Shown here in pieces: positions 1-45,816 of a stretch of 45,816 nucleotides of DNA. Position 1 is the first letter of the stretch. Every line of letters starts with the position of its first letter. Source of the DNA: Verrucomicrobiota bacterium (GTDB lineage: Bacteria > Verrucomicrobiota > Verrucomicrobiia > Verrucomicrobiales > DEV007); assembly GCA_002862135.1 (NCBI GenBank), contig PKCI01000120.1:1-45816 (forward strand), written 5' to 3'. The position numbers and the translations under genes are program-made. The notes below the pieces were generated by a model. That model worked only from the letters and a program-made list of their open reading frames with translations, made no database searches and was not told the DNA's origin.

Positions 1-810
1 ACCCGCAACATTTTCGTTGATACGGGCCTGCTGAGAAAGGATGAAGCCGCCGAGGTGAAGTCTCTCTTTGCCGGTATTGGGATCGAGATTGAGACCATCG
101 ACGCGTCTGAGAGGTTTCTCTCAGCGCTCTCTGGAGTGACTGATCCTGAGAAGAAGCGCCGCATCATTGGCCGCCTCTTCGTGGATGTGTTTTTCGATGC
201 CGTGGGTGATGATGTTGAACTGCTTGCGCAGGGCACGCTTTATCCGGATGTGATTGAGAGCGCCACGAGTGGTTCAATTGCCTCGACGATCAAGACGCAC
301 CACAACCGTGTTGATCGCATCATGGAGTTGAAAGATCAGGGCCGCGTCATTGAGCCGCTGGACGAACTCTTCAAGGATGAAGTCCGACAACTTGGTCGAG
401 TCCTAGGGCTTCCTGAGCGTGTTGTTGGTCGCCATCCTTTCCCTGGTCCGGGGCTGGCAGTTCGCTGCCCTGGTGAGGTCTCCGAAGAGAAATTGAAGAT
501 CATTCGCGAGGCCGACGATATTTTTATAGGGCTGCTGCGAGAACGTCACTTGTATGATTCCGTGTGGCAGGCCTATGCTGCTCTCATTCCGACCAAGACC
601 GTCGGAGTCAAGGGAGACGAGCGCAGTTATGAGTATGCTCTTAGCTTGCGTGCCGTGACCAGTGAGGATGCCATGACCGCCGAGTGGGTGCATTTGCCCT
701 ACGAACTTCTGGCCGAGATTTCTAATCGCATTCTTAATGAAGTGCCTGGCGTGAATCGCGTTCTCTACGATATCTCCACCAAACCGCCAGCGAGCATTGA
801 GTGGGAGTAG
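1..810 (+). CDS. guaA: GMP synthase (glutamine-hydrolysing), C-terminal part
   Basis: The reading frame is open from base 1, so the gene starts upstream of the window; about 269 C-terminal residues are present. GMP synthase aminates XMP to GMP with ATP and glutamine in the cytosol. The visible part begins inside the ATP-pyrophosphatase domain ([12 protein letters not shown]) and runs through the dimerisation domain, with the family signatures RKIIGR-like [25 protein letters not shown] and the C-terminal KPPASIEWE, which is close to invariant in GuaA. The N-terminal glutamine amidotransferase domain lies outside the window. The stop is TAG at 808-810. No intrinsic terminator is evident downstream on the plus strand. 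Confidence 0.97.
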
Positions 811-1138
811 GAGAGTTGTGGTGCAGCGCCGGGATTAGATGTTGGAAATTAGCTACCGTGCGTTGCATTGCGCTTCGCAGGCGAGGCGGGACGAGGTCGC
901 CTGTTGGTTGATTTTGAGAAGTGGCCCTGAAGGTGTTGGTCTATGGGGTCCTGGCTGTCGTGACCATTGCTGTGGTTGGTTTGTAGCTATCAGGTCGTCG
1001 CGGGGGGCTTGATCCTCTACCCCCTCGGTGTCATGGGTATGGCGCGTCCCCCGGACACGTCAGCCTACCTGAAAAGAGCGCGGGGAACCCGCGCTCTGAT
1101 GAAGGACTGGTGTTTAGTCGCTAATGTCCCTACGTCTC
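811..1138. other. Convergent intergenic region guaA / secDF
   Basis: A 328-base gap separates two convergent genes. The only clear element is the minus-strand intrinsic terminator of secDF near its right end. A plus-strand open frame at 967-1251 runs antisense into secDF; it has no family resemblance or start signal and I do not call it. I see no RNA gene or repeat. Confidence 0.6.
1071..1097 (-). terminator. Intrinsic terminator of yajC-secDF
   Basis: Perfect 10-bp stem AGAGCGCGGG / CCCGCGCTCT (1075-1084 and 1088-1097) with a three-base loop. Read on the minus strand it is followed by TTTTC, and it begins about 42 bases after the secDF stop. On the plus strand there is no T tract, so it should act only on secDF transcripts. 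Confidence 0.8.
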
Positions 1139-3718
1139 CTAGGCCTGCGTTCCCACAGCTTCCACCTTTGACATCTCGGCATCAAGAACCTCGCGGCGGA
1201 GGTTGGTGCCCGACCTGCGAGCCCACCAAAGAACGATCGGGCAGGCGATGAAGATGGAAGAATAGGTTCCAATCAGCACACCGATAATCAGAGTTTCTGC
1301 GAAGTTACGGAGACCAGGACCACCGAAGACGAACAGCACCACCACGGTAATCAAGGTAGTCAAACTGGTCAGCAAGGTTCGGGCGAGCGTCCGGTTGAGA
1401 GAATCGTTCATGATGTCCTTGACGTCTCCCCGCTTGGTGGCGAGACCTTCGCGAACGCGGTCGAAGACCACGATGGTATCGTTGATGGAGTAACCGGCGA
1501 TAGTGAGGAAAGCGCCCACAGTGATCAGGGTGAACTCTTGCCCAAGTAGGGTCGTAATACCGGCAACAACGATAAGGTCGTGGAAGAGAGCGGCGATCGC
1601 CCCCAGAGCGAAAGCAAACTCAAACCGGAAGGTAACATAGACGAGAATCGCAGCGACACCAAGCAGGAGAGCGATTCCCGAAGAGATCAACATCGACTTA
1701 CCAACAGCTGAACCGACCGAGGCCACTGTGGTGTCTTCGAGTTTCACGCTAAGATCCTTCTGGAGGTGTTCGACGATTTGATCCGCGGTGTTGTCGGCAG
1801 AACGAATCAGAAAGAACTCTCCGTCGGCACCAACTGGGCTCTGAGCCTGCACAATGGGCTCTCCACCAAGGTTGAGGCTGGAAAGTGACTCAGAGATCTT
1901 TGCCACCGAGAGATCCTCAGCAGATTGAATCGTAATGGAGTCACCGCCTTTGAGCTCAACTCCGCGGGGATCCACGGTGGGAACCACGATAAGCGAGACA
2001 ACTAGCACGATCAGTGAAGCAAAAAGGCAGGCCTTGCGCTTGCCGAGGAAGTCGATCGCGTTCTCAGGCACCATGTTCATGAAGCTGAGCTTCTTGAGTA
2101 AGTTGGTTCCTGTCGCCCAGTTGAAGCAGACACGAGTCACAAGCAGAGAGGAGAACAGGGTCGCGAAAATACCGATGATCAAGGTTATGGCGAATCCCTT
2201 CACCGTTCCGGCTGCCAGCGCGTAAAGGATGATCGCGGTGATCAGCGTGGTGATATTTGCATCTATAATAGCGGAAAAGGCTTTCTCGTAAGCCGTGTCG
2301 ATCGCTGCCTTGAGTGATTTACCGGCTGCCATTTCCTCTCGGAGGCGCTCGTAAATGAGCACGTTGGCATCGATGGCCACACCGATCGTGAGAATGATAC
2401 CGGCGATACCCGGAAGGGTCAGGGTGAACTGGAACATGGCCATCGTTCCGAAGATAATGGCGATACTGATACCGAGGCCGAGCAGGGCGAGGATACCGGC
2501 AAAGCGGTAGTAGATGAGGATGAAGATCAGGGTCAGGGCTAGACCTGCGACACCGGCGAGGATACCCTGTTTGATCGTGGCCTCACCCATAGTTGGGCTG
2601 ATGAAGTTGGAGTATTCGATCTCAATCGGATTTTCAAGCGGGTTTTCCAATGCTGAGGCGAGTGCCTGGGCCTCGTCCCGGGTGAAGTCACCGGTAATGG
2701 AGCAACCCTGAGCAAATGGCTCGCGAATGACGGGAGAAGAGAGGATCACGTCATCCATGATAATAGCGAGCGGCTGGTTGGTATTTTCACGGGTGAGCGG
2801 GCCCATGATCTTGGCGCCGTCGCTGGTGAAGGAAACGCTGATGGAGTGTCCGGAGTCGCCGTAGAAGTAGCCGGCGCGGCTCACGTTTTCACCTTCCATG
2901 TCGCGCTTGATCTTGACAAGACCGTAGCGATTAATAGGCCCCTCGCTGCCATCGTCGAGCGTGTCAGGTTTGTAAGGGAGTGCTTCGTAGCCGGGAACCA
3001 CCTGACCACCAGCTGCCACCTGTGCGGCAAGTAGGTTGCTCTGAGGATGAAGAATGGAAAACTCCAGCTTCGCCACCTGTTCGAGGATCTCTTCGATCTC
3101 TTTCAGTTTTTCCTGACCCACCCCGGGCATTTGCAGGAAAATGCCGTTTTCGCCTTCGGGCGCGAGGATCACTTCGCTGGTGCCAAGTGAGTTGAGTCGC
3201 TTGTTGAGAACGTCGATGACCTGTTGCTGCTGCGCGGGAGTAATTTCTCCTTCACCGCTCGGGATGATCTTGATCTGCATCGAGACACCACCCTGAAGCT
3301 CGATGCCTTTTTCCAAACCGATGGAGCTGTAAAGCCAGACGCTGAGCCCCGTTATGAATACTGCCAGGGCGGTTCCTGCCATGCGCTTGCGCTTGGTGGA
3401 CTCGGTAGCGAAGTAGTAGACAAAGAGCGCCAGAAGACCGAGGCCAAGAAGGAACGTCATCTGAGACGAAACGCCGACAAAAGCTGTCTCTTGGATGGCT
3501 CGAGTGGTGGATTCCATGGCCTCGACAGTCTCAATGGCGGCTTCACCAGCTTCTTCAGCGGCGGATGGGGTGTCTTCGATGATCGGAGCAGTGGACTCAG
3601 CGGCTGACGGTGCCGCGGCAGCGGGAGCTTCAGTGGCGCTCGCATCGGCAGCCGCATCTTCTCCCGGTGCGGTGACTGCTTCCGTGGATTCGGTTGCCTC
3701 GTCTTCTTGAGCTGGCAT
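1139..3718 (-). CDS. secDF: Protein translocase subunit SecDF (fused SecD-SecF)
   Basis: An 859-residue single-chain SecDF, the proton-driven accessory of SecYEG that pulls preproteins through the inner membrane from the periplasmic side. The SecD half has the conserved start of the P1 domain (GIELQGG, residues 138-144) and a five-helix RND block; the SecF half begins near residue 555 with its own GVELKGG motif and a second RND block (AGYSINDTIVVFDRVRE). Odd: residues 1-86 are an acidic Ala/Glu-rich low-complexity tail, and an additional hydrophobic helix (87-104) followed by KRKR precedes the normal first SecD helix (113-131). By the positive-inside rule the tail would lie in the periplasm. 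The gene follows yajC by 83 bases and ends at a strong terminator. No Shine-Dalgarno is visible before the ATG at 3718. Confidence 0.96.
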   Translation of the reverse strand: MPAQEDEATESTEAVTAPGEDAAADASATEAPAAAAPSAAESTAPIIEDTPSAAEEAGEAAIETVEAMESTTRAIQETAFVGVSSQMTFLLGLGLLALFVYYFATESTKRKRMAGTALAVFITGLSVWLYSSIGLEKGIELQGGVSMQIKIIPSGEGEITPAQQQQVIDVLNKRLNSLGTSEVILAPEGENGIFLQMPGVGQEKLKEIEEILEQVAKLEFSILHPQSNLLAAQVAAGGQVVPGYEALPYKPDTLDDGSEGPINRYGLVKIKRDMEGENVSRAGYFYGDSGHSISVSFTSDGAKIMGPLTRENTNQPLAIIMDDVILSSPVIREPFAQGCSITGDFTRDEAQALASALENPLENPIEIEYSNFISPTMGEATIKQGILAGVAGLALTLIFILIYYRFAGILALLGLGISIAIIFGTMAMFQFTLTLPGIAGIILTIGVAIDANVLIYERLREEMAAGKSLKAAIDTAYEKAFSAIIDANITTLITAIILYALAAGTVKGFAITLIIGIFATLFSSLLVTRVCFNWATGTNLLKKLSFMNMVPENAIDFLGKRKACLFASLIVLVVSLIVVPTVDPRGVELKGGDSITIQSAEDLSVAKISESLSSLNLGGEPIVQAQSPVGADGEFFLIRSADNTADQIVEHLQKDLSVKLEDTTVASVGSAVGKSMLISSGIALLLGVAAILVYVTFRFEFAFALGAIAALFHDLIVVAGITTLLGQEFTLITVGAFLTIAGYSINDTIVVFDRVREGLATKRGDVKDIMNDSLNRTLARTLLTSLTTLITVVVLFVFGGPGLRNFAETLIIGVLIGTYSSIFIACPIVLWWARRSGTNLRREVLDAEMSKVEAVGTQA

Positions 3719-3754
3719 GTGTTTTACAGGATTGGATGAATCAATTCAGAGTTC

Positions 3755-3770
3755 AAGGGCTTCGGCCCTT
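3755..3770. other. Short hairpin in yajC-secDF spacer
   Basis: Six-base-pair inverted repeat AAGGGC / GCCCTT around a four-base loop (TTCG on the plus strand, CGAA in the minus-strand mRNA). It is not followed by a T tract in either direction. It lies 37 bases before the secDF start and could protect the mRNA end or tune the yajC/secDF ratio; function unproven. Confidence 0.4.
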
Positions 3771-3801
3771 TGGAGGGAGGGGGGGATTTTTGAGAGGCGG
3801 A

Positions 3802-4191
3802 TCAGCTTTCCGTTTCTACTTCTTTTTCCTCGTCGTTGACGTCGTTGTCTTTGCCGCCCTTCGGATCGACGGAGGCGATCGCGGAACGATCAAACTTCAT
3901 ACTGATACCGTCGGCCACTTTTACGGAGACAGTCTTGTCGGTCATTCCGGTGACGAGACCGTGAATTCCACCGATTGAGACCACTTTGTCGCCTTTGCCG
4001 AGGCTCTTGCGCATTTTTTCTTGTGCTTTCTGCTGTTTACGCTGGGGACGAATCAGGATGAAGTAGAACATGACCATGATGAGAATCATGGGAACGAACA
4101 TGCCGAGGCCACCACCGGCAGGGGCACCTTCGCCACCAGCAGGTGCGGCAGGTGCGGCTTCTTGGGCGAGAATAAGGAGATGTGCTATCAT
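3802..4191 (-). CDS. yajC: Preprotein translocase subunit YajC
   Basis: A 129-residue single-pass inner-membrane protein that associates with SecDF in the holo-translocon. It has a short N-terminus rich in Ala, Pro and Gly, one hydrophobic helix (about 30-48) ending in the hallmark FILIRPQRKQQK, then the small basic/beta domain with GDKVVSIGGIHGLV and an acidic C-terminal tail. Length is at the upper end for YajC because of the Ala/Pro-rich leader and the tail. The ATG at 4191 is preceded by a weak purine stretch (AAGAAAG). Order tgt-yajC-secDF is the classical arrangement known from many bacteria, but here a terminator separates tgt from yajC. Confidence 0.95.
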   Translation of the reverse strand: MIAHLLILAQEAAPAAPAGGEGAPAGGGLGMFVPMILIMVMFYFILIRPQRKQQKAQEKMRKSLGKGDKVVSIGGIHGLVTGMTDKTVSVKVADGISMKFDRSAIASVDPKGGKDNDVNDEEKEVETES

Positions 4192-4221
4192 TACTTTCTT
4201 AAAATTTGGATCTGTTTAGAC

Positions 4222-4247
4222 AAAAAGACGCCTGGCGTTCAGGCGTC
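4222..4247 (-). terminator. Intrinsic terminator overlapping the tgt stop codon
   Basis: Stem GACGCCT / AGGCGTC (4227-4233 and 4241-4247) with a 7-base loop, followed on the minus strand by TTTTTG. The upstream arm encodes the last residues of Tgt and the stop codon (4239-4241) sits at the arm-loop boundary. A terminating ribosome would cover the arm, so termination could depend on translation of tgt. It separates tgt from yajC-secDF or allows partial read-through. Confidence 0.7.
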
Positions 4248-5372
4248 GATTCTTTCACCGAGGTATCGGCTTATAAAATCTGCCTTAAAATCGGCAAACG
4301 TGCCGGCCTCTATAGCACCGCGAACCCGTTTCATCAAGTGGAGATAAAAGGTGACGTTGTGGAGCGTCAGCAGCCTGAGACCGAGGATTTCTTCGTTTTT
4401 GACTAGGTGGCGGAGGTATCCCTTTGTAAATCCTTGGCAAAGGGGGTGCGTTTCGCCGTCTGGAGCGAGTAATTCCCGGCTTTTTTCCCATTTGGCGTTC
4501 TTAAGGTTAATCGTCCCGTCGGGGGAGTAGGCCGTGCCGTTGCGGGCGACGCGGGTCGGGAGAACACAATCGAACATGTCGACTCCCCTGGAAACGAGCT
4601 CAAGGAGCTGATCGGGCTGACCAAGGCCCATGGCATAGCGCGGTTTAGTTTCCGGAAGAACCGGCGCGGCGACATCGACGGCTTTAAGCATGTCGGGCAC
4701 AGGTTCGCCAACGGAGAGTCCCCCGATTGCGTATCCATCATAATCCAGGTCAACGAGGTCCCGGGCGGCCTTTTCCCGAAGTTCGGGATAACAGGCGCCC
4801 TGCACGATGCCAAAATATCGCTGGCCGGGCGGCCGGTGTTTCTCGATCCATTCCCGGGCTTTGACGGCCCACTTCTGGGTTAGCGCGAGGGAGTTCTTTG
4901 CGTATTCCCGTTCGCAAGGGTAGGGAGGGCATTCATCGAGAATCATGCAGATGTCGCTGCCAATGGAGCGCTGGATCTCGAGAACTGACTCAGGGGTGAG
5001 AAAGAGGGGGCTGCCGTCGATATGACTCTGAAATTGGACCCCCTCTTCCGTGATCTTGCGGAGCTTGGAGAGAGAAAAGACCTGATAACCACCTGAATCA
5101 GTGAGGATGGGGCGGTCCCACTGCATGAGGTTATGCAGGCCGCCGAATTCATCGAGGACCTCAGTACCTGGTCGGAGGTTGAGGTGATAGGTGTTCCCGA
5201 GAATTATTCGACAATCGAGGGCCGGATCGGTTAATTCCTGCGGGTGAACTGACTTGACCGTGCCGCGGGTTCCCACGGGCATAAAGGCCGGGGTCTCGAC
5301 TTCGCCATGAGCGAGTTCGAGCCGACCGCGTCGGGCGGCGGTTTTGGTATCGGATTTGAGCAGGGTAAACAT
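4239..5372 (-). CDS. tgt: tRNA-guanine transglycosylase (queuine/preQ1)
   Basis: A 377-residue TIM-barrel enzyme that exchanges guanine-34 for preQ1 in tRNAs for Asp, Asn, His and Tyr. Conserved blocks are FMPVGTRGTVKSV, ILGNTYHLNLRPG, DSGGYQVFSLSKLRK (D92, general acid/base), GIVQGACYPELRE, GGLSVGEP and FDCVLPTRVARNGTAY (D268, nucleophile). Odd: the C-terminal zinc site is altered. The family has Cys-x-Cys-x2-Cys plus a distant His; here the aligned residues are E307, H309, C312 and H338, so two of the three cysteines are replaced. An E/H/C/H metal site remains possible. I use ATG at 5372, which matches family N-termini, rather than TTG at 5378. No Shine-Dalgarno is seen. Confidence 0.95.
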   Translation of the reverse strand: MFTLLKSDTKTAARRGRLELAHGEVETPAFMPVGTRGTVKSVHPQELTDPALDCRIILGNTYHLNLRPGTEVLDEFGGLHNLMQWDRPILTDSGGYQVFSLSKLRKITEEGVQFQSHIDGSPLFLTPESVLEIQRSIGSDICMILDECPPYPCEREYAKNSLALTQKWAVKAREWIEKHRPPGQRYFGIVQGACYPELREKAARDLVDLDYDGYAIGGLSVGEPVPDMLKAVDVAAPVLPETKPRYAMGLGQPDQLLELVSRGVDMFDCVLPTRVARNGTAYSPDGTINLKNAKWEKSRELLAPDGETHPLCQGFTKGYLRHLVKNEEILGLRLLTLHNVTFYLHLMKRVRGAIEAGTFADFKADFISRYLGERIDA

Positions 5373-5401
5373 TCGCAATCTTGGGGGGGCGGGAGTTTAA
5401 C

Positions 5402-5437
5402 CTCTTTTTCTTTTTCGTGCTCCTTTTCTTTTTCTGC
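5402..5437. repeat. Pyrimidine-rich 18-base tandem duplication
   Basis: Two adjacent 18-base units (5402-5419 and 5420-5437) agree at 14 of 18 positions and are almost pure C/T on the plus strand. On the minus strand the tract becomes a purine run (including AGGAG) about 30-65 bases upstream of the tgt start, probably in or near its leader. Function unknown. Confidence 0.5.
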
Positions 5438-5585
5438 TTCGGCCGGCGATGGCGACGAATCTCAACGTTTAGAATGATGGTATCGATTCACGGTGATGTG
5501 GTGGTGATAGAAAGCGCCCACTGGGAAAAGCAAAAATATAATGGAAAAGAAACGGAGCCTTCCAAAAGCCACGCAGGCTGTTTCC

Positions 5586-5613
5586 TCGACAAGGCGCCCA
5601 CCGCATTTATCAT
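5586..5613 (+). promoter_or_regulatory. Candidate pckG promoter, leaderless geometry
   Basis: TCGACA (5586-5591, 5/6 to the -35 consensus), 16-base spacer, TATCAT (5608-5613, 5/6 to the -10 consensus). The expected transcription start is the A of the ATG at 5620 or next to it. No Shine-Dalgarno precedes that ATG, which fits a leaderless transcript. A perfect TATAAT also exists at 5537-5542 but lacks a -35 box. Confidence 0.5.
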
Positions 5614-5619
5614 CATCTC

Positions 5620-7416
5620 ATGTCCGCTCCTCCCACTTCTCATGCCGGTTTGCTCAAATGGGTCGACAAGCTGGTTACTCTATGCAGACCAGCCTCGGTA
5701 GTATGGTGTGACGGTTCCGATGAAGAGTGGAACCGGCTTTGCGGAGAGCTCGTCGAAGCCGGGACTTTCATTCAGCTAAATCCGGAAAAGCGGCCTAATA
5801 GTTATCTTGCCTGGTCGGATCCGGAGGATGTTGCCAGGGTTGAGGATCGCACTTTCATCTGCAGTCGGCGTCAGGTGGACGCAGGTCCGACCAATCGATG
5901 GACAGATCCAGAGGAGATGCGCGAGACCTTGAACGGCCTCTACCGCGGATGTATGAGGGGGCGGACGATGTATGTCATCCCATTTTGTATGGGCCCCCTG
6001 GGCTCAGAGCAGTCGATCATCGGGGTTGAGATTTCTGACTCCGCCTACGTGGCGGTGAACATGAAGATCATGACCCGGATGGGGAATGCCGTGCTGGATC
6101 ATCTTGGCGAAGATGGTGATTTTGTTCCGTGCGTTCATTCCGTGGGTGCTCCGCTTGAACCGGAACAGAAGGATGTTCCCTGGCCATGCCATGAAACCAA
6201 GTTCATTGTCCATTACCCGGAGGACCGGGAGATCTGGTCATTCGGCAGCGGATACGGTGGTAACGCCCTGCTCGGCAAGAAATGTCTCGCTTTGCGCATC
6301 GCCAGTGTGATGGCCCGTGACGAAGGCTGGATGGCCGAGCACATGCTGATCAGCGGCGTTGAAGACCCGGACGGGGAAAAACGCTATGTCGCGGGGGCTT
6401 TCCCGAGTGCCTGTGGAAAAACGAACTTTGCAATGCTGATTCCGCCGGAAAATTACCGGAAACAGGGCTGGAAAGTAACGACGGTCGGCGATGACATCGC
6501 GTGGCTTCGCCCGGGGGAAGACGGTAAGCTCCGAGCGATCAATCCTGAGGCCGGTTATTTTGGAGTGGCTCCAGGCACCTCGGAGAAATCGAATCCCAAT
6601 GCGATGGCTTCGCTGACAGCGAATACCATTTTCACCAATGTTGCCCTGACCGAAGACGGGGACGTCTGGTGGGAAGAGATGACCGACGAACCTCCGGCCA
6701 AACTGACGGATTGGCGCGGCAATCCGTGGACTCCCGATTCTGAGACGCCCGCAGCTCACCCGAACTCGAGATTTACGGCTCCGGCCTCACAGTGCCCGGC
6801 GATTGACCCGGATTGGGAGGACCCTGCCGGAGTTCCCATCGATGCTATTATTTTCGGAGGTCGTCGTGCGACGACGATGCCGCTAGTCTTTCAGGCCTTC
6901 AACTGGGTCCATGGCGTTTACCTGGGAGCTAACCTCGGTTCTGAGATGACGGCTGCTGCCGAAGGCGCGATTGGGAAAATTCGACACGACCCTTTCGCGA
7001 TGCTGCCGTTCTGCGGGTATAACATGGGTAACTATTTTGCTCACTGGTTGGAAATGAGGAAGAGGGTGAAGCATCTGCCGCGAATTTTCCATGTGAACTG
7101 GTTCAGGAAAGACGAAAACGACAAATTCCTTTGGCCCGGTTTTCGAGAAAACATGCGGGTTCTTGAATGGATCTTCGATCGCGTTTGTGGTCGAGGGTGT
7201 GGACACGAGGCCCAGTTCGGTTGGGTCCCATACTATGACGAACTCAATTTCGACGGTCTCGACTTTAGCGAGGAGCAGTTTGATCGTTTGATGGCAGTCA
7301 GCCATGAAGAGTTTCGCCAGGAATTGTTGTCGGAAGTGGACCTCTATCTCGATCTTTATGATCATATGCCGAAAGAAATGATTTTTCAGCGTGAATTGTT
7401 GGCCGGGCGGATGTGA
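5620..7416 (+). CDS. pckG: Phosphoenolpyruvate carboxykinase (GTP)
   Basis: A 598-residue cytosolic enzyme of the GTP-dependent PEPCK family; it interconverts oxaloacetate + GTP and PEP + GDP + CO2 at the entry of gluconeogenesis. Seen in the sequence: [11 protein letters not shown] near residue 58, [13 protein letters not shown] (209-221), the P-loop with the hyper-reactive cysteine [10 protein letters not shown] (261-270, C265), the metal-binding VGDDIAW (289-295), FGVAPGTS and [10 protein letters not shown]. The length is normal for the family. It is monocistronic as far as the spacing shows, divergent from tgt. The start ATG at 5620 has no Shine-Dalgarno and lies at the predicted transcription start. 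Confidence 0.97.
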
Positions 7417-7463
7417 GGCGATGTGATGTGGTCTATTTCGATACAAGTTGGTTGCCTGCGGGT

Positions 7464-7492
7464 TTGACACTGATTTCAGTTGATTCTTTGCT
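7464..7492 (+). promoter_or_regulatory. Candidate moeA promoter, leaderless geometry
   Basis: Perfect -35 box TTGACA at 7464-7469, 17-base spacer, poor -10 box TTTGCT (3/6) at 7487-7492. The predicted transcription start falls within a base or two of the ATG at 7501. The -35 hexamer is the strong part of the evidence; the -10 is weak. Confidence 0.4.
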
Positions 7493-7500
7493 GTGTGAGG

Positions 7501-8685
7501 ATGTTGGAAGAATCACAGGCCCGACAACGAATTCTTGACCAGGCAGACTCCGGTCCGGTAATTTGGGTTCCCCTAGAATTGGGACTGGATCAGGTTCTCG
7601 CCCAAGACATTGTGGGCCTGGTTGATTCTCCGCCGTTCGACAACTCGAGTATGGATGGTTATGCCGTGAAAGCGGCTGATGCGACAAGTGGGAGTGTGCT
7701 GGTTGTCGCAGAGGCAACCCAGGCAGCAGGCCTCGACCGGGAACTTGAGCTTTCTTCCGGTGAAGCGATCCGAATCTTCACGGGCGCTCCAGTGCCGGCG
7801 GGTGCGGATTCGGTGATCATGCAGGAGGATGTCGTAAGAGAGGGCGGAAAGATCACCATCACTCATGGTGTTTTTGAGGGTGAAAATATCCGTCGTCGCG
7901 GTGGAGATGTCTGTGCCGGGCAGCGGTTGCTGGATGCAGGGTCGGTGGTAACTCCGACGCGAATTGGATTGCTGGCATCGCAGGGTATTCCAGAGATTCC
8001 GGTGCACTCACGGCCTCTTGTGCAGATTGTCACCACGGGGGACGAGCTGGTCGAGCCCGGAGCCCCACTGCTGCCCGGTGAAATTTACAACAGCAATGCG
8101 CCTCTGTTGCATTCGGCGGTGACAAAAGTGGGAGGGGTCGCAGCGACTTCTCACGCTGCTGATGAAATGGATAAACTTCGAGAAGTGTTAGGTCATGCTT
8201 TGTCGACTGCCGAGGTGGTAGTGATCGCCGGCGGCGTCTCTGTTGGAGAGCGTGACTTCGTGAAGGAGGTTCTAACAGATCTCGGAGTGTCGACAGATTT
8301 CTGGCGTGTTCAGGTCAAACCAGGGAAGCCTTTTTTATTCGGGCGGCATGAAGATGGAACCATGGTATTTGGTTTGCCCGGGAATCCCGTGTCCGCCTTC
8401 GTGACCTTTTTGCTTTTTGTGAAGCCAGTGATCCAGCGATTACTCGGAAAACCTGTCCAAGGCGTTGACTCGGGACAAGTGTTTGCTGTCGCGAAGGAAG
8501 CCATTCACAATCGCGGGGACCGGCCGCATTACTTGCGCGGAATTCTCAAGGGGAATGAAGTCCAACTATCAGGAACGCAGCAGTCACATGCGATTTTCGG
8601 ACTCAGCAAAGCGAACTGCCTTGTCCGGCTGGAACCAGAACAGGAAGTTGCTGCTGGAGAGCAGGTCATGGTGCTGCCAATCTGA
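7501..8685 (+). CDS. moeA: Molybdopterin molybdenumtransferase MoeA
   Basis: A 394-residue cytosolic enzyme that inserts molybdate into adenylylated molybdopterin in molybdenum cofactor synthesis. Visible family blocks are PPFDNSSMDGYAVK, IFTGAPVPAGADSVIMQED, IRRRGGD, TTGDELVEPG, GGVSVGERDFVK, VQVKPGKPFLFG and GLPGNPVSAFV, in the usual order and with the C-terminal beta-barrel domain complete. An in-frame TTG at 7480 would add seven residues; I prefer ATG 7501, which matches family N-termini and a candidate promoter. No other moa/mob/moe gene is in the window, so the partners are elsewhere. Confidence 0.95.
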   Translation: MLEESQARQRILDQADSGPVIWVPLELGLDQVLAQDIVGLVDSPPFDNSSMDGYAVKAADATSGSVLVVAEATQAAGLDRELELSSGEAIRIFTGAPVPAGADSVIMQEDVVREGGKITITHGVFEGENIRRRGGDVCAGQRLLDAGSVVTPTRIGLLASQGIPEIPVHSRPLVQIVTTGDELVEPGAPLLPGEIYNSNAPLLHSAVTKVGGVAATSHAADEMDKLREVLGHALSTAEVVVIAGGVSVGERDFVKEVLTDLGVSTDFWRVQVKPGKPFLFGRHEDGTMVFGLPGNPVSAFVTFLLFVKPVIQRLLGKPVQGVDSGQVFAVAKEAIHNRGDRPHYLRGILKGNEVQLSGTQQSHAIFGLSKANCLVRLEPEQEVAAGEQVMVLPI

Positions 8686-8708
8686 TTGAGTTGCCATAAA
8701 GCGCTTTC

Positions 8709-8738
8709 TTGACACTGGCACCGTCAACCACGACTCAT
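8709..8738 (+). promoter_or_regulatory. Candidate DAHP synthase promoter, leaderless geometry
   Basis: Perfect -35 box TTGACA (8709-8714), 18-base spacer, weak -10 box ACTCAT (3/6, 8733-8738), eight bases to the ATG at 8747. The distance from -35 to start codon (38 bases) is nearly the same as at moeA (37 bases). Confidence 0.4.
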
Positions 8739-8746
8739 TTGATAGT

Positions 8747-9793
8747 ATGACGGCGCAGGTCACAGATTTAAATGTTGCATTCAACGTCCCCCTTCCGGCT
8801 CCGGCGTTGTTGACCCATGAGCAACCCCGGTCCGATGCCCAAGCCTCGACGGTGACGGAGGCCCGGAAAAGGATTGAAGAAATTCTGCAGGGAAATTCAG
8901 ACCGTTTCATGGTCATTGTGGGGCCTTGTTCGATTCACGACCCCAAGCAGGGCATCGAATACGCCGAAAAACTCGCGGTGTTGAGCGAAGAGGTGAAAGA
9001 GCGGATCGAAATTGTGATGCGGGTCTATTTTGAGAAGCCGCGTACTTCGGTTGGCTGGAAAGGGCTCATCATGGATCCGGATCTCGACGGCACGGCCAAT
9101 CTTGCGGAAGGGCTTCGGGTCGCCCGTAAGCTGCTGCGTGATGTGGTCGATAGTGGTTTGCCGACGGCGACTGAGTTTCTTGATCCGATCACGCCGCAAT
9201 ACATTGCCGATTTGATCTGCTGGGCTGCGATAGGTGCTCGCACCGTTGAGTCCCAGACTCATCGCCAGATGGCGTCAGGATTGTCCATGCCCGTTGGATT
9301 TAAGAACACAACCTATGGGGGCATGAGTGCTGTGGTGAACGCCTTAAAGGCAGCGATTGCTCCTCAAACATTCTTTGGGATCAGCCTTGAGGGAGTGGCT
9401 TCTATGGTGAGCACCAAAGGGAATGCCAACTGCCACACTGTGCTGCGTGGAGGAGATGATGGTCCTAACTTCGATGAAGCATCAGTTGAGAAGGCCATCG
9501 CTGGTCTTAAAGCGGGTAGTGTTTCCCCTGCCATTGTCACTGATGCCAGTCACGCGAACTGCTCTAAGGACTACGAGAAAATGCCTGGAGTGTTTGATGA
9601 GATTGTCCGGCAGAGGGCTGCAGGAAATAGATGGGTCGTTGGCGCGATGCTCGAAAGCAATCTGGTAGAAGGAAATCAAAAAATTTTCGATGACCCTTCA
9701 CATATGATCTGGGGACAATCTGTGACCGACCCGTGTATCGGTTGGGAAACGACCGAGCGCATCATCAAGGAAGCGGCGGAGAAGTTGGGTTAG
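8747..9793 (+). CDS. aroF: 3-deoxy-7-phosphoheptulonate synthase, class I
   Basis: A 348-residue DAHP synthase of the AroF/AroG/AroH type that condenses PEP and erythrose 4-phosphate as the first step of the shikimate pathway. Seen: VIVGPCSIHDP with the metal-binding cysteine, RVYFEKPRTSVGWKG, the GARTVESQTHRQMASGL loop, GFKNTTYG, HTVLRGGDDGPN, DASHANCSKDY and GAMLESNLVEGNQ. Length and block order are normal. Which aromatic amino acid inhibits it cannot be read from the sequence, so the symbol is only a family label. The next gene starts 10 bases after the stop, suggesting co-transcription. Confidence 0.95.
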   Translation: MTAQVTDLNVAFNVPLPAPALLTHEQPRSDAQASTVTEARKRIEEILQGNSDRFMVIVGPCSIHDPKQGIEYAEKLAVLSEEVKERIEIVMRVYFEKPRTSVGWKGLIMDPDLDGTANLAEGLRVARKLLRDVVDSGLPTATEFLDPITPQYIADLICWAAIGARTVESQTHRQMASGLSMPVGFKNTTYGGMSAVVNALKAAIAPQTFFGISLEGVASMVSTKGNANCHTVLRGGDDGPNFDEASVEKAIAGLKAGSVSPAIVTDASHANCSKDYEKMPGVFDEIVRQRAAGNRWVVGAMLESNLVEGNQKIFDDPSHMIWGQSVTDPCIGWETTERIIKEAAEKLG

Positions 9794-9803
9794 CAGGGAC
9801 TTT

Positions 9804-10742
9804 ATGCTGACAGCTGATCACAACGAACTGCTCAAGTCAGTTTCGCGTTCGTTTTACCTGAGTATGCGATTTCTTCCCGCAGGTATGCGGGAACCCGTTT
9901 CGCTTGGCTATCTTCTTGCCCGCCTCACTGATACAATTGCTGACGCCAAGGGCATTAACAGTGACCGGCGGCGCGAGCTTCTTGATTCGGTTCGCCTGCT
10001 GATCCAAGGGCAGCTCGATCGCATTGAAGGATTGGAAGATGTCGCCGGCGTCTTGAGCCACGCTGGGGAAGCAGAACTGATCAGGCAAAGCCCGGAATTG
10101 TTTCGATGGTATCAGTCAATTGATTCAGCGAATCAGGATCATCTTAGCGAAGTGATCCTGACGATCATCCACGGGCAGCTTTGGGACGCTAACTACTTTG
10201 ATAGTAATGGTGTGGTGACCTGTGAGTCCGATGAAGAATTGCTTCGCTATACGTATTGGGTTGCGGGAAGTGTCGGAGAATTCTGGACCAAGGTAGGATT
10301 TACGAATCTTGGAGAAAGGTTTGCCTATCGTGAAAATGCTTCGCGAATGCTGATCTGCGGCCGTAAGCTGGGGCAGGCACTGCAGTTGGTCAATATCTTG
10401 CGAGATTTGCATGAAGATCTAGCTGGGGGACGTTGTTATCTTCCGGGTGAGGAACTTAGGCAGGAACGCTGGGTTCCTGCGGAAGAAGTTAAATTCCGGG
10501 AACTGGAACCGGTATTCAACAAATGGGTGGCTATCTGTCAGGAACTTCTTGAAGCGGGTGATGAATACTGCCTCAAGCTCAGAAGCGGTCGAGTTCACCT
10601 TTGCACCCGATTGCCGCAGATTCTGGCCAAGAGAACCCTCGTTGAGCTTCGGGAGGCCGGCCCGGAGCAGGTGATGCAACATCGAATTAAGGTGCCACGG
10701 ACAGCGGTCTGGCAATCGCTGGTCAGGGCGCTTCTCTTTTGA
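9804..10742 (+). CDS. Squalene/phytoene synthase family protein
   Basis: A 312-residue all-alpha isoprenyl synthase of the squalene/phytoene (and HpnC/HpnD) family, which joins two prenyl diphosphates head to head. Both Asp-rich motifs are intact: DTIAD (43-47) and NILRDLHEDLAGGRCYLP, including the two Mg-binding Asp pairs. The N-terminal SRSFYLSMRFLP is also typical. The exact product (squalene, hydroxysqualene, presqualene diphosphate, phytoene) cannot be told; no desaturase, HpnE or squalene cyclase gene is adjacent. It follows the DAHP synthase by 10 bases and its stop codon overlaps the start of a small membrane-peptide frame (TGATG). Confidence 0.85.
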   Translation: MLTADHNELLKSVSRSFYLSMRFLPAGMREPVSLGYLLARLTDTIADAKGINSDRRRELLDSVRLLIQGQLDRIEGLEDVAGVLSHAGEAELIRQSPELFRWYQSIDSANQDHLSEVILTIIHGQLWDANYFDSNGVVTCESDEELLRYTYWVAGSVGEFWTKVGFTNLGERFAYRENASRMLICGRKLGQALQLVNILRDLHEDLAGGRCYLPGEELRQERWVPAEEVKFRELEPVFNKWVAICQELLEAGDEYCLKLRSGRVHLCTRLPQILAKRTLVELREAGPEQVMQHRIKVPRTAVWQSLVRALLF

Positions 10743-10870
10743 TGCGTGATCTCGTGTGGCAGCGGGGGATTCCGGGGCGGATGCCGTTTGCTTGGGTCTG
10801 GGCGATTATAGTGGTCATTGGCTTGGGGCGACCACTAAATCGGGACATCTGCGTGACCCTGTTTGGGTAG
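10742..10870 (+). CDS. Possible 42-residue single-helix membrane peptide
   Basis: An ATG overlaps the stop of the preceding synthase gene as TGATG, the arrangement used for translational coupling. The frame gives 42 residues with a basic N-terminus (MRDLVWQRGIPGR), one hydrophobic helix (MPFAWVWAIIVVIGLG) and a basic/polar tail, and ends with TAG 13 bases before the convergent sulfatase stop. No homology is recognised. The topology is what one expects of a small inner-membrane protein, but a frame this short can occur by chance. Confidence 0.3.
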   Translation: MRDLVWQRGIPGRMPFAWVWAIIVVIGLGRPLNRDICVTLFG

Positions 10871-10883
10871 CTATCCTTGGGGC

Positions 10884-12755
10884 TTACTTCTTGCCTTTGC
10901 TCTTTACGCCACGAGGTTCCTTGAGCCAGTCGTTGTCGAAGTATTGTATGCGGCGCTCGCCTTCGCCTTTGACTCCCTCGAAATCACTCGCTTGGAAAAG
11001 GAAGGCGGTTTCAGTGTGCTCATGGAAGTAGGCCGCAGCATTGAGTGCGATAAGCTGCTCGATGGGGTGGTCTGATGAGTTGACCACATCGATGAGTGTG
11101 GTTCTCGGGTCGACTTTGCCAATTCTGCCTAGAAACTCAGCGGCTCGAACCCGGACCATTGGATCTTCGTCGTTGAGAAGGGGACGGGCAGTATGAGCCA
11201 ATTCGCTCGCTTCTTCTCCAAAATAGGCACAAGCTGTGGCAGCCCAGTAACGCTGATAAGGATCATCTGAGGTCAAAGCAGCGGTCAGGGCAGGGTGAGC
11301 GTCGACGTATGGAACTAACATCAGGTTGGCAGTCTCAATGAGCTCACTGATTTGCTCGCTGTGCTCTTTGCCGTATTTGACGGGATTACTCATGGCAGCG
11401 TCGTAGAGCACATTTTCCGGGTAGATGCTGAGATCAGGCATCGCTTTTAGTCGATCAGTGAGTTGCTCGCGCATAGCGACGAGCCGGGCTTGGTGGGCGG
11501 GGGCGCTCGCCAAGTTTTTGACTTCATGAGGATCAGTAGAGAGATCGAACAGCAACTCTGCTGGCTTGGGTTGAAAGAACTGAATCTGCGCATCGTTGAG
11601 TTTTCCCTGGTTGAAGAGCGCTCGCCACTCACGATAGGCAAGTTGAAGGTAACGATAGTTGTTCTGGAGACCGTCCGGATAATAGGGTTGAAAACTTCGC
11701 ATATACTTCCAGTCCCCGATCCTGAGCGTGCGGACCTGCTCGTATTTTTCATCGAAGCGGTCGGCGTAGCCGAAAACGGTGTCACGCTTGGCAACTTCAG
11801 CCAAAGAAATGCCGTCACCCAGGAAAGGAGTACCGTCCATTCCCCTGGGGACCTCAATGCCAGCGAGATTTAGCACGGTGGGCCCGAAGTCGATGAAACT
11901 CACGAAGCCGCCATTACTCCTGCCAAGATCGGCATCAACGAGGTGCTTGAAGTTTTCCGGGACGCGGACGACGAGAGGAATGTGGAGCCCGGATTCGTAG
12001 GCGTAGCCTTTTCCTCGTGGCATCACACCGCCGTGGTCTCCGAAGTAGAAGATGAAGGTGTCTTCGAGAACCCCGTCCTCTGCCAGTTTTGCGACGGTTG
12101 CCCCGACGATGTCGTCGATCACCTGCATGCGATCAAGGTAGTGTGCCCGAGTGTAGCGAAAGAGGGGAGTGTCAGGGAAGTAGGGTTGAAGCACAACTTC
12201 TTCGGGATCGTGGGAAGTCTTATCGTTCTGATAGGTCTCTTCGCTGAAGTGGAGCCGACCCTCGTGTGACTCCGCATGGCTTTGCATGTGAAAAAAGGGC
12301 TGCTCTGCGTCGGGACGGTTTCGCCAGGTGGCTTTAGAGGATGAAGCATCCCAGGTGCCCTCGCTTTCAACAGCATTGTAGTCTTTCTTGGACCGGTTCG
12401 TGGTGTAGTAACCGATGTCGCGGAGGTAAGCCTGGAACATGCGCACGCCTTCGGGCATTTCCGCCATTTTGGAACGGCGATGAAACTGGGTGCCGATGCG
12501 GGGGCCGTAGCATCCCGTGGCAAGTGTTGTCCGGGCAGTTGAACAGACGGGAGTGTTCGAAAAGGCGCGGGTGAACTTGATTCCGTTCTGAGCGAGGGAG
12601 GCAATGTGTGGAGTTTCAGCTCCGCCTTCGTCGAATAGTTTCAGATAGTGCTTGGAATTGTCCTCGGAGACAATAAAGACAAAGTTGGGCTTTTCCGCCG
12701 CGCCAGCAGGGAGCAGAGTGAAGATCAGGCCCCCAAGAAACAAGCGAAGGATCAT
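10884..12755 (-). CDS. Secreted sulfatase with C-terminal HEAT repeats
   Basis: A 623-residue alkaline-phosphatase-fold sulfatase (family S1 type) with a signal peptide (residues 1-20, cleavage after AGA-A). The metal-binding start is FIVSEDNS (27-34), as in N-sulfoglucosamine-sulfohydrolase-like relatives. The candidate formylglycine site is C71-S-T-A-R75; the canonical form is Cys-x-Pro/Ala-x-Arg, so Thr at the third position is unusual. Conserved FYFGDHGGVMPRGKGYAYESG carries the downstream metal and substrate residues. After the catalytic domain, residues about 470-590 form HEAT-like repeats (DDPYQRYWAATACAYFG; DEDPMVRVRAAEFLGRIG). Probably periplasmic hydrolysis of sulfated polysaccharide or glycan; the substrate is unknown. 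No maturase gene is in the window. It is convergent with the plus-strand operon. Confidence 0.9.
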   Translation of the reverse strand: MILRLFLGGLIFTLLPAGAAEKPNFVFIVSEDNSKHYLKLFDEGGAETPHIASLAQNGIKFTRAFSNTPVCSTARTTLATGCYGPRIGTQFHRRSKMAEMPEGVRMFQAYLRDIGYYTTNRSKKDYNAVESEGTWDASSSKATWRNRPDAEQPFFHMQSHAESHEGRLHFSEETYQNDKTSHDPEEVVLQPYFPDTPLFRYTRAHYLDRMQVIDDIVGATVAKLAEDGVLEDTFIFYFGDHGGVMPRGKGYAYESGLHIPLVVRVPENFKHLVDADLGRSNGGFVSFIDFGPTVLNLAGIEVPRGMDGTPFLGDGISLAEVAKRDTVFGYADRFDEKYEQVRTLRIGDWKYMRSFQPYYPDGLQNNYRYLQLAYREWRALFNQGKLNDAQIQFFQPKPAELLFDLSTDPHEVKNLASAPAHQARLVAMREQLTDRLKAMPDLSIYPENVLYDAAMSNPVKYGKEHSEQISELIETANLMLVPYVDAHPALTAALTSDDPYQRYWAATACAYFGEEASELAHTARPLLNDEDPMVRVRAAEFLGRIGKVDPRTTLIDVVNSSDHPIEQLIALNAAAYFHEHTETAFLFQASDFEGVKGEGERRIQYFDNDWLKEPRGVKSKGKK

Positions 12756-13126
12756 GGCGTAGCATTACCATGATCCGTTCGCTTGGAAAGCGCGTTTTCG
12801 CGCGGGGTTTACCGTTCTTCAACGGTCTGCGTCAGGTTATTCGACATGAAAATGCGCTCCTGCGGAATTCGGGTGGATTTTTGTTTTCGAAAAGCTCAGA
12901 TGCGCTGGCAGCAGGTTGAGGTCTGCATGGTCCATATCGGAGGACTTCTCCGAGGACCCTATCTGGCTAATTTGCGCTCCATCCAGCGATATTATTGCGA
13001 CGAGCGTTTACCTGCCCTTGGGGACCGGCTTTCGGGAGTTTAGGGAATTGGGAAGAACCCCTAAATTTCCGCTTGATCGACTGATTTATCGCGACTACGG
13101 TCCGCCCCCTTCTTTTTCCTACGACC
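12756..13126. other. Divergent intergenic region sulfatase / rpmE
   Basis: 371 bases without a convincing gene; overlapping plus-strand frames at 12783-13043 and 12916-13149 have no family signature and I reject them. It must hold the sulfatase promoter (minus) and the rpmE promoter (plus). Two adjacent hairpins lie near the sulfatase start: GCGCG-TTTT-CGCGC (12790-12803) and ACCGTT-CTTC-AACGGT (12811-12826). A weak rpmE promoter could be TTGATC (13073-13078), 17 bases, TACGGT (13096-13101). A ribosomal-protein leader cannot be confirmed by eye. Confidence 0.4.
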
Positions 13127-13363
13127 ATGAAAGCGGAACTTCATCCTGATTACAACGAAGCGACGATCCAGTGCACCTGCGGCCACGTATTTCAGACGCG
13201 TTCAACGGTGAGCGATCTTCACGTGGGTATCTGCTCGGAATGCCACCCATTCTTCACTGGTGAGCAGCGTTTTGTTGACACCGCTGGTCGGGTGGACAAA
13301 TTCCAGAAGCGCTTCGGCAATGCCGGCGGCCGCCGCAAGAAGCCGAAGCTTTCCGACGTTTAA
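13127..13363 (+). CDS. rpmE: 50S ribosomal protein L31, zinc-binding type
   Basis: 78 residues, normal length for L31 type A, which bridges the two ribosomal subunits. It opens with MKAELHPDY and has the zinc ligands C16-x-C18 and C36-x2-C39 (QCTCGHVF and ICSECHPFFTG), then the conserved QRFVDTAGRVDKFQKRF. All four cysteines are kept, so it is the zinc-containing form, the one usually replaced by a Cys-less paralogue under zinc starvation. No Shine-Dalgarno precedes the ATG. A strong terminator follows, separating it from prfA. Confidence 0.97.
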   Translation: MKAELHPDYNEATIQCTCGHVFQTRSTVSDLHVGICSECHPFFTGEQRFVDTAGRVDKFQKRFGNAGGRRKKPKLSDV

Positions 13364-13396
13364 TCGGAAGTTGGACGGAAACCCGTCACTTTTCGG

Positions 13397-13435
13397 ACGG
13401 TGATGATGCCTGCTGGGGCGTCGTCGCCGTTTTTT
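13397..13435 (+). terminator. Intrinsic terminator of rpmE
   Basis: A 14-pair RNA stem (13397-13410 with 13417-13430) around a 6-base loop, running into TTTTTT (13430-13435). Four of the pairs (at 13401, 13404, 13407 and their partners, plus none lost at the ends) rely on U-G wobble rather than Watson-Crick pairing, so the complementary transcript would have A-C mismatches and fold poorly. This makes it a one-way terminator for rpmE, and it does not work for minus-strand transcripts. Confidence 0.75.
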
Positions 13436-13474
13436 GTTGCCCATTAGCCCGGAAAACCCGAAACGTAACACCCT

Positions 13475-14551
13475 GTGGACTACTCTGCCCTCATTGAGAA
13501 AAAACGCCTTCGAATCCCAGAACTTGAGTCAGTCATGGCTCAGGAGGGATTCTTTGACGACCCGCGCCAAGCCGGCGAGATGACACGGGAATACAACCGG
13601 ACCAAGACTCTGCTCGATGACTGGGAGCTTCTCGGAAAGTCGAAGGAAAACTTGGTTGATAATCGCGAACTAGCCAAGGGAGACGACCCTGAGATGGCCG
13701 AGATGGCGGCTGAGGAAATTCCCGAGCTGGAGAAGCTGATCGAAGATCTCGAGGGGAAGGTGCAATATGCGTTGCTGCCTCACGACCCGACCGAAGATCG
13801 TGATGCCATCGTGGAGATTCGCGCCGGCACTGGTGGAGATGAAGCCTCCCTTTTCGCAGGTGACCTGTATCGCATGTATCAGCGCTACGCGGAAACCCGC
13901 GGCTGGCGGACGGAGTCGGTCGAAGCGAGCCCTTCGGATGTGGGCGGCTTCAAGGAGGTGGTTTTCAAGGTGACAGGGGAAGAAGTCTTTCGCTTCCTCA
14001 AATACGAGAGTGGAGTACATCGTGTCCAGCGCGTTCCAGACACGGAGACTCAGGGGCGTATTCACACCTCCACGGCTACTGTGGCGGTGCTTCCCGAAGC
14101 CGAGGAAGTTGATGTGGAGTTGAGGACGGAAGATCTCCAAATTCAGGCAACCCGTGCCGGTGGACCGGGGGGGCAACACGTCAACACCACTGACTCAGCA
14201 GTTCAGGTGACACACCTGCCGACCGGCATCCAGGTGAAGTGCCAGGACGGGCGAAGCCAGGGAAAGAACAAGGAAAAAGCTCTCCAGATTCTGCGAGCCA
14301 AGTTGCTCGAGGCAAAGATTCGTGAGGAGCACGAAAAATATTCGGCGCACCGAAAGAACCTGATCGGTTCCGGAGGTCGCGAAGAGAAAATCAGAACCTA
14401 CAACTTTCCCCAGAACCGTCTCACCGATCATCGCGTGAACATGACGCTCTACAACCTGGACCAGGTGATTACAGGCGACCTTGAAGAGACGATCGGGACA
14501 CTGCAAGCGTCCGAGATGGCGGATCGCCTGGCCGAACTTGAGGCAGGCTAG
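13475..14551 (+). CDS. prfA: Peptide chain release factor 1
   Basis: A 358-residue class I release factor that reads UAA and UAG. Seen: the GTGGDEASLFAGDLYRMY block, the codon-recognition tripeptide P188-D189-T190 (PxT is the RF1 type; RF2 has SPF; the middle residue is more often Ala or Val), and GGQ at 232-234 in RAGGPGGQHVNTTDSAVQ. The start is GTG at 13475 because no nearer ATG keeps the N-terminal domain. The glutamine methyltransferase gene prmC, often next to prfA, is not here; a thioesterase follows after 112 bases. Confidence 0.96.
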   Translation: MDYSALIEKKRLRIPELESVMAQEGFFDDPRQAGEMTREYNRTKTLLDDWELLGKSKENLVDNRELAKGDDPEMAEMAAEEIPELEKLIEDLEGKVQYALLPHDPTEDRDAIVEIRAGTGGDEASLFAGDLYRMYQRYAETRGWRTESVEASPSDVGGFKEVVFKVTGEEVFRFLKYESGVHRVQRVPDTETQGRIHTSTATVAVLPEAEEVDVELRTEDLQIQATRAGGPGGQHVNTTDSAVQVTHLPTGIQVKCQDGRSQGKNKEKALQILRAKLLEAKIREEHEKYSAHRKNLIGSGGREEKIRTYNFPQNRLTDHRVNMTLYNLDQVITGDLEETIGTLQASEMADRLAELEAG

Positions 14552-14663
14552 CATTTTGCGCTCGATGTCAGCGGTCGGCTATTTGAAGGGAGCCAGTGTG
14601 GTGAGATAATGTTTTTCCTCTCTTAGTCTTTTGCTTTTTCTTGCCTTGGGCCATGTTCCCGGC

Positions 14664-15146
14664 ATGACTCACCGATTTACTTATCGACGCCGCGTGGAGT
14701 TTGCCGACACGGATGTGGCGGGGATCATGCACTTCTCAAATTTCTTTCGGTTCATGGAAGTGGCGGAGCACGCCTTTTACCGCTCGATGGGATTTTCGGT
14801 GCACCCGTTCAAGGATAAGGATGACGGAAGCGATCCGCAGGTAGGTTGGCCCCGGGTTCATGCCTCATCAGATTTTCGGTTACCTCTGCAATTCGAAGAA
14901 GAGGTCGAAATCGAACTGCTGGTCGAGGAAATACGCGACAAGACCGTGAAGTATTACTTTAATTTCTGGAAGAATCCGGATGACGAAGGTGGGCGTAAAA
15001 TAGCTGCAACTGGCCGATTCACCGTGGTTTGCGTACGTTTCGACGCTCAATTGCGCCGCATGAAAGCGGTTGCGATACCCGACGAATGGCGCGAGAAACT
15101 TTGCGAGGCACCCGAGGGAACTATTCCCGGGCAGGTGGAGCGATAG
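14664..15146 (+). CDS. Hotdog-fold acyl-CoA thioesterase (4HBT family)
   Basis: 160 residues when started at ATG 14664; an in-frame TTG at 14631 would add 11 residues that match nothing. The N-terminal block VEFADTDVAGIMHFSNFFRFMEVAEHAFYRSMG is the 4-hydroxybenzoyl-CoA-thioesterase signature, written here in parts: VEFADTDVAGIMHF and then SNFFRFMEVAEHAF. D17 corresponds to the catalytic aspartate of the Pseudomonas enzyme. The true acyl-CoA substrate is unknown; YbgC-like housekeeping thioesterases share the motif. A CoA-ligase-like enzyme is encoded two genes downstream, which may be meaningful. The downstream gene starts 30 bases after the stop. Confidence 0.85.
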   Translation: MTHRFTYRRRVEFADTDVAGIMHFSNFFRFMEVAEHAFYRSMGFSVHPFKDKDDGSDPQVGWPRVHASSDFRLPLQFEEEVEIELLVEEIRDKTVKYYFNFWKNPDDEGGRKIAATGRFTVVCVRFDAQLRRMKAVAIPDEWREKLCEAPEGTIPGQVER

Positions 15147-15176
15147 GGCTCATCTTCCTTCGAAAACTAGATTTAT

Positions 15177-15743
15177 ATGATCATGGGCAGCTACGCTTGG
15201 CTTATTTTTGCTCTGGGAACGGTCGTTACCTGGGGTCTCTACGGTATCTTTCTTCACATGGGCCAGGTCGGCATGAGCGATCCCGCCAATGGTCGCTACA
15301 AGGCTTTTCTTTTTGTGGGGGTAGCCTACTTCCTCACAGCGGTGCTGGCACCGCTCGCCATCCTCGTGATTCGAGGTTCCGATTGGAATTTTCCCGGGAA
15401 AGGTCTCTGGCTCTCACTGATTGCCGGAATTCTCGGTGCGATTGGAGCCTTCTTTGTTCTTCTCTCTCTCGGTGCGCTGTTTGCCCAAGGTAACAAAAGC
15501 GCGCCGGCCATTGTCATGTCAATTATCTTTGCCGGGGCTCCGATTGTGAACGCGATTGTATCGCTGATACTTCACCCGCCGGCGGGCGGTTGGGCTGGAT
15601 TGCGCTGGCAGTTTGTGGTTGGCATTCTGATGGCGGCTCTCGGCGGTTATCTCGTGGTCAAATTCAAGCCCGATCCTGCCCCGGCGGGCCAAGCGAAGAA
15701 AGAGGTCACGACCGGTGCTGAGTCCAGCGAGAAACTGTCCTGA
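15177..15743 (+). CDS. Half-size EamA-type membrane protein
   Basis: 188 residues with about five hydrophobic helices (roughly 5-27, 43-65, 76-102, 106-126, 138-157) and a short charged C-terminus. The pattern GVAYFLTAVLAP, a glycine-rich LIAGILGAIGAFFVLLSLG helix and SAPAIVMSIIFAGAPIVNAIVS resemble one EamA repeat of the drug/metabolite transporter superfamily, whose usual members have two repeats and ten helices. It may work as a dimer. The substrate is unknown. Two in-frame ATGs (15177 and 15183) are possible starts. No partner permease is adjacent. Confidence 0.65.
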   Translation: MIMGSYAWLIFALGTVVTWGLYGIFLHMGQVGMSDPANGRYKAFLFVGVAYFLTAVLAPLAILVIRGSDWNFPGKGLWLSLIAGILGAIGAFFVLLSLGALFAQGNKSAPAIVMSIIFAGAPIVNAIVSLILHPPAGGWAGLRWQFVVGILMAALGGYLVVKFKPDPAPAGQAKKEVTTGAESSEKLS

Positions 15744-15765
15744 TCTGCGTTTAGCTTTCTCGTTC

Positions 15766-15788
15766 TGATCACTTGAAAGCAGTGATCA
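15766..15788. repeat. Perfect 8-bp inverted repeat (operator or terminator)
   Basis: TGATCACT (15766-15773), 7-base spacer, AGTGATCA (15781-15788), followed by TTTTC. It could be a weak terminator for the upstream membrane-protein gene. However the stem has only three G/C positions of eight per arm, and the spacer contains the -35-like box of the next gene, a placement typical of a repressor operator. I cannot decide between the two. Confidence 0.6.
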
Positions 15789-15802
15789 TTTTCTCGTAAC
15801 GT
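15773..15802 (+). promoter_or_regulatory. Candidate promoter of the CoA-ligase-like gene
   Basis: TTGAAA (15773-15778, 5/6), 18-base spacer, TAACGT (15797-15802, 3/6), eight bases before the ATG at 15811. The -35 box sits in the spacer of the inverted repeat. AGGAG directly abuts the ATG, too close to act as a Shine-Dalgarno, so a leaderless start is the simpler reading. Confidence 0.35.
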
Positions 15803-15810
15803 GTCAGGAG

Positions 15811-17082
15811 ATGACTGACCGACCTGTGACTGAAGCGGCCCAGCTTGAAAAGCTCCGTACGCTCATCAAGCTGTTGCAGAGAGGGAATTGTTTTTATCAG
15901 CCTCGCATCGAAAAAGCGGGAATTGGCCCTGAATTAGAGTCGCTTGAGGTCTTTGCCCGGGACATGGCCTTCACCACGAAGATGGACTTGGTGTGGGACC
16001 ACGAGGAATTCCCCCCTTATGGGTCCAACCTGACTTTTTCGATCGATCAGTATTCCCGCTTCTGTCAGAGCAGTGGAACGACTCGAGGACCGCTGCCGTC
16101 ACTCGACACTGCGGAAAGCTGGTCGGCGATGCTGGATTGCTGGGACCAAGTCTACGACGCGGCGAAAGTGGGAAAGGATAAGGTAGTCTTCTTTGCATTT
16201 TCGTTCGGTCCGTTTCTGGGATTTTGGACAGCGTTTGAGTCCGCAACCAGACGTGGCAATCTGGCCATCCCCGGAGGGGGTCTTAGCAGTAAGGCACGTC
16301 TCCAGGCCATGGCTGCTCAAGACGCGAATGTATTGTGCTGCACACCCACCTACGCACTCAGGCTCGGGGAGGTGTATGCGGCCCATGACGGCGATGAAGT
16401 TGCCGCTTATCGGCTCAAGAAAATTATTGTGGCTGGAGAGCCCGGTGGAAGCCTGCCTGAAGTTCGCGACCGGATCTCGGAGCTTTGGAGAGGGGCAGAG
16501 GTTTTTGATCACCACGGGATGACCGAGGTAGGTCCGGTGACTTATGAGCATCCTGACAAGCCGCTAAGTCTCTGTGTGATTGAAGACTCTTATTTCGTCG
16601 AAGTGATTGATCGCGAGACTCACCGGGAAGTTGGTCCTGGAGAAAAAGGCGAATTGGTCATTACAACCCTAACAAGGACGGCTTGTCCTTTACTGCGTTA
16701 TCGGACCGGCGACCTCGTCGAAAAGACGTTCTTCCAGCCGGAAGGGGTGGATGAACCGGTCTTCTGCCTTGAGGGGGGTGTGCTGGGACGGGTTGATGAT
16801 ATGGCTGTGATCCGTGGGGTTAATGTTTACCCGACGGCGGTTGAAAAGATTATTCGCGGTTTTCCGGAGGTCTTGGAATTTCAAGTAATTCAGACGACGC
16901 GCCAGTCAATGGCGGAGCTCGAAGTTACAATCGAAGCCGATCCTGCTGCCCCACCTAATCTGGCTGACCGGGTCGCAGGTGAATTGGCTGATGCTTTTAC
17001 CCTGAGGATTCCGGTTCGGTTGGTGGAACCGGATTCCCTGCCGCGTTTCGAATTTAAATCCAAGCGCTGGATCAAACAATAA
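15811..17082 (+). CDS. Phenylacetate-CoA-ligase-like adenylate-forming enzyme
   Basis: A 423-residue ANL-superfamily protein of the PaaK type, expected to activate a carboxylate as acyl-AMP and transfer it to CoA or another thiol. Motifs in order: nucleotide loop SSGTTRGPLP (PaaK has SSGTTGKP; the lysine is missing here), DHHGMTEVGP, YRTGDL, GRVDDMAVIRGVNVYP, and the C-terminal FEFKSKRWIKQ with the likely A10 lysine. Length is normal for the PaaK family. The substrate cannot be read; phenylacetate degradation genes are absent, so that pathway is unlikely. The ABC transporter ATPase gene begins 6 bases downstream, which suggests one transcription unit with the exporter. Confidence 0.8.
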   Translation: MTDRPVTEAAQLEKLRTLIKLLQRGNCFYQPRIEKAGIGPELESLEVFARDMAFTTKMDLVWDHEEFPPYGSNLTFSIDQYSRFCQSSGTTRGPLPSLDTAESWSAMLDCWDQVYDAAKVGKDKVVFFAFSFGPFLGFWTAFESATRRGNLAIPGGGLSSKARLQAMAAQDANVLCCTPTYALRLGEVYAAHDGDEVAAYRLKKIIVAGEPGGSLPEVRDRISELWRGAEVFDHHGMTEVGPVTYEHPDKPLSLCVIEDSYFVEVIDRETHREVGPGEKGELVITTLTRTACPLLRYRTGDLVEKTFFQPEGVDEPVFCLEGGVLGRVDDMAVIRGVNVYPTAVEKIIRGFPEVLEFQVIQTTRQSMAELEVTIEADPAAPPNLADRVAGELADAFTLRIPVRLVEPDSLPRFEFKSKRWIKQ

Positions 17083-17088
17083 CGACTG

Positions 17089-17772
17089 ATGAGCGAAGAG
17101 ATTCTCAAACTGGAAAATGTGACCAAGTGGTATGAATCTGCGCCGGAGCGAAAGATTCTGGACGGGCTCACCCTCGCGGTGAATGCGGGTGAGCGATTTG
17201 CGATCATAGGACCTTCAGGATGCGGTAAAAGCACTCTACTGAATGTAATGGGTACGCTTGACGCTCCTTCGGAAGGAGCTGTGATCGTTGGTGATACGTC
17301 AATCGCGGGGCTTGATGAAAAGGCCCTCGCAAAGGTTCGCTCTGAGAAAATTGGATTTATTTTTCAGATGCATCACCTGCTCCCGCAATGCACGGCCCTG
17401 GAGAATGTGCTGGTTCCTACGCTGGCACACCCCGGGAATGATGCAGCTGCGGCATCGGACCGAGCGCGTGAACTCCTTGGTCGTGTCGGCCTGGCAGACA
17501 AAGCGGACAGTCAGCCGTCCCAGTTGTCCGGAGGAGAGCGCCAGCGCGTGGCCGTCGTCAGGGCTCTGATCAATTCTCCGAAGCTGCTTCTTGCCGATGA
17601 ACCTACCGGTGCCCTCGACGAGGACAATGCGGTGAATCTGATCGAGTTGCTGAGTGAGTTGAACGAATCGGAGGGCCTTGCCCTCATCGTTGTCACTCAC
17701 GATCGTGACATCGCCGAATCTGTTGGTAGTGTCAGGACTCTCAGTCGCGGAAAAATCGAAGCAGTTTCATGA
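17089..17772 (+). CDS. ABC transporter ATP-binding protein (LolD/MacB type)
   Basis: 227 residues, a complete ABC ATPase: Walker A GPSGCGKSTLLN, Q-loop with IFQMHHLLPQCTALENV, signature LSGGERQRVAVVRAL, Walker B LLLADEPTGALD, and switch VVTHD. The sequence around the Q-loop and the ADEPTGALD form are those of the LolD/MacB/FtsE group, which works with FtsX-type permeases by mechanotransmission. Its stop overlaps the start of the permease gene (ATGA), so the two are translationally coupled. Substrate could be a lipoprotein, lipid or peptide. Confidence 0.93.
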   Translation: MSEEILKLENVTKWYESAPERKILDGLTLAVNAGERFAIIGPSGCGKSTLLNVMGTLDAPSEGAVIVGDTSIAGLDEKALAKVRSEKIGFIFQMHHLLPQCTALENVLVPTLAHPGNDAAAASDRARELLGRVGLADKADSQPSQLSGGERQRVAVVRALINSPKLLLADEPTGALDEDNAVNLIELLSELNESEGLALIVVTHDRDIAESVGSVRTLSRGKIEAVS

Positions 17773-20700
17773 GTGTCTGTAAACTGATCGTCGATTCGCT
17801 GAAGCATTACCGGGGCATCAACCTCTCAGTGCTGGCGGGTGTGGCGCTAACCTCAGCAATCTTGAGTGGTTCGCTCGTGGTGGGAGACTCGGTCAAAGAG
17901 AGTCTGCGCCGGAATGCAGACGCACGTTTATCAGGGCTACGCATGGTGCTAACTTGTGGCGAAAGGTTTGTCTCAGCCGAGTTGGCCGACCGTGTCATGG
18001 CTTCTGATGGGGTTGATGTGACGGTCGCTCCGCTACTCCAAGTCGAGGGAACGGCCTCCAGTCGATCCAGCGGAATGCGGGTTAACAATGTCCAGATCGT
18101 TGGTATCGATGACCGATTCTGGGAGATATCGAACCGGGGAAGTGCGCCGGACGGATTTGAAAATGAAACCTGGACTGCAATCAATCAGCCCTTCGCCAAC
18201 CGTATCAGCGCGGGCAGGGGGGATACCCTGATTCTTCGAATCGAGCTGCCGGGAGCGCTATCCCGAGACGCACCTTTGTCGGGTGAATCGGAGCAGACGA
18301 CTCCGTTCACGGCGAAAGTGACATCGGTCTTAGATGCTGATGACTTCGGGCTTTTTTCGTTGCGGGCTGAGCAGGTGCCGCCGTCGACCCTGTTTGTCAA
18401 GCTCTCCAGACTGCAGGAAATTCTGGAACAGCCGGGGAGGGCCAATATTCTGGCTGCTCCGATGGGGATAGATCCAGTGGCGTTTGCCGGGGGTATTCAA
18501 TCAAAGTGGAACCTGGACGACCTCCAGCTCTCCGTCTCCGAAGTGGAGGGCGAAACCAGGCAGTTGGTGAGCTCACGGGTCTTCTTCGATGAAGTGATCG
18601 TCAAATCTCTTGAGTCGAGCGTTGCTGGCTCGGCCCCAGTGTTAACCTATCTCGCTACCGATATCCAAAGCGGCGACAGGGCGACGCCCTACTCGATGGT
18701 GACGGGTGTAGCTCCGAAGCTGAACGGCATCGTCGGTAGTTCCATGGCCGCCGACGAGATTATCCTTTCCGGTTGGGTTGCTGAAGATCTTGGCGCAGGA
18801 CCGGGCGATGAAGTGACCCTGGTTTACAATGTGGTGGGACCCGGCCGCGCTCTGATCGAGCAGGAAAAATCGTTCACTGTAAGCAAGGTGGCTCCGTTGG
18901 GAGAGTTAGGGTGGGACGATAGTTGGACGCCCGCTTTCCCCGGTATTTTTGATGTTGAAGATCTCGATGACTGGGAGCCGGGTATTCCGATCAATCGCGA
19001 CAAAATCCGGGACAAAGACGATGAATTCTGGGATCAATACCGTGCTACCCCAAAGGCTTTTGTCAGTCTCTCAGCAGCGAAGGAAATGTGGGCCAATCGC
19101 TTTGGCAGCGTGACCGCAGTCAGGTTTCAGGACGGGAGCGGTGCTGCCGGGCTCGATGACCGGTTGCGAGAGACTCTTTATCTCGAAGATCTCGGCATGG
19201 CTTATCGCGATCTGCAGGCCGAAGCGGCGGCGGCGGTAGCGAATTCATTCGATTTTGGATCGCTCTTTGCCAGCATGAGTTTCTTCCTCATTGTTGCCGC
19301 GCTGGTGCTGGCAGGTTTAGTCTTCGTTTTTGGAATTGAGCAGCGCTCATCGCAGATTGGCTTGTTGCTGGCGCTCGGGTTCACCAAGAAAAAGGTCAGG
19401 CTGCAGTTCCTCACCGAAGCACTGATTCTTTCGGTGGCTGGAGCGGCATTGGGATTGCTGGGGGGCTATGTCTACACTCGGCTCGCTCTTTACGGCATGT
19501 CGGGTGTCTGGCAGGAAGCTGCGGCTGGAATCGAGTTTGTCTATTTTCTCCGTCCTCAATCCCTCATCGCTGCGTTTGGAACAACGGTAATCGTCGCCCT
19601 GCTGGTGGTGTGGTTTGCGAGCCGACGTGTCGCGGCGATTCAGCCCGGTCATCTTATTTCCGGTAGCGATGACGTAGAAGCGACTAGCAGTGGACGATCT
19701 TGGGATTTAACCTGTTTCGTTATTTCCCTTTTGGGAGGACTTGGGTGCCTGTTTGCGCCCAAGGAAGCCGGAACAATGGCTGAGCAGGGGCTCTTCTTCG
19801 GAGCCGGATTCCTCTTCACTGCCGCAGGCGTGGCTGCCTGTTCGGTCTTGATTCGTCGATTTCTTAAACCTTCTTCGGTTCTCACCTCGATCAGTTCTCT
19901 TGGACGTCAGCAAACGGTCCGACGCCGTGGCCGCAGTATTGCCGTGGTGGGCCTGATGGCCGCCGGCGTCTTTATGGTGACAGCGATTAATTCGTTTCGA
20001 CTGGATGGAGAGCGGGGAGCGGATCGGAAAGGTTCCGGAACGGGAGGGTTTGCTTACGTGGGAGAAGCGACTTTGCCAATCTATGATGATCTCAACGGTG
20101 AGGCTGGACGTGAGAAGTTCGGCTTGAATGACCTGGAAGTGGAATTTGAAGTCTATCCATTTCGCGTCAGTGATGGGGAGGATGCGAGCTGCTTGAATTT
20201 GAATCGCGCCCAGCGGCCCCGCCTCATGGCGACAGATGAAGCGAAGTTTGCTGAGCTGGCGCCGTTCTCGTTTACCAAAGAAGAGTTTGACGGTGAAGGT
20301 TGGGCGATGTTGTCGGGGGAACCCAGCAAGGATGAATCTGGGATTCCTGTGATACCCGGGATTATTGATCAGAATACCGCGACTTATGCCTTGCAAAAAG
20401 GTTTGGGTGACCTGGTTCCTTATGAGACTGTGTCAGGGCAATCCTTTGCTGTGAAGATTGTCGGGTTGCTCGATACTTCAATCCTCCAAGGCAATGTCGT
20501 GATCTCGGAAAAAAACTTCATTCGCTTCTTCCCTGATGCTGGCGGTTATCGCTTCTTCTTCGTGGATGGTCAGTCGGCTGAAGCTCTCGAGCCGGTCGCC
20601 ACTCACATGAGTCGCATGTTCGGGGACCTTGGCCTGGAGATGAGACCGGGAGCGGATCGACTCAATGAGTTCAACGCAGTACAGAATACTTACCTGAGTA

Positions 20701-21068
20701 TTTTTTCGACTCTCGGAGGTTTGGGTATCTTCCTTGGAACAGTTGGGCTTGCGATCATCGTGGGACGCAATGTGTTGGAAAGGCGAGGCCAGTTAGGCGT
20801 GATGCGGGCAGTCGGGTTTACCCGCGAAATGTTGGCACGGATGATACTCGCCGAACACTGGTTCCTGCATCTCTTTGGCGTGGTTCTCGGCTTTGTGGCC
20901 GCAATGATTGCAGTATCGCCACAGCTTTCGAAAGGTGCTGGCGGATTTCCATGGGGTCTCCTTGGAGGAATCAATGGAGCGGTTCTGCTTGGCGGATTGA
21001 TCTTCTGTTGGCTCGCGGCGCGCCTCGTGCTGAGTGGAGAACTACTGCATTCAATTCGCAGAGAATGA
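17769..21068 (+). CDS. Large FtsX-type ABC permease with two permease repeats
   Basis: A 1099-residue inner-membrane protein. Helix near the N-terminus (about 17-38), large extracytoplasmic domain to about 490, first FtsX block (FFLIVAALVLAGLVFVFGIE ... LLALGFTKKKVRLQFLTEALILSVAG), two linker helices, a further helix (IAVVGLMAAGVFMVTAINSF), a second extracytoplasmic domain, then a second FtsX block (LGTVGLAIIVGRNVLERRGQLGVMRAVGFTREMLARMILAE). The two copies of the x-LxALGFTxxx / MRAVGFTREM coupling motif show internal duplication, so one chain may supply both halves of the transporter, as in DUF214-type permeases. Coupled by overlaps to the ATPase upstream and the secreted protein downstream. 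Confidence 0.9.
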   Translation: MSVCKLIVDSLKHYRGINLSVLAGVALTSAILSGSLVVGDSVKESLRRNADARLSGLRMVLTCGERFVSAELADRVMASDGVDVTVAPLLQVEGTASSRSSGMRVNNVQIVGIDDRFWEISNRGSAPDGFENETWTAINQPFANRISAGRGDTLILRIELPGALSRDAPLSGESEQTTPFTAKVTSVLDADDFGLFSLRAEQVPPSTLFVKLSRLQEILEQPGRANILAAPMGIDPVAFAGGIQSKWNLDDLQLSVSEVEGETRQLVSSRVFFDEVIVKSLESSVAGSAPVLTYLATDIQSGDRATPYSMVTGVAPKLNGIVGSSMAADEIILSGWVAEDLGAGPGDEVTLVYNVVGPGRALIEQEKSFTVSKVAPLGELGWDDSWTPAFPGIFDVEDLDDWEPGIPINRDKIRDKDDEFWDQYRATPKAFVSLSAAKEMWANRFGSVTAVRFQDGSGAAGLDDRLRETLYLEDLGMAYRDLQAEAAAAVANSFDFGSLFASMSFFLIVAALVLAGLVFVFGIEQRSSQIGLLLALGFTKKKVRLQFLTEALILSVAGAALGLLGGYVYTRLALYGMSGVWQEAAAGIEFVYFLRPQSLIAAFGTTVIVALLVVWFASRRVAAIQPGHLISGSDDVEATSSGRSWDLTCFVISLLGGLGCLFAPKEAGTMAEQGLFFGAGFLFTAAGVAACSVLIRRFLKPSSVLTSISSLGRQQTVRRRGRSIAVVGLMAAGVFMVTAINSFRLDGERGADRKGSGTGGFAYVGEATLPIYDDLNGEAGREKFGLNDLEVEFEVYPFRVSDGEDASCLNLNRAQRPRLMATDEAKFAELAPFSFTKEEFDGEGWAMLSGEPSKDESGIPVIPGIIDQNTATYALQKGLGDLVPYETVSGQSFAVKIVGLLDTSILQGNVVISEKNFIRFFPDAGGYRFFFVDGQSAEALEPVATHMSRMFGDLGLEMRPGADRLNEFNAVQNTYLSIFSTLGGLGIFLGTVGLAIIVGRNVLERRGQLGVMRAVGFTREMLARMILAEHWFLHLFGVVLGFVAAMIAVSPQLSKGAGGFPWGLLGGINGAVLLGGLIFCWLAARLVLSGELLHSIRRE

Positions 21069-21769
21069 ATCGACGATTTCTAAGCATCTGCCTTGCTTCC
21101 TTGTTGGTTCTCTCTCCTCTGGTTTCACGGGAGGAAACTGAGTCGGAAGAAGTTGAGCCGCCGATGCCACACAAGCCGGTGGCGACGCTGGATATCAAGA
21201 GCTCCCGGCAGGGGGGCACTCCCGGAGGTGCGACTTCGAAAGAGGGTAAGTGGACCGTGGATGCCGAGTCGAAAACGCTGCAGATTGGAGTTGAACCTCT
21301 CGTGGACGGCTGGCTTGAATTCGGGCCTGAGTTTCGGGAAAAACCCGGAACGATCAGGGGCGCAGGTCAGGCACCCGGGGATGCCAGGATTCAATCCCGA
21401 TTCGGTATCGGTCTTTATGGGCCTAATGGATTTCAGCTTCGACTGATTCCTGCGTGGGATAAAGTAGAGCTGGTAAGGCGTGGGGAGGCTTTCAAGCAAA
21501 TCGACTTTGAGCTTGATGTCGAGACTGTTTACGAAATGGAATTATCGGTCGTGGAAGAAGAGGAGGTGTGGCAACTCAAGGCGAGGATTTGGCCGGTCGA
21601 GGGGGAACGTCCCGAAGATCCCATGATGAAATTTCGATTTCCCAAGTCCGAGCTTCTCTTTCCCTTAGCAGGGCGGGCCGTTCTGACGGCTACGCCTTTC
21701 TCTGGCGAGTCAGTGGAATTTTCCAGTGCCCACGTTTTCGAGGGGGAATACGTGCCCATTGCACCCTGA
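21065..21769 (+). CDS. Secreted protein of the ABC exporter operon, unknown function
   Basis: 234 residues from the ATG at 21065, which overlaps the permease stop as ATGA; the frame is open further upstream but that would bury the signal peptide. Residues 1-21 are a signal peptide (MNRRFLSICLASLLVLSPLVS) given here in full only as a guide to its hydrophobic core LSICLASLLVL; no lipobox cysteine is seen. The remainder is beta-rich, with WTVDAESKTLQIG, GWLEFGPEFR, RFGIGLYGPNGFQLRL and MELSVVEEEEVWQLKARIW, and resembles in style the lamin-G/concanavalin-like secreted domains common in this phylum. I recognise no family. The overlap suggests that it serves the exporter, for example as a periplasmic partner. 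Confidence 0.75.
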   Translation: MNRRFLSICLASLLVLSPLVSREETESEEVEPPMPHKPVATLDIKSSRQGGTPGGATSKEGKWTVDAESKTLQIGVEPLVDGWLEFGPEFREKPGTIRGAGQAPGDARIQSRFGIGLYGPNGFQLRLIPAWDKVELVRRGEAFKQIDFELDVETVYEMELSVVEEEEVWQLKARIWPVEGERPEDPMMKFRFPKSELLFPLAGRAVLTATPFSGESVEFSSAHVFEGEYVPIAP

Positions 21770-21815
21770 CGCCGACTCAACGTGGCGCCGTGGTGTAATC
21801 GTGCAGTGTCGAGGA

Positions 21816-23036
21816 TTAGACCGACGAGAGTAACAGTGAAAGTGGATCGGTGATTCGATTGAATGCGAAATGCCGCTTCGCCACCTCGAAATTATGATCA
21901 ACAGCGGCCGAGATTCGGGCTGGATCTGCCAGCAGTTGGCGGACCTGCTTCACTGTTTCATTGGTGACTTCTCCGTCCATGGTCACAAAATTCAAACCGA
22001 GGTGTTCAATGTCGTCGATGAAGACAGGGTAGCGGTTTACGAGCGCGAGCTTCCTGAAAAAGACCGTTTCGAGGAGGGCGTTGCCAAAACCTTCATACAA
22101 GCTGGGGTAGGTGATAAAGTCGGCTACCCGGTAGAGCTCTTCGAGTGTGAATGGAGGCTTCCTCGACGATTCAACCGGGTCTCCGATGAGTCGAAGGTCG
22201 ACTTGCCGCGCCTTAGCCAGTGCAATAAGACTGTCCCGGTAGTCATGGCCTTCATCACCTGATTCGTGAGAGATGACGAGCTTTATGTGCGGGTCCTCGA
22301 GTCGGGCTACCAGCTCGATGGAATGTTCAATGCCCTTTCTCGGAACCACGCGGGTGGGTTGTAGAAAGAGAATATCTTCGTTGGCGAAGCCAAGTTCGCT
22401 TTTGATTACAGAGCTCGCAAATGAGATTTCAGGCGTCGTCTCGAAGTCCATCACATTGGGAACGAGAATGGAGCTCAGCTTGAGGCGATCGTCCAACTGC
22501 CGGCCGGCTTCGGAATTAATGACAACGTGGGTGATGGAATCCAATGAAGGAGGAAAAGCTTTCTCAAGGTAGGGAAGAACTCCGTTTCCAGTGAACCTTC
22601 TTCTCTCCCAGTAGAAGTCATGGTGGTGAGCTACGGTGGGCATGCCAGAGGATTCAATGTGGTTGGTCAGTGCGAGCCCGAGAGGCAGGTTCATCGGGAT
22701 GGTGAGAGCGTTCTGGGAGATCAACAGATCAATTTCAAAGCGCCGGCAAAAATCATTGATGTTTGCTTCGAGATACTTCGAAATTTCTTCGATTGATTCG
22801 ACAATGGAGGTGGGTATGGCATCCACGTTCCAGACAGCATTATTGATCGTCCTGATCGTGGGGTGTTCAAAGAACGCTTCGGGAACCACCATCGAGCATT
22901 TGGGAAGTCGATCACTGAGGCCGCTGAACCAAAAGCATTTGTGACCGAGTCGTTCGAGCGCGTCCGCCCATTTTTGGGACTCGAGGGAAACGCCGTCGGT
23001 GCCGGAAAATCGGGTGGATACAAAACCGATGTTCAT
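21816..23036 (-). CDS. GT4-family glycosyltransferase, divergent from gpgS cluster
   Basis: A 406-residue GT-B glycosyltransferase. The N-terminal domain opens with MNIGFVSTRFSGTDGVSLES, HHHDFYWERRRF lies near the domain interface, and the C-terminal domain has LQPTRVVPRKGIEHSIEL and the retaining E-x7-E motif in SLYEGFGNALLE. Inference: it may add a second sugar to glucosyl-3-phosphoglycerate or glucosylglycerate, because it stands head to head with the gpgS cluster over a 109-base shared promoter region. Mannosylglucosylglycerate pathways with a GpgS and an additional GT4-type mannosyltransferase are known from Petrotoga and Rhodopirellula. Donor and acceptor are not readable from the sequence. 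Confidence 0.85.
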   Translation of the reverse strand: MNIGFVSTRFSGTDGVSLESQKWADALERLGHKCFWFSGLSDRLPKCSMVVPEAFFEHPTIRTINNAVWNVDAIPTSIVESIEEISKYLEANINDFCRRFEIDLLISQNALTIPMNLPLGLALTNHIESSGMPTVAHHHDFYWERRRFTGNGVLPYLEKAFPPSLDSITHVVINSEAGRQLDDRLKLSSILVPNVMDFETTPEISFASSVIKSELGFANEDILFLQPTRVVPRKGIEHSIELVARLEDPHIKLVISHESGDEGHDYRDSLIALAKARQVDLRLIGDPVESSRKPPFTLEELYRVADFITYPSLYEGFGNALLETVFFRKLALVNRYPVFIDDIEHLGLNFVTMDGEVTNETVKQVRQLLADPARISAAVDHNFEVAKRHFAFNRITDPLSLLLSSV

Positions 23037-23145
23037 CGTCCAAGGTGGTAAAGGTGAACTATGGCTACCGCACCATCAATGCCGGATTTGTCGGGAAAAT
23101 CGCTTTTCTCGCAAGGGGATCTCTTTAGGATTCATTTATTGGTAG

Positions 23146-24321
23146 ATGGCGAAAGAAACCGAATGTGGAGCAACCGAAGCGATCCTCGAGAAACGGGAGG
23201 CGCTCAGCAGATTACGGGAGATTCTCTTTGCCAATATAGTTATGGCAGGAGAAATCCCTTCGCCGACGGGCTCTGAGCGGGAGCTGACCCAGCTCCTCAG
23301 CGATCGCTTCACGGAATGCTGGCTGAATGATATTTCACGGGATCAGGCTGGAAATGTGGCAGCAGTGTTGCCCGGTAAAGACTCCAAGCGCAATTTGCTG
23401 GTGGCAGCTCACGTCGACAAGATTTGGCCGGAATCTGATGATCACACTGTCAATGTGGAGGTCGGGAAAATGAGTGGGCGTGGCATCGCAGATAACAGCC
23501 TTGGTGTGGCTGTTCTCGCTACCCTTCCACTTATTCTTAAAGCCCTCGAAATTCGGTTGAAGTCCAACCTGATACTCCTGGGTACAACGCGTAGTTTTGG
23601 TCGTGGAAATCTCGCCGGAATGCGGTTCTTCCTAGAGAATACTGATCGGTCAATTGACTCAGCCTTGTGCTTTGAGGGGATGAACCTCGGGCGCTTGAGC
23701 TACTCCAGCCTCGGGATGGCTCGCGGAGTTGTAACCGTTGAATGGCAGAGGGAAGGGGGCAGCCCGGATGAGCGCTGTTCGGGTGCGATTGCCCGCCTCA
23801 ACCAGGTGGTAGAGCGGATCTTAACATTGAACCGCGACGAATTTCCGGAGACCCGGATCCTGATCGGCTCATTGGAAGCCGGATCGGGCTATAATGTTCC
23901 GCCGGGTAAGGCCAAGGTGAGCTTTGAGATTCGCAGCGAAGATGCTGGGTCGGTGAGGTGTGTTGAAGAGAAGGTCGCTTCTCTCGTTCATCGGGCCGAC
24001 ACTGCCTATGCCGGTAAAGTGGGAGTCGAGATGATCGCTCACCGTCAACCGGGGGATCTGGGAGAAGATCATCCGTTGGTTAGGCAGGCGAGCTACGCTC
24101 TCGACCGCTTGGGAATTCGTCCCCAGGTTGAACCCAGTATTTCTGAGCTGGCCGCGCTCTTGGATAAGCGAATCCCAGCGCTTACTCTTGGGATTACAAA
24201 GGGGGAAAACAGGCACACCCCCGATGAAATGATTAATCTTGAACCGATCTTTGACGGGCTGGCACAGATTGTTTCAGTGCTGCAATTTATGGATTCAGCA
24301 GGATTTGGCTTCGATGGTTAG
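23146..24321 (+). CDS. M20-family metallopeptidase homologue lacking the Glu-Glu pair
   Basis: 391 residues with the M20 (PepT/CPG2/ArgE) fold. Present: the first metal His in AAHVDKIWP (H89, D91), bridging Asp in SGRGIADNSLG (D116), a lid/dimerisation domain ending YNVPPGKAKVSFEIRSED, and the last metal His in GENRHTPDEM. Missing: the catalytic base and the adjoining metal ligand. Relatives read TVGEEGLGDLRG; here the aligned stretch is TTRSFGRGNLAG, with S150-F151 replacing Glu-Glu. Peptidase activity is therefore doubtful. The gene is first in the gpgS operon, 4 bases before gpgS, so a role in solute metabolism, as a binding protein or as a hydrolase with changed chemistry, is possible. 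ATG 23146 is chosen because it completes the N-terminal helix. Confidence 0.85.
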   Translation: MAKETECGATEAILEKREALSRLREILFANIVMAGEIPSPTGSERELTQLLSDRFTECWLNDISRDQAGNVAAVLPGKDSKRNLLVAAHVDKIWPESDDHTVNVEVGKMSGRGIADNSLGVAVLATLPLILKALEIRLKSNLILLGTTRSFGRGNLAGMRFFLENTDRSIDSALCFEGMNLGRLSYSSLGMARGVVTVEWQREGGSPDERCSGAIARLNQVVERILTLNRDEFPETRILIGSLEAGSGYNVPPGKAKVSFEIRSEDAGSVRCVEEKVASLVHRADTAYAGKVGVEMIAHRQPGDLGEDHPLVRQASYALDRLGIRPQVEPSISELAALLDKRIPALTLGITKGENRHTPDEMINLEPIFDGLAQIVSVLQFMDSAGFGFDG

Positions 24322-24325
24322 GTAA

Positions 24326-25315
24326 ATGTCAGAAGTGGATGAAAAAGTAGCCCACTGGCTTCAGACAAACACGTTTCATCACAGCGAGTTCTGGGACATG
24401 CAGGAGCTTGTTCGGGCAAAGCAGGAAGCTGGGGTGACGATCAGCCTCTGTATTCCAACCTTGAACGAGGAAAAGACGATAGGTAAAGAGATCATCGTTT
24501 TCAAGAGCGAGCTGATGGATCGTTATCCTTTCGTCGACGAGATTGCCGTGATCGATTCCGGCTCATCTGACGATACGTTGGAGATCGCAGCTTCCTATGG
24601 CGCGGACACCTACCTGTCAGCTGATATTCTGCCTGATCATGGATTCAAGTCGGGGAAAGGAGAGAATCTGTGGAAAGCGATACACCAGTTGAAGGGGAAC
24701 GTGATCTGCTATGTGGACGCCGACATCAAGAATATTCACCCGAAGTTCGTGACTGGTTTGGTGGCACCTCTGCTTTATCGTCCTGAGATTCAGTATGTGA
24801 AGGCATTCTACGACCGCCCGCTGGCCCTTTCGGAGGGAGTCAGGCCGTCTGGTGGCGGTCGTGTGACTGAGATTCTGGTAAGGCCTTTGTTCTCAGTCTT
24901 TTTCCCGGAACTTACCGCACTGATGCAGCCGCTCTCTGGTGAATATGCGGTGCGACGAGAGATTCTGGAGACATTACCATTTCCCATAGGCTACGGAGTT
25001 GAAACCTCGCATTTGATTGATGTATTTCAGGCTCATGGACTTAATGCCTTTGCCCAGACTGACCTGGACCGAAGAGTTCATCGGAACCAGTCAACCATTG
25101 ATCTCGGAAAAATGTCGTTCGGTATTCTGCAGAGTTTCTTGAACCGACTGCGGCATTACGACATCGTTTCTGAACTGCCGGAAGTGAATGGGTTGTTCCG
25201 GCAATTGCAGGCAGAGGGGCGTCGATACGCGATGCTGAATCGTGAAATTGTCGAGGAAGAACGCCCCCCGATGATCAGCCTGCCCGAATACCGCAAACGA
25301 CATGGCCGGAACTGA
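24326..25315 (+). CDS. gpgS: Glucosyl-3-phosphoglycerate synthase
   Basis: A 329-residue GT-A (GT81) enzyme that transfers glucose from an NDP-glucose to 3-phosphoglycerate, the first step to the compatible solute glucosylglycerate and, in actinobacteria, methylglucose polysaccharide. Seen: SLCIPTLNEEKTIG (39-52), IDSGSSDDT (76-84), the metal-binding VDAD (130-133), and the family-specific block SGGGRVTEILVRPL with QPLSGEYAVRRE and GYGVETSHLID, plus H252 in RRVHRNQ. These match the Mycobacterium Rv1208-type enzymes closely. It starts 4 bases after the M20 homologue, and its last 14 bases overlap the next glycosyltransferase gene, so it lies in a coupled operon. Confidence 0.93.
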   Translation: MSEVDEKVAHWLQTNTFHHSEFWDMQELVRAKQEAGVTISLCIPTLNEEKTIGKEIIVFKSELMDRYPFVDEIAVIDSGSSDDTLEIAASYGADTYLSADILPDHGFKSGKGENLWKAIHQLKGNVICYVDADIKNIHPKFVTGLVAPLLYRPEIQYVKAFYDRPLALSEGVRPSGGGRVTEILVRPLFSVFFPELTALMQPLSGEYAVRREILETLPFPIGYGVETSHLIDVFQAHGLNAFAQTDLDRRVHRNQSTIDLGKMSFGILQSFLNRLRHYDIVSELPEVNGLFRQLQAEGRRYAMLNREIVEEERPPMISLPEYRKRHGRN

Positions 25316-26771
25316 CCTACCCCTGAAAGTTGCCATCGTGCACTATCACCTGCGTCGGGGCGGAGTGACACGGGTGATTGAGTCTGCGAAGGAGGCGCTC
25401 AAACGGCGGGGCATTGAGCTGTTGATACTTTCGGGAGAAGAGCCGAGGCCGGAAGCCGCTAGTCAATCGGTCAGGGTCATTCCGGCTCTCAACTACCGGA
25501 GGACTGGGAATGCTGACATTGCAGAAAGCCTTGCCGAAGCCCTCAAGGCAGCGGCTGAGAAATATTTCGGCGGGCAGCCGGATATCTGGCATTTCCACAA
25601 TCCGACCCTGGCAAAGAATGTACTCCTACCAACTGCGATCCGCGAATTGGCCAGTGACGGTGCTAGGATCGTGCTCCAATTGCATGACTTTGCCGAAGAT
25701 GGCCGACCCGGTAACTACTCTGCTCAGCGATCATTTTTCGATTCGGAATCGAGTTTCGAAACGACATTGTATCCGATGGCGAGGCAGATTCACTACGCCA
25801 CGATCAATCACCGTGATTACGATTACCTCAAATCTGCCGGCGTTCCTGAATCGAACCTGCATGTCATCCCGAATGCGATCTCGCCTTTGACGGTGATCAC
25901 AGGGGCGGAGGATCGACCGTTTTCTGAGGGTAAGTTGTTTGCTCTCTATCCGACCCGCGGCATTCGAAGGAAGAATCTGGGGGAGTTGCTGCTTTTGGCT
26001 TTGATCTTCGGTGATCGAATTGATTTTGCGACCACACTGAGCCCGGAGAACCTGGAGTGGGAAGGAGTGCACGATTTGTGGCGTGCAGCCGCGGAGGAGC
26101 TTGAGCTTCCAGTAACTTTGGGCATTGCTGACTCCGGAGAATATGAGTTTCTTGATCTTGTGGGATGGTCCGACTTTATTGTTACGACGAGTATCTCGGA
26201 AGGCTTTGGTCTCGCATTCCTTGAGCCATGGATGGCGGACAAGTGTGTTTTTGGCCGGGATCTGCCGGATATCACCAGTGACTTTGAACGCAACGGGCTT
26301 AAGATCTCGAACCTTTATCCCCGCATTGGATTTCCGATGGAGTGGCTCGATGAAAAAGTGCTCTACTCCGAAATCGAGTCGATGCTCCGACGGAGCTATC
26401 TTGCATATGATTGCCGCATGCCGAGGAACGCGGTGGAACAAACTTGGAAAGAGTGGGTCGGAAACGGCCGAATCGATTTCGGGGTTCTTAACGAAGAACT
26501 CCAGCTGACAGTGCTTCGCAAGTTGAAGGAAAACCCTGACTTAATGGAGCAGATGAGAGTTCCTACTCTGTCCCTTTGTTCTGAACCCGAGATTGAGGCG
26601 GCGCGCAAGGTGGTTGAAACTGTTTACTCGCTGGAAGGATATGGCCAGCGACTGGAAGAGCTTTACGACCAGGTGGCGAACTCTCCAACCAGTAAGGTCA
26701 AACACCTCGCCACAAGCAAAGTGCTAAAACAGTTTCTTAATCCTTCGCGCCTCAACTTGCTGCGCAACTGA
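25302..26771 (+). CDS. GT4-like glycosyltransferase in the gpgS operon
   Basis: A 489-residue GT-B protein. The N-terminal domain starts VAIVHYHLRRGGVTRVIESA, a phosphate/nucleotide-type loop; the middle has HFHNPTLAKN and LQLHDFAEDGRPGNY; the C-terminal domain has LYPTRGIRRKNLGELL and the E-x7-E motif in SISEGFGLAFLE. About 100 additional residues follow the usual GT4 end. The gene overlaps gpgS by 14 bases. It may act on the GpgS product, adding mannose or another hexose, or it could be a solute phosphorylase/synthase of unknown chemistry. Sugar donor unknown. Confidence 0.82.
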   Translation: MAGTDLPLKVAIVHYHLRRGGVTRVIESAKEALKRRGIELLILSGEEPRPEAASQSVRVIPALNYRRTGNADIAESLAEALKAAAEKYFGGQPDIWHFHNPTLAKNVLLPTAIRELASDGARIVLQLHDFAEDGRPGNYSAQRSFFDSESSFETTLYPMARQIHYATINHRDYDYLKSAGVPESNLHVIPNAISPLTVITGAEDRPFSEGKLFALYPTRGIRRKNLGELLLLALIFGDRIDFATTLSPENLEWEGVHDLWRAAAEELELPVTLGIADSGEYEFLDLVGWSDFIVTTSISEGFGLAFLEPWMADKCVFGRDLPDITSDFERNGLKISNLYPRIGFPMEWLDEKVLYSEIESMLRRSYLAYDCRMPRNAVEQTWKEWVGNGRIDFGVLNEELQLTVLRKLKENPDLMEQMRVPTLSLCSEPEIEAARKVVETVYSLEGYGQRLEELYDQVANSPTSKVKHLATSKVLKQFLNPSRLNLLRN

Positions 26772-26774
26772 TCG

Positions 26775-27647
26775 ATGACAATCGCAGCCGAAGCGTGCCG
26801 TAAACTCACCCCTATCGACCCTGTCGAGACAGGCGTTTTGCCTCGATTGCCAAAGCTGCCTGATATCGAGGCGGTGGCTTTTGATATCTACGGGACGCTA
26901 CTCATCTCGGCTGCCGGTGACATCAGTCTTGCCAATGAAACGGTTTCAGCAGACGCGATGGAGGGTCTGCTTTGTGATCTTGGTGAACGTGGCGAGGGAG
27001 CCAGCCCCAAACAAATGGCCGAGGCCTACCATGCTAGTATCGAACGCCGGCTCCAACTGCGCCGGGATGAGGGGATCTCTCACCCCGAGGTCGAAATTCG
27101 TGAGGTCTGGCAGGACGTTTTTCAGTCGGTCCGGATCGAGGGAATATCAGCAAGCGAGCTGGAGCGCCTGTCCATTACCTATGAATGTGGCGTTAATCCT
27201 GTCTGGTTGATGCCCGGGGCACTTGAACTTCTCGCCTCGCTGAATGAAGGCGGGCTTCCGTTGGGGATTGTCTCTAATGCCCAGTTCTACACCCAACCTG
27301 TCTTTGAAGAGTTGTCCGGTTTATCGCTGACTGGGTTGGGATTTGAAGAATCCCTGAGCCACTGGTCCTTCGAGGTGGGGGAAGGCAAACCTTCAAGAAA
27401 GCTCTACGAGCAGTTGGCGGACTCCTGCCAGAAGCGGAATATCGACGTTGGCAGAGTACTATATGTGGGAAATGATCTTCAGAAAGACGTTATTCCGGCA
27501 CGCGAGGTGGGTTTTTTGACCGGACTATTTGCCGGGGATAAACGGAGTCTGCGTACCGGCGAGGTGCCGCTTAAAAAGGCCGAGTCTCTCGCTGATGCCG
27601 TAATAACGGATTTGAAACAAATCAGGGATGTGGTGAAGATAAAATAG
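26775..27647 (+). CDS. HAD-superfamily hydrolase, candidate glucosylglycerate phosphatase
   Basis: A 290-residue haloacid-dehalogenase-fold protein. Motif I is AFDIYGTLL, with nucleophile D37; motif II is IVSNAQ, motif III the lysine in EGKPSRKLYEQL, motif IV YVGNDLQKD. The position two after the nucleophile is Tyr (D-x-Y), as in haloacid dehalogenases, rather than the Asp that phosphatases use as acid/base. An alpha-helical cap lies between motifs I and II. By position (3 bases after the glycosyltransferase) it should dephosphorylate glucosyl-3-phosphoglycerate or its mannosylated form; the Tyr argues for caution. A typical histidine-type GpgP is not in the window. Confidence 0.8.
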   Translation: MTIAAEACRKLTPIDPVETGVLPRLPKLPDIEAVAFDIYGTLLISAAGDISLANETVSADAMEGLLCDLGERGEGASPKQMAEAYHASIERRLQLRRDEGISHPEVEIREVWQDVFQSVRIEGISASELERLSITYECGVNPVWLMPGALELLASLNEGGLPLGIVSNAQFYTQPVFEELSGLSLTGLGFEESLSHWSFEVGEGKPSRKLYEQLADSCQKRNIDVGRVLYVGNDLQKDVIPAREVGFLTGLFAGDKRSLRTGEVPLKKAESLADAVITDLKQIRDVVKIK

Positions 27648-28247
27648 ATGAAAAGCTACGATGTTAACTTTTCGGCCAATGTCGACTGTGGAGAAGGGGG
27701 GGCTCTGACTGATTTCAGCTTTCCTTGGTTGGATCGAGAAAGCCCGGCAACCACCTTTCGGGCAGTGTGGAACCAGAAGTGGCTCGGTTTCCAGTTCATC
27801 GTAGCTGACGATGACATCGTCTTGTGTGACGGAAAAAATCGAGATGATTCCGTGCTCGGATCCGACCGAGTAGAGATTTTCTTTGCGACGGACAAGGAAC
27901 TCAAGGATTGCTACTACGGCTTGGAAGTGGATCCGCGAGGATGGGCCTTCGATTTTCGCGCTAAGCATTACCGCGAGATTGATGCACGCTGGAATGTCCC
28001 TGCGCTTCAATTAACAGCCCACTACGGAGATGGTGGATACTTTGTTGAAGGAAAGGTTTCTCTACAGGTGATAAAAGACCATGGCCTCTTGAACGGGGAT
28101 AAGATCATTGCGGGAGTATATAGGGCTGAATTTTCGATGAGTGATGATGGGGTTCAGGAGGATTGGATCAGCTGGGTGGACCCGGGAACTGAGAAGCCTG
28201 ATTTTCATGTGGCTTCGTCGTTTGGAGAGTTTGTCCTCGTGAAGTGA
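27648..28247 (+). CDS. Family 9-like carbohydrate-binding domain protein, probably cytosolic
   Basis: 199 residues made almost wholly of a CBM9/DOMON-like beta-sandwich: FRAVWNQKWLGFQFIVADDDI, SDRVEIFFATDKELKDCYYGLEVDPRG, WAFDFRAKHYR, YFVEGKVSLQVIKDHGL, and DEWISW-like EDWISWVDPGTEKPDFH. These are the hallmarks of secreted sugar-binding proteins, but this one starts directly with MKSYDVNFSANVDCGEGG and has no signal peptide. It begins immediately after the HAD stop codon with no gap. It could bind the glycoside made by the cluster, or be a glycoside-modifying protein of a type I do not recognise. Confidence 0.7.
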   Translation: MKSYDVNFSANVDCGEGGALTDFSFPWLDRESPATTFRAVWNQKWLGFQFIVADDDIVLCDGKNRDDSVLGSDRVEIFFATDKELKDCYYGLEVDPRGWAFDFRAKHYREIDARWNVPALQLTAHYGDGGYFVEGKVSLQVIKDHGLLNGDKIIAGVYRAEFSMSDDGVQEDWISWVDPGTEKPDFHVASSFGEFVLVK

Positions 28248-28795
28248 TGGGTCAACCGCTGTCGGCTTGTCCCTACCTTCCGGAAGTCACGGAAGTGCTT
28301 CGGGCTTCGGCATTGAAGGAACTGGGTTCAGATCGTGGGCCAGCTTTCTATCAGCGTGCGCTGGAATGCGGACAGTCGCTTTGGCAACAGGGGTTGCCGG
28401 CTCAGTCAATGCTCATGATGAACCGGGCTTTCGCTGCGGATCTGGCGGGAGATGAGCCGGTCCTCAGTGAATGGCCACTTCCCTATCTCGGCATGAAGTG
28501 GGTCATGCAGGCCCGCCTCGAAGATCAGTTTATCGGGAATCCACGCCGTCATTTCCAGCATCTCGCCACTCGTATGGTGGAGCCGAGGAAGGATTTACGT
28601 TCCTGGAGAGCCTGGGGCTGCTGGTGGCTGTCCTGCCAGGTCTTTCCGGATTATCCTGCTGATGCAGAGCAGATCAAAAACGAAGGAGTGGTAGAACCTT
28701 TGTTCGGAGAAATTGAAGAGAACTTAGCCCGGGTCGGCTTGGACGGAGAAGTTGAGATCTGGCGGCTCGCTACTCGTCCATTTCCTGGATCGTAG
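28247..28795 (+). CDS. Uncharacterised protein ending the gpgS operon
   Basis: 182 residues from the ATG at 28247, which overlaps the previous stop as TGATG; a GTG one codon earlier is possible. No family recognised. Soluble, helical, Trp-rich: ERALECGQSLWQQGLPAQSMLMMNRAF, WPLPYLGMKWVMQARLEDQFIGNP, RRHFQHLATRM and SWRAWGCWWLSCQVFPDYPADAEQI are the most striking stretches (the first is cited in part). Coupling to the CBM9-like gene suggests a shared role. Its 3' end overlaps the 3' end of the convergent kinase gene by 26 bases. Confidence 0.7.
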   Translation: MGQPLSACPYLPEVTEVLRASALKELGSDRGPAFYQRALECGQSLWQQGLPAQSMLMMNRAFAADLAGDEPVLSEWPLPYLGMKWVMQARLEDQFIGNPRRHFQHLATRMVEPRKDLRSWRAWGCWWLSCQVFPDYPADAEQIKNEGVVEPLFGEIEENLARVGLDGEVEIWRLATRPFPGS

Positions 28796-30974
28796 AGAGG
28801 ATCTCGTTGTAATCGATAACGTTCGCCTGAACGTCAGGGCGGTAACGAACCTCCGAAGGAAGGCGGCCAATCAGTGTGATTGCCTGTTCGAGGTAGAAAT
28901 TTGCGAGCGAGCGTGAGGACTCATTCTCCAGCTCGAGAGCCTGGGCAGCGAGGGAGTAGGCTTCGGCGAGGGCCACCTTGATTTCCGGATCGTAGGGGCG
29001 AAGGCTGGATCGTTCTTCGCGAAGTTTGATTTCTTCCCGGAAGAGAACGAGGGCGGCTTCAGGTTGTTTCTGCTCGAGTTGAATTCGTCCCAGCGAATTC
29101 AGCGCAGCAATGTAGGAGTCACTACCTTCCTCTGCCACGGAAGGGGAGGCGTCCACAAGCGACTCCGCGAGGACCATGAGACGTTGGAAGGTCGCGGAGG
29201 CGGCATCGAGGTCTCCAAATTTGTGCTCAATTTCACCTTTCTGTCTTAGGGTTTGAATTGCTTCGATGATAAGATTGTAAGCGCCGCTCTCCTCCGAATG
29301 GGCGATCTTATCCTCAAGGATGAGATAGAGTTCTTCGAGTGCTTCAATGGCCGGCTCTTCTTCTCCATTGTTAGAGTAGGCCCGGCTGATGGCACGGTAA
29401 GTTTGAGCCAGTTCGCGATCACGCTGTCTGCGAAACGAATTCTGTCCCGGTCGGGCGCCTGTATCTTTGAGGCGCCAGTCTCGGGCATTAGTGAAGGCGG
29501 CGATGGCATCTACGTAATTCTCTTTAAGTTCATGGATTTTGCCGATCTCCATGAGGGCGCGTGCAGTGAGGGCTTGAAAATTAACAGGAAGGGTCTCGAG
29601 CGCTTTCCTGTCCCCGGCCAGTTCGGAGTGAATTTCGTAGGCTGCGGTGAATTCTTTCAGCGCTTCATCGAAGTTACCTCGTTTGCGATATCCGATCGCA
29701 CTGGTGAACGCTGTCTGGGCAGAGAAGTATAGAAGCTTCGCGGAGTCGGGACTGTTCTTCTTGCGGTTTTCCACGAATGTGGATGCATTGTCAGCCACGA
29801 TCTGGTAAAGCTGATCTGCTTCAGCTCCGGAAATTTCCCCGCTGTTCAATTCACGGACAAAGAGGGAAATCAGGTCCATCGCAGCAGCTGCGCTTTCTCT
29901 GGACTCGTTCATGGCAGCTTCGGCCTTCTCGGTCGCCGTCTTCGCTTTCTGTGCCTGGACAAATGCAAATCCGGAGGCCCAGATCGCAACGACTAGTAAA
30001 GTGGCAAAAATCGTATTGAGGCGGCGGGCTTTCTTCACGACAGCCTGCTGGTCGAGGTGCTGAATTCTGGCCCAGACTTCGCGCATGTCGGCGGGACGTT
30101 TTTTTGGGTCTAGTTCAAGACACTGTTCGATCAGTTCCTTTCGATCGCTCGGGACGTAGAAGTCGGCAGGCCAGTTGATCTCCTCGACGGCCTCCATCAT
30201 TGTGGCGAGTTGATCGCCATCAATGGCATTGCCGGTTTCCGCCATGGTTGCCTCGAGACTGGCTTCGACCAGAGTGGCGTTAGGATCAAAGCTAGTACGT
30301 TCTGCCATCGACAAAATCTGGAGACGGGGAAGATCTCCGGTGAGGAGCTTGAAAGCGAGAACGCCAAAGCTGTAGACATCCCAACGAAAGCCTTTGCCGT
30401 CGGCTGAGTCGCGGGGATCACGGAGTTGCTCGGGGCTCGCGTAGAGTGGTGTGCCAACCGGTTCGAACCCTTCAGCTGCGAGGCCACGGCTTTGACCGAA
30501 GTCACAGATCTTGATGTGATAGGGAATCTCGTCGGTCAGCAGGATATTCGACGGCTTGATGTCGCAGTGAATAATCTGGTGCTGGTGCAAATAGGCAAGA
30601 GCATCGGCGATGTCACGAGTGATACGCCAGCCCTCGCGGTGATCGACGTGCCCGACGATGCGCTCAAGGGTTCGTGTCTCCCAGCTTCCTTCGAGATCCT
30701 GATCCGCGTGGAGGCCCATCGCGTAGTAGGGCGGTTCGTGGAGTAGGTCGAAATCGTGCAGGGTGACGATACCCTGGTGTTCGGCGACCTGAGAGAGCTT
30801 TTCCAGCTCGCGTGCCATAGCTGAGAGATCGACGGCGCCTGGTCTGAAGATCTTGAGGGCTCGATCGGAAATCCCACGGTAGGTGGCTCGAAATACCCGT
30901 CCATAGGCTCCCTCCCCAAGGGGAGGGGTGTGGACCTGGTAGTCTTTGATTCGGATGTTTTCTTCTTCGGGCAC
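28770..30974 (-). CDS. Membrane Ser/Thr protein kinase with TPR-type sensor region
   Basis: A 734-residue PknB-like kinase, start GTG at 30974. Kinase domain about 10-305: glycine loop GEGAYGRVF (20-28), ATP lysine K41, catalytic loop HCDIKPSN (136-143; Cys replaces the Arg of HRD, so non-RD), DFG 158-160, GTPLYASPEQL (174-184). One transmembrane helix at about 320-339, then an Ala/Glu-rich coiled coil and several TPR-like repeats (EALKEFTAAYEIHSELAG; ATFQRLMVLAESLVD), predicted periplasmic. It phosphorylates unknown Ser/Thr targets; the FHA domain of the adjacent upstream cyclase is an obvious candidate reader. Last gene of the long minus-strand operon, 9 bases after the cyclase stop. Confidence 0.93.
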   Translation of the reverse strand: MPEEENIRIKDYQVHTPPLGEGAYGRVFRATYRGISDRALKIFRPGAVDLSAMARELEKLSQVAEHQGIVTLHDFDLLHEPPYYAMGLHADQDLEGSWETRTLERIVGHVDHREGWRITRDIADALAYLHQHQIIHCDIKPSNILLTDEIPYHIKICDFGQSRGLAAEGFEPVGTPLYASPEQLRDPRDSADGKGFRWDVYSFGVLAFKLLTGDLPRLQILSMAERTSFDPNATLVEASLEATMAETGNAIDGDQLATMMEAVEEINWPADFYVPSDRKELIEQCLELDPKKRPADMREVWARIQHLDQQAVVKKARRLNTIFATLLVVAIWASGFAFVQAQKAKTATEKAEAAMNESRESAAAAMDLISLFVRELNSGEISGAEADQLYQIVADNASTFVENRKKNSPDSAKLLYFSAQTAFTSAIGYRKRGNFDEALKEFTAAYEIHSELAGDRKALETLPVNFQALTARALMEIGKIHELKENYVDAIAAFTNARDWRLKDTGARPGQNSFRRQRDRELAQTYRAISRAYSNNGEEEPAIEALEELYLILEDKIAHSEESGAYNLIIEAIQTLRQKGEIEHKFGDLDAASATFQRLMVLAESLVDASPSVAEEGSDSYIAALNSLGRIQLEQKQPEAALVLFREEIKLREERSSLRPYDPEIKVALAEAYSLAAQALELENESSRSLANFYLEQAITLIGRLPSEVRYRPDVQANVIDYNEILSTIQEMDE

Positions 30975-30983
30975 GGCAGTGTA

Positions 30984-32900
30984 TTACTTCGAAAGGCTTT
31001 GAATTTCTCCGCCCCAGTTGGACGCCGGAGGATCTTGCCGGAAACTTTCGGTTTTGTCGATCAACCAAGCGGTCGGTGGATCCCCTTCGGGCAAGGTCTC
31101 CAGCAGGTCGAGGGCTTCGTTCCATTTTCGCTGATGGAACAGCTCGAGAGCGGTTTCGTAGGTCCGTGCGTCCTCGTCAGAAATTCCGGAGCCACCCTGT
31201 GACTTCGGCAGGATGAGTTCGTGGATCGGATAGCTCTCTTCAAAGCCGACGGGGCGGATCTGGCAAAGGCGGCGGAACCTGCGATTTCCGATGCCTTCGA
31301 TGCGCAGGTAAGTTTCATCTGAAATGAGAATCGGAATGCGGAACTCCTTGGCGATACGTTCAAGGCGGGCGCCGAGATTGGCAACGCTTCCAAACACAGA
31401 GATATGCCACTGCTGAGTCGGGCCGGTCTTTCCAACGGCGATTCGGCCGGTACTGATTCCGATTCGAACCGCAGACATATCGCGGCCGAGTTCTTCCTCA
31501 TATTCAACGCGATCTGAGAGGCGCTTGATGATGGCTTCGGCCGCTTCCACTGCTTCGAGGGAGTGTTGAGTCTTCTCTTCTTCGATGTTGGGCCAGCCCC
31601 AAAGACCAAGAGCTCCGTCACCGGCGAAGTCGGTCACCACGCCTTTGCTGTTGAATACCTCTTCGGTGATGAGTCCCACCACGCCCTGGTTCTCGTTGAG
31701 GCGGTCGAGTATTTCGTGATCGCTACGAGCAAGTTCGAGCATGCGGGAGTGACCACGACGATCGGCAAACATCACGGTAACATCGACCATGGCGGGTTCG
31801 AGAACGGTCTGATCGAGCCGTTGCATCAGCTTGCGAAGACCGGGCGAGAAGTAGGTCGCCATCTGGTCTTGAAGCTTCTGGTCGGCCCGTGAGGAAAGCA
31901 GGCTGGCTACCAGCGAACTAATGAGGCGAAGAAAAGGAACGAAAGCTGCCGCGGTTGTTTCCGATGCTTGGCGCGTCTCCACATACAGGTAGATCGGTCG
32001 GCGGTGTTCATCGCGATAGATCTCGGCGGATTCGTCGAGGCTTGCGACCGGTAGGATACAAACCCAGTCGATCTTGTCACCGAGACTTTCGGCACTGAAA
32101 ACTTTGGAGTGTTCCTTGGAGGACCAGATGTGAATATCAGCTGGCTCGGGGTTCTCGATATTGAGACGTTTCAGCAAGGTTCGACTGGGGCGAAAGTCGG
32201 CTCGCGCGAGGGGATCGGGATTGAGAACTTCGATCTCGAGGTTGCTGTCGTTGGGGTCGAGCGCTACGAAAGTTGCGCTGACGCCCTTTTGTCCGGGCAG
32301 CGCGTTTTCAAGAAACACGGCTGCGCGGGTGAAGAGGTCAGTTTCGTTGGTCCAGCCAGAGAGCACCTGTTCAGGCAGTTCGCGTTGAAGAAGTTTTAGT
32401 TGGAGACGCAGGCTGTATTCATCGAGCTGCTCGACTTCGTCGTAGTCCTGTCTGGTGATCGGTTCCGCCTCGTAGCTCTCCTTTTCAGTTTCGAGTGATT
32501 GCTGGTAGCGCTCGATCTCGCTGTCGAGATCACCCAAACTCTTGAGCCAGTAAATGGCTGTGTTTCCCTTGGTGCCAATGACAGCAGAGCTACCATAGTT
32601 CAGGGTGACGGGTTCCTGCATAAGCTCGCGGTCACGTGGAGCCTCGTTGGAATAGAGTGCGTTCGGCTTGCTGCGTCCGGGCAGGGCCGGGAGTCGATTG
32701 AGTTGGAGAGACTCGCCGGTGCACATGGCTTCGCAGTGATTTCGGCTGACGAGTCGGTCATTCCAGCTGATGCGGAGGACGTCAACAGGTTCCTCCGGCA
32801 GGCTCTCAGGCTTGCGACCAATGAGTATAATACGGCCATCCTTTGCCTGGGCTATGGCCATTTCACGTGGGTTCTCCAAATTGACGGCGACGAGATACAT
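30984..32900 (-). CDS. FHA-domain class III nucleotidyl cyclase
   Basis: 638 residues from ATG 32900 (TTG 32927 is an alternative). Domains: FHA at about 15-118 with SRNH (52-55); a GAF-like region 160-330; cyclase catalytic domain about 370-525; a C-terminal TPR-like tail. Both metal-binding Asp are present (D380 in FADRRGHSRM, D428 in AGDG), as are the transition-state Asn and Arg (N508, R512 in ANLGARLE). The two purine-selecting residues are not standard: the usual Lys of the DKFIGD-type motif aligns with Asp (TDFAGDG) and the usual Asp/Thr of RxDYT aligns with His (QQWHISVFG). The product, cAMP, cGMP or other, is therefore open. No transmembrane segment. Between lipB and the kinase. Confidence 0.88.
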   Translation of the reverse strand: MYLVAVNLENPREMAIAQAKDGRIILIGRKPESLPEEPVDVLRISWNDRLVSRNHCEAMCTGESLQLNRLPALPGRSKPNALYSNEAPRDRELMQEPVTLNYGSSAVIGTKGNTAIYWLKSLGDLDSEIERYQQSLETEKESYEAEPITRQDYDEVEQLDEYSLRLQLKLLQRELPEQVLSGWTNETDLFTRAAVFLENALPGQKGVSATFVALDPNDSNLEIEVLNPDPLARADFRPSRTLLKRLNIENPEPADIHIWSSKEHSKVFSAESLGDKIDWVCILPVASLDESAEIYRDEHRRPIYLYVETRQASETTAAAFVPFLRLISSLVASLLSSRADQKLQDQMATYFSPGLRKLMQRLDQTVLEPAMVDVTVMFADRRGHSRMLELARSDHEILDRLNENQGVVGLITEEVFNSKGVVTDFAGDGALGLWGWPNIEEEKTQHSLEAVEAAEAIIKRLSDRVEYEEELGRDMSAVRIGISTGRIAVGKTGPTQQWHISVFGSVANLGARLERIAKEFRIPILISDETYLRIEGIGNRRFRRLCQIRPVGFEESYPIHELILPKSQGGSGISDEDARTYETALELFHQRKWNEALDLLETLPEGDPPTAWLIDKTESFRQDPPASNWGGEIQSLSK

Positions 32901-32936
32901 AGCGGTAGGCTGAAAAGCAGAAATCAAGACAGTTGG

Positions 32937-33563
32937 TCAGGATGTGCGGAGGGCGTCGAGACCAGATCTGATGAAAGGTTCGATTCTACTGGCCGCCTCT
33001 TCGGTGGTTAGATCGTGTTTCGATTCAGTTTCGAGCGAAGTCATGGAGACATCCGAGATACCGCATGGGACTATGGCTTCGTAGCCATGGAGGTCGCGTG
33101 AAACGTTGAGCCCGAATCCGTGCATGGAGATCCATTTGCGGACGCCAACGCCGATCGAGGCGAGTTTTCGGTCGGCGATCCAGACTCCAGTGAGTCCTGT
33201 TCTCCGGCGGGAAACGATACCAAATTCTGCGACAAAATCAATCAGGATCGACTCGATTTCACGAAGATAAGTGTGCAGATCTTTGCCGTAGGCATTGAGG
33301 TCGAGAATCAGGTAACCTACGAGCTGACCGGGGCCGTGGAAGGTGGCCTGGCCCCCACGATTAGTCTCGAAAATCGGGTAGGGTAGGTTATCGGGATTGA
33401 TAAGCGAGGAGCGATCGCGGGTGCGACCGATCGTGTAGACCGGCTCGTGCTCCAGCAGCAGGACCGTATCAGGGGAACTTCCTTCGAGTCGCTTCTCAAC
33501 GAGCTCATTCTGCAGCTCGAGTCCTTCCTGGTATGATATTCTACCTAACCAACGAAAATCCAT
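32937..33563 (-). CDS. lipB: Octanoyl-[acyl carrier protein]:protein N-octanoyltransferase
   Basis: 208 residues, complete LipB, which moves octanoate from ACP to the lipoyl domains of 2-oxoacid dehydrogenases and GcvH. Seen: RGGQATFHGPGQLVGY (69-84), the catalytic lysine K133 in DRKLASIGVGV, HGFGLNVS (148-155) and the acyl-thioester cysteine C167 in PCGIS. Length is typical. Its place inside an operon of envelope and signalling genes is unusual; lipA is not in the window. It starts 18 bases after the upstream gene and ends 36 bases before the cyclase ATG. Confidence 0.96.
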   Translation of the reverse strand: MDFRWLGRISYQEGLELQNELVEKRLEGSSPDTVLLLEHEPVYTIGRTRDRSSLINPDNLPYPIFETNRGGQATFHGPGQLVGYLILDLNAYGKDLHTYLREIESILIDFVAEFGIVSRRRTGLTGVWIADRKLASIGVGVRKWISMHGFGLNVSRDLHGYEAIVPCGISDVSMTSLETESKHDLTTEEAASRIEPFIRSGLDALRTS

Positions 33564-33581
33564 TGAGGATAGAGTCCGCCC

Positions 33582-34649
33582 TCAGGGCGCTTCGTCAACG
33601 GTTTCGTCGCGTTGATAGATTGGGAGCTGCCGGTAGGGGACGGTGAAAGAAAGGACCATCATTGACGTGCCGTAGGTGCCTCCGTTGCGGCCATTGGACC
33701 AGGAGCCGTTCGATTGCTGCTTGGGAACGTATTCTCCGTACATCCAGTCGGCGTATTGAGCCCAGTAACGACCTCCCAGTTGGAACATGGCCTGGGCGTT
33801 GTAGTAGTTGGCGTAGTATTCGTGGGCATTTTGTATAATTGTCTGTCGGTGCTTGAGAATGAAATCGCCGGCACGGTAGGTCGACTTGGTGCCGTGATAA
33901 CCACAGAGCTCGAGGCAAAGAAGACCGCACCCTGTCAGTGTTTCGGAATGACCCCAGGGATCGGTGTAGCCGAAACGGCCTTCTTCCTTGTCGTGATTGG
34001 AAAGCACATAGGCCACCGCATCCTCAATCGCGCGGTCTGGGATGGGAGCGCCGTTAAGCTTGGCTGACCGCAAGGCCATGAGAGCCCAACCGCTACACGA
34101 GAGATCGGCATCGCGGGAGTCGGCCTTGTATCGCCAACCTCCCTGGTGCTTTTCCGTCTTGGGAACGGCCTGGGCTTGGAGAATCAGTTTTGTGGCACGG
34201 GCGAGAATAGGGCTGAGACGGGCCTGCGTCTTTGGGTCGACCATGCCGCTGCACTCAGAGAGAAAAAGTGTAGCGATGGTGTGAGCATACATAAGTCCGT
34301 GACCGGAGTCGCCCTTGTCGAGCAGACCGGTGGGCCGTTGGCTATCGAGCACGTAGTCGATGCAGCGCTGCAGGTGGTCAGCGAATTCACCTGAACCGGG
34401 AGTGTGACCGGCGGAGAGATAAGCCATTCCAACCAGAGAAACGACCCCGACAGAGCGGCCGTAAGAGTCGTTGAAGGTACCGTCAGCGGACTGGTTGGAG
34501 GCCAGGTAACGTAAAGCACGATCGACAGCCGATTCGACGCCTTCCTGATGCTTCAGGAAAACGGCATTGGAGAGTGCTTTTCCCTGTCCCACAGCGCTGA
34601 AGGCGGGGAGCATTGTTACAAAGGCAAGGATGGTGATCAGGCGGATCAT
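33582..34649 (-). CDS. Secreted squalene-cyclase-like alpha/alpha-toroid protein
   Basis: 355 residues with a signal peptide (about 1-20, core LITILAFVTMLPAFSA). The mature part is a chain of prenyltransferase/squalene-oxidase repeats: LRYLASNQSADGTF, IDYVLDSQRPTGLLDKG, GGWRYKADSRDADLSCSGWA, GRFGYTDPWGHSETLTGCG and NGSWSNGRNGGTYGTSMMVL. The DxDD acid of squalene-hopene cyclases is not seen and the protein is exported, so a triterpene-cyclase activity is unlikely; a binding or scaffold role in the periplasm is more plausible. Its start overlaps the stop of the DUF4175 gene (ATGA), so the two are translationally coupled. Such proteins are common beside MoxR/Bat clusters in planctomycetes and relatives. 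Confidence 0.85.
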   Translation of the reverse strand: MIRLITILAFVTMLPAFSAVGQGKALSNAVFLKHQEGVESAVDRALRYLASNQSADGTFNDSYGRSVGVVSLVGMAYLSAGHTPGSGEFADHLQRCIDYVLDSQRPTGLLDKGDSGHGLMYAHTIATLFLSECSGMVDPKTQARLSPILARATKLILQAQAVPKTEKHQGGWRYKADSRDADLSCSGWALMALRSAKLNGAPIPDRAIEDAVAYVLSNHDKEEGRFGYTDPWGHSETLTGCGLLCLELCGYHGTKSTYRAGDFILKHRQTIIQNAHEYYANYYNAQAMFQLGGRYWAQYADWMYGEYVPKQQSNGSWSNGRNGGTYGTSMMVLSFTVPYRQLPIYQRDETVDEAP

Positions 34650-37600
34650 TCTTTACCTGCCTCCTTTGCGATTACCTGGAAATAGCGGCCCACGAGTTCG
34701 CGATACTCTACGGGCAGGTCAGTTTCGATGCCAGCAGCGTTGCCGCCGGAGATCGCCCCCTTGAAACGCGACCAGTCCTCGGCGCTGATACCCATGGCCT
34801 TGAGCTCCGACGGAATGCCGCTGCCGTCGGCATCGGCGGTCTTCTCTCCTGATTCATTCAAGTTGAGTGATCCGTCAGGTTCCGAGGCTAGTTCAGGATT
34901 GGAATTGGGTTGGTCCGAATCGGCCATGCCTTGGTTCTGGCCCTGGGCCCCGAGTTTTCTCATCGCGTTCTGGGCGAGCTGCTGAAGCGAGTCGGCGGCC
35001 TGCTGGGCCTGCTGAGAAGCCTGCTGGGCATCCTGCGACTGGGCGGATTCGGTGACATCGTTGAAGCCCTCAGCCATCTCTCCGCTGTCAGCGACCTGGC
35101 CGCCATCATCGGAAGGTTGGAGCTGTTCCTGGCTCTGGGCCAGCGAGTTGGCGGAGGCTTCGAGTGCTCCGGAAGCCCGATCGAGTGCCTGGGCAGCTTG
35201 CTGCTGCTCCTGCGCCGCACGCTGCATGGCTTGCTGGGCAGGTTGAGAAAGCTCTCCGCTCTCGAGCTGGCCGCTGGACTGAGCTTGGTCCTGCATCTGT
35301 TCGGCATTGGCGAGATGCTGCGCGGCGTCCTTAGCTTCGTTAGCGCCCTGGTTCAGGGCCTGTTTGGCGCGGTCGGCAGCGCTCCTGGCGCTGTGTTGAT
35401 CCAGACTCTGGAGGGTCTCCTCGAGTGAGTTGGTTTCGTTACGAAGCGCTTGGGCATCGGCCTGGAGTTGGGCTTCTATCGCGCTCAAGGCTTGCTGCAA
35501 ATCCCCGTCCCGAACCATCTCGATCTGTTCGGTAATAGCGTCCTGACGCTGGGCCAGATCACTAATGGATGGCAGGGGAGGGTTCGGGACTTCAGGCTGA
35601 TTGCCTTCGGTCGCGGCGGGTTGGTCACCAGCCTCGGCCATTTCCGGCTCGCCGGGGCTGGCTTCTGATGAGGACGGGTCAGAGGAACTTGATTCAGAGG
35701 GGGCTGCTGCATCGGAGGCTGCCGCTTCAGCCATGGACTCACTGGCGTCGTTGGCCGAATCGGCGGCCGATTCTAGGTTGTCATTCGCGAGTTGCTCGGC
35801 CGTTTCGCTGGCCTGATTGGAGGCTTCCGCCAGTTTTTCGGAAGGTTTGTTTTCCTGCCGCTCTGCGGGCGTTGTGTCAGGATCAGAAACGTTAGGTTTC
35901 GGGGACTGTGGCTTATTTGCAGCGGCCTCGGATTGGTCCTGTATTTGGGAAGCGAGTATTTCCTGCTCCATTTGCAAGTGATCGATGAGTTGTTCACGGA
36001 GTGCCTCCTGCTTTGCCGCGTTACTCTGGGTGGCTTCCTCGTTGAGTGCCTTGAGGTCCTTTTGTTTCTCCGCCAGAGCGTCGGCTGCGGCAGCGAGTTG
36101 CTGGGCGCGTTCCAGCTGGGCGCCGAGGACTTCTTCGAGAGCCTCAGAGTTATCCTGCAGCATTTCACCGAGTTGTTCCTGGACCTGCTTCTGTTGATTG
36201 CGGAACTGGTTCATCTGCTGATTGGCCAGTTCTTCAAGCTTCTGCTGAGTGAACTCACGGGTGGCCTGATCGATAGCGGCCTCGCGTTGCGCTTTCTCCC
36301 GCGACATTTCTTCAGCGCGGTTGGCGAGTTCCTGCTGGCGAGTGGCGAGATCGTTGAGCTCGGAGATCATGTCAAACGTTTCGCTTGCTTCGCGCATCGC
36401 TTCGGCAATTTCATCGATACCCTTGATGGCTTCCTCGATTTGCTTGCGGGCCTTCTGAGACTTTTCGATGCGTTCTGACTTGTTGTCCGTCACCGGAATC
36501 ATATCCGAAGTTTCGCGAGCCTTGGCGACTTCTTCGTTGGCGATGGCTTTGGCTTTGTCGGCCTGCTCCTGGAGAAAGGAGTCATCGAGGGAGGCGGCAA
36601 CCTTGTCGAGTTCCGTTTGTGCGTTCTCGGCGTTCTCTGAGAATTGCTTGAGAGGGCGCATCGCTCGCTCGGAGACGTCGTCAGTGCGCTTCAGCTCCTG
36701 CTCAGCGCGACGCATTCCGTCGCGGGCTTTCTCGAGGTCCTGCTTGGCCTTACGTAATTGCTCCTCGACCGCTTTCTTTTTCGCCTCGACCGCCTGCTGG
36801 GCCAGCGTCTTGGCATTGACATCCAGGGTGATGAAGAAGGGTTCGCTCACGCCCTCGCCGGGTCCGTCATAGGACTCGGGACGGCTGTCGCGGACCATGA
36901 CCTGAACGCCAAGTCGACGCTGGATGCCATTCACTTTAATTTTATTGAGGTTCAGCGTGGCGTTGGAGACATAAGTCTCTGCAATCCGAGTTGCCGTGGG
37001 CAGTTCGATCGGGATTTCCTCGGGACGATCGGCACCAATGGGAGTGATGAGAAAGGCGGCATCCTTGAAACCAAAGTCTTCGATAATCTCGCTGATGACC
37101 GGAAGCTGTTCGGTGGGGCGGAGACGTAGCTCCCGCTCGACGGGTTGGGTGACAATCACGGAGGGAGATTTGTCAGGGAGCACTTCGAGGGGATAGGTGG
37201 GTGGCTGATTGGTGAAGCCCTCTGCGTCGGTGAGTTCGATTTTCCAATGGCCGTTCATGCCCGGCATGAGATCGAATTGCCATTGCAAGCTGCCTTCGAC
37301 CAGCTGCGGTTCACCGAGGTCGGCTCCGTCGTTGAGAACGAGCCTGGCCATTTCGATCTCCTTGGTGGGTGCCGTGGTCAGGGTAACGTGGGTGTTGGCG
37401 ACCGCCCGAATCTCGCCCGTCTCGGTGATGGCTGTCTTTGTCTCAAGATTGGTGTAGTCGGGATAATTGTATTCGACTTCGATCTGGCCGATAGCGGGCG
37501 GGACAACGGTGGTGACTTCATAGTAACGAGTCAGGGCCAAACCGGCCCGCAGGCGGTAGGTGAAATCTTCTCCGACAGCGGGAAAAGAGATTGAAAACTG

Positions 37601-38383
37601 CTTGGTGCCGTCATCTCCCTCGAAATCAAGAGTCATTCGCTCGACAGATTCACTGCCGTCTTCGAGGAGACGGCGGATCTCGGCGCGCTTCAGTTTCTTG
37701 TTCTTTGCTGATACGGATATGGTGACTGTCTCGCCCTTGGCAATCCGAGTGTCTCCGGGTTCCACAATGAGGGAGTCAGCGTAGGCGTTCCCGATATCGA
37801 GAAAGGGTGCTACGGCACGCTGGAGCAGAGTCCAGGATTGCGTCGGCCAGATGATGAGAGCGCCGCTGATGACAAGTGTCAGTGCCAGGGTGATGCTGGC
37901 AAATTTTGCGGTGCGAGCCGGCTTGAATTCGGTTTTCGGATCCACCGCCTGAACGTCGACAATAGCAGAATCCACCACGGCACCGATAAGTTCTTGGGAA
38001 CCCTTGATTGACTCGGGGTCATTGGAGGAAAGGAGTTCGACCGAGGTAGAGATACGTTCCTGAAGCTCGGGATGGCGAATTTCGATGATCCTCGCCATCT
38101 GGGTCAGAGTGAAGCGACGTGAGAGGGGGCGAAGCAGGGACCACCATGCTGCGACAAGCGTAAGGCCAAGGCCGCTGAGGCTGAGCACCCAGCGGGAAGT
38201 GGAGGAAAACAGGGTCACGCTCGCGTCGATGAGCATGATCGTTAGGAGGCAGGCGAGAGCTACTGCCAAGGTGGCACAGAGTCCACGAATGAATAGCAGT
38301 CGCCGAACACGCCGGATCATCAATCCCAGCTTGTCCTGGATCGGGGCTGGCAACTGGCTGAAGGCGGCTTCGAGCGTGCTCAT
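34646..38383 (-). CDS. DUF4175-type membrane protein with giant coiled coil
   Basis: 1245 residues. N-terminal membrane region with three helices (31-56, 63-84, 161-179), an Ig-like/beta region about 200-520 with WKIELTDAEGFTNQPP and RPTEQLPVISEIIEDFGF, then roughly 650 residues of Ala/Gln/Glu/Asp/Ser-rich coiled coil and low complexity (RNQQKQVQEQLGEML; QQASQQAQQAADSLQQL), ending with the ordered LPVEYRELVGRYFQVIAKE. Domain order matches DUF4175 proteins found beside vWA/MoxR genes. The beta and coiled-coil parts should be extracytoplasmic and could form a long rod or scaffold. Neighbours overlap (downstream) or lie within 19 bases (upstream). Function unknown. Confidence 0.88.
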   Translation of the reverse strand: MSTLEAAFSQLPAPIQDKLGLMIRRVRRLLFIRGLCATLAVALACLLTIMLIDASVTLFSSTSRWVLSLSGLGLTLVAAWWSLLRPLSRRFTLTQMARIIEIRHPELQERISTSVELLSSNDPESIKGSQELIGAVVDSAIVDVQAVDPKTEFKPARTAKFASITLALTLVISGALIIWPTQSWTLLQRAVAPFLDIGNAYADSLIVEPGDTRIAKGETVTISVSAKNKKLKRAEIRRLLEDGSESVERMTLDFEGDDGTKQFSISFPAVGEDFTYRLRAGLALTRYYEVTTVVPPAIGQIEVEYNYPDYTNLETKTAITETGEIRAVANTHVTLTTAPTKEIEMARLVLNDGADLGEPQLVEGSLQWQFDLMPGMNGHWKIELTDAEGFTNQPPTYPLEVLPDKSPSVIVTQPVERELRLRPTEQLPVISEIIEDFGFKDAAFLITPIGADRPEEIPIELPTATRIAETYVSNATLNLNKIKVNGIQRRLGVQVMVRDSRPESYDGPGEGVSEPFFITLDVNAKTLAQQAVEAKKKAVEEQLRKAKQDLEKARDGMRRAEQELKRTDDVSERAMRPLKQFSENAENAQTELDKVAASLDDSFLQEQADKAKAIANEEVAKARETSDMIPVTDNKSERIEKSQKARKQIEEAIKGIDEIAEAMREASETFDMISELNDLATRQQELANRAEEMSREKAQREAAIDQATREFTQQKLEELANQQMNQFRNQQKQVQEQLGEMLQDNSEALEEVLGAQLERAQQLAAAADALAEKQKDLKALNEEATQSNAAKQEALREQLIDHLQMEQEILASQIQDQSEAAANKPQSPKPNVSDPDTTPAERQENKPSEKLAEASNQASETAEQLANDNLESAADSANDASESMAEAAASDAAAPSESSSSDPSSSEASPGEPEMAEAGDQPAATEGNQPEVPNPPLPSISDLAQRQDAITEQIEMVRDGDLQQALSAIEAQLQADAQALRNETNSLEETLQSLDQHSARSAADRAKQALNQGANEAKDAAQHLANAEQMQDQAQSSGQLESGELSQPAQQAMQRAAQEQQQAAQALDRASGALEASANSLAQSQEQLQPSDDGGQVADSGEMAEGFNDVTESAQSQDAQQASQQAQQAADSLQQLAQNAMRKLGAQGQNQGMADSDQPNSNPELASEPDGSLNLNESGEKTADADGSGIPSELKAMGISAEDWSRFKGAISGGNAAGIETDLPVEYRELVGRYFQVIAKEAGKE

Positions 38384-38402
38384 TTGAATTCAGTGTTCGT
38401 GA

Positions 38403-41400
38403 TTAAACAAGACCGCTGCGTCGGCGCACGATCCATTCTGTGGTTAGAAAGCCCAAAAAGGCGAGTAACATCGACCAGGTATCCCAGAGCGTGATGTTGC
38501 GTTGTTCGGTCAGGATTTCTTTAGGTGCTCCAAACGAAGTAAGCAGAGATTCCAGATCGTGGAGCTCAGCGAGGCGGCCTCCGGTGAGCTGGGTGGCGTG
38601 ATTAAGAAAATTGCGATCGGCGGTGAGTTCGGCGAGTTCGACCGGGTTCCTAGTCGAGACAACCAGGAGCTCGGTTGAGATCGTGTCGGGGCCGTCAGGG
38701 TTCGCGGCAACGGACTGGTCGATCGCTTTTCCGGCAAGGCGCAGTTCGTAGTTGCCTTCGCGGGACAGATTGGGAAGGCTCGTCTCATAGAGGCCGGAAG
38801 AACCGCTGCGATAGCTCATGCGCTGTTGATTGAGACGGACGCCGTCTTTCCAGACTTCGGCTTTAATCTCGGCGTCGGTGACAGGGCGGCGCTCGGCGTC
38901 GAGAACCTTTGCGGTGACCGTGACTGGATCATCCGGGGTGTAGCTGAGGCGGTTGGAACCGAGCCGGATCAACTCGCCACCGGAGCGCAGGTTGGGGCCG
39001 GCACCCCAGCGCATCACCTGTCCCCAGAAGCGGTGATGGTAGGTGTCGCCGACGCCGTAGCGAAAGCGCCAGCTCTGGTCGGAGTTCAGGAAGAGCACCT
39101 TGCCGAGACCTGCCCGGATCGTCGAAATGACAGCATTGTTCTGCTCTAGTGTTTTGCGATTGGCGAGTTGCTCAATGGCGGCCTCAACCGAACCGGGGGA
39201 GCCGTCTGGTGCGATGTTGCCGTTCAGGCTGACAGATCCGATGGGGAGGGCAAAGGCGAGCACCTCGGCAGTTTCTTTGACGCCGTCGGCGACGAAGCGC
39301 CATTGCATCGGTTGAAATTCATTCCAGCGATCGAGGTTGAGCGCGCGACTGCTCGACTGCGAAGTGACGGCGTGGGACTGACCGGTCGAAGTGAGTTCGA
39401 TCTTGAAGGACGATTCCGGAGAGTCGAAGCGGGCTTCGCTGTCAGCCGTGTAGTTGATCGGCAGCAGCGTCTGCAGCGTCTCATTGCTGTGGGCGTGGGG
39501 CATGTAGCGTGCGCCGGCCACACAGACAAGCATGGCTCCGCGGCGGGTGACCGCTTCGCTAACCGACTGCCAGTCTCGTGAACTGAGCGCATCGGGTTTT
39601 ATGTCACCTAGAATGATGACGTCGAAGAGTTGCCACTCTTCCGGGGTGCGGGGAAGCTTGGTCGCTTCAGCTTCGCCGAAGGGGCGGGCGGCGCTGGCGT
39701 AAACAGGTTTGTGTTCCGGGGCCCGGTAAATCTCGTCCGGATTCATCAGCACATACTGGAGGTGGACGGACTTGTCTCTTCCGTAGAAAAGGTTGCGCAG
39801 GTATCTGAATTCCCATCTGGGGTATCCGTCGACGAGAAGAACGTTGGTGCGGTCGTCAGTTACGGCGACTTTGAAATCCCACGCATTGTTGTTCTTAAAC
39901 AATTCGCCTTCGTCGGGCTTGACGAAGATCTGGTAATCGAGAATGCCCTTTTCCTCAGGGCGATGAACGAAGCGAAGTTCGGAGCGGAAGTCGACGTCGG
40001 AGATTTCCAGAGTCTGGGTTTCCACCACCGCACCGTTGCAGAGCAGTTCGGCTTCGATGGTTTCGCCAAGCAAGCCGTTGGCTTTGATCTCCGCTCCGAC
40101 GACAACGCGGTCGTCGAGATAAATGGATTCGGGCGCCTTGAGGTCGAGGATTGAAAGGTCGATGGGACCAAGACGGCTACCGACCGGAACAGCACAGAGA
40201 GGGGTGTTCTGCACCGCGAGTTGGCGGAGGCTGTCTTCGGGAAGCGTTTGACTGTTTGAACGGCCGTCCGAGAGAAGAAGGACGCCAGCGAGTGATTCCG
40301 GTGCGGTGGTATCAAGAACGTGTTCGAGTGCACTGGTGAGATTAGTCTGGGTGCGTGTGGGGTCAGTGTTGAGCGAGCCAGTGAAGGCCGATACATCGGA
40401 GAGATCTTTGAATGGAGCGACGTCCTGAGCGAAGCGGTAGAAACGCAGGTTGTAGTCTTCGCTAAGTCGATTCAACAGGGTCTGGTCGTTCACTGAACCC
40501 TCGTGGGTTTCTTCTTCAGCGGGTGAGACGGTTGACTCGAGAACACGTCTTGCCAGTTCGAGCCGGGTAATGTTGGCGGCCTGGTCGATCCGCGAACGGG
40601 CGTCCTCGGGTAGGGCGCGGTAGTAGTGGTCGTCAGCCTTAAGGGTGGTTGTCGGCAAGGTGTGGCGCACCGACTCGAGCTCGATGCGGGCGACTTTGAT
40701 CTGCTTAAGAAGTTCGGGCGCGTTGTTGGACTCGAGAGCCTTCTTCGCCGTTCCAAGGATGCGGGTGATGCCGTCGCGACTGCGCTTTTGATAGTCGATA
40801 AGGCGATCCGCGACTTCATCAGGAAAGGGCTCCTGGCGGGTTTGCTCAAGAAGTTCATTCAGCGAAAGATTGGTTTCGAAGAGCAAGTCGATCAGTTCGG
40901 TGAGTTGGGCAACCCGGCTTTCGACAGCGGCTTCGGGACTGGGCGCCGCTTCAAAGGCGCGAACTTCGTGGGCAAAGTGTGAATCGATGGATTCGACAAG
41001 GTTGCTGATTTCGCGAAGCGGAGGTCGATCTGCGAGCTCGGGAACATGGGAAAGGGCGGCGCGGTCGAGGCGTTCCGAAGCATTGAGGCGTTGGTCGGCC
41101 AGGAGCATCGAGTCGGATTCATCGACGAGAATGGCCACTTCCCGTTCGATCTCGCGGGATTCAAGAAAGGAGCGAACTGGTTGGGCGAGAACTAGCAAAA
41201 GAATGATGAGCGCAGCTAAACGCAGTCCGAGGAGAAAGCGACCTTTGCCCGGTGGAACGAGGGTTCTCTCAAAATGGTAGAGACCCACGATCCATTCGAT
41301 GGCGATTCCTCCGGCGAGGGCGAGGCCAAGCAGCGGCCACGAGGTGGCGAGGGCGAGCGTCTGGGCCAGGATCTGGAGTGCAGCCCAGCATCCAACTCCG

Positions 41401-41558
41401 GCGAGGGCGGCCCCGGCGATATGCCAGCTGAAGTGAGGAAGGCGTTTCAGCGCCGAGTGGGCCGCAAACCACAGGACGATGCTGATCACCAGCATCGCAC
41501 TGAGCGCGCCCACTCCCAGAGCGGTGAGATCGTCTCGACTATAATCTTCCGGATTCAA
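38403..41558 (-). CDS. vWA membrane protein with glutamine-amidotransferase-like domain
   Basis: 1051 residues, start TTG at 41558, 12 bases after the upstream stop; the next ATG would cut the first membrane helix. About four N-terminal helices (14-34, 46-67, 72-92, 108-127) and one near the C-terminus (WDTWSMLLAFLGFLTTEWIV). A von Willebrand A fold follows the fourth helix: MIDAS DESDS at 146-150, the Thr region TNLTSA at about 405 and LLLSDGRS (D431). About 200 helical residues (roughly 160-365) are inserted inside the vWA domain. Then a beta domain, an amidotransferase-like Rossmann domain (NVLLVDGYPRWEFRYLRNLF ... FDVIILGDIKPDALS) without the catalytic triad, and an Ig-like domain. Likely a periplasm-facing partner of MoxR. 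Confidence 0.85.
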   Translation of the reverse strand: MNPEDYSRDDLTALGVGALSAMLVISIVLWFAAHSALKRLPHFSWHIAGAALAGVGCWAALQILAQTLALATSWPLLGLALAGGIAIEWIVGLYHFERTLVPPGKGRFLLGLRLAALIILLLVLAQPVRSFLESREIEREVAILVDESDSMLLADQRLNASERLDRAALSHVPELADRPPLREISNLVESIDSHFAHEVRAFEAAPSPEAAVESRVAQLTELIDLLFETNLSLNELLEQTRQEPFPDEVADRLIDYQKRSRDGITRILGTAKKALESNNAPELLKQIKVARIELESVRHTLPTTTLKADDHYYRALPEDARSRIDQAANITRLELARRVLESTVSPAEEETHEGSVNDQTLLNRLSEDYNLRFYRFAQDVAPFKDLSDVSAFTGSLNTDPTRTQTNLTSALEHVLDTTAPESLAGVLLLSDGRSNSQTLPEDSLRQLAVQNTPLCAVPVGSRLGPIDLSILDLKAPESIYLDDRVVVGAEIKANGLLGETIEAELLCNGAVVETQTLEISDVDFRSELRFVHRPEEKGILDYQIFVKPDEGELFKNNNAWDFKVAVTDDRTNVLLVDGYPRWEFRYLRNLFYGRDKSVHLQYVLMNPDEIYRAPEHKPVYASAARPFGEAEATKLPRTPEEWQLFDVIILGDIKPDALSSRDWQSVSEAVTRRGAMLVCVAGARYMPHAHSNETLQTLLPINYTADSEARFDSPESSFKIELTSTGQSHAVTSQSSSRALNLDRWNEFQPMQWRFVADGVKETAEVLAFALPIGSVSLNGNIAPDGSPGSVEAAIEQLANRKTLEQNNAVISTIRAGLGKVLFLNSDQSWRFRYGVGDTYHHRFWGQVMRWGAGPNLRSGGELIRLGSNRLSYTPDDPVTVTAKVLDAERRPVTDAEIKAEVWKDGVRLNQQRMSYRSGSSGLYETSLPNLSREGNYELRLAGKAIDQSVAANPDGPDTISTELLVVSTRNPVELAELTADRNFLNHATQLTGGRLAELHDLESLLTSFGAPKEILTEQRNITLWDTWSMLLAFLGFLTTEWIVRRRSGLV

Positions 41559-41570
41559 AGAGTGGTAGTG

Positions 41571-44500
41571 TTAGCCTGCTTTCCCCATCTTGACGAGTTG
41601 CTCGCGGAACTTGGTGGACGGGGCGTCCTTGGATTCAAACTGGATCGTGATATCTTCTCCCATCCGTCGGCTGTGGGCGATCCAGCGCGAAAGAGTGACT
41701 TCAAGAAGGAGGAAAAGGAAGGCGCCGATCGCTAGGTAGCGCCAGAGTTCCTGGCCGAACTGGTTTCCGTTAAGAAATCCAACCAACTCCTCAAGAGTCT
41801 GTGGCTGTGATAGGGTCACGAAGTTACTAATAAAGTGGTAGTCAGTTTCGGAGAGTTTCTTTAACTGGCTCTCGTTTTCGTTACGTCGGACCGTGAAGGG
41901 GATTTCGGAACCTTCTTCAACAAGGAAATGTGAGAAGAAAAGGCGCTGCTCTTCAGGGACAACGAGGTGGTAGAGGCCCGAGGAAATTTCGCCCTGCAGT
42001 TTGAGGACAGATCCGGTCCCGACCGAAGCAAGTTGAGCGGTGCGGGGTCGACCCCCGGGGCCCTTGACCTGGTAGGAGGTGAGCAATGACTGGCGGCCAG
42101 CTTCACCCTCTCTCAGAGAGAAAGTGCGGAAGGCGCGGGAGGGAATTACCTGCTGGGCGATGGAGTCAGATTCCCACATCAGGGTTGCCTTGGCGTCTCC
42201 GCCTTCGTCCTCGAAAATGGCGTGGAAGTCATACCATTTGTCGCCTTCGAATTTGAAGCCGATCTGCTTGCGGCTGCCGGGTGACTGGAAATCTCCAATG
42301 TGCTTGCTGTTGATCGTGACGTTCAGCCTTCCGTCGAGGTCGGCGATGAAGGCATAGCGATTTGTCTCGGGGAATTGTATGCTGCCTTCCCATTCAACGC
42401 GGAAGTTGTCGGCCGGGATGCCTGCGGCCGGTGTGCTGTTGCGCCAGTCGAATCTGATGGAATCGTCAGTTTTCACATGAGAAGGTTCTTTGGTATAGCT
42501 GTCTTGGTAATATTTGCCGACCAGGCCTTGCCCGATGGCGCGGCCACGGCGTCCCGCGAGATTGATGCTGATCTCCCATCCCGGGTCGAGGTTTAGTACG
42601 TAGGCGGTCGGATCAGCGAGGTAGTAGACCAGTTCGTGGAGGTAGGGCAAAAACGCCTGGCGGGTGACGAGATTTCCTGACGTGAGGTCGAGCGGTATGC
42701 TTGTCAGGATGACCTGTCCCCGGCCAAGTTGACGGTTGGAAAGAAGGATCGCGCCGTTGTTCAGACGGGCGCCGATCGAGGTGATGCGATTGAGGGATTC
42801 CGGAACTTCCTGCCCGCGGTAGTTCGTGATGAACGTCTCGAGGAAATCGCTTTTGCCAGGCGCGGCGACTTTGCGAAGAGCTGGGTGGGTGAGTGAGCCG
42901 GGAGAGGGAGCGAAGTGCTCTCCGGTGTTGGCGACGGTGGGTTGGTCGTCGAGCAGGGCGGGAAGTACCGGAAGCCCGTCTCCAAGTTTCCACTGGTTGT
43001 AGAAGTCAGGCTGGGACTTGTGACCGGCAGCCACGAGTAGGCCGCCTCCACTGCGAACGTAGGAAACTAGTGCTTTGGCAGTTGCCTTTGGAAGACGGGG
43101 GACGTCTCCGAGGATGACAGCGTCGTAGGCTTCGAATTCCGAAATGGTGGCTATCTCGGGCGCTTTGATGACGACGGGTTCGACCAGGAATTCGATGAGA
43201 TCGAGGGTGGGGTCGTAGAACATGTCAAAGTTGTCGGACGACTCATCAGCAACAGCTTCGTTATTGGCCTTTAGAGTAGGGTCGAGAGTGAGGGATGAAG
43301 GAGCCAGAGCAACTGCGGCAAAGGTCGACGCCCGGTCAAGCACCCGGCCGTAAGGACGTCCGTCGACGATGAGTACCTTTAGACGATCGGCGACGTTCGT
43401 GGCGTAGAAATTCTTGTTGTCGGTGGCGATGTCATCCTGAACCTCGAGTTCAGCCGAGACATAGTGAGCGCCGGGATCGGAGAACTTGTGGGAAAAGGTG
43501 ACGGTTTGTTTTTCTCCGGGTTGGAGCTGGGCGATGGATTGGTCCCGGTAGGGGCGGTTTTCTCCGACGGAAAGAAGCAGGGCACCCGGGGTGACAGCTT
43601 CGTTGCCGGTATTGCGAACTGTGACGGAGATGTCGACGGGGCGGTCGACCCCAACAATCTCGCGTGAAAAAGTGACATCAGTAACGGCGAGGTTCCGGAT
43701 ATAGTCTGGTAGAGGAAGCTTGCGAAGCAGGATCTGTGGCTCGGTGGTGAGATTCTGGAAGGCATCGCGCAGAAAACTCCATTGGCCGGCTTTGCCGATT
43801 TCCCAGCCGATATTTTGTTCATCGGTCAGGATAATAATTTGTTTCGCCGGATTGTCACCGCGGGCAAGACTGAGTGAGGCCAGCGTGAAAGTCTGGTAGG
43901 TCGCCATGGCACCGTCGATAGGAGCGAGATCATTGAGGGCGGTTTCGAGCTCGGCGCGATCGGTGGTGGGGTCGAGAATGATACCGGTCGGTGACGGGCC
44001 GCCGAGGATTAGACTGAAGGCATGCCCGCGTGGAGCGCGCTTGATCAGAGTTCGTGCTTCCTTGACTGCTCTTTCGAAATTGGTCTCGCCGTTGGCCATG
44101 ATGGACATGGAGGTCGAACCATCAATGATCAGCGCCACATCCTGTCGGGCTCCCGGGGTGAAGCGGGAGAGATTGAGGTATTTCTCAAACGCGATCAGAC
44201 CGATGCAGGATAGCAGCAGGATAATCGAGGTTCCCCCGATCCGTTGTTGCCACTTCTTTTCACCGTGAAGAACCACCGCAACACCCAGACCGACGACGCC
44301 GATCAGCATGACGGGGAGAATGACGATCCAGGGAATAGTCGTCCCCGGCGGAATGAACGGTCTCGCCAGCGCCAGTGCGAGGAGACCGACGAGGAGGCAT
44401 CGCGTCGCCATGAGAAGCGCTTCCTCGAGTTGGATGCGGCGGCTCCGAATCTCGAGTGACTCAAGCAGAAAGTTCATCGCACCCCAGTCGACGATCTTCT

Positions 44501-44585
44501 TGGAACGGCGATTAAGCAGGTGAATGATGATCGGAATGGCAATCGCAAGAGCTCCGATCACGAGCGCTGTATTAAGGAACAACAA
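41571..44585 (-). CDS. BatA-like vWA membrane protein carrying a PA14 domain
   Basis: 1004 residues, TTG start at 44585, 3 bases after the DUF58 stop. The N-terminus has the BatA signature (IPIIIHLLNRRSKKIVDWGA, 17-36) and four helices; vWA domain about 148-290 with MIDAS DGSTS (155-159) and LTDEQN; a CARDB-like beta domain 295-395; an amidotransferase-like Rossmann domain about 400-655 (LKVLIVDGRPYG, YDAVILGDVPRLP, GGGLLVAAG). Residues about 686-822 form a PA14-type beta-barrel: GLVGKYYQDSYTKEPSHVK, FRVEWEGSIQFPETNRYAF, IADLDGRLNVTINSKHI. A last helix at 949-965 and a cytosolic tail follow. PA14 domains usually bind carbohydrate; finding one in a BatA-like protein suggests recognition of cell-wall or surface glycan. 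Confidence 0.88.
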   Translation of the reverse strand: MLFLNTALVIGALAIAIPIIIHLLNRRSKKIVDWGAMNFLLESLEIRSRRIQLEEALLMATRCLLVGLLALALARPFIPPGTTIPWIVILPVMLIGVVGLGVAVVLHGEKKWQQRIGGTSIILLLSCIGLIAFEKYLNLSRFTPGARQDVALIIDGSTSMSIMANGETNFERAVKEARTLIKRAPRGHAFSLILGGPSPTGIILDPTTDRAELETALNDLAPIDGAMATYQTFTLASLSLARGDNPAKQIIILTDEQNIGWEIGKAGQWSFLRDAFQNLTTEPQILLRKLPLPDYIRNLAVTDVTFSREIVGVDRPVDISVTVRNTGNEAVTPGALLLSVGENRPYRDQSIAQLQPGEKQTVTFSHKFSDPGAHYVSAELEVQDDIATDNKNFYATNVADRLKVLIVDGRPYGRVLDRASTFAAVALAPSSLTLDPTLKANNEAVADESSDNFDMFYDPTLDLIEFLVEPVVIKAPEIATISEFEAYDAVILGDVPRLPKATAKALVSYVRSGGGLLVAAGHKSQPDFYNQWKLGDGLPVLPALLDDQPTVANTGEHFAPSPGSLTHPALRKVAAPGKSDFLETFITNYRGQEVPESLNRITSIGARLNNGAILLSNRQLGRGQVILTSIPLDLTSGNLVTRQAFLPYLHELVYYLADPTAYVLNLDPGWEISINLAGRRGRAIGQGLVGKYYQDSYTKEPSHVKTDDSIRFDWRNSTPAAGIPADNFRVEWEGSIQFPETNRYAFIADLDGRLNVTINSKHIGDFQSPGSRKQIGFKFEGDKWYDFHAIFEDEGGDAKATLMWESDSIAQQVIPSRAFRTFSLREGEAGRQSLLTSYQVKGPGGRPRTAQLASVGTGSVLKLQGEISSGLYHLVVPEEQRLFFSHFLVEEGSEIPFTVRRNENESQLKKLSETDYHFISNFVTLSQPQTLEELVGFLNGNQFGQELWRYLAIGAFLFLLLEVTLSRWIAHSRRMGEDITIQFESKDAPSTKFREQLVKMGKAG

Positions 44586-44588
44586 GGA

Positions 44589-45521
44589 TCAGGTCTTTCT
44601 TTGGGAGAAGTAGGTAAATAACGCCTCCGGCACTCCGGTCTTAGTATTGATTGGGACGTAGTCCGCCTGCATCTGGCCGCAGGCCAGTTCCATGGCCTTG
44701 AGGTGCTCGCGGACACGGTCGAGATAAGACGCCCGGATTGTCGAAGGGTCGATGTTGAGCTTACGGCCCTCGACTTCGAGGCAGCGAAAGTCGTCAAAGT
44801 TTTCGAAGGGGAAAGTCAATTCCTCTGCCGCCATGAGATGGAAAACGACGAGTTCATGGTTCTTATAGCGGAAGTGATGGAGCGCGTTCTTGATGGCTTC
44901 GGCATCATCGAAAAGGTCACTGATCACAATGACGAGCCCGCGTGGCGGAATTCGTTCGGCGATCTCGTGAAAGGTATCGGCGCAACGGGTGTCCTCTGTG
45001 GAATTAGTGTTAGACAGTTCTTCAAGAATAGCGCGGACCTGGCTCGGTTTTGCTGTGGGGCGCAGGTAGCGCTTAATGCCATCAGCAAAGGTGACGAGGC
45101 CGACGGCATCCTGCTGTCGGATCAAGAGGTAGGTCAGTGCGGCGGTGAGGTAGCGCCCGTATTCAAACTTGGAGAGGCATTCGCATCCGCCCAGCGAAGT
45201 TGCTTCGTCGCCGGAATAGGCCATCGACCCCGACGCATCTAGGAGTATGGTGACCCTCATGTTGGTCTCCTCGATGAATTGCTTGATGTAGTAACGGTCG
45301 CTTTTGCCGTAGATCCGCCAGTCGAGATTGCGGAGGTCGTCTCCGCTCACGTATTGGCGGTGTTCGGCGAACTCAACCGAGAACCCTTTGTGGGGGCTGG
45401 AGTGGCGCCCGTTGATGGTGCCTTCCTTCGCGCTGCGCGCGAGGAATTCCAACCGGGTGATCATGTTGATGATCTCGCCCGGAAGCAGCTCGGTGAAGGC
45501 GGGTGTCGCGCTTTCCGGCAT
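44589..45521 (-). CDS. DUF58 protein (MoxR/Bat cluster)
   Basis: 310 residues from the ATG at 45521; a GTG at 45545 would overlap moxR by 20 bases and add 8 residues. DUF58 signature: GRHSSPHKGFSVEFAEHRQY with GDDLRNLDWRIYGKSDRYYI in the N-terminal half, then a vWA-like fold with the MIDAS-type DASGS (95-99), VGLVTFADG and IVISDLFDD. No membrane helix, so cytosolic. DUF58 proteins are regularly encoded between a MoxR ATPase and Bat membrane proteins and are thought to link the AAA+ chaperone to its vWA partners. Start 4 bases after the moxR stop. Confidence 0.93.
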   Translation of the reverse strand: MPESATPAFTELLPGEIINMITRLEFLARSAKEGTINGRHSSPHKGFSVEFAEHRQYVSGDDLRNLDWRIYGKSDRYYIKQFIEETNMRVTILLDASGSMAYSGDEATSLGGCECLSKFEYGRYLTAALTYLLIRQQDAVGLVTFADGIKRYLRPTAKPSQVRAILEELSNTNSTEDTRCADTFHEIAERIPPRGLVIVISDLFDDAEAIKNALHHFRYKNHELVVFHLMAAEELTFPFENFDDFRCLEVEGRKLNIDPSTIRASYLDRVREHLKAMELACGQMQADYVPINTKTGVPEALFTYFSQRKT

Positions 45522-45525
45522 GGAA

Positions 45526-45816
45526 TCAGACGTCGAGGTCAGCACTCGGCTGGAACTGGTCGACCAGCATGGTGACGATGTCGTCGCTGGTGACCCCGGC
45601 GGCCTCCGCGTTGAACGTTGTCAGAACGCGGTGACGCAGCACGGGGTGAGCCACGGCGCGTACATCGGCGGTAGTCGTGTGATATCGTCCCTGGAGAATG
45701 GCGCGGGCCTTGGCGGCAAGAACGAGGTAAATGCCGGCTCGTGGGCCAGCACCCCAGGAAACCATTTCTTTGACGAAATCAGGAGCTCCCTCCTCTTTGG
45801 GCCGGGAGGCTCGAGC
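45526..45816 (-). CDS. MoxR-family AAA+ ATPase, C-terminal part
   Basis: The frame is open to the edge of the window, so only about 96 C-terminal residues are seen: ARASRPKEEGAPDFVKE followed by MVSWGAGPRAGIYLVLAAKA, GRYHTTTADVRAVAHPVLRHR and a short tail. WGAGPRAG-x-x-LVLAAKA and PVLRHR are the hallmark of the MoxR lid domain. Walker A and B motifs lie outside the window. MoxR ATPases act as chaperones that load metals or cofactors or remodel vWA proteins; the following genes supply DUF58 and vWA partners. An internal ATG at 45765 is not the true start. Confidence 0.93.
   Translation of the reverse strand, partial: ARASRPKEEGAPDFVKEMVSWGAGPRAGIYLVLAAKARAILQGRYHTTTADVRAVAHPVLRHRVLTTFNAEAAGVTSDDIVTMLVDQFQPSADLDV

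Follow-up and report, generated by a model that had tools for sequence, protein, structure and literature searches.

The window analysed here is a 45,816-nucleotide stretch of contig PKCI01000120.1 and carries eight whole genes and the last 291 bases of moxR, arranged head-to-tail on the minus strand, to which all coordinates below refer. Along this strand, the gaps from stop codon to next start are 4, 3, 12, 19, -4, 18, 36 and 9 bases when ATG starts are used for the DUF58 and FHA-cyclase genes. This recheck of genes and gaps confirmed the original prediction of nine minus-strand genes from moxR to a kinase, separated by -4 to 36 bases and not interrupted by a terminator. None of the junctions between the nine genes holds a minus-strand terminator-like site, and the five such sites detected each lie within a gene. 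Promoter-like and terminator-like sites in 28600-45816 were not more frequent than in shuffles (6 versus 4.7, sd 2.0; 17 versus 19.5, sd 4.8), and an Rfam scan of the window at gathering scores gave no match. The identity assigned to moxR held (AAA_lid_2, 65.6 bits), its wholeness did not: the window ends where the contig ends, and only a 3' piece encoding the AAA lid (45526..45816) is present. In the five relatives examined (L028, L030, L037, L039 and L033), whole ORFs of moxR length (345-362 aa) occupy the equivalent place.

DUF58 proteins are members of Bat/MoxR clusters, and the DUF58 gene (44589..45521, ATG start; PF01882 114 bits, VWA_2 33.8 bits) is succeeded by a BatA-like membrane vWA protein (41571..44585), so that moxR, albeit partial, DUF58 and BatA stand in the order of such clusters. 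An alternative GTG start of the DUF58 gene at 45545 would overlap moxR. The BatA-like protein scores above cut-off for BatA, VWA_2, CARDB and PA14 and has hydrophobic segments close to either end. Its PA14 domain (42147..42530, residues 686-813; PF07691) accounts for its best solved relative by sequence, a PA14 chain of the anti-sigma factor RsgI3, and the matches of the other 15 sequences found in the solved-structure search are likewise confined to the PA14 stretch. A second large vWA-like membrane protein of 1051 aa (38403..41558) was left unmatched by Pfam VWA at E 0.01 in all nine orthologues, while the vWA assignment drew support from D146, S148, S150, T405 and D431, at the DxSxS, Thr and Asp positions, which are invariant in the nine rows. 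Its profile also matches that of the BatA protein (93.8%) over the CARDB and following region of the latter. The next gene (34646..38383) encodes a protein with hydrophobic segments at the N-terminus and a long tail rich in Q, A and E. Most gene family labels given from the sequence were borne out, the DUF4175 label of this protein being weaker than stated (PF13779 17.0 bits, cut-off 27.3). The cluster ends with a gene (33582..34649) whose product is predicted to be an alpha/alpha toroid of squalene-cyclase type and, with an N-terminal hydrophobic segment (residues 1-22), is probably secreted. SQHop_cyclase models match this toroid weakly, below cut-off, and match five of nine orthologues at E 0.01. 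Assignment as a squalene or oxidosqualene cyclase itself was rejected (33.4 bits against a family cut-off of 322.7; Pfam 19.6 against 26.1).

Behind the toroid gene lies lipB (32937..33563), an octanoyltransferase gene (TIGR00214 165 bits, cut-off 83.55) found in a single copy in the assembly. Residue conservation was judged in 25 loci of the genus, all of which keep K133 and C167, which we take to be the catalytic Lys and Cys. LipB is probably the housekeeping octanoyltransferase of the cell. For the next protein, an FHA-linker-class III cyclase fusion recognised by profile matches and residue conservation (30984..32900, ATG start), the conservation analysis was extended to 41 loci. The predicted FHA domain (32544..32900) is divergent, and profile-profile comparison bore out the FHA label given from the sequence. 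PF00498 did not match this region at E 10 in seven orthologues or at E 1 in the scan of the genome itself, and a PDB sequence search with the N-terminus found no FHA. An hhalign comparison of profiles with a set of 32 FHA domains from the order, on the other hand, gave 94.6% and a score of 47.5, compared with at most 2.0% for three unrelated alignments and at most 7.2% and a score of 21.1 for 20 column shuffles. G37, R38, R62, H64 and N89 are kept in all 40 sequences with letters there and S61 in 38 of them, the other two having Asn; these GR, SRxH and N positions presumably represent the FHA motif. One relative, G224, has directly upstream of the FHA-cyclase gene another gene that combines a cyclase with a canonical FHA. 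A GAF domain between FHA and cyclase was considered as a candidate; a PDB sequence search of the stretch came back empty and no GAF model matched.

The cyclase domain (31299..31787) has the features of a class III nucleotide cyclase, with PF00211 at 34.3 bits (cut-off 21.9) and the two metal Asp (D389, D437) and the Asn-Arg pair (N517, R521) in 41 of 41 sequences. Its base site is unusual. D433, aligned to the Lys of chains 3r5g and 1wc0, takes the position of the base-site Lys, and S510 that of the Thr, again in all 41; the Lys is retained in three of six other cyclases compared. Guanylate cyclases carry Glu at the Lys site of adenylate cyclases, and Ser at the second base site is among the residues seen in them (PMC4215837). 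The protein is therefore probably not an adenylate cyclase, as Asp invariably replaces the Lys, nor does it conform to a guanylate cyclase, the residue being acidic and not Glu. We infer from these residues that cGMP or a product with another base is more likely than cAMP.

The last gene (28770..30974) encodes a membrane Ser/Thr kinase with a TPR C-terminus (PF00069 123 bits, cut-off 31.7; TPR_12 47 bits). Its kinase domain (30090..30923; PF00069) is of the non-RD type (HCD), the Arg of HRD being Cys in 24 of 24 sequences, and contains the Lys, catalytic Asp and DFG of Hanks-type Ser/Thr kinases: K41 and E56 are kept in 25 of 25, and D138, N143 and D158 in all 24 with letters there. A PDB sequence search with the kinase profile at E 1e-20 gave no match. 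The protein has one hydrophobic segment (319-341), from which the TPR region (29013..29705) is predicted to lie outside the cytoplasm.

The gene order recurs more than chance would allow, being kept as far as the toroid gene in all eight genomes of the first set that have a long enough locus, the window included. FHA-cyclase genes were found in 43 of 74 genomes of the family and in one of 188 genomes drawn from the class, a draw whose listing shows no further genome of the family. Distances were tabulated for 41 genomes, leaving out one with the FHA gene split over two contigs (G005) as well as G243 and G270, and rows without flank were dropped for the kinase (G274), lipB (G237) and the toroid (G238, G251, G237, G275, G274 and G273). 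As predicted, the kinase and FHA-cyclase form a conserved pair, at most 207 bp apart in 37 of 40 informative loci; the kinase is absent downstream in G249, G211 and G231, the first with a flank of only 1.8 kb. In 30 of 40 loci, covering three genera, no more than 212 bp separate lipB from the FHA-cyclase gene; in three it is 1.5-1.9 kb away, and in seven (among them G273, flank 1.3 kb) it was not found beside the pair.

The junction between toroid and lipB was judged in 35 informative genomes, whose flanks reach 3.8-13 kb upstream from the FHA gene (three short but positive contigs have less). The two genes are less than 200 bp apart in 14 and 0.6-5.8 kb apart in six, and 15 have no upstream toroid. 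Toroid distances were measured only where lipB was found; for the six counted loci lacking lipB, one of which (G244) has a flank of only 3.8 kb, absence of the toroid was read from the locus survey. The order predicted across all genes is kept among a set of close relatives and not in others, and the last three genes are only in part conserved beside the vWA genes. Counting adjacent pairs together with those that keep the order over up to 6 kb, toroid and lipB are linked in 20 of 35 genomes, so that the join has persisted and could have a function. Among the 14 close cases, 12 have toroid and lipB BLAST segments 21-38 bases apart, in genomes with FHA-cyclases that share 65-95% identity with that of the window. 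Outside the genus, the toroid was found upstream of the FHA-cyclase gene in none of eight cases. Members of two other families (G013 and G125) have the six-gene cluster stopping at the toroid, with the next ORF convergent; in G194 the ORF after the toroid runs in the same direction and is not lipB, FHA-cyclase or kinase. Conversely, G001 carries the lipB-FHA-cyclase-kinase trio beside a divergent unrelated ORF, its vWA genes being on another contig. At least 18 of the 51 class genomes with both vWA and toroid genes among the matches listed have the two no more than 12 kb apart on the same strand. In a core tree of 22 rows rooted on three outgroups, G005, which branches off earliest among the ingroup genomes informative for toroid and lipB, has the tight arrangement, with 31 bases between the segments, and the broken loci fall into one nested clade with a support of 100. 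How many joins and losses took place is uncertain because the core tree is without some unlinked genomes (among them G252, G234, G202, G249 and G211); an FHA tree, with a chosen root on divergent genera, has weak nodes inside the genus.

These observations do not support the nine genes being a single system, as the original prediction had it: relatives (G013, G125, G001 and the other genera) keep either half without the other beside it. One ancient nine-gene system was rejected, since the core of G013 and G125 stops with the toroid gene and 15 genomes are without an upstream toroid. The moxR-to-toroid cluster is old and the lipB-FHA-cyclase-kinase set is younger. It is probable that the locus consists of two modules in one direction, a kinase-FHA-cyclase relay with lipB having been added behind a MoxR/vWA envelope operon and in part separated from it later. 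Module 1 would be an envelope chaperone-type cluster in which a cytoplasmic MoxR ring and the DUF58 protein act on the secreted toroid and on membrane-anchored vWA proteins (BatA/PA14 and the second vWA protein, with the DUF4175-like protein). Module 2 would be a signalling pair made up of a soluble FHA-cyclase and a membrane kinase with an extracytoplasmic TPR tail. The kinase may phosphorylate its own Thr residues or those of a partner; the resulting phospho-Thr would be bound by the FHA domain, and the cyclase would then make a cyclic nucleotide. The octanoyltransferase gene lipB would share the promoter. Module 2 would have joined behind module 1 in one genus lineage and later become detached in the nested clade. 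Of this picture, the analysis establishes which genes are present and in what order, that the halves can be separated, and that the catalytic residues are intact, while the phospho-signal, the cyclic product, co-transcription and any effect of module 2 on module 1 are inferred.

The likeliest alternative is that the halves are chance neighbours which share direction only and have a promoter each. The join is broken in one clade with neither half lost where both are seen, and parts of the 11-ORF bat cluster of Leptospira can be transcribed independently of one another (PMC3557215), but the recurrent 21-38 base segment gap offers hardly any space for a promoter that is not inside the toroid gene, and we regard this alternative as rather doubtful. 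An integrated system, in which the kinase senses the envelope and controls the MoxR/vWA machine through the FHA-cyclase from the same transcript, is improbable. The nine same-direction genes with their tiny gaps, the toroid-lipB distances and the tight join in the earliest judgeable core-tree branch all favour it, as does a known phosphorylation-dependent FHA-vWA pair, ArnA-ArnB of Sulfolobus (PMC6509490). It is opposed by the cores of G013 and G125, which extend no further than the toroid gene, the lack of an upstream toroid in other genera, the separate contigs in G001 and the housekeeping lipB in the middle. Functional coupling of the two halves is hypothetical. Quite improbable, too, is the more specific proposal that the kinase and an FHA-cyclase of changed base specificity form a phosphothreonine-to-cyclic-nucleotide relay reporting envelope state, operon-fused in one lineage to a MoxR/vWA machine and a lipoate supply. 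OdhI is an FHA protein that is not known to carry a cyclase, which sets it apart from the FHA-cyclase. A metabolic relay modelled on it, with the TPR kinase and FHA-cyclase acting with LipB on lipoate-dependent dehydrogenases, could appeal to the proximity of lipB in three genera and to actinobacterial PknG, a TPR-domain kinase that phosphorylates OdhI, a 2-oxoglutarate dehydrogenase regulator (PMC8546545), but is very unlikely given the ten loci with lipB distant or not found, the membrane segment of the kinase and the absence of a recognised dehydrogenase gene among the window genes scanned.

The two-module reading shows how short gaps alone can give two modules the look of one system. In this uncultured Verrucomicrobia bacterium an old envelope cluster and a younger signalling set are joined, as in some close relatives and not in others. 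MoxR/vWA clusters are common; if the kinase-FHA-cyclase pair reports on or controls such an envelope-anchored machine, a handle on both would be gained. Even as two modules, the pairing of an FHA-cyclase with a TPR kinase has so far been seen in one family only, and the conserved catalytic sites and unusual base site offer a way to test whether Thr phosphorylation is linked directly to a cyclic nucleotide.

Several known systems share parts of this arrangement. Pycsar PycC is likewise a class III cyclase, and the PADLOC PycC model scores 44 bits in the window; here, in contrast, the context is FHA and kinase. Pycsar was rejected, with lipB and the kinase as neighbours of the cyclase in place of an effector and none among the PADLOC matches listed for seven window proteins (for the kinase 25 of 33, which look like generic kinase-domain matches). 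VMAP ternary conflict systems combine MoxR and vWA, sometimes with cyclase, FHA or kinase domains, in a fixed VMAP-MoxR-vWA order with signalling domains fused to the core proteins (PMC7159879), whereas in the window moxR is followed by DUF58 and signalling has genes of its own. The ORF before moxR is on the opposite strand in L028 and L037, 212-213 aa long in L039 and L033, and 411 aa long on the same strand in L030; a VMAP-type system is not favoured on gene order. In ArnA-ArnB, too, Ser/Thr phosphorylation, an FHA protein and a vWA protein belong to a single regulatory unit, but it is archaeal, and the description drawn on mentions no cyclase or MoxR (PMC6509490). PknG-OdhI resembles module 2 as a kinase with a TPR region acting via a small dehydrogenase regulator (PMC8546545), whereas the window kinase has a membrane segment and its FHA protein carries a cyclase. 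NorQ-NorD and other MoxR/vWA pairs combine an AAA+ MoxR protein with a vWA partner, and by analogy module 1 is likely to act in the manner of such chaperone pairs; in the case of NorQ-NorD, the task is to insert metal into nitric oxide reductase (PMC13036017). The Bat/MoxR clusters of Bacteroides and Leptospira likewise have moxR, DUF58 and BatA-type membrane vWA genes in a row. Deletion of bat in Leptospira gave no phenotype (PMC3557215). Compared with these clusters, the window adds PA14 in BatA, the second vWA protein, the DUF4175-like protein and the secreted toroid, and lipB and the signalling genes follow behind.

The window is an entire contig of 45816 bases from a 3.48 Mb assembly in 239 contigs, and between 45816 and 28770 the terminal part of moxR and then eight whole genes are encoded on its minus strand. 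The nine genes lie on one strand with gaps of -4 to 36 bases, as stated in the original prediction, and the gene families named there were mostly right. DUF58, BatA with VWA, CARDB and PA14, LplA-B_cat (LipB), Guanylate_cyc and Pkinase with TPR were detected above the Pfam cut-offs; the exceptions were the DUF4175 and squalene-cyclase models, which scored under their own cut-offs for the window proteins. Hydrophobicity analysis placed an N-terminal segment in the toroid, several segments in each of the vWA and DUF4175-like proteins, one in the kinase (319-341) and a single weaker one in the FHA-cyclase (325-346), and none was found in LipB and DUF58. No open-licence paper treating the moxR-to-kinase gene set was found, as judged by title and start of abstract; the one match for DUF4175 concerns, in the part of the source available, an Acinetobacter division protein (PMC7481262). 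Convergent to the run, six plus-strand genes (window 23146-28795) encode an M20 peptidase, two glycosyltransferases, a HAD hydrolase, a CBM9-like protein and an unknown protein, and the same set comes after the kinase in many relatives, even without an upstream toroid (locus L080). A single minus-strand reading frame at window 1139-3718 contains both SecD and SecF domains.

The order moxR, DUF58, BatA, vWA, DUF4175-like and toroid was kept in the window and in G004, G005, G006, G007, G008, G010 and G011, the comparison covering those first relatives whose locus has a close DUF58 orthologue and is long enough to judge. The same six core genes were found in G013, from another family of the order, and in G125, from a third family; in both genomes the toroid ends the cluster and the next ORF faces it. 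The core of G194, which belongs to the family of G125, is divided, with moxR to vWA on contig C3 and the DUF4175-like and toroid genes on contig C1 (loci L067 and L108), and the ORF after its toroid is codirectional but is none of lipB, FHA-cyclase and kinase. Genomes G014-G017 encode a DUF58 relative at 37-43% identity, with no toroid within the stretch fetched around it. Among 188 genomes drawn from the class, a vWA relative was detected in 56 (E 1e-20) and a toroid relative in 61 (E 1e-15), and at least 18 of the 51 genomes with both carry them on the same strand within 12 kb among the matches listed. The second vWA protein (window 38403-41558, minus strand) has about 160 additional residues (near 162-324) past its first MIDAS motif, which are missing from the aligned G125 version. 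At L078:6201-7095 (plus strand) the toroid match consists of two pieces that overlap, are in different reading frames and include a stop, and this gene looks broken or misassembled.

The unity of the nine genes as one system, as originally proposed, was not borne out. Toroid and lipB lie less than 200 bp apart (tight) in 14 of 35 informative genomes and 0.6-5.8 kb apart in six, where the inserts include, in G248, a gene for a DUF6807 protein and, in G008, long ORFs; no toroid was found upstream of lipB/FHA-cyclase in the remaining 15. The join was found in 0/8 genomes outside the genus, and the core ends at the toroid in G013 and G125. The FHA-cyclase and TPR-kinase pair has been joined onto a MoxR/vWA cluster that is older. 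The core tree, built from four proteins with 19 ingroup and 3 outgroup rows and including unlinked genomes only where their core had been retrieved, has as its earliest branch the tight G005 together with G009, whose contig is too short to tell. Five insert loci and G001 sit together in a single nested clade (support 100) that contains one tight locus as well (L099); the G248 insertion falls outside it. Because a tight genome stands in the earliest branch and the broken loci are nested, one join that was subsequently lost would be the simplest account of these sequences. In G211 and G249, of the same genus, the join is absent; the FHA tree places both outside the other members of the genus, the separating node having support 37. 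G244 has no lipB or toroid within 3.8 kb and yet clusters with tight genomes (support 84, FHA tree), which suggests a further loss.

The FHA-cyclase was detected in 43 of 74 family genomes (E 1e-60), namely in 31/33 within the genus and 12/41 outside it, covering 7 of 18 genera. In the class draw it was present in 1/188 genomes (E 1e-30), with no other genome of the window's family listed in that draw; the same FHA-cyclase occurs in 25 named records, all titled as Verrucomicrobia at one rank or another and most of them as Verrucomicrobiales or Akkermansiaceae. Its neighbourhood was read in 41 genomes. The kinase follows within 207 bp in 37/40 and is missing beside it in G249, G211 and G231 (loci L172, L179 and L185). 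The pair is conserved and so far seen in one family. Directly upstream of the pair in G224, a 302-aa protein with canonical FHA and cyclase domains (L176:7085-7993, minus strand) resembles a tandem relative. LipB is encoded within 212 bp upstream of the FHA-cyclase in 30/40, lies 1.5-1.9 kb off in three and was not found there in seven. A single lipB match was obtained both in the assembly of the window and in each of nine further genomes of the genus (10/12 genus genomes), the two genomes without a match being 53% and 69% complete; lipA is located elsewhere than at the run, and G013, G015 and G016 carry lipB at a distance from their DUF58 locus. An ORF named ruvC-like by eye takes the position of lipB in G203 and G271, and G227 has the order ruvC-like, lipB, FHA-cyclase, kinase; loci L182, L183 and L184, all in other genera, show the ruvC-like ORF ahead of the FHA-kinase pair, with lipB in between in one.

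PF00498 gave no match at the N-terminus of the FHA-cyclase; in a profile-profile comparison this region matched a set of 32 FHA domains taken from the window's order at 94.6% (score 47.5), against at most 2.0% for three other alignments and at most 7.2% (score at most 21.1) for 20 column shuffles. The class III metal Asp pair, Asn and Arg are retained in 41/41 FHA-cyclases, eleven of them from other genera, and all 41 have the base-site Lys replaced by Asp and the Thr by Ser. Residues read from alignments of six comparison cyclases from the window's own genome, G001, G011 and G014 were Lys and Thr in three and Asp and Gly in three. A response-regulator cyclase of the same genome (L109:10196-11941, minus strand), the only compared cyclase scanned for domains, likewise has Asp at the base-site Lys position. 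As guanylate cyclases have Glu in place of Lys and a variable second site, Ser included, in the part of PMC4215837 available, cGMP is a fair guess for the product. The checked catalytic residues of the kinase are retained and its HRD motif reads HCD in 24/24, which makes it, by sequence, a kinase of the non-RD type. The kinase domain and the TPR region lie on either side of one membrane segment, and the TPRs are predicted to face the periplasm.

MoxR may remodel a client via its vWA partners, by analogy with NorQ-NorD as described in the available part of PMC13036017. In the younger half, the kinase would generate phospho-Thr, which the FHA domain would bind and relay to cyclic nucleotide production. 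The available text of PMC6213207 lists kinases with FHA targets and contains no cyclase. Any link between the two halves could be similar to ArnA-ArnB, where a phosphorylated vWA protein is bound by an FHA protein (PMC6509490, in the part available), and any link of the FHA-cyclase and kinase to lipB could resemble PknG-OdhI, as far as the accessible part of PMC8546545 describes it.
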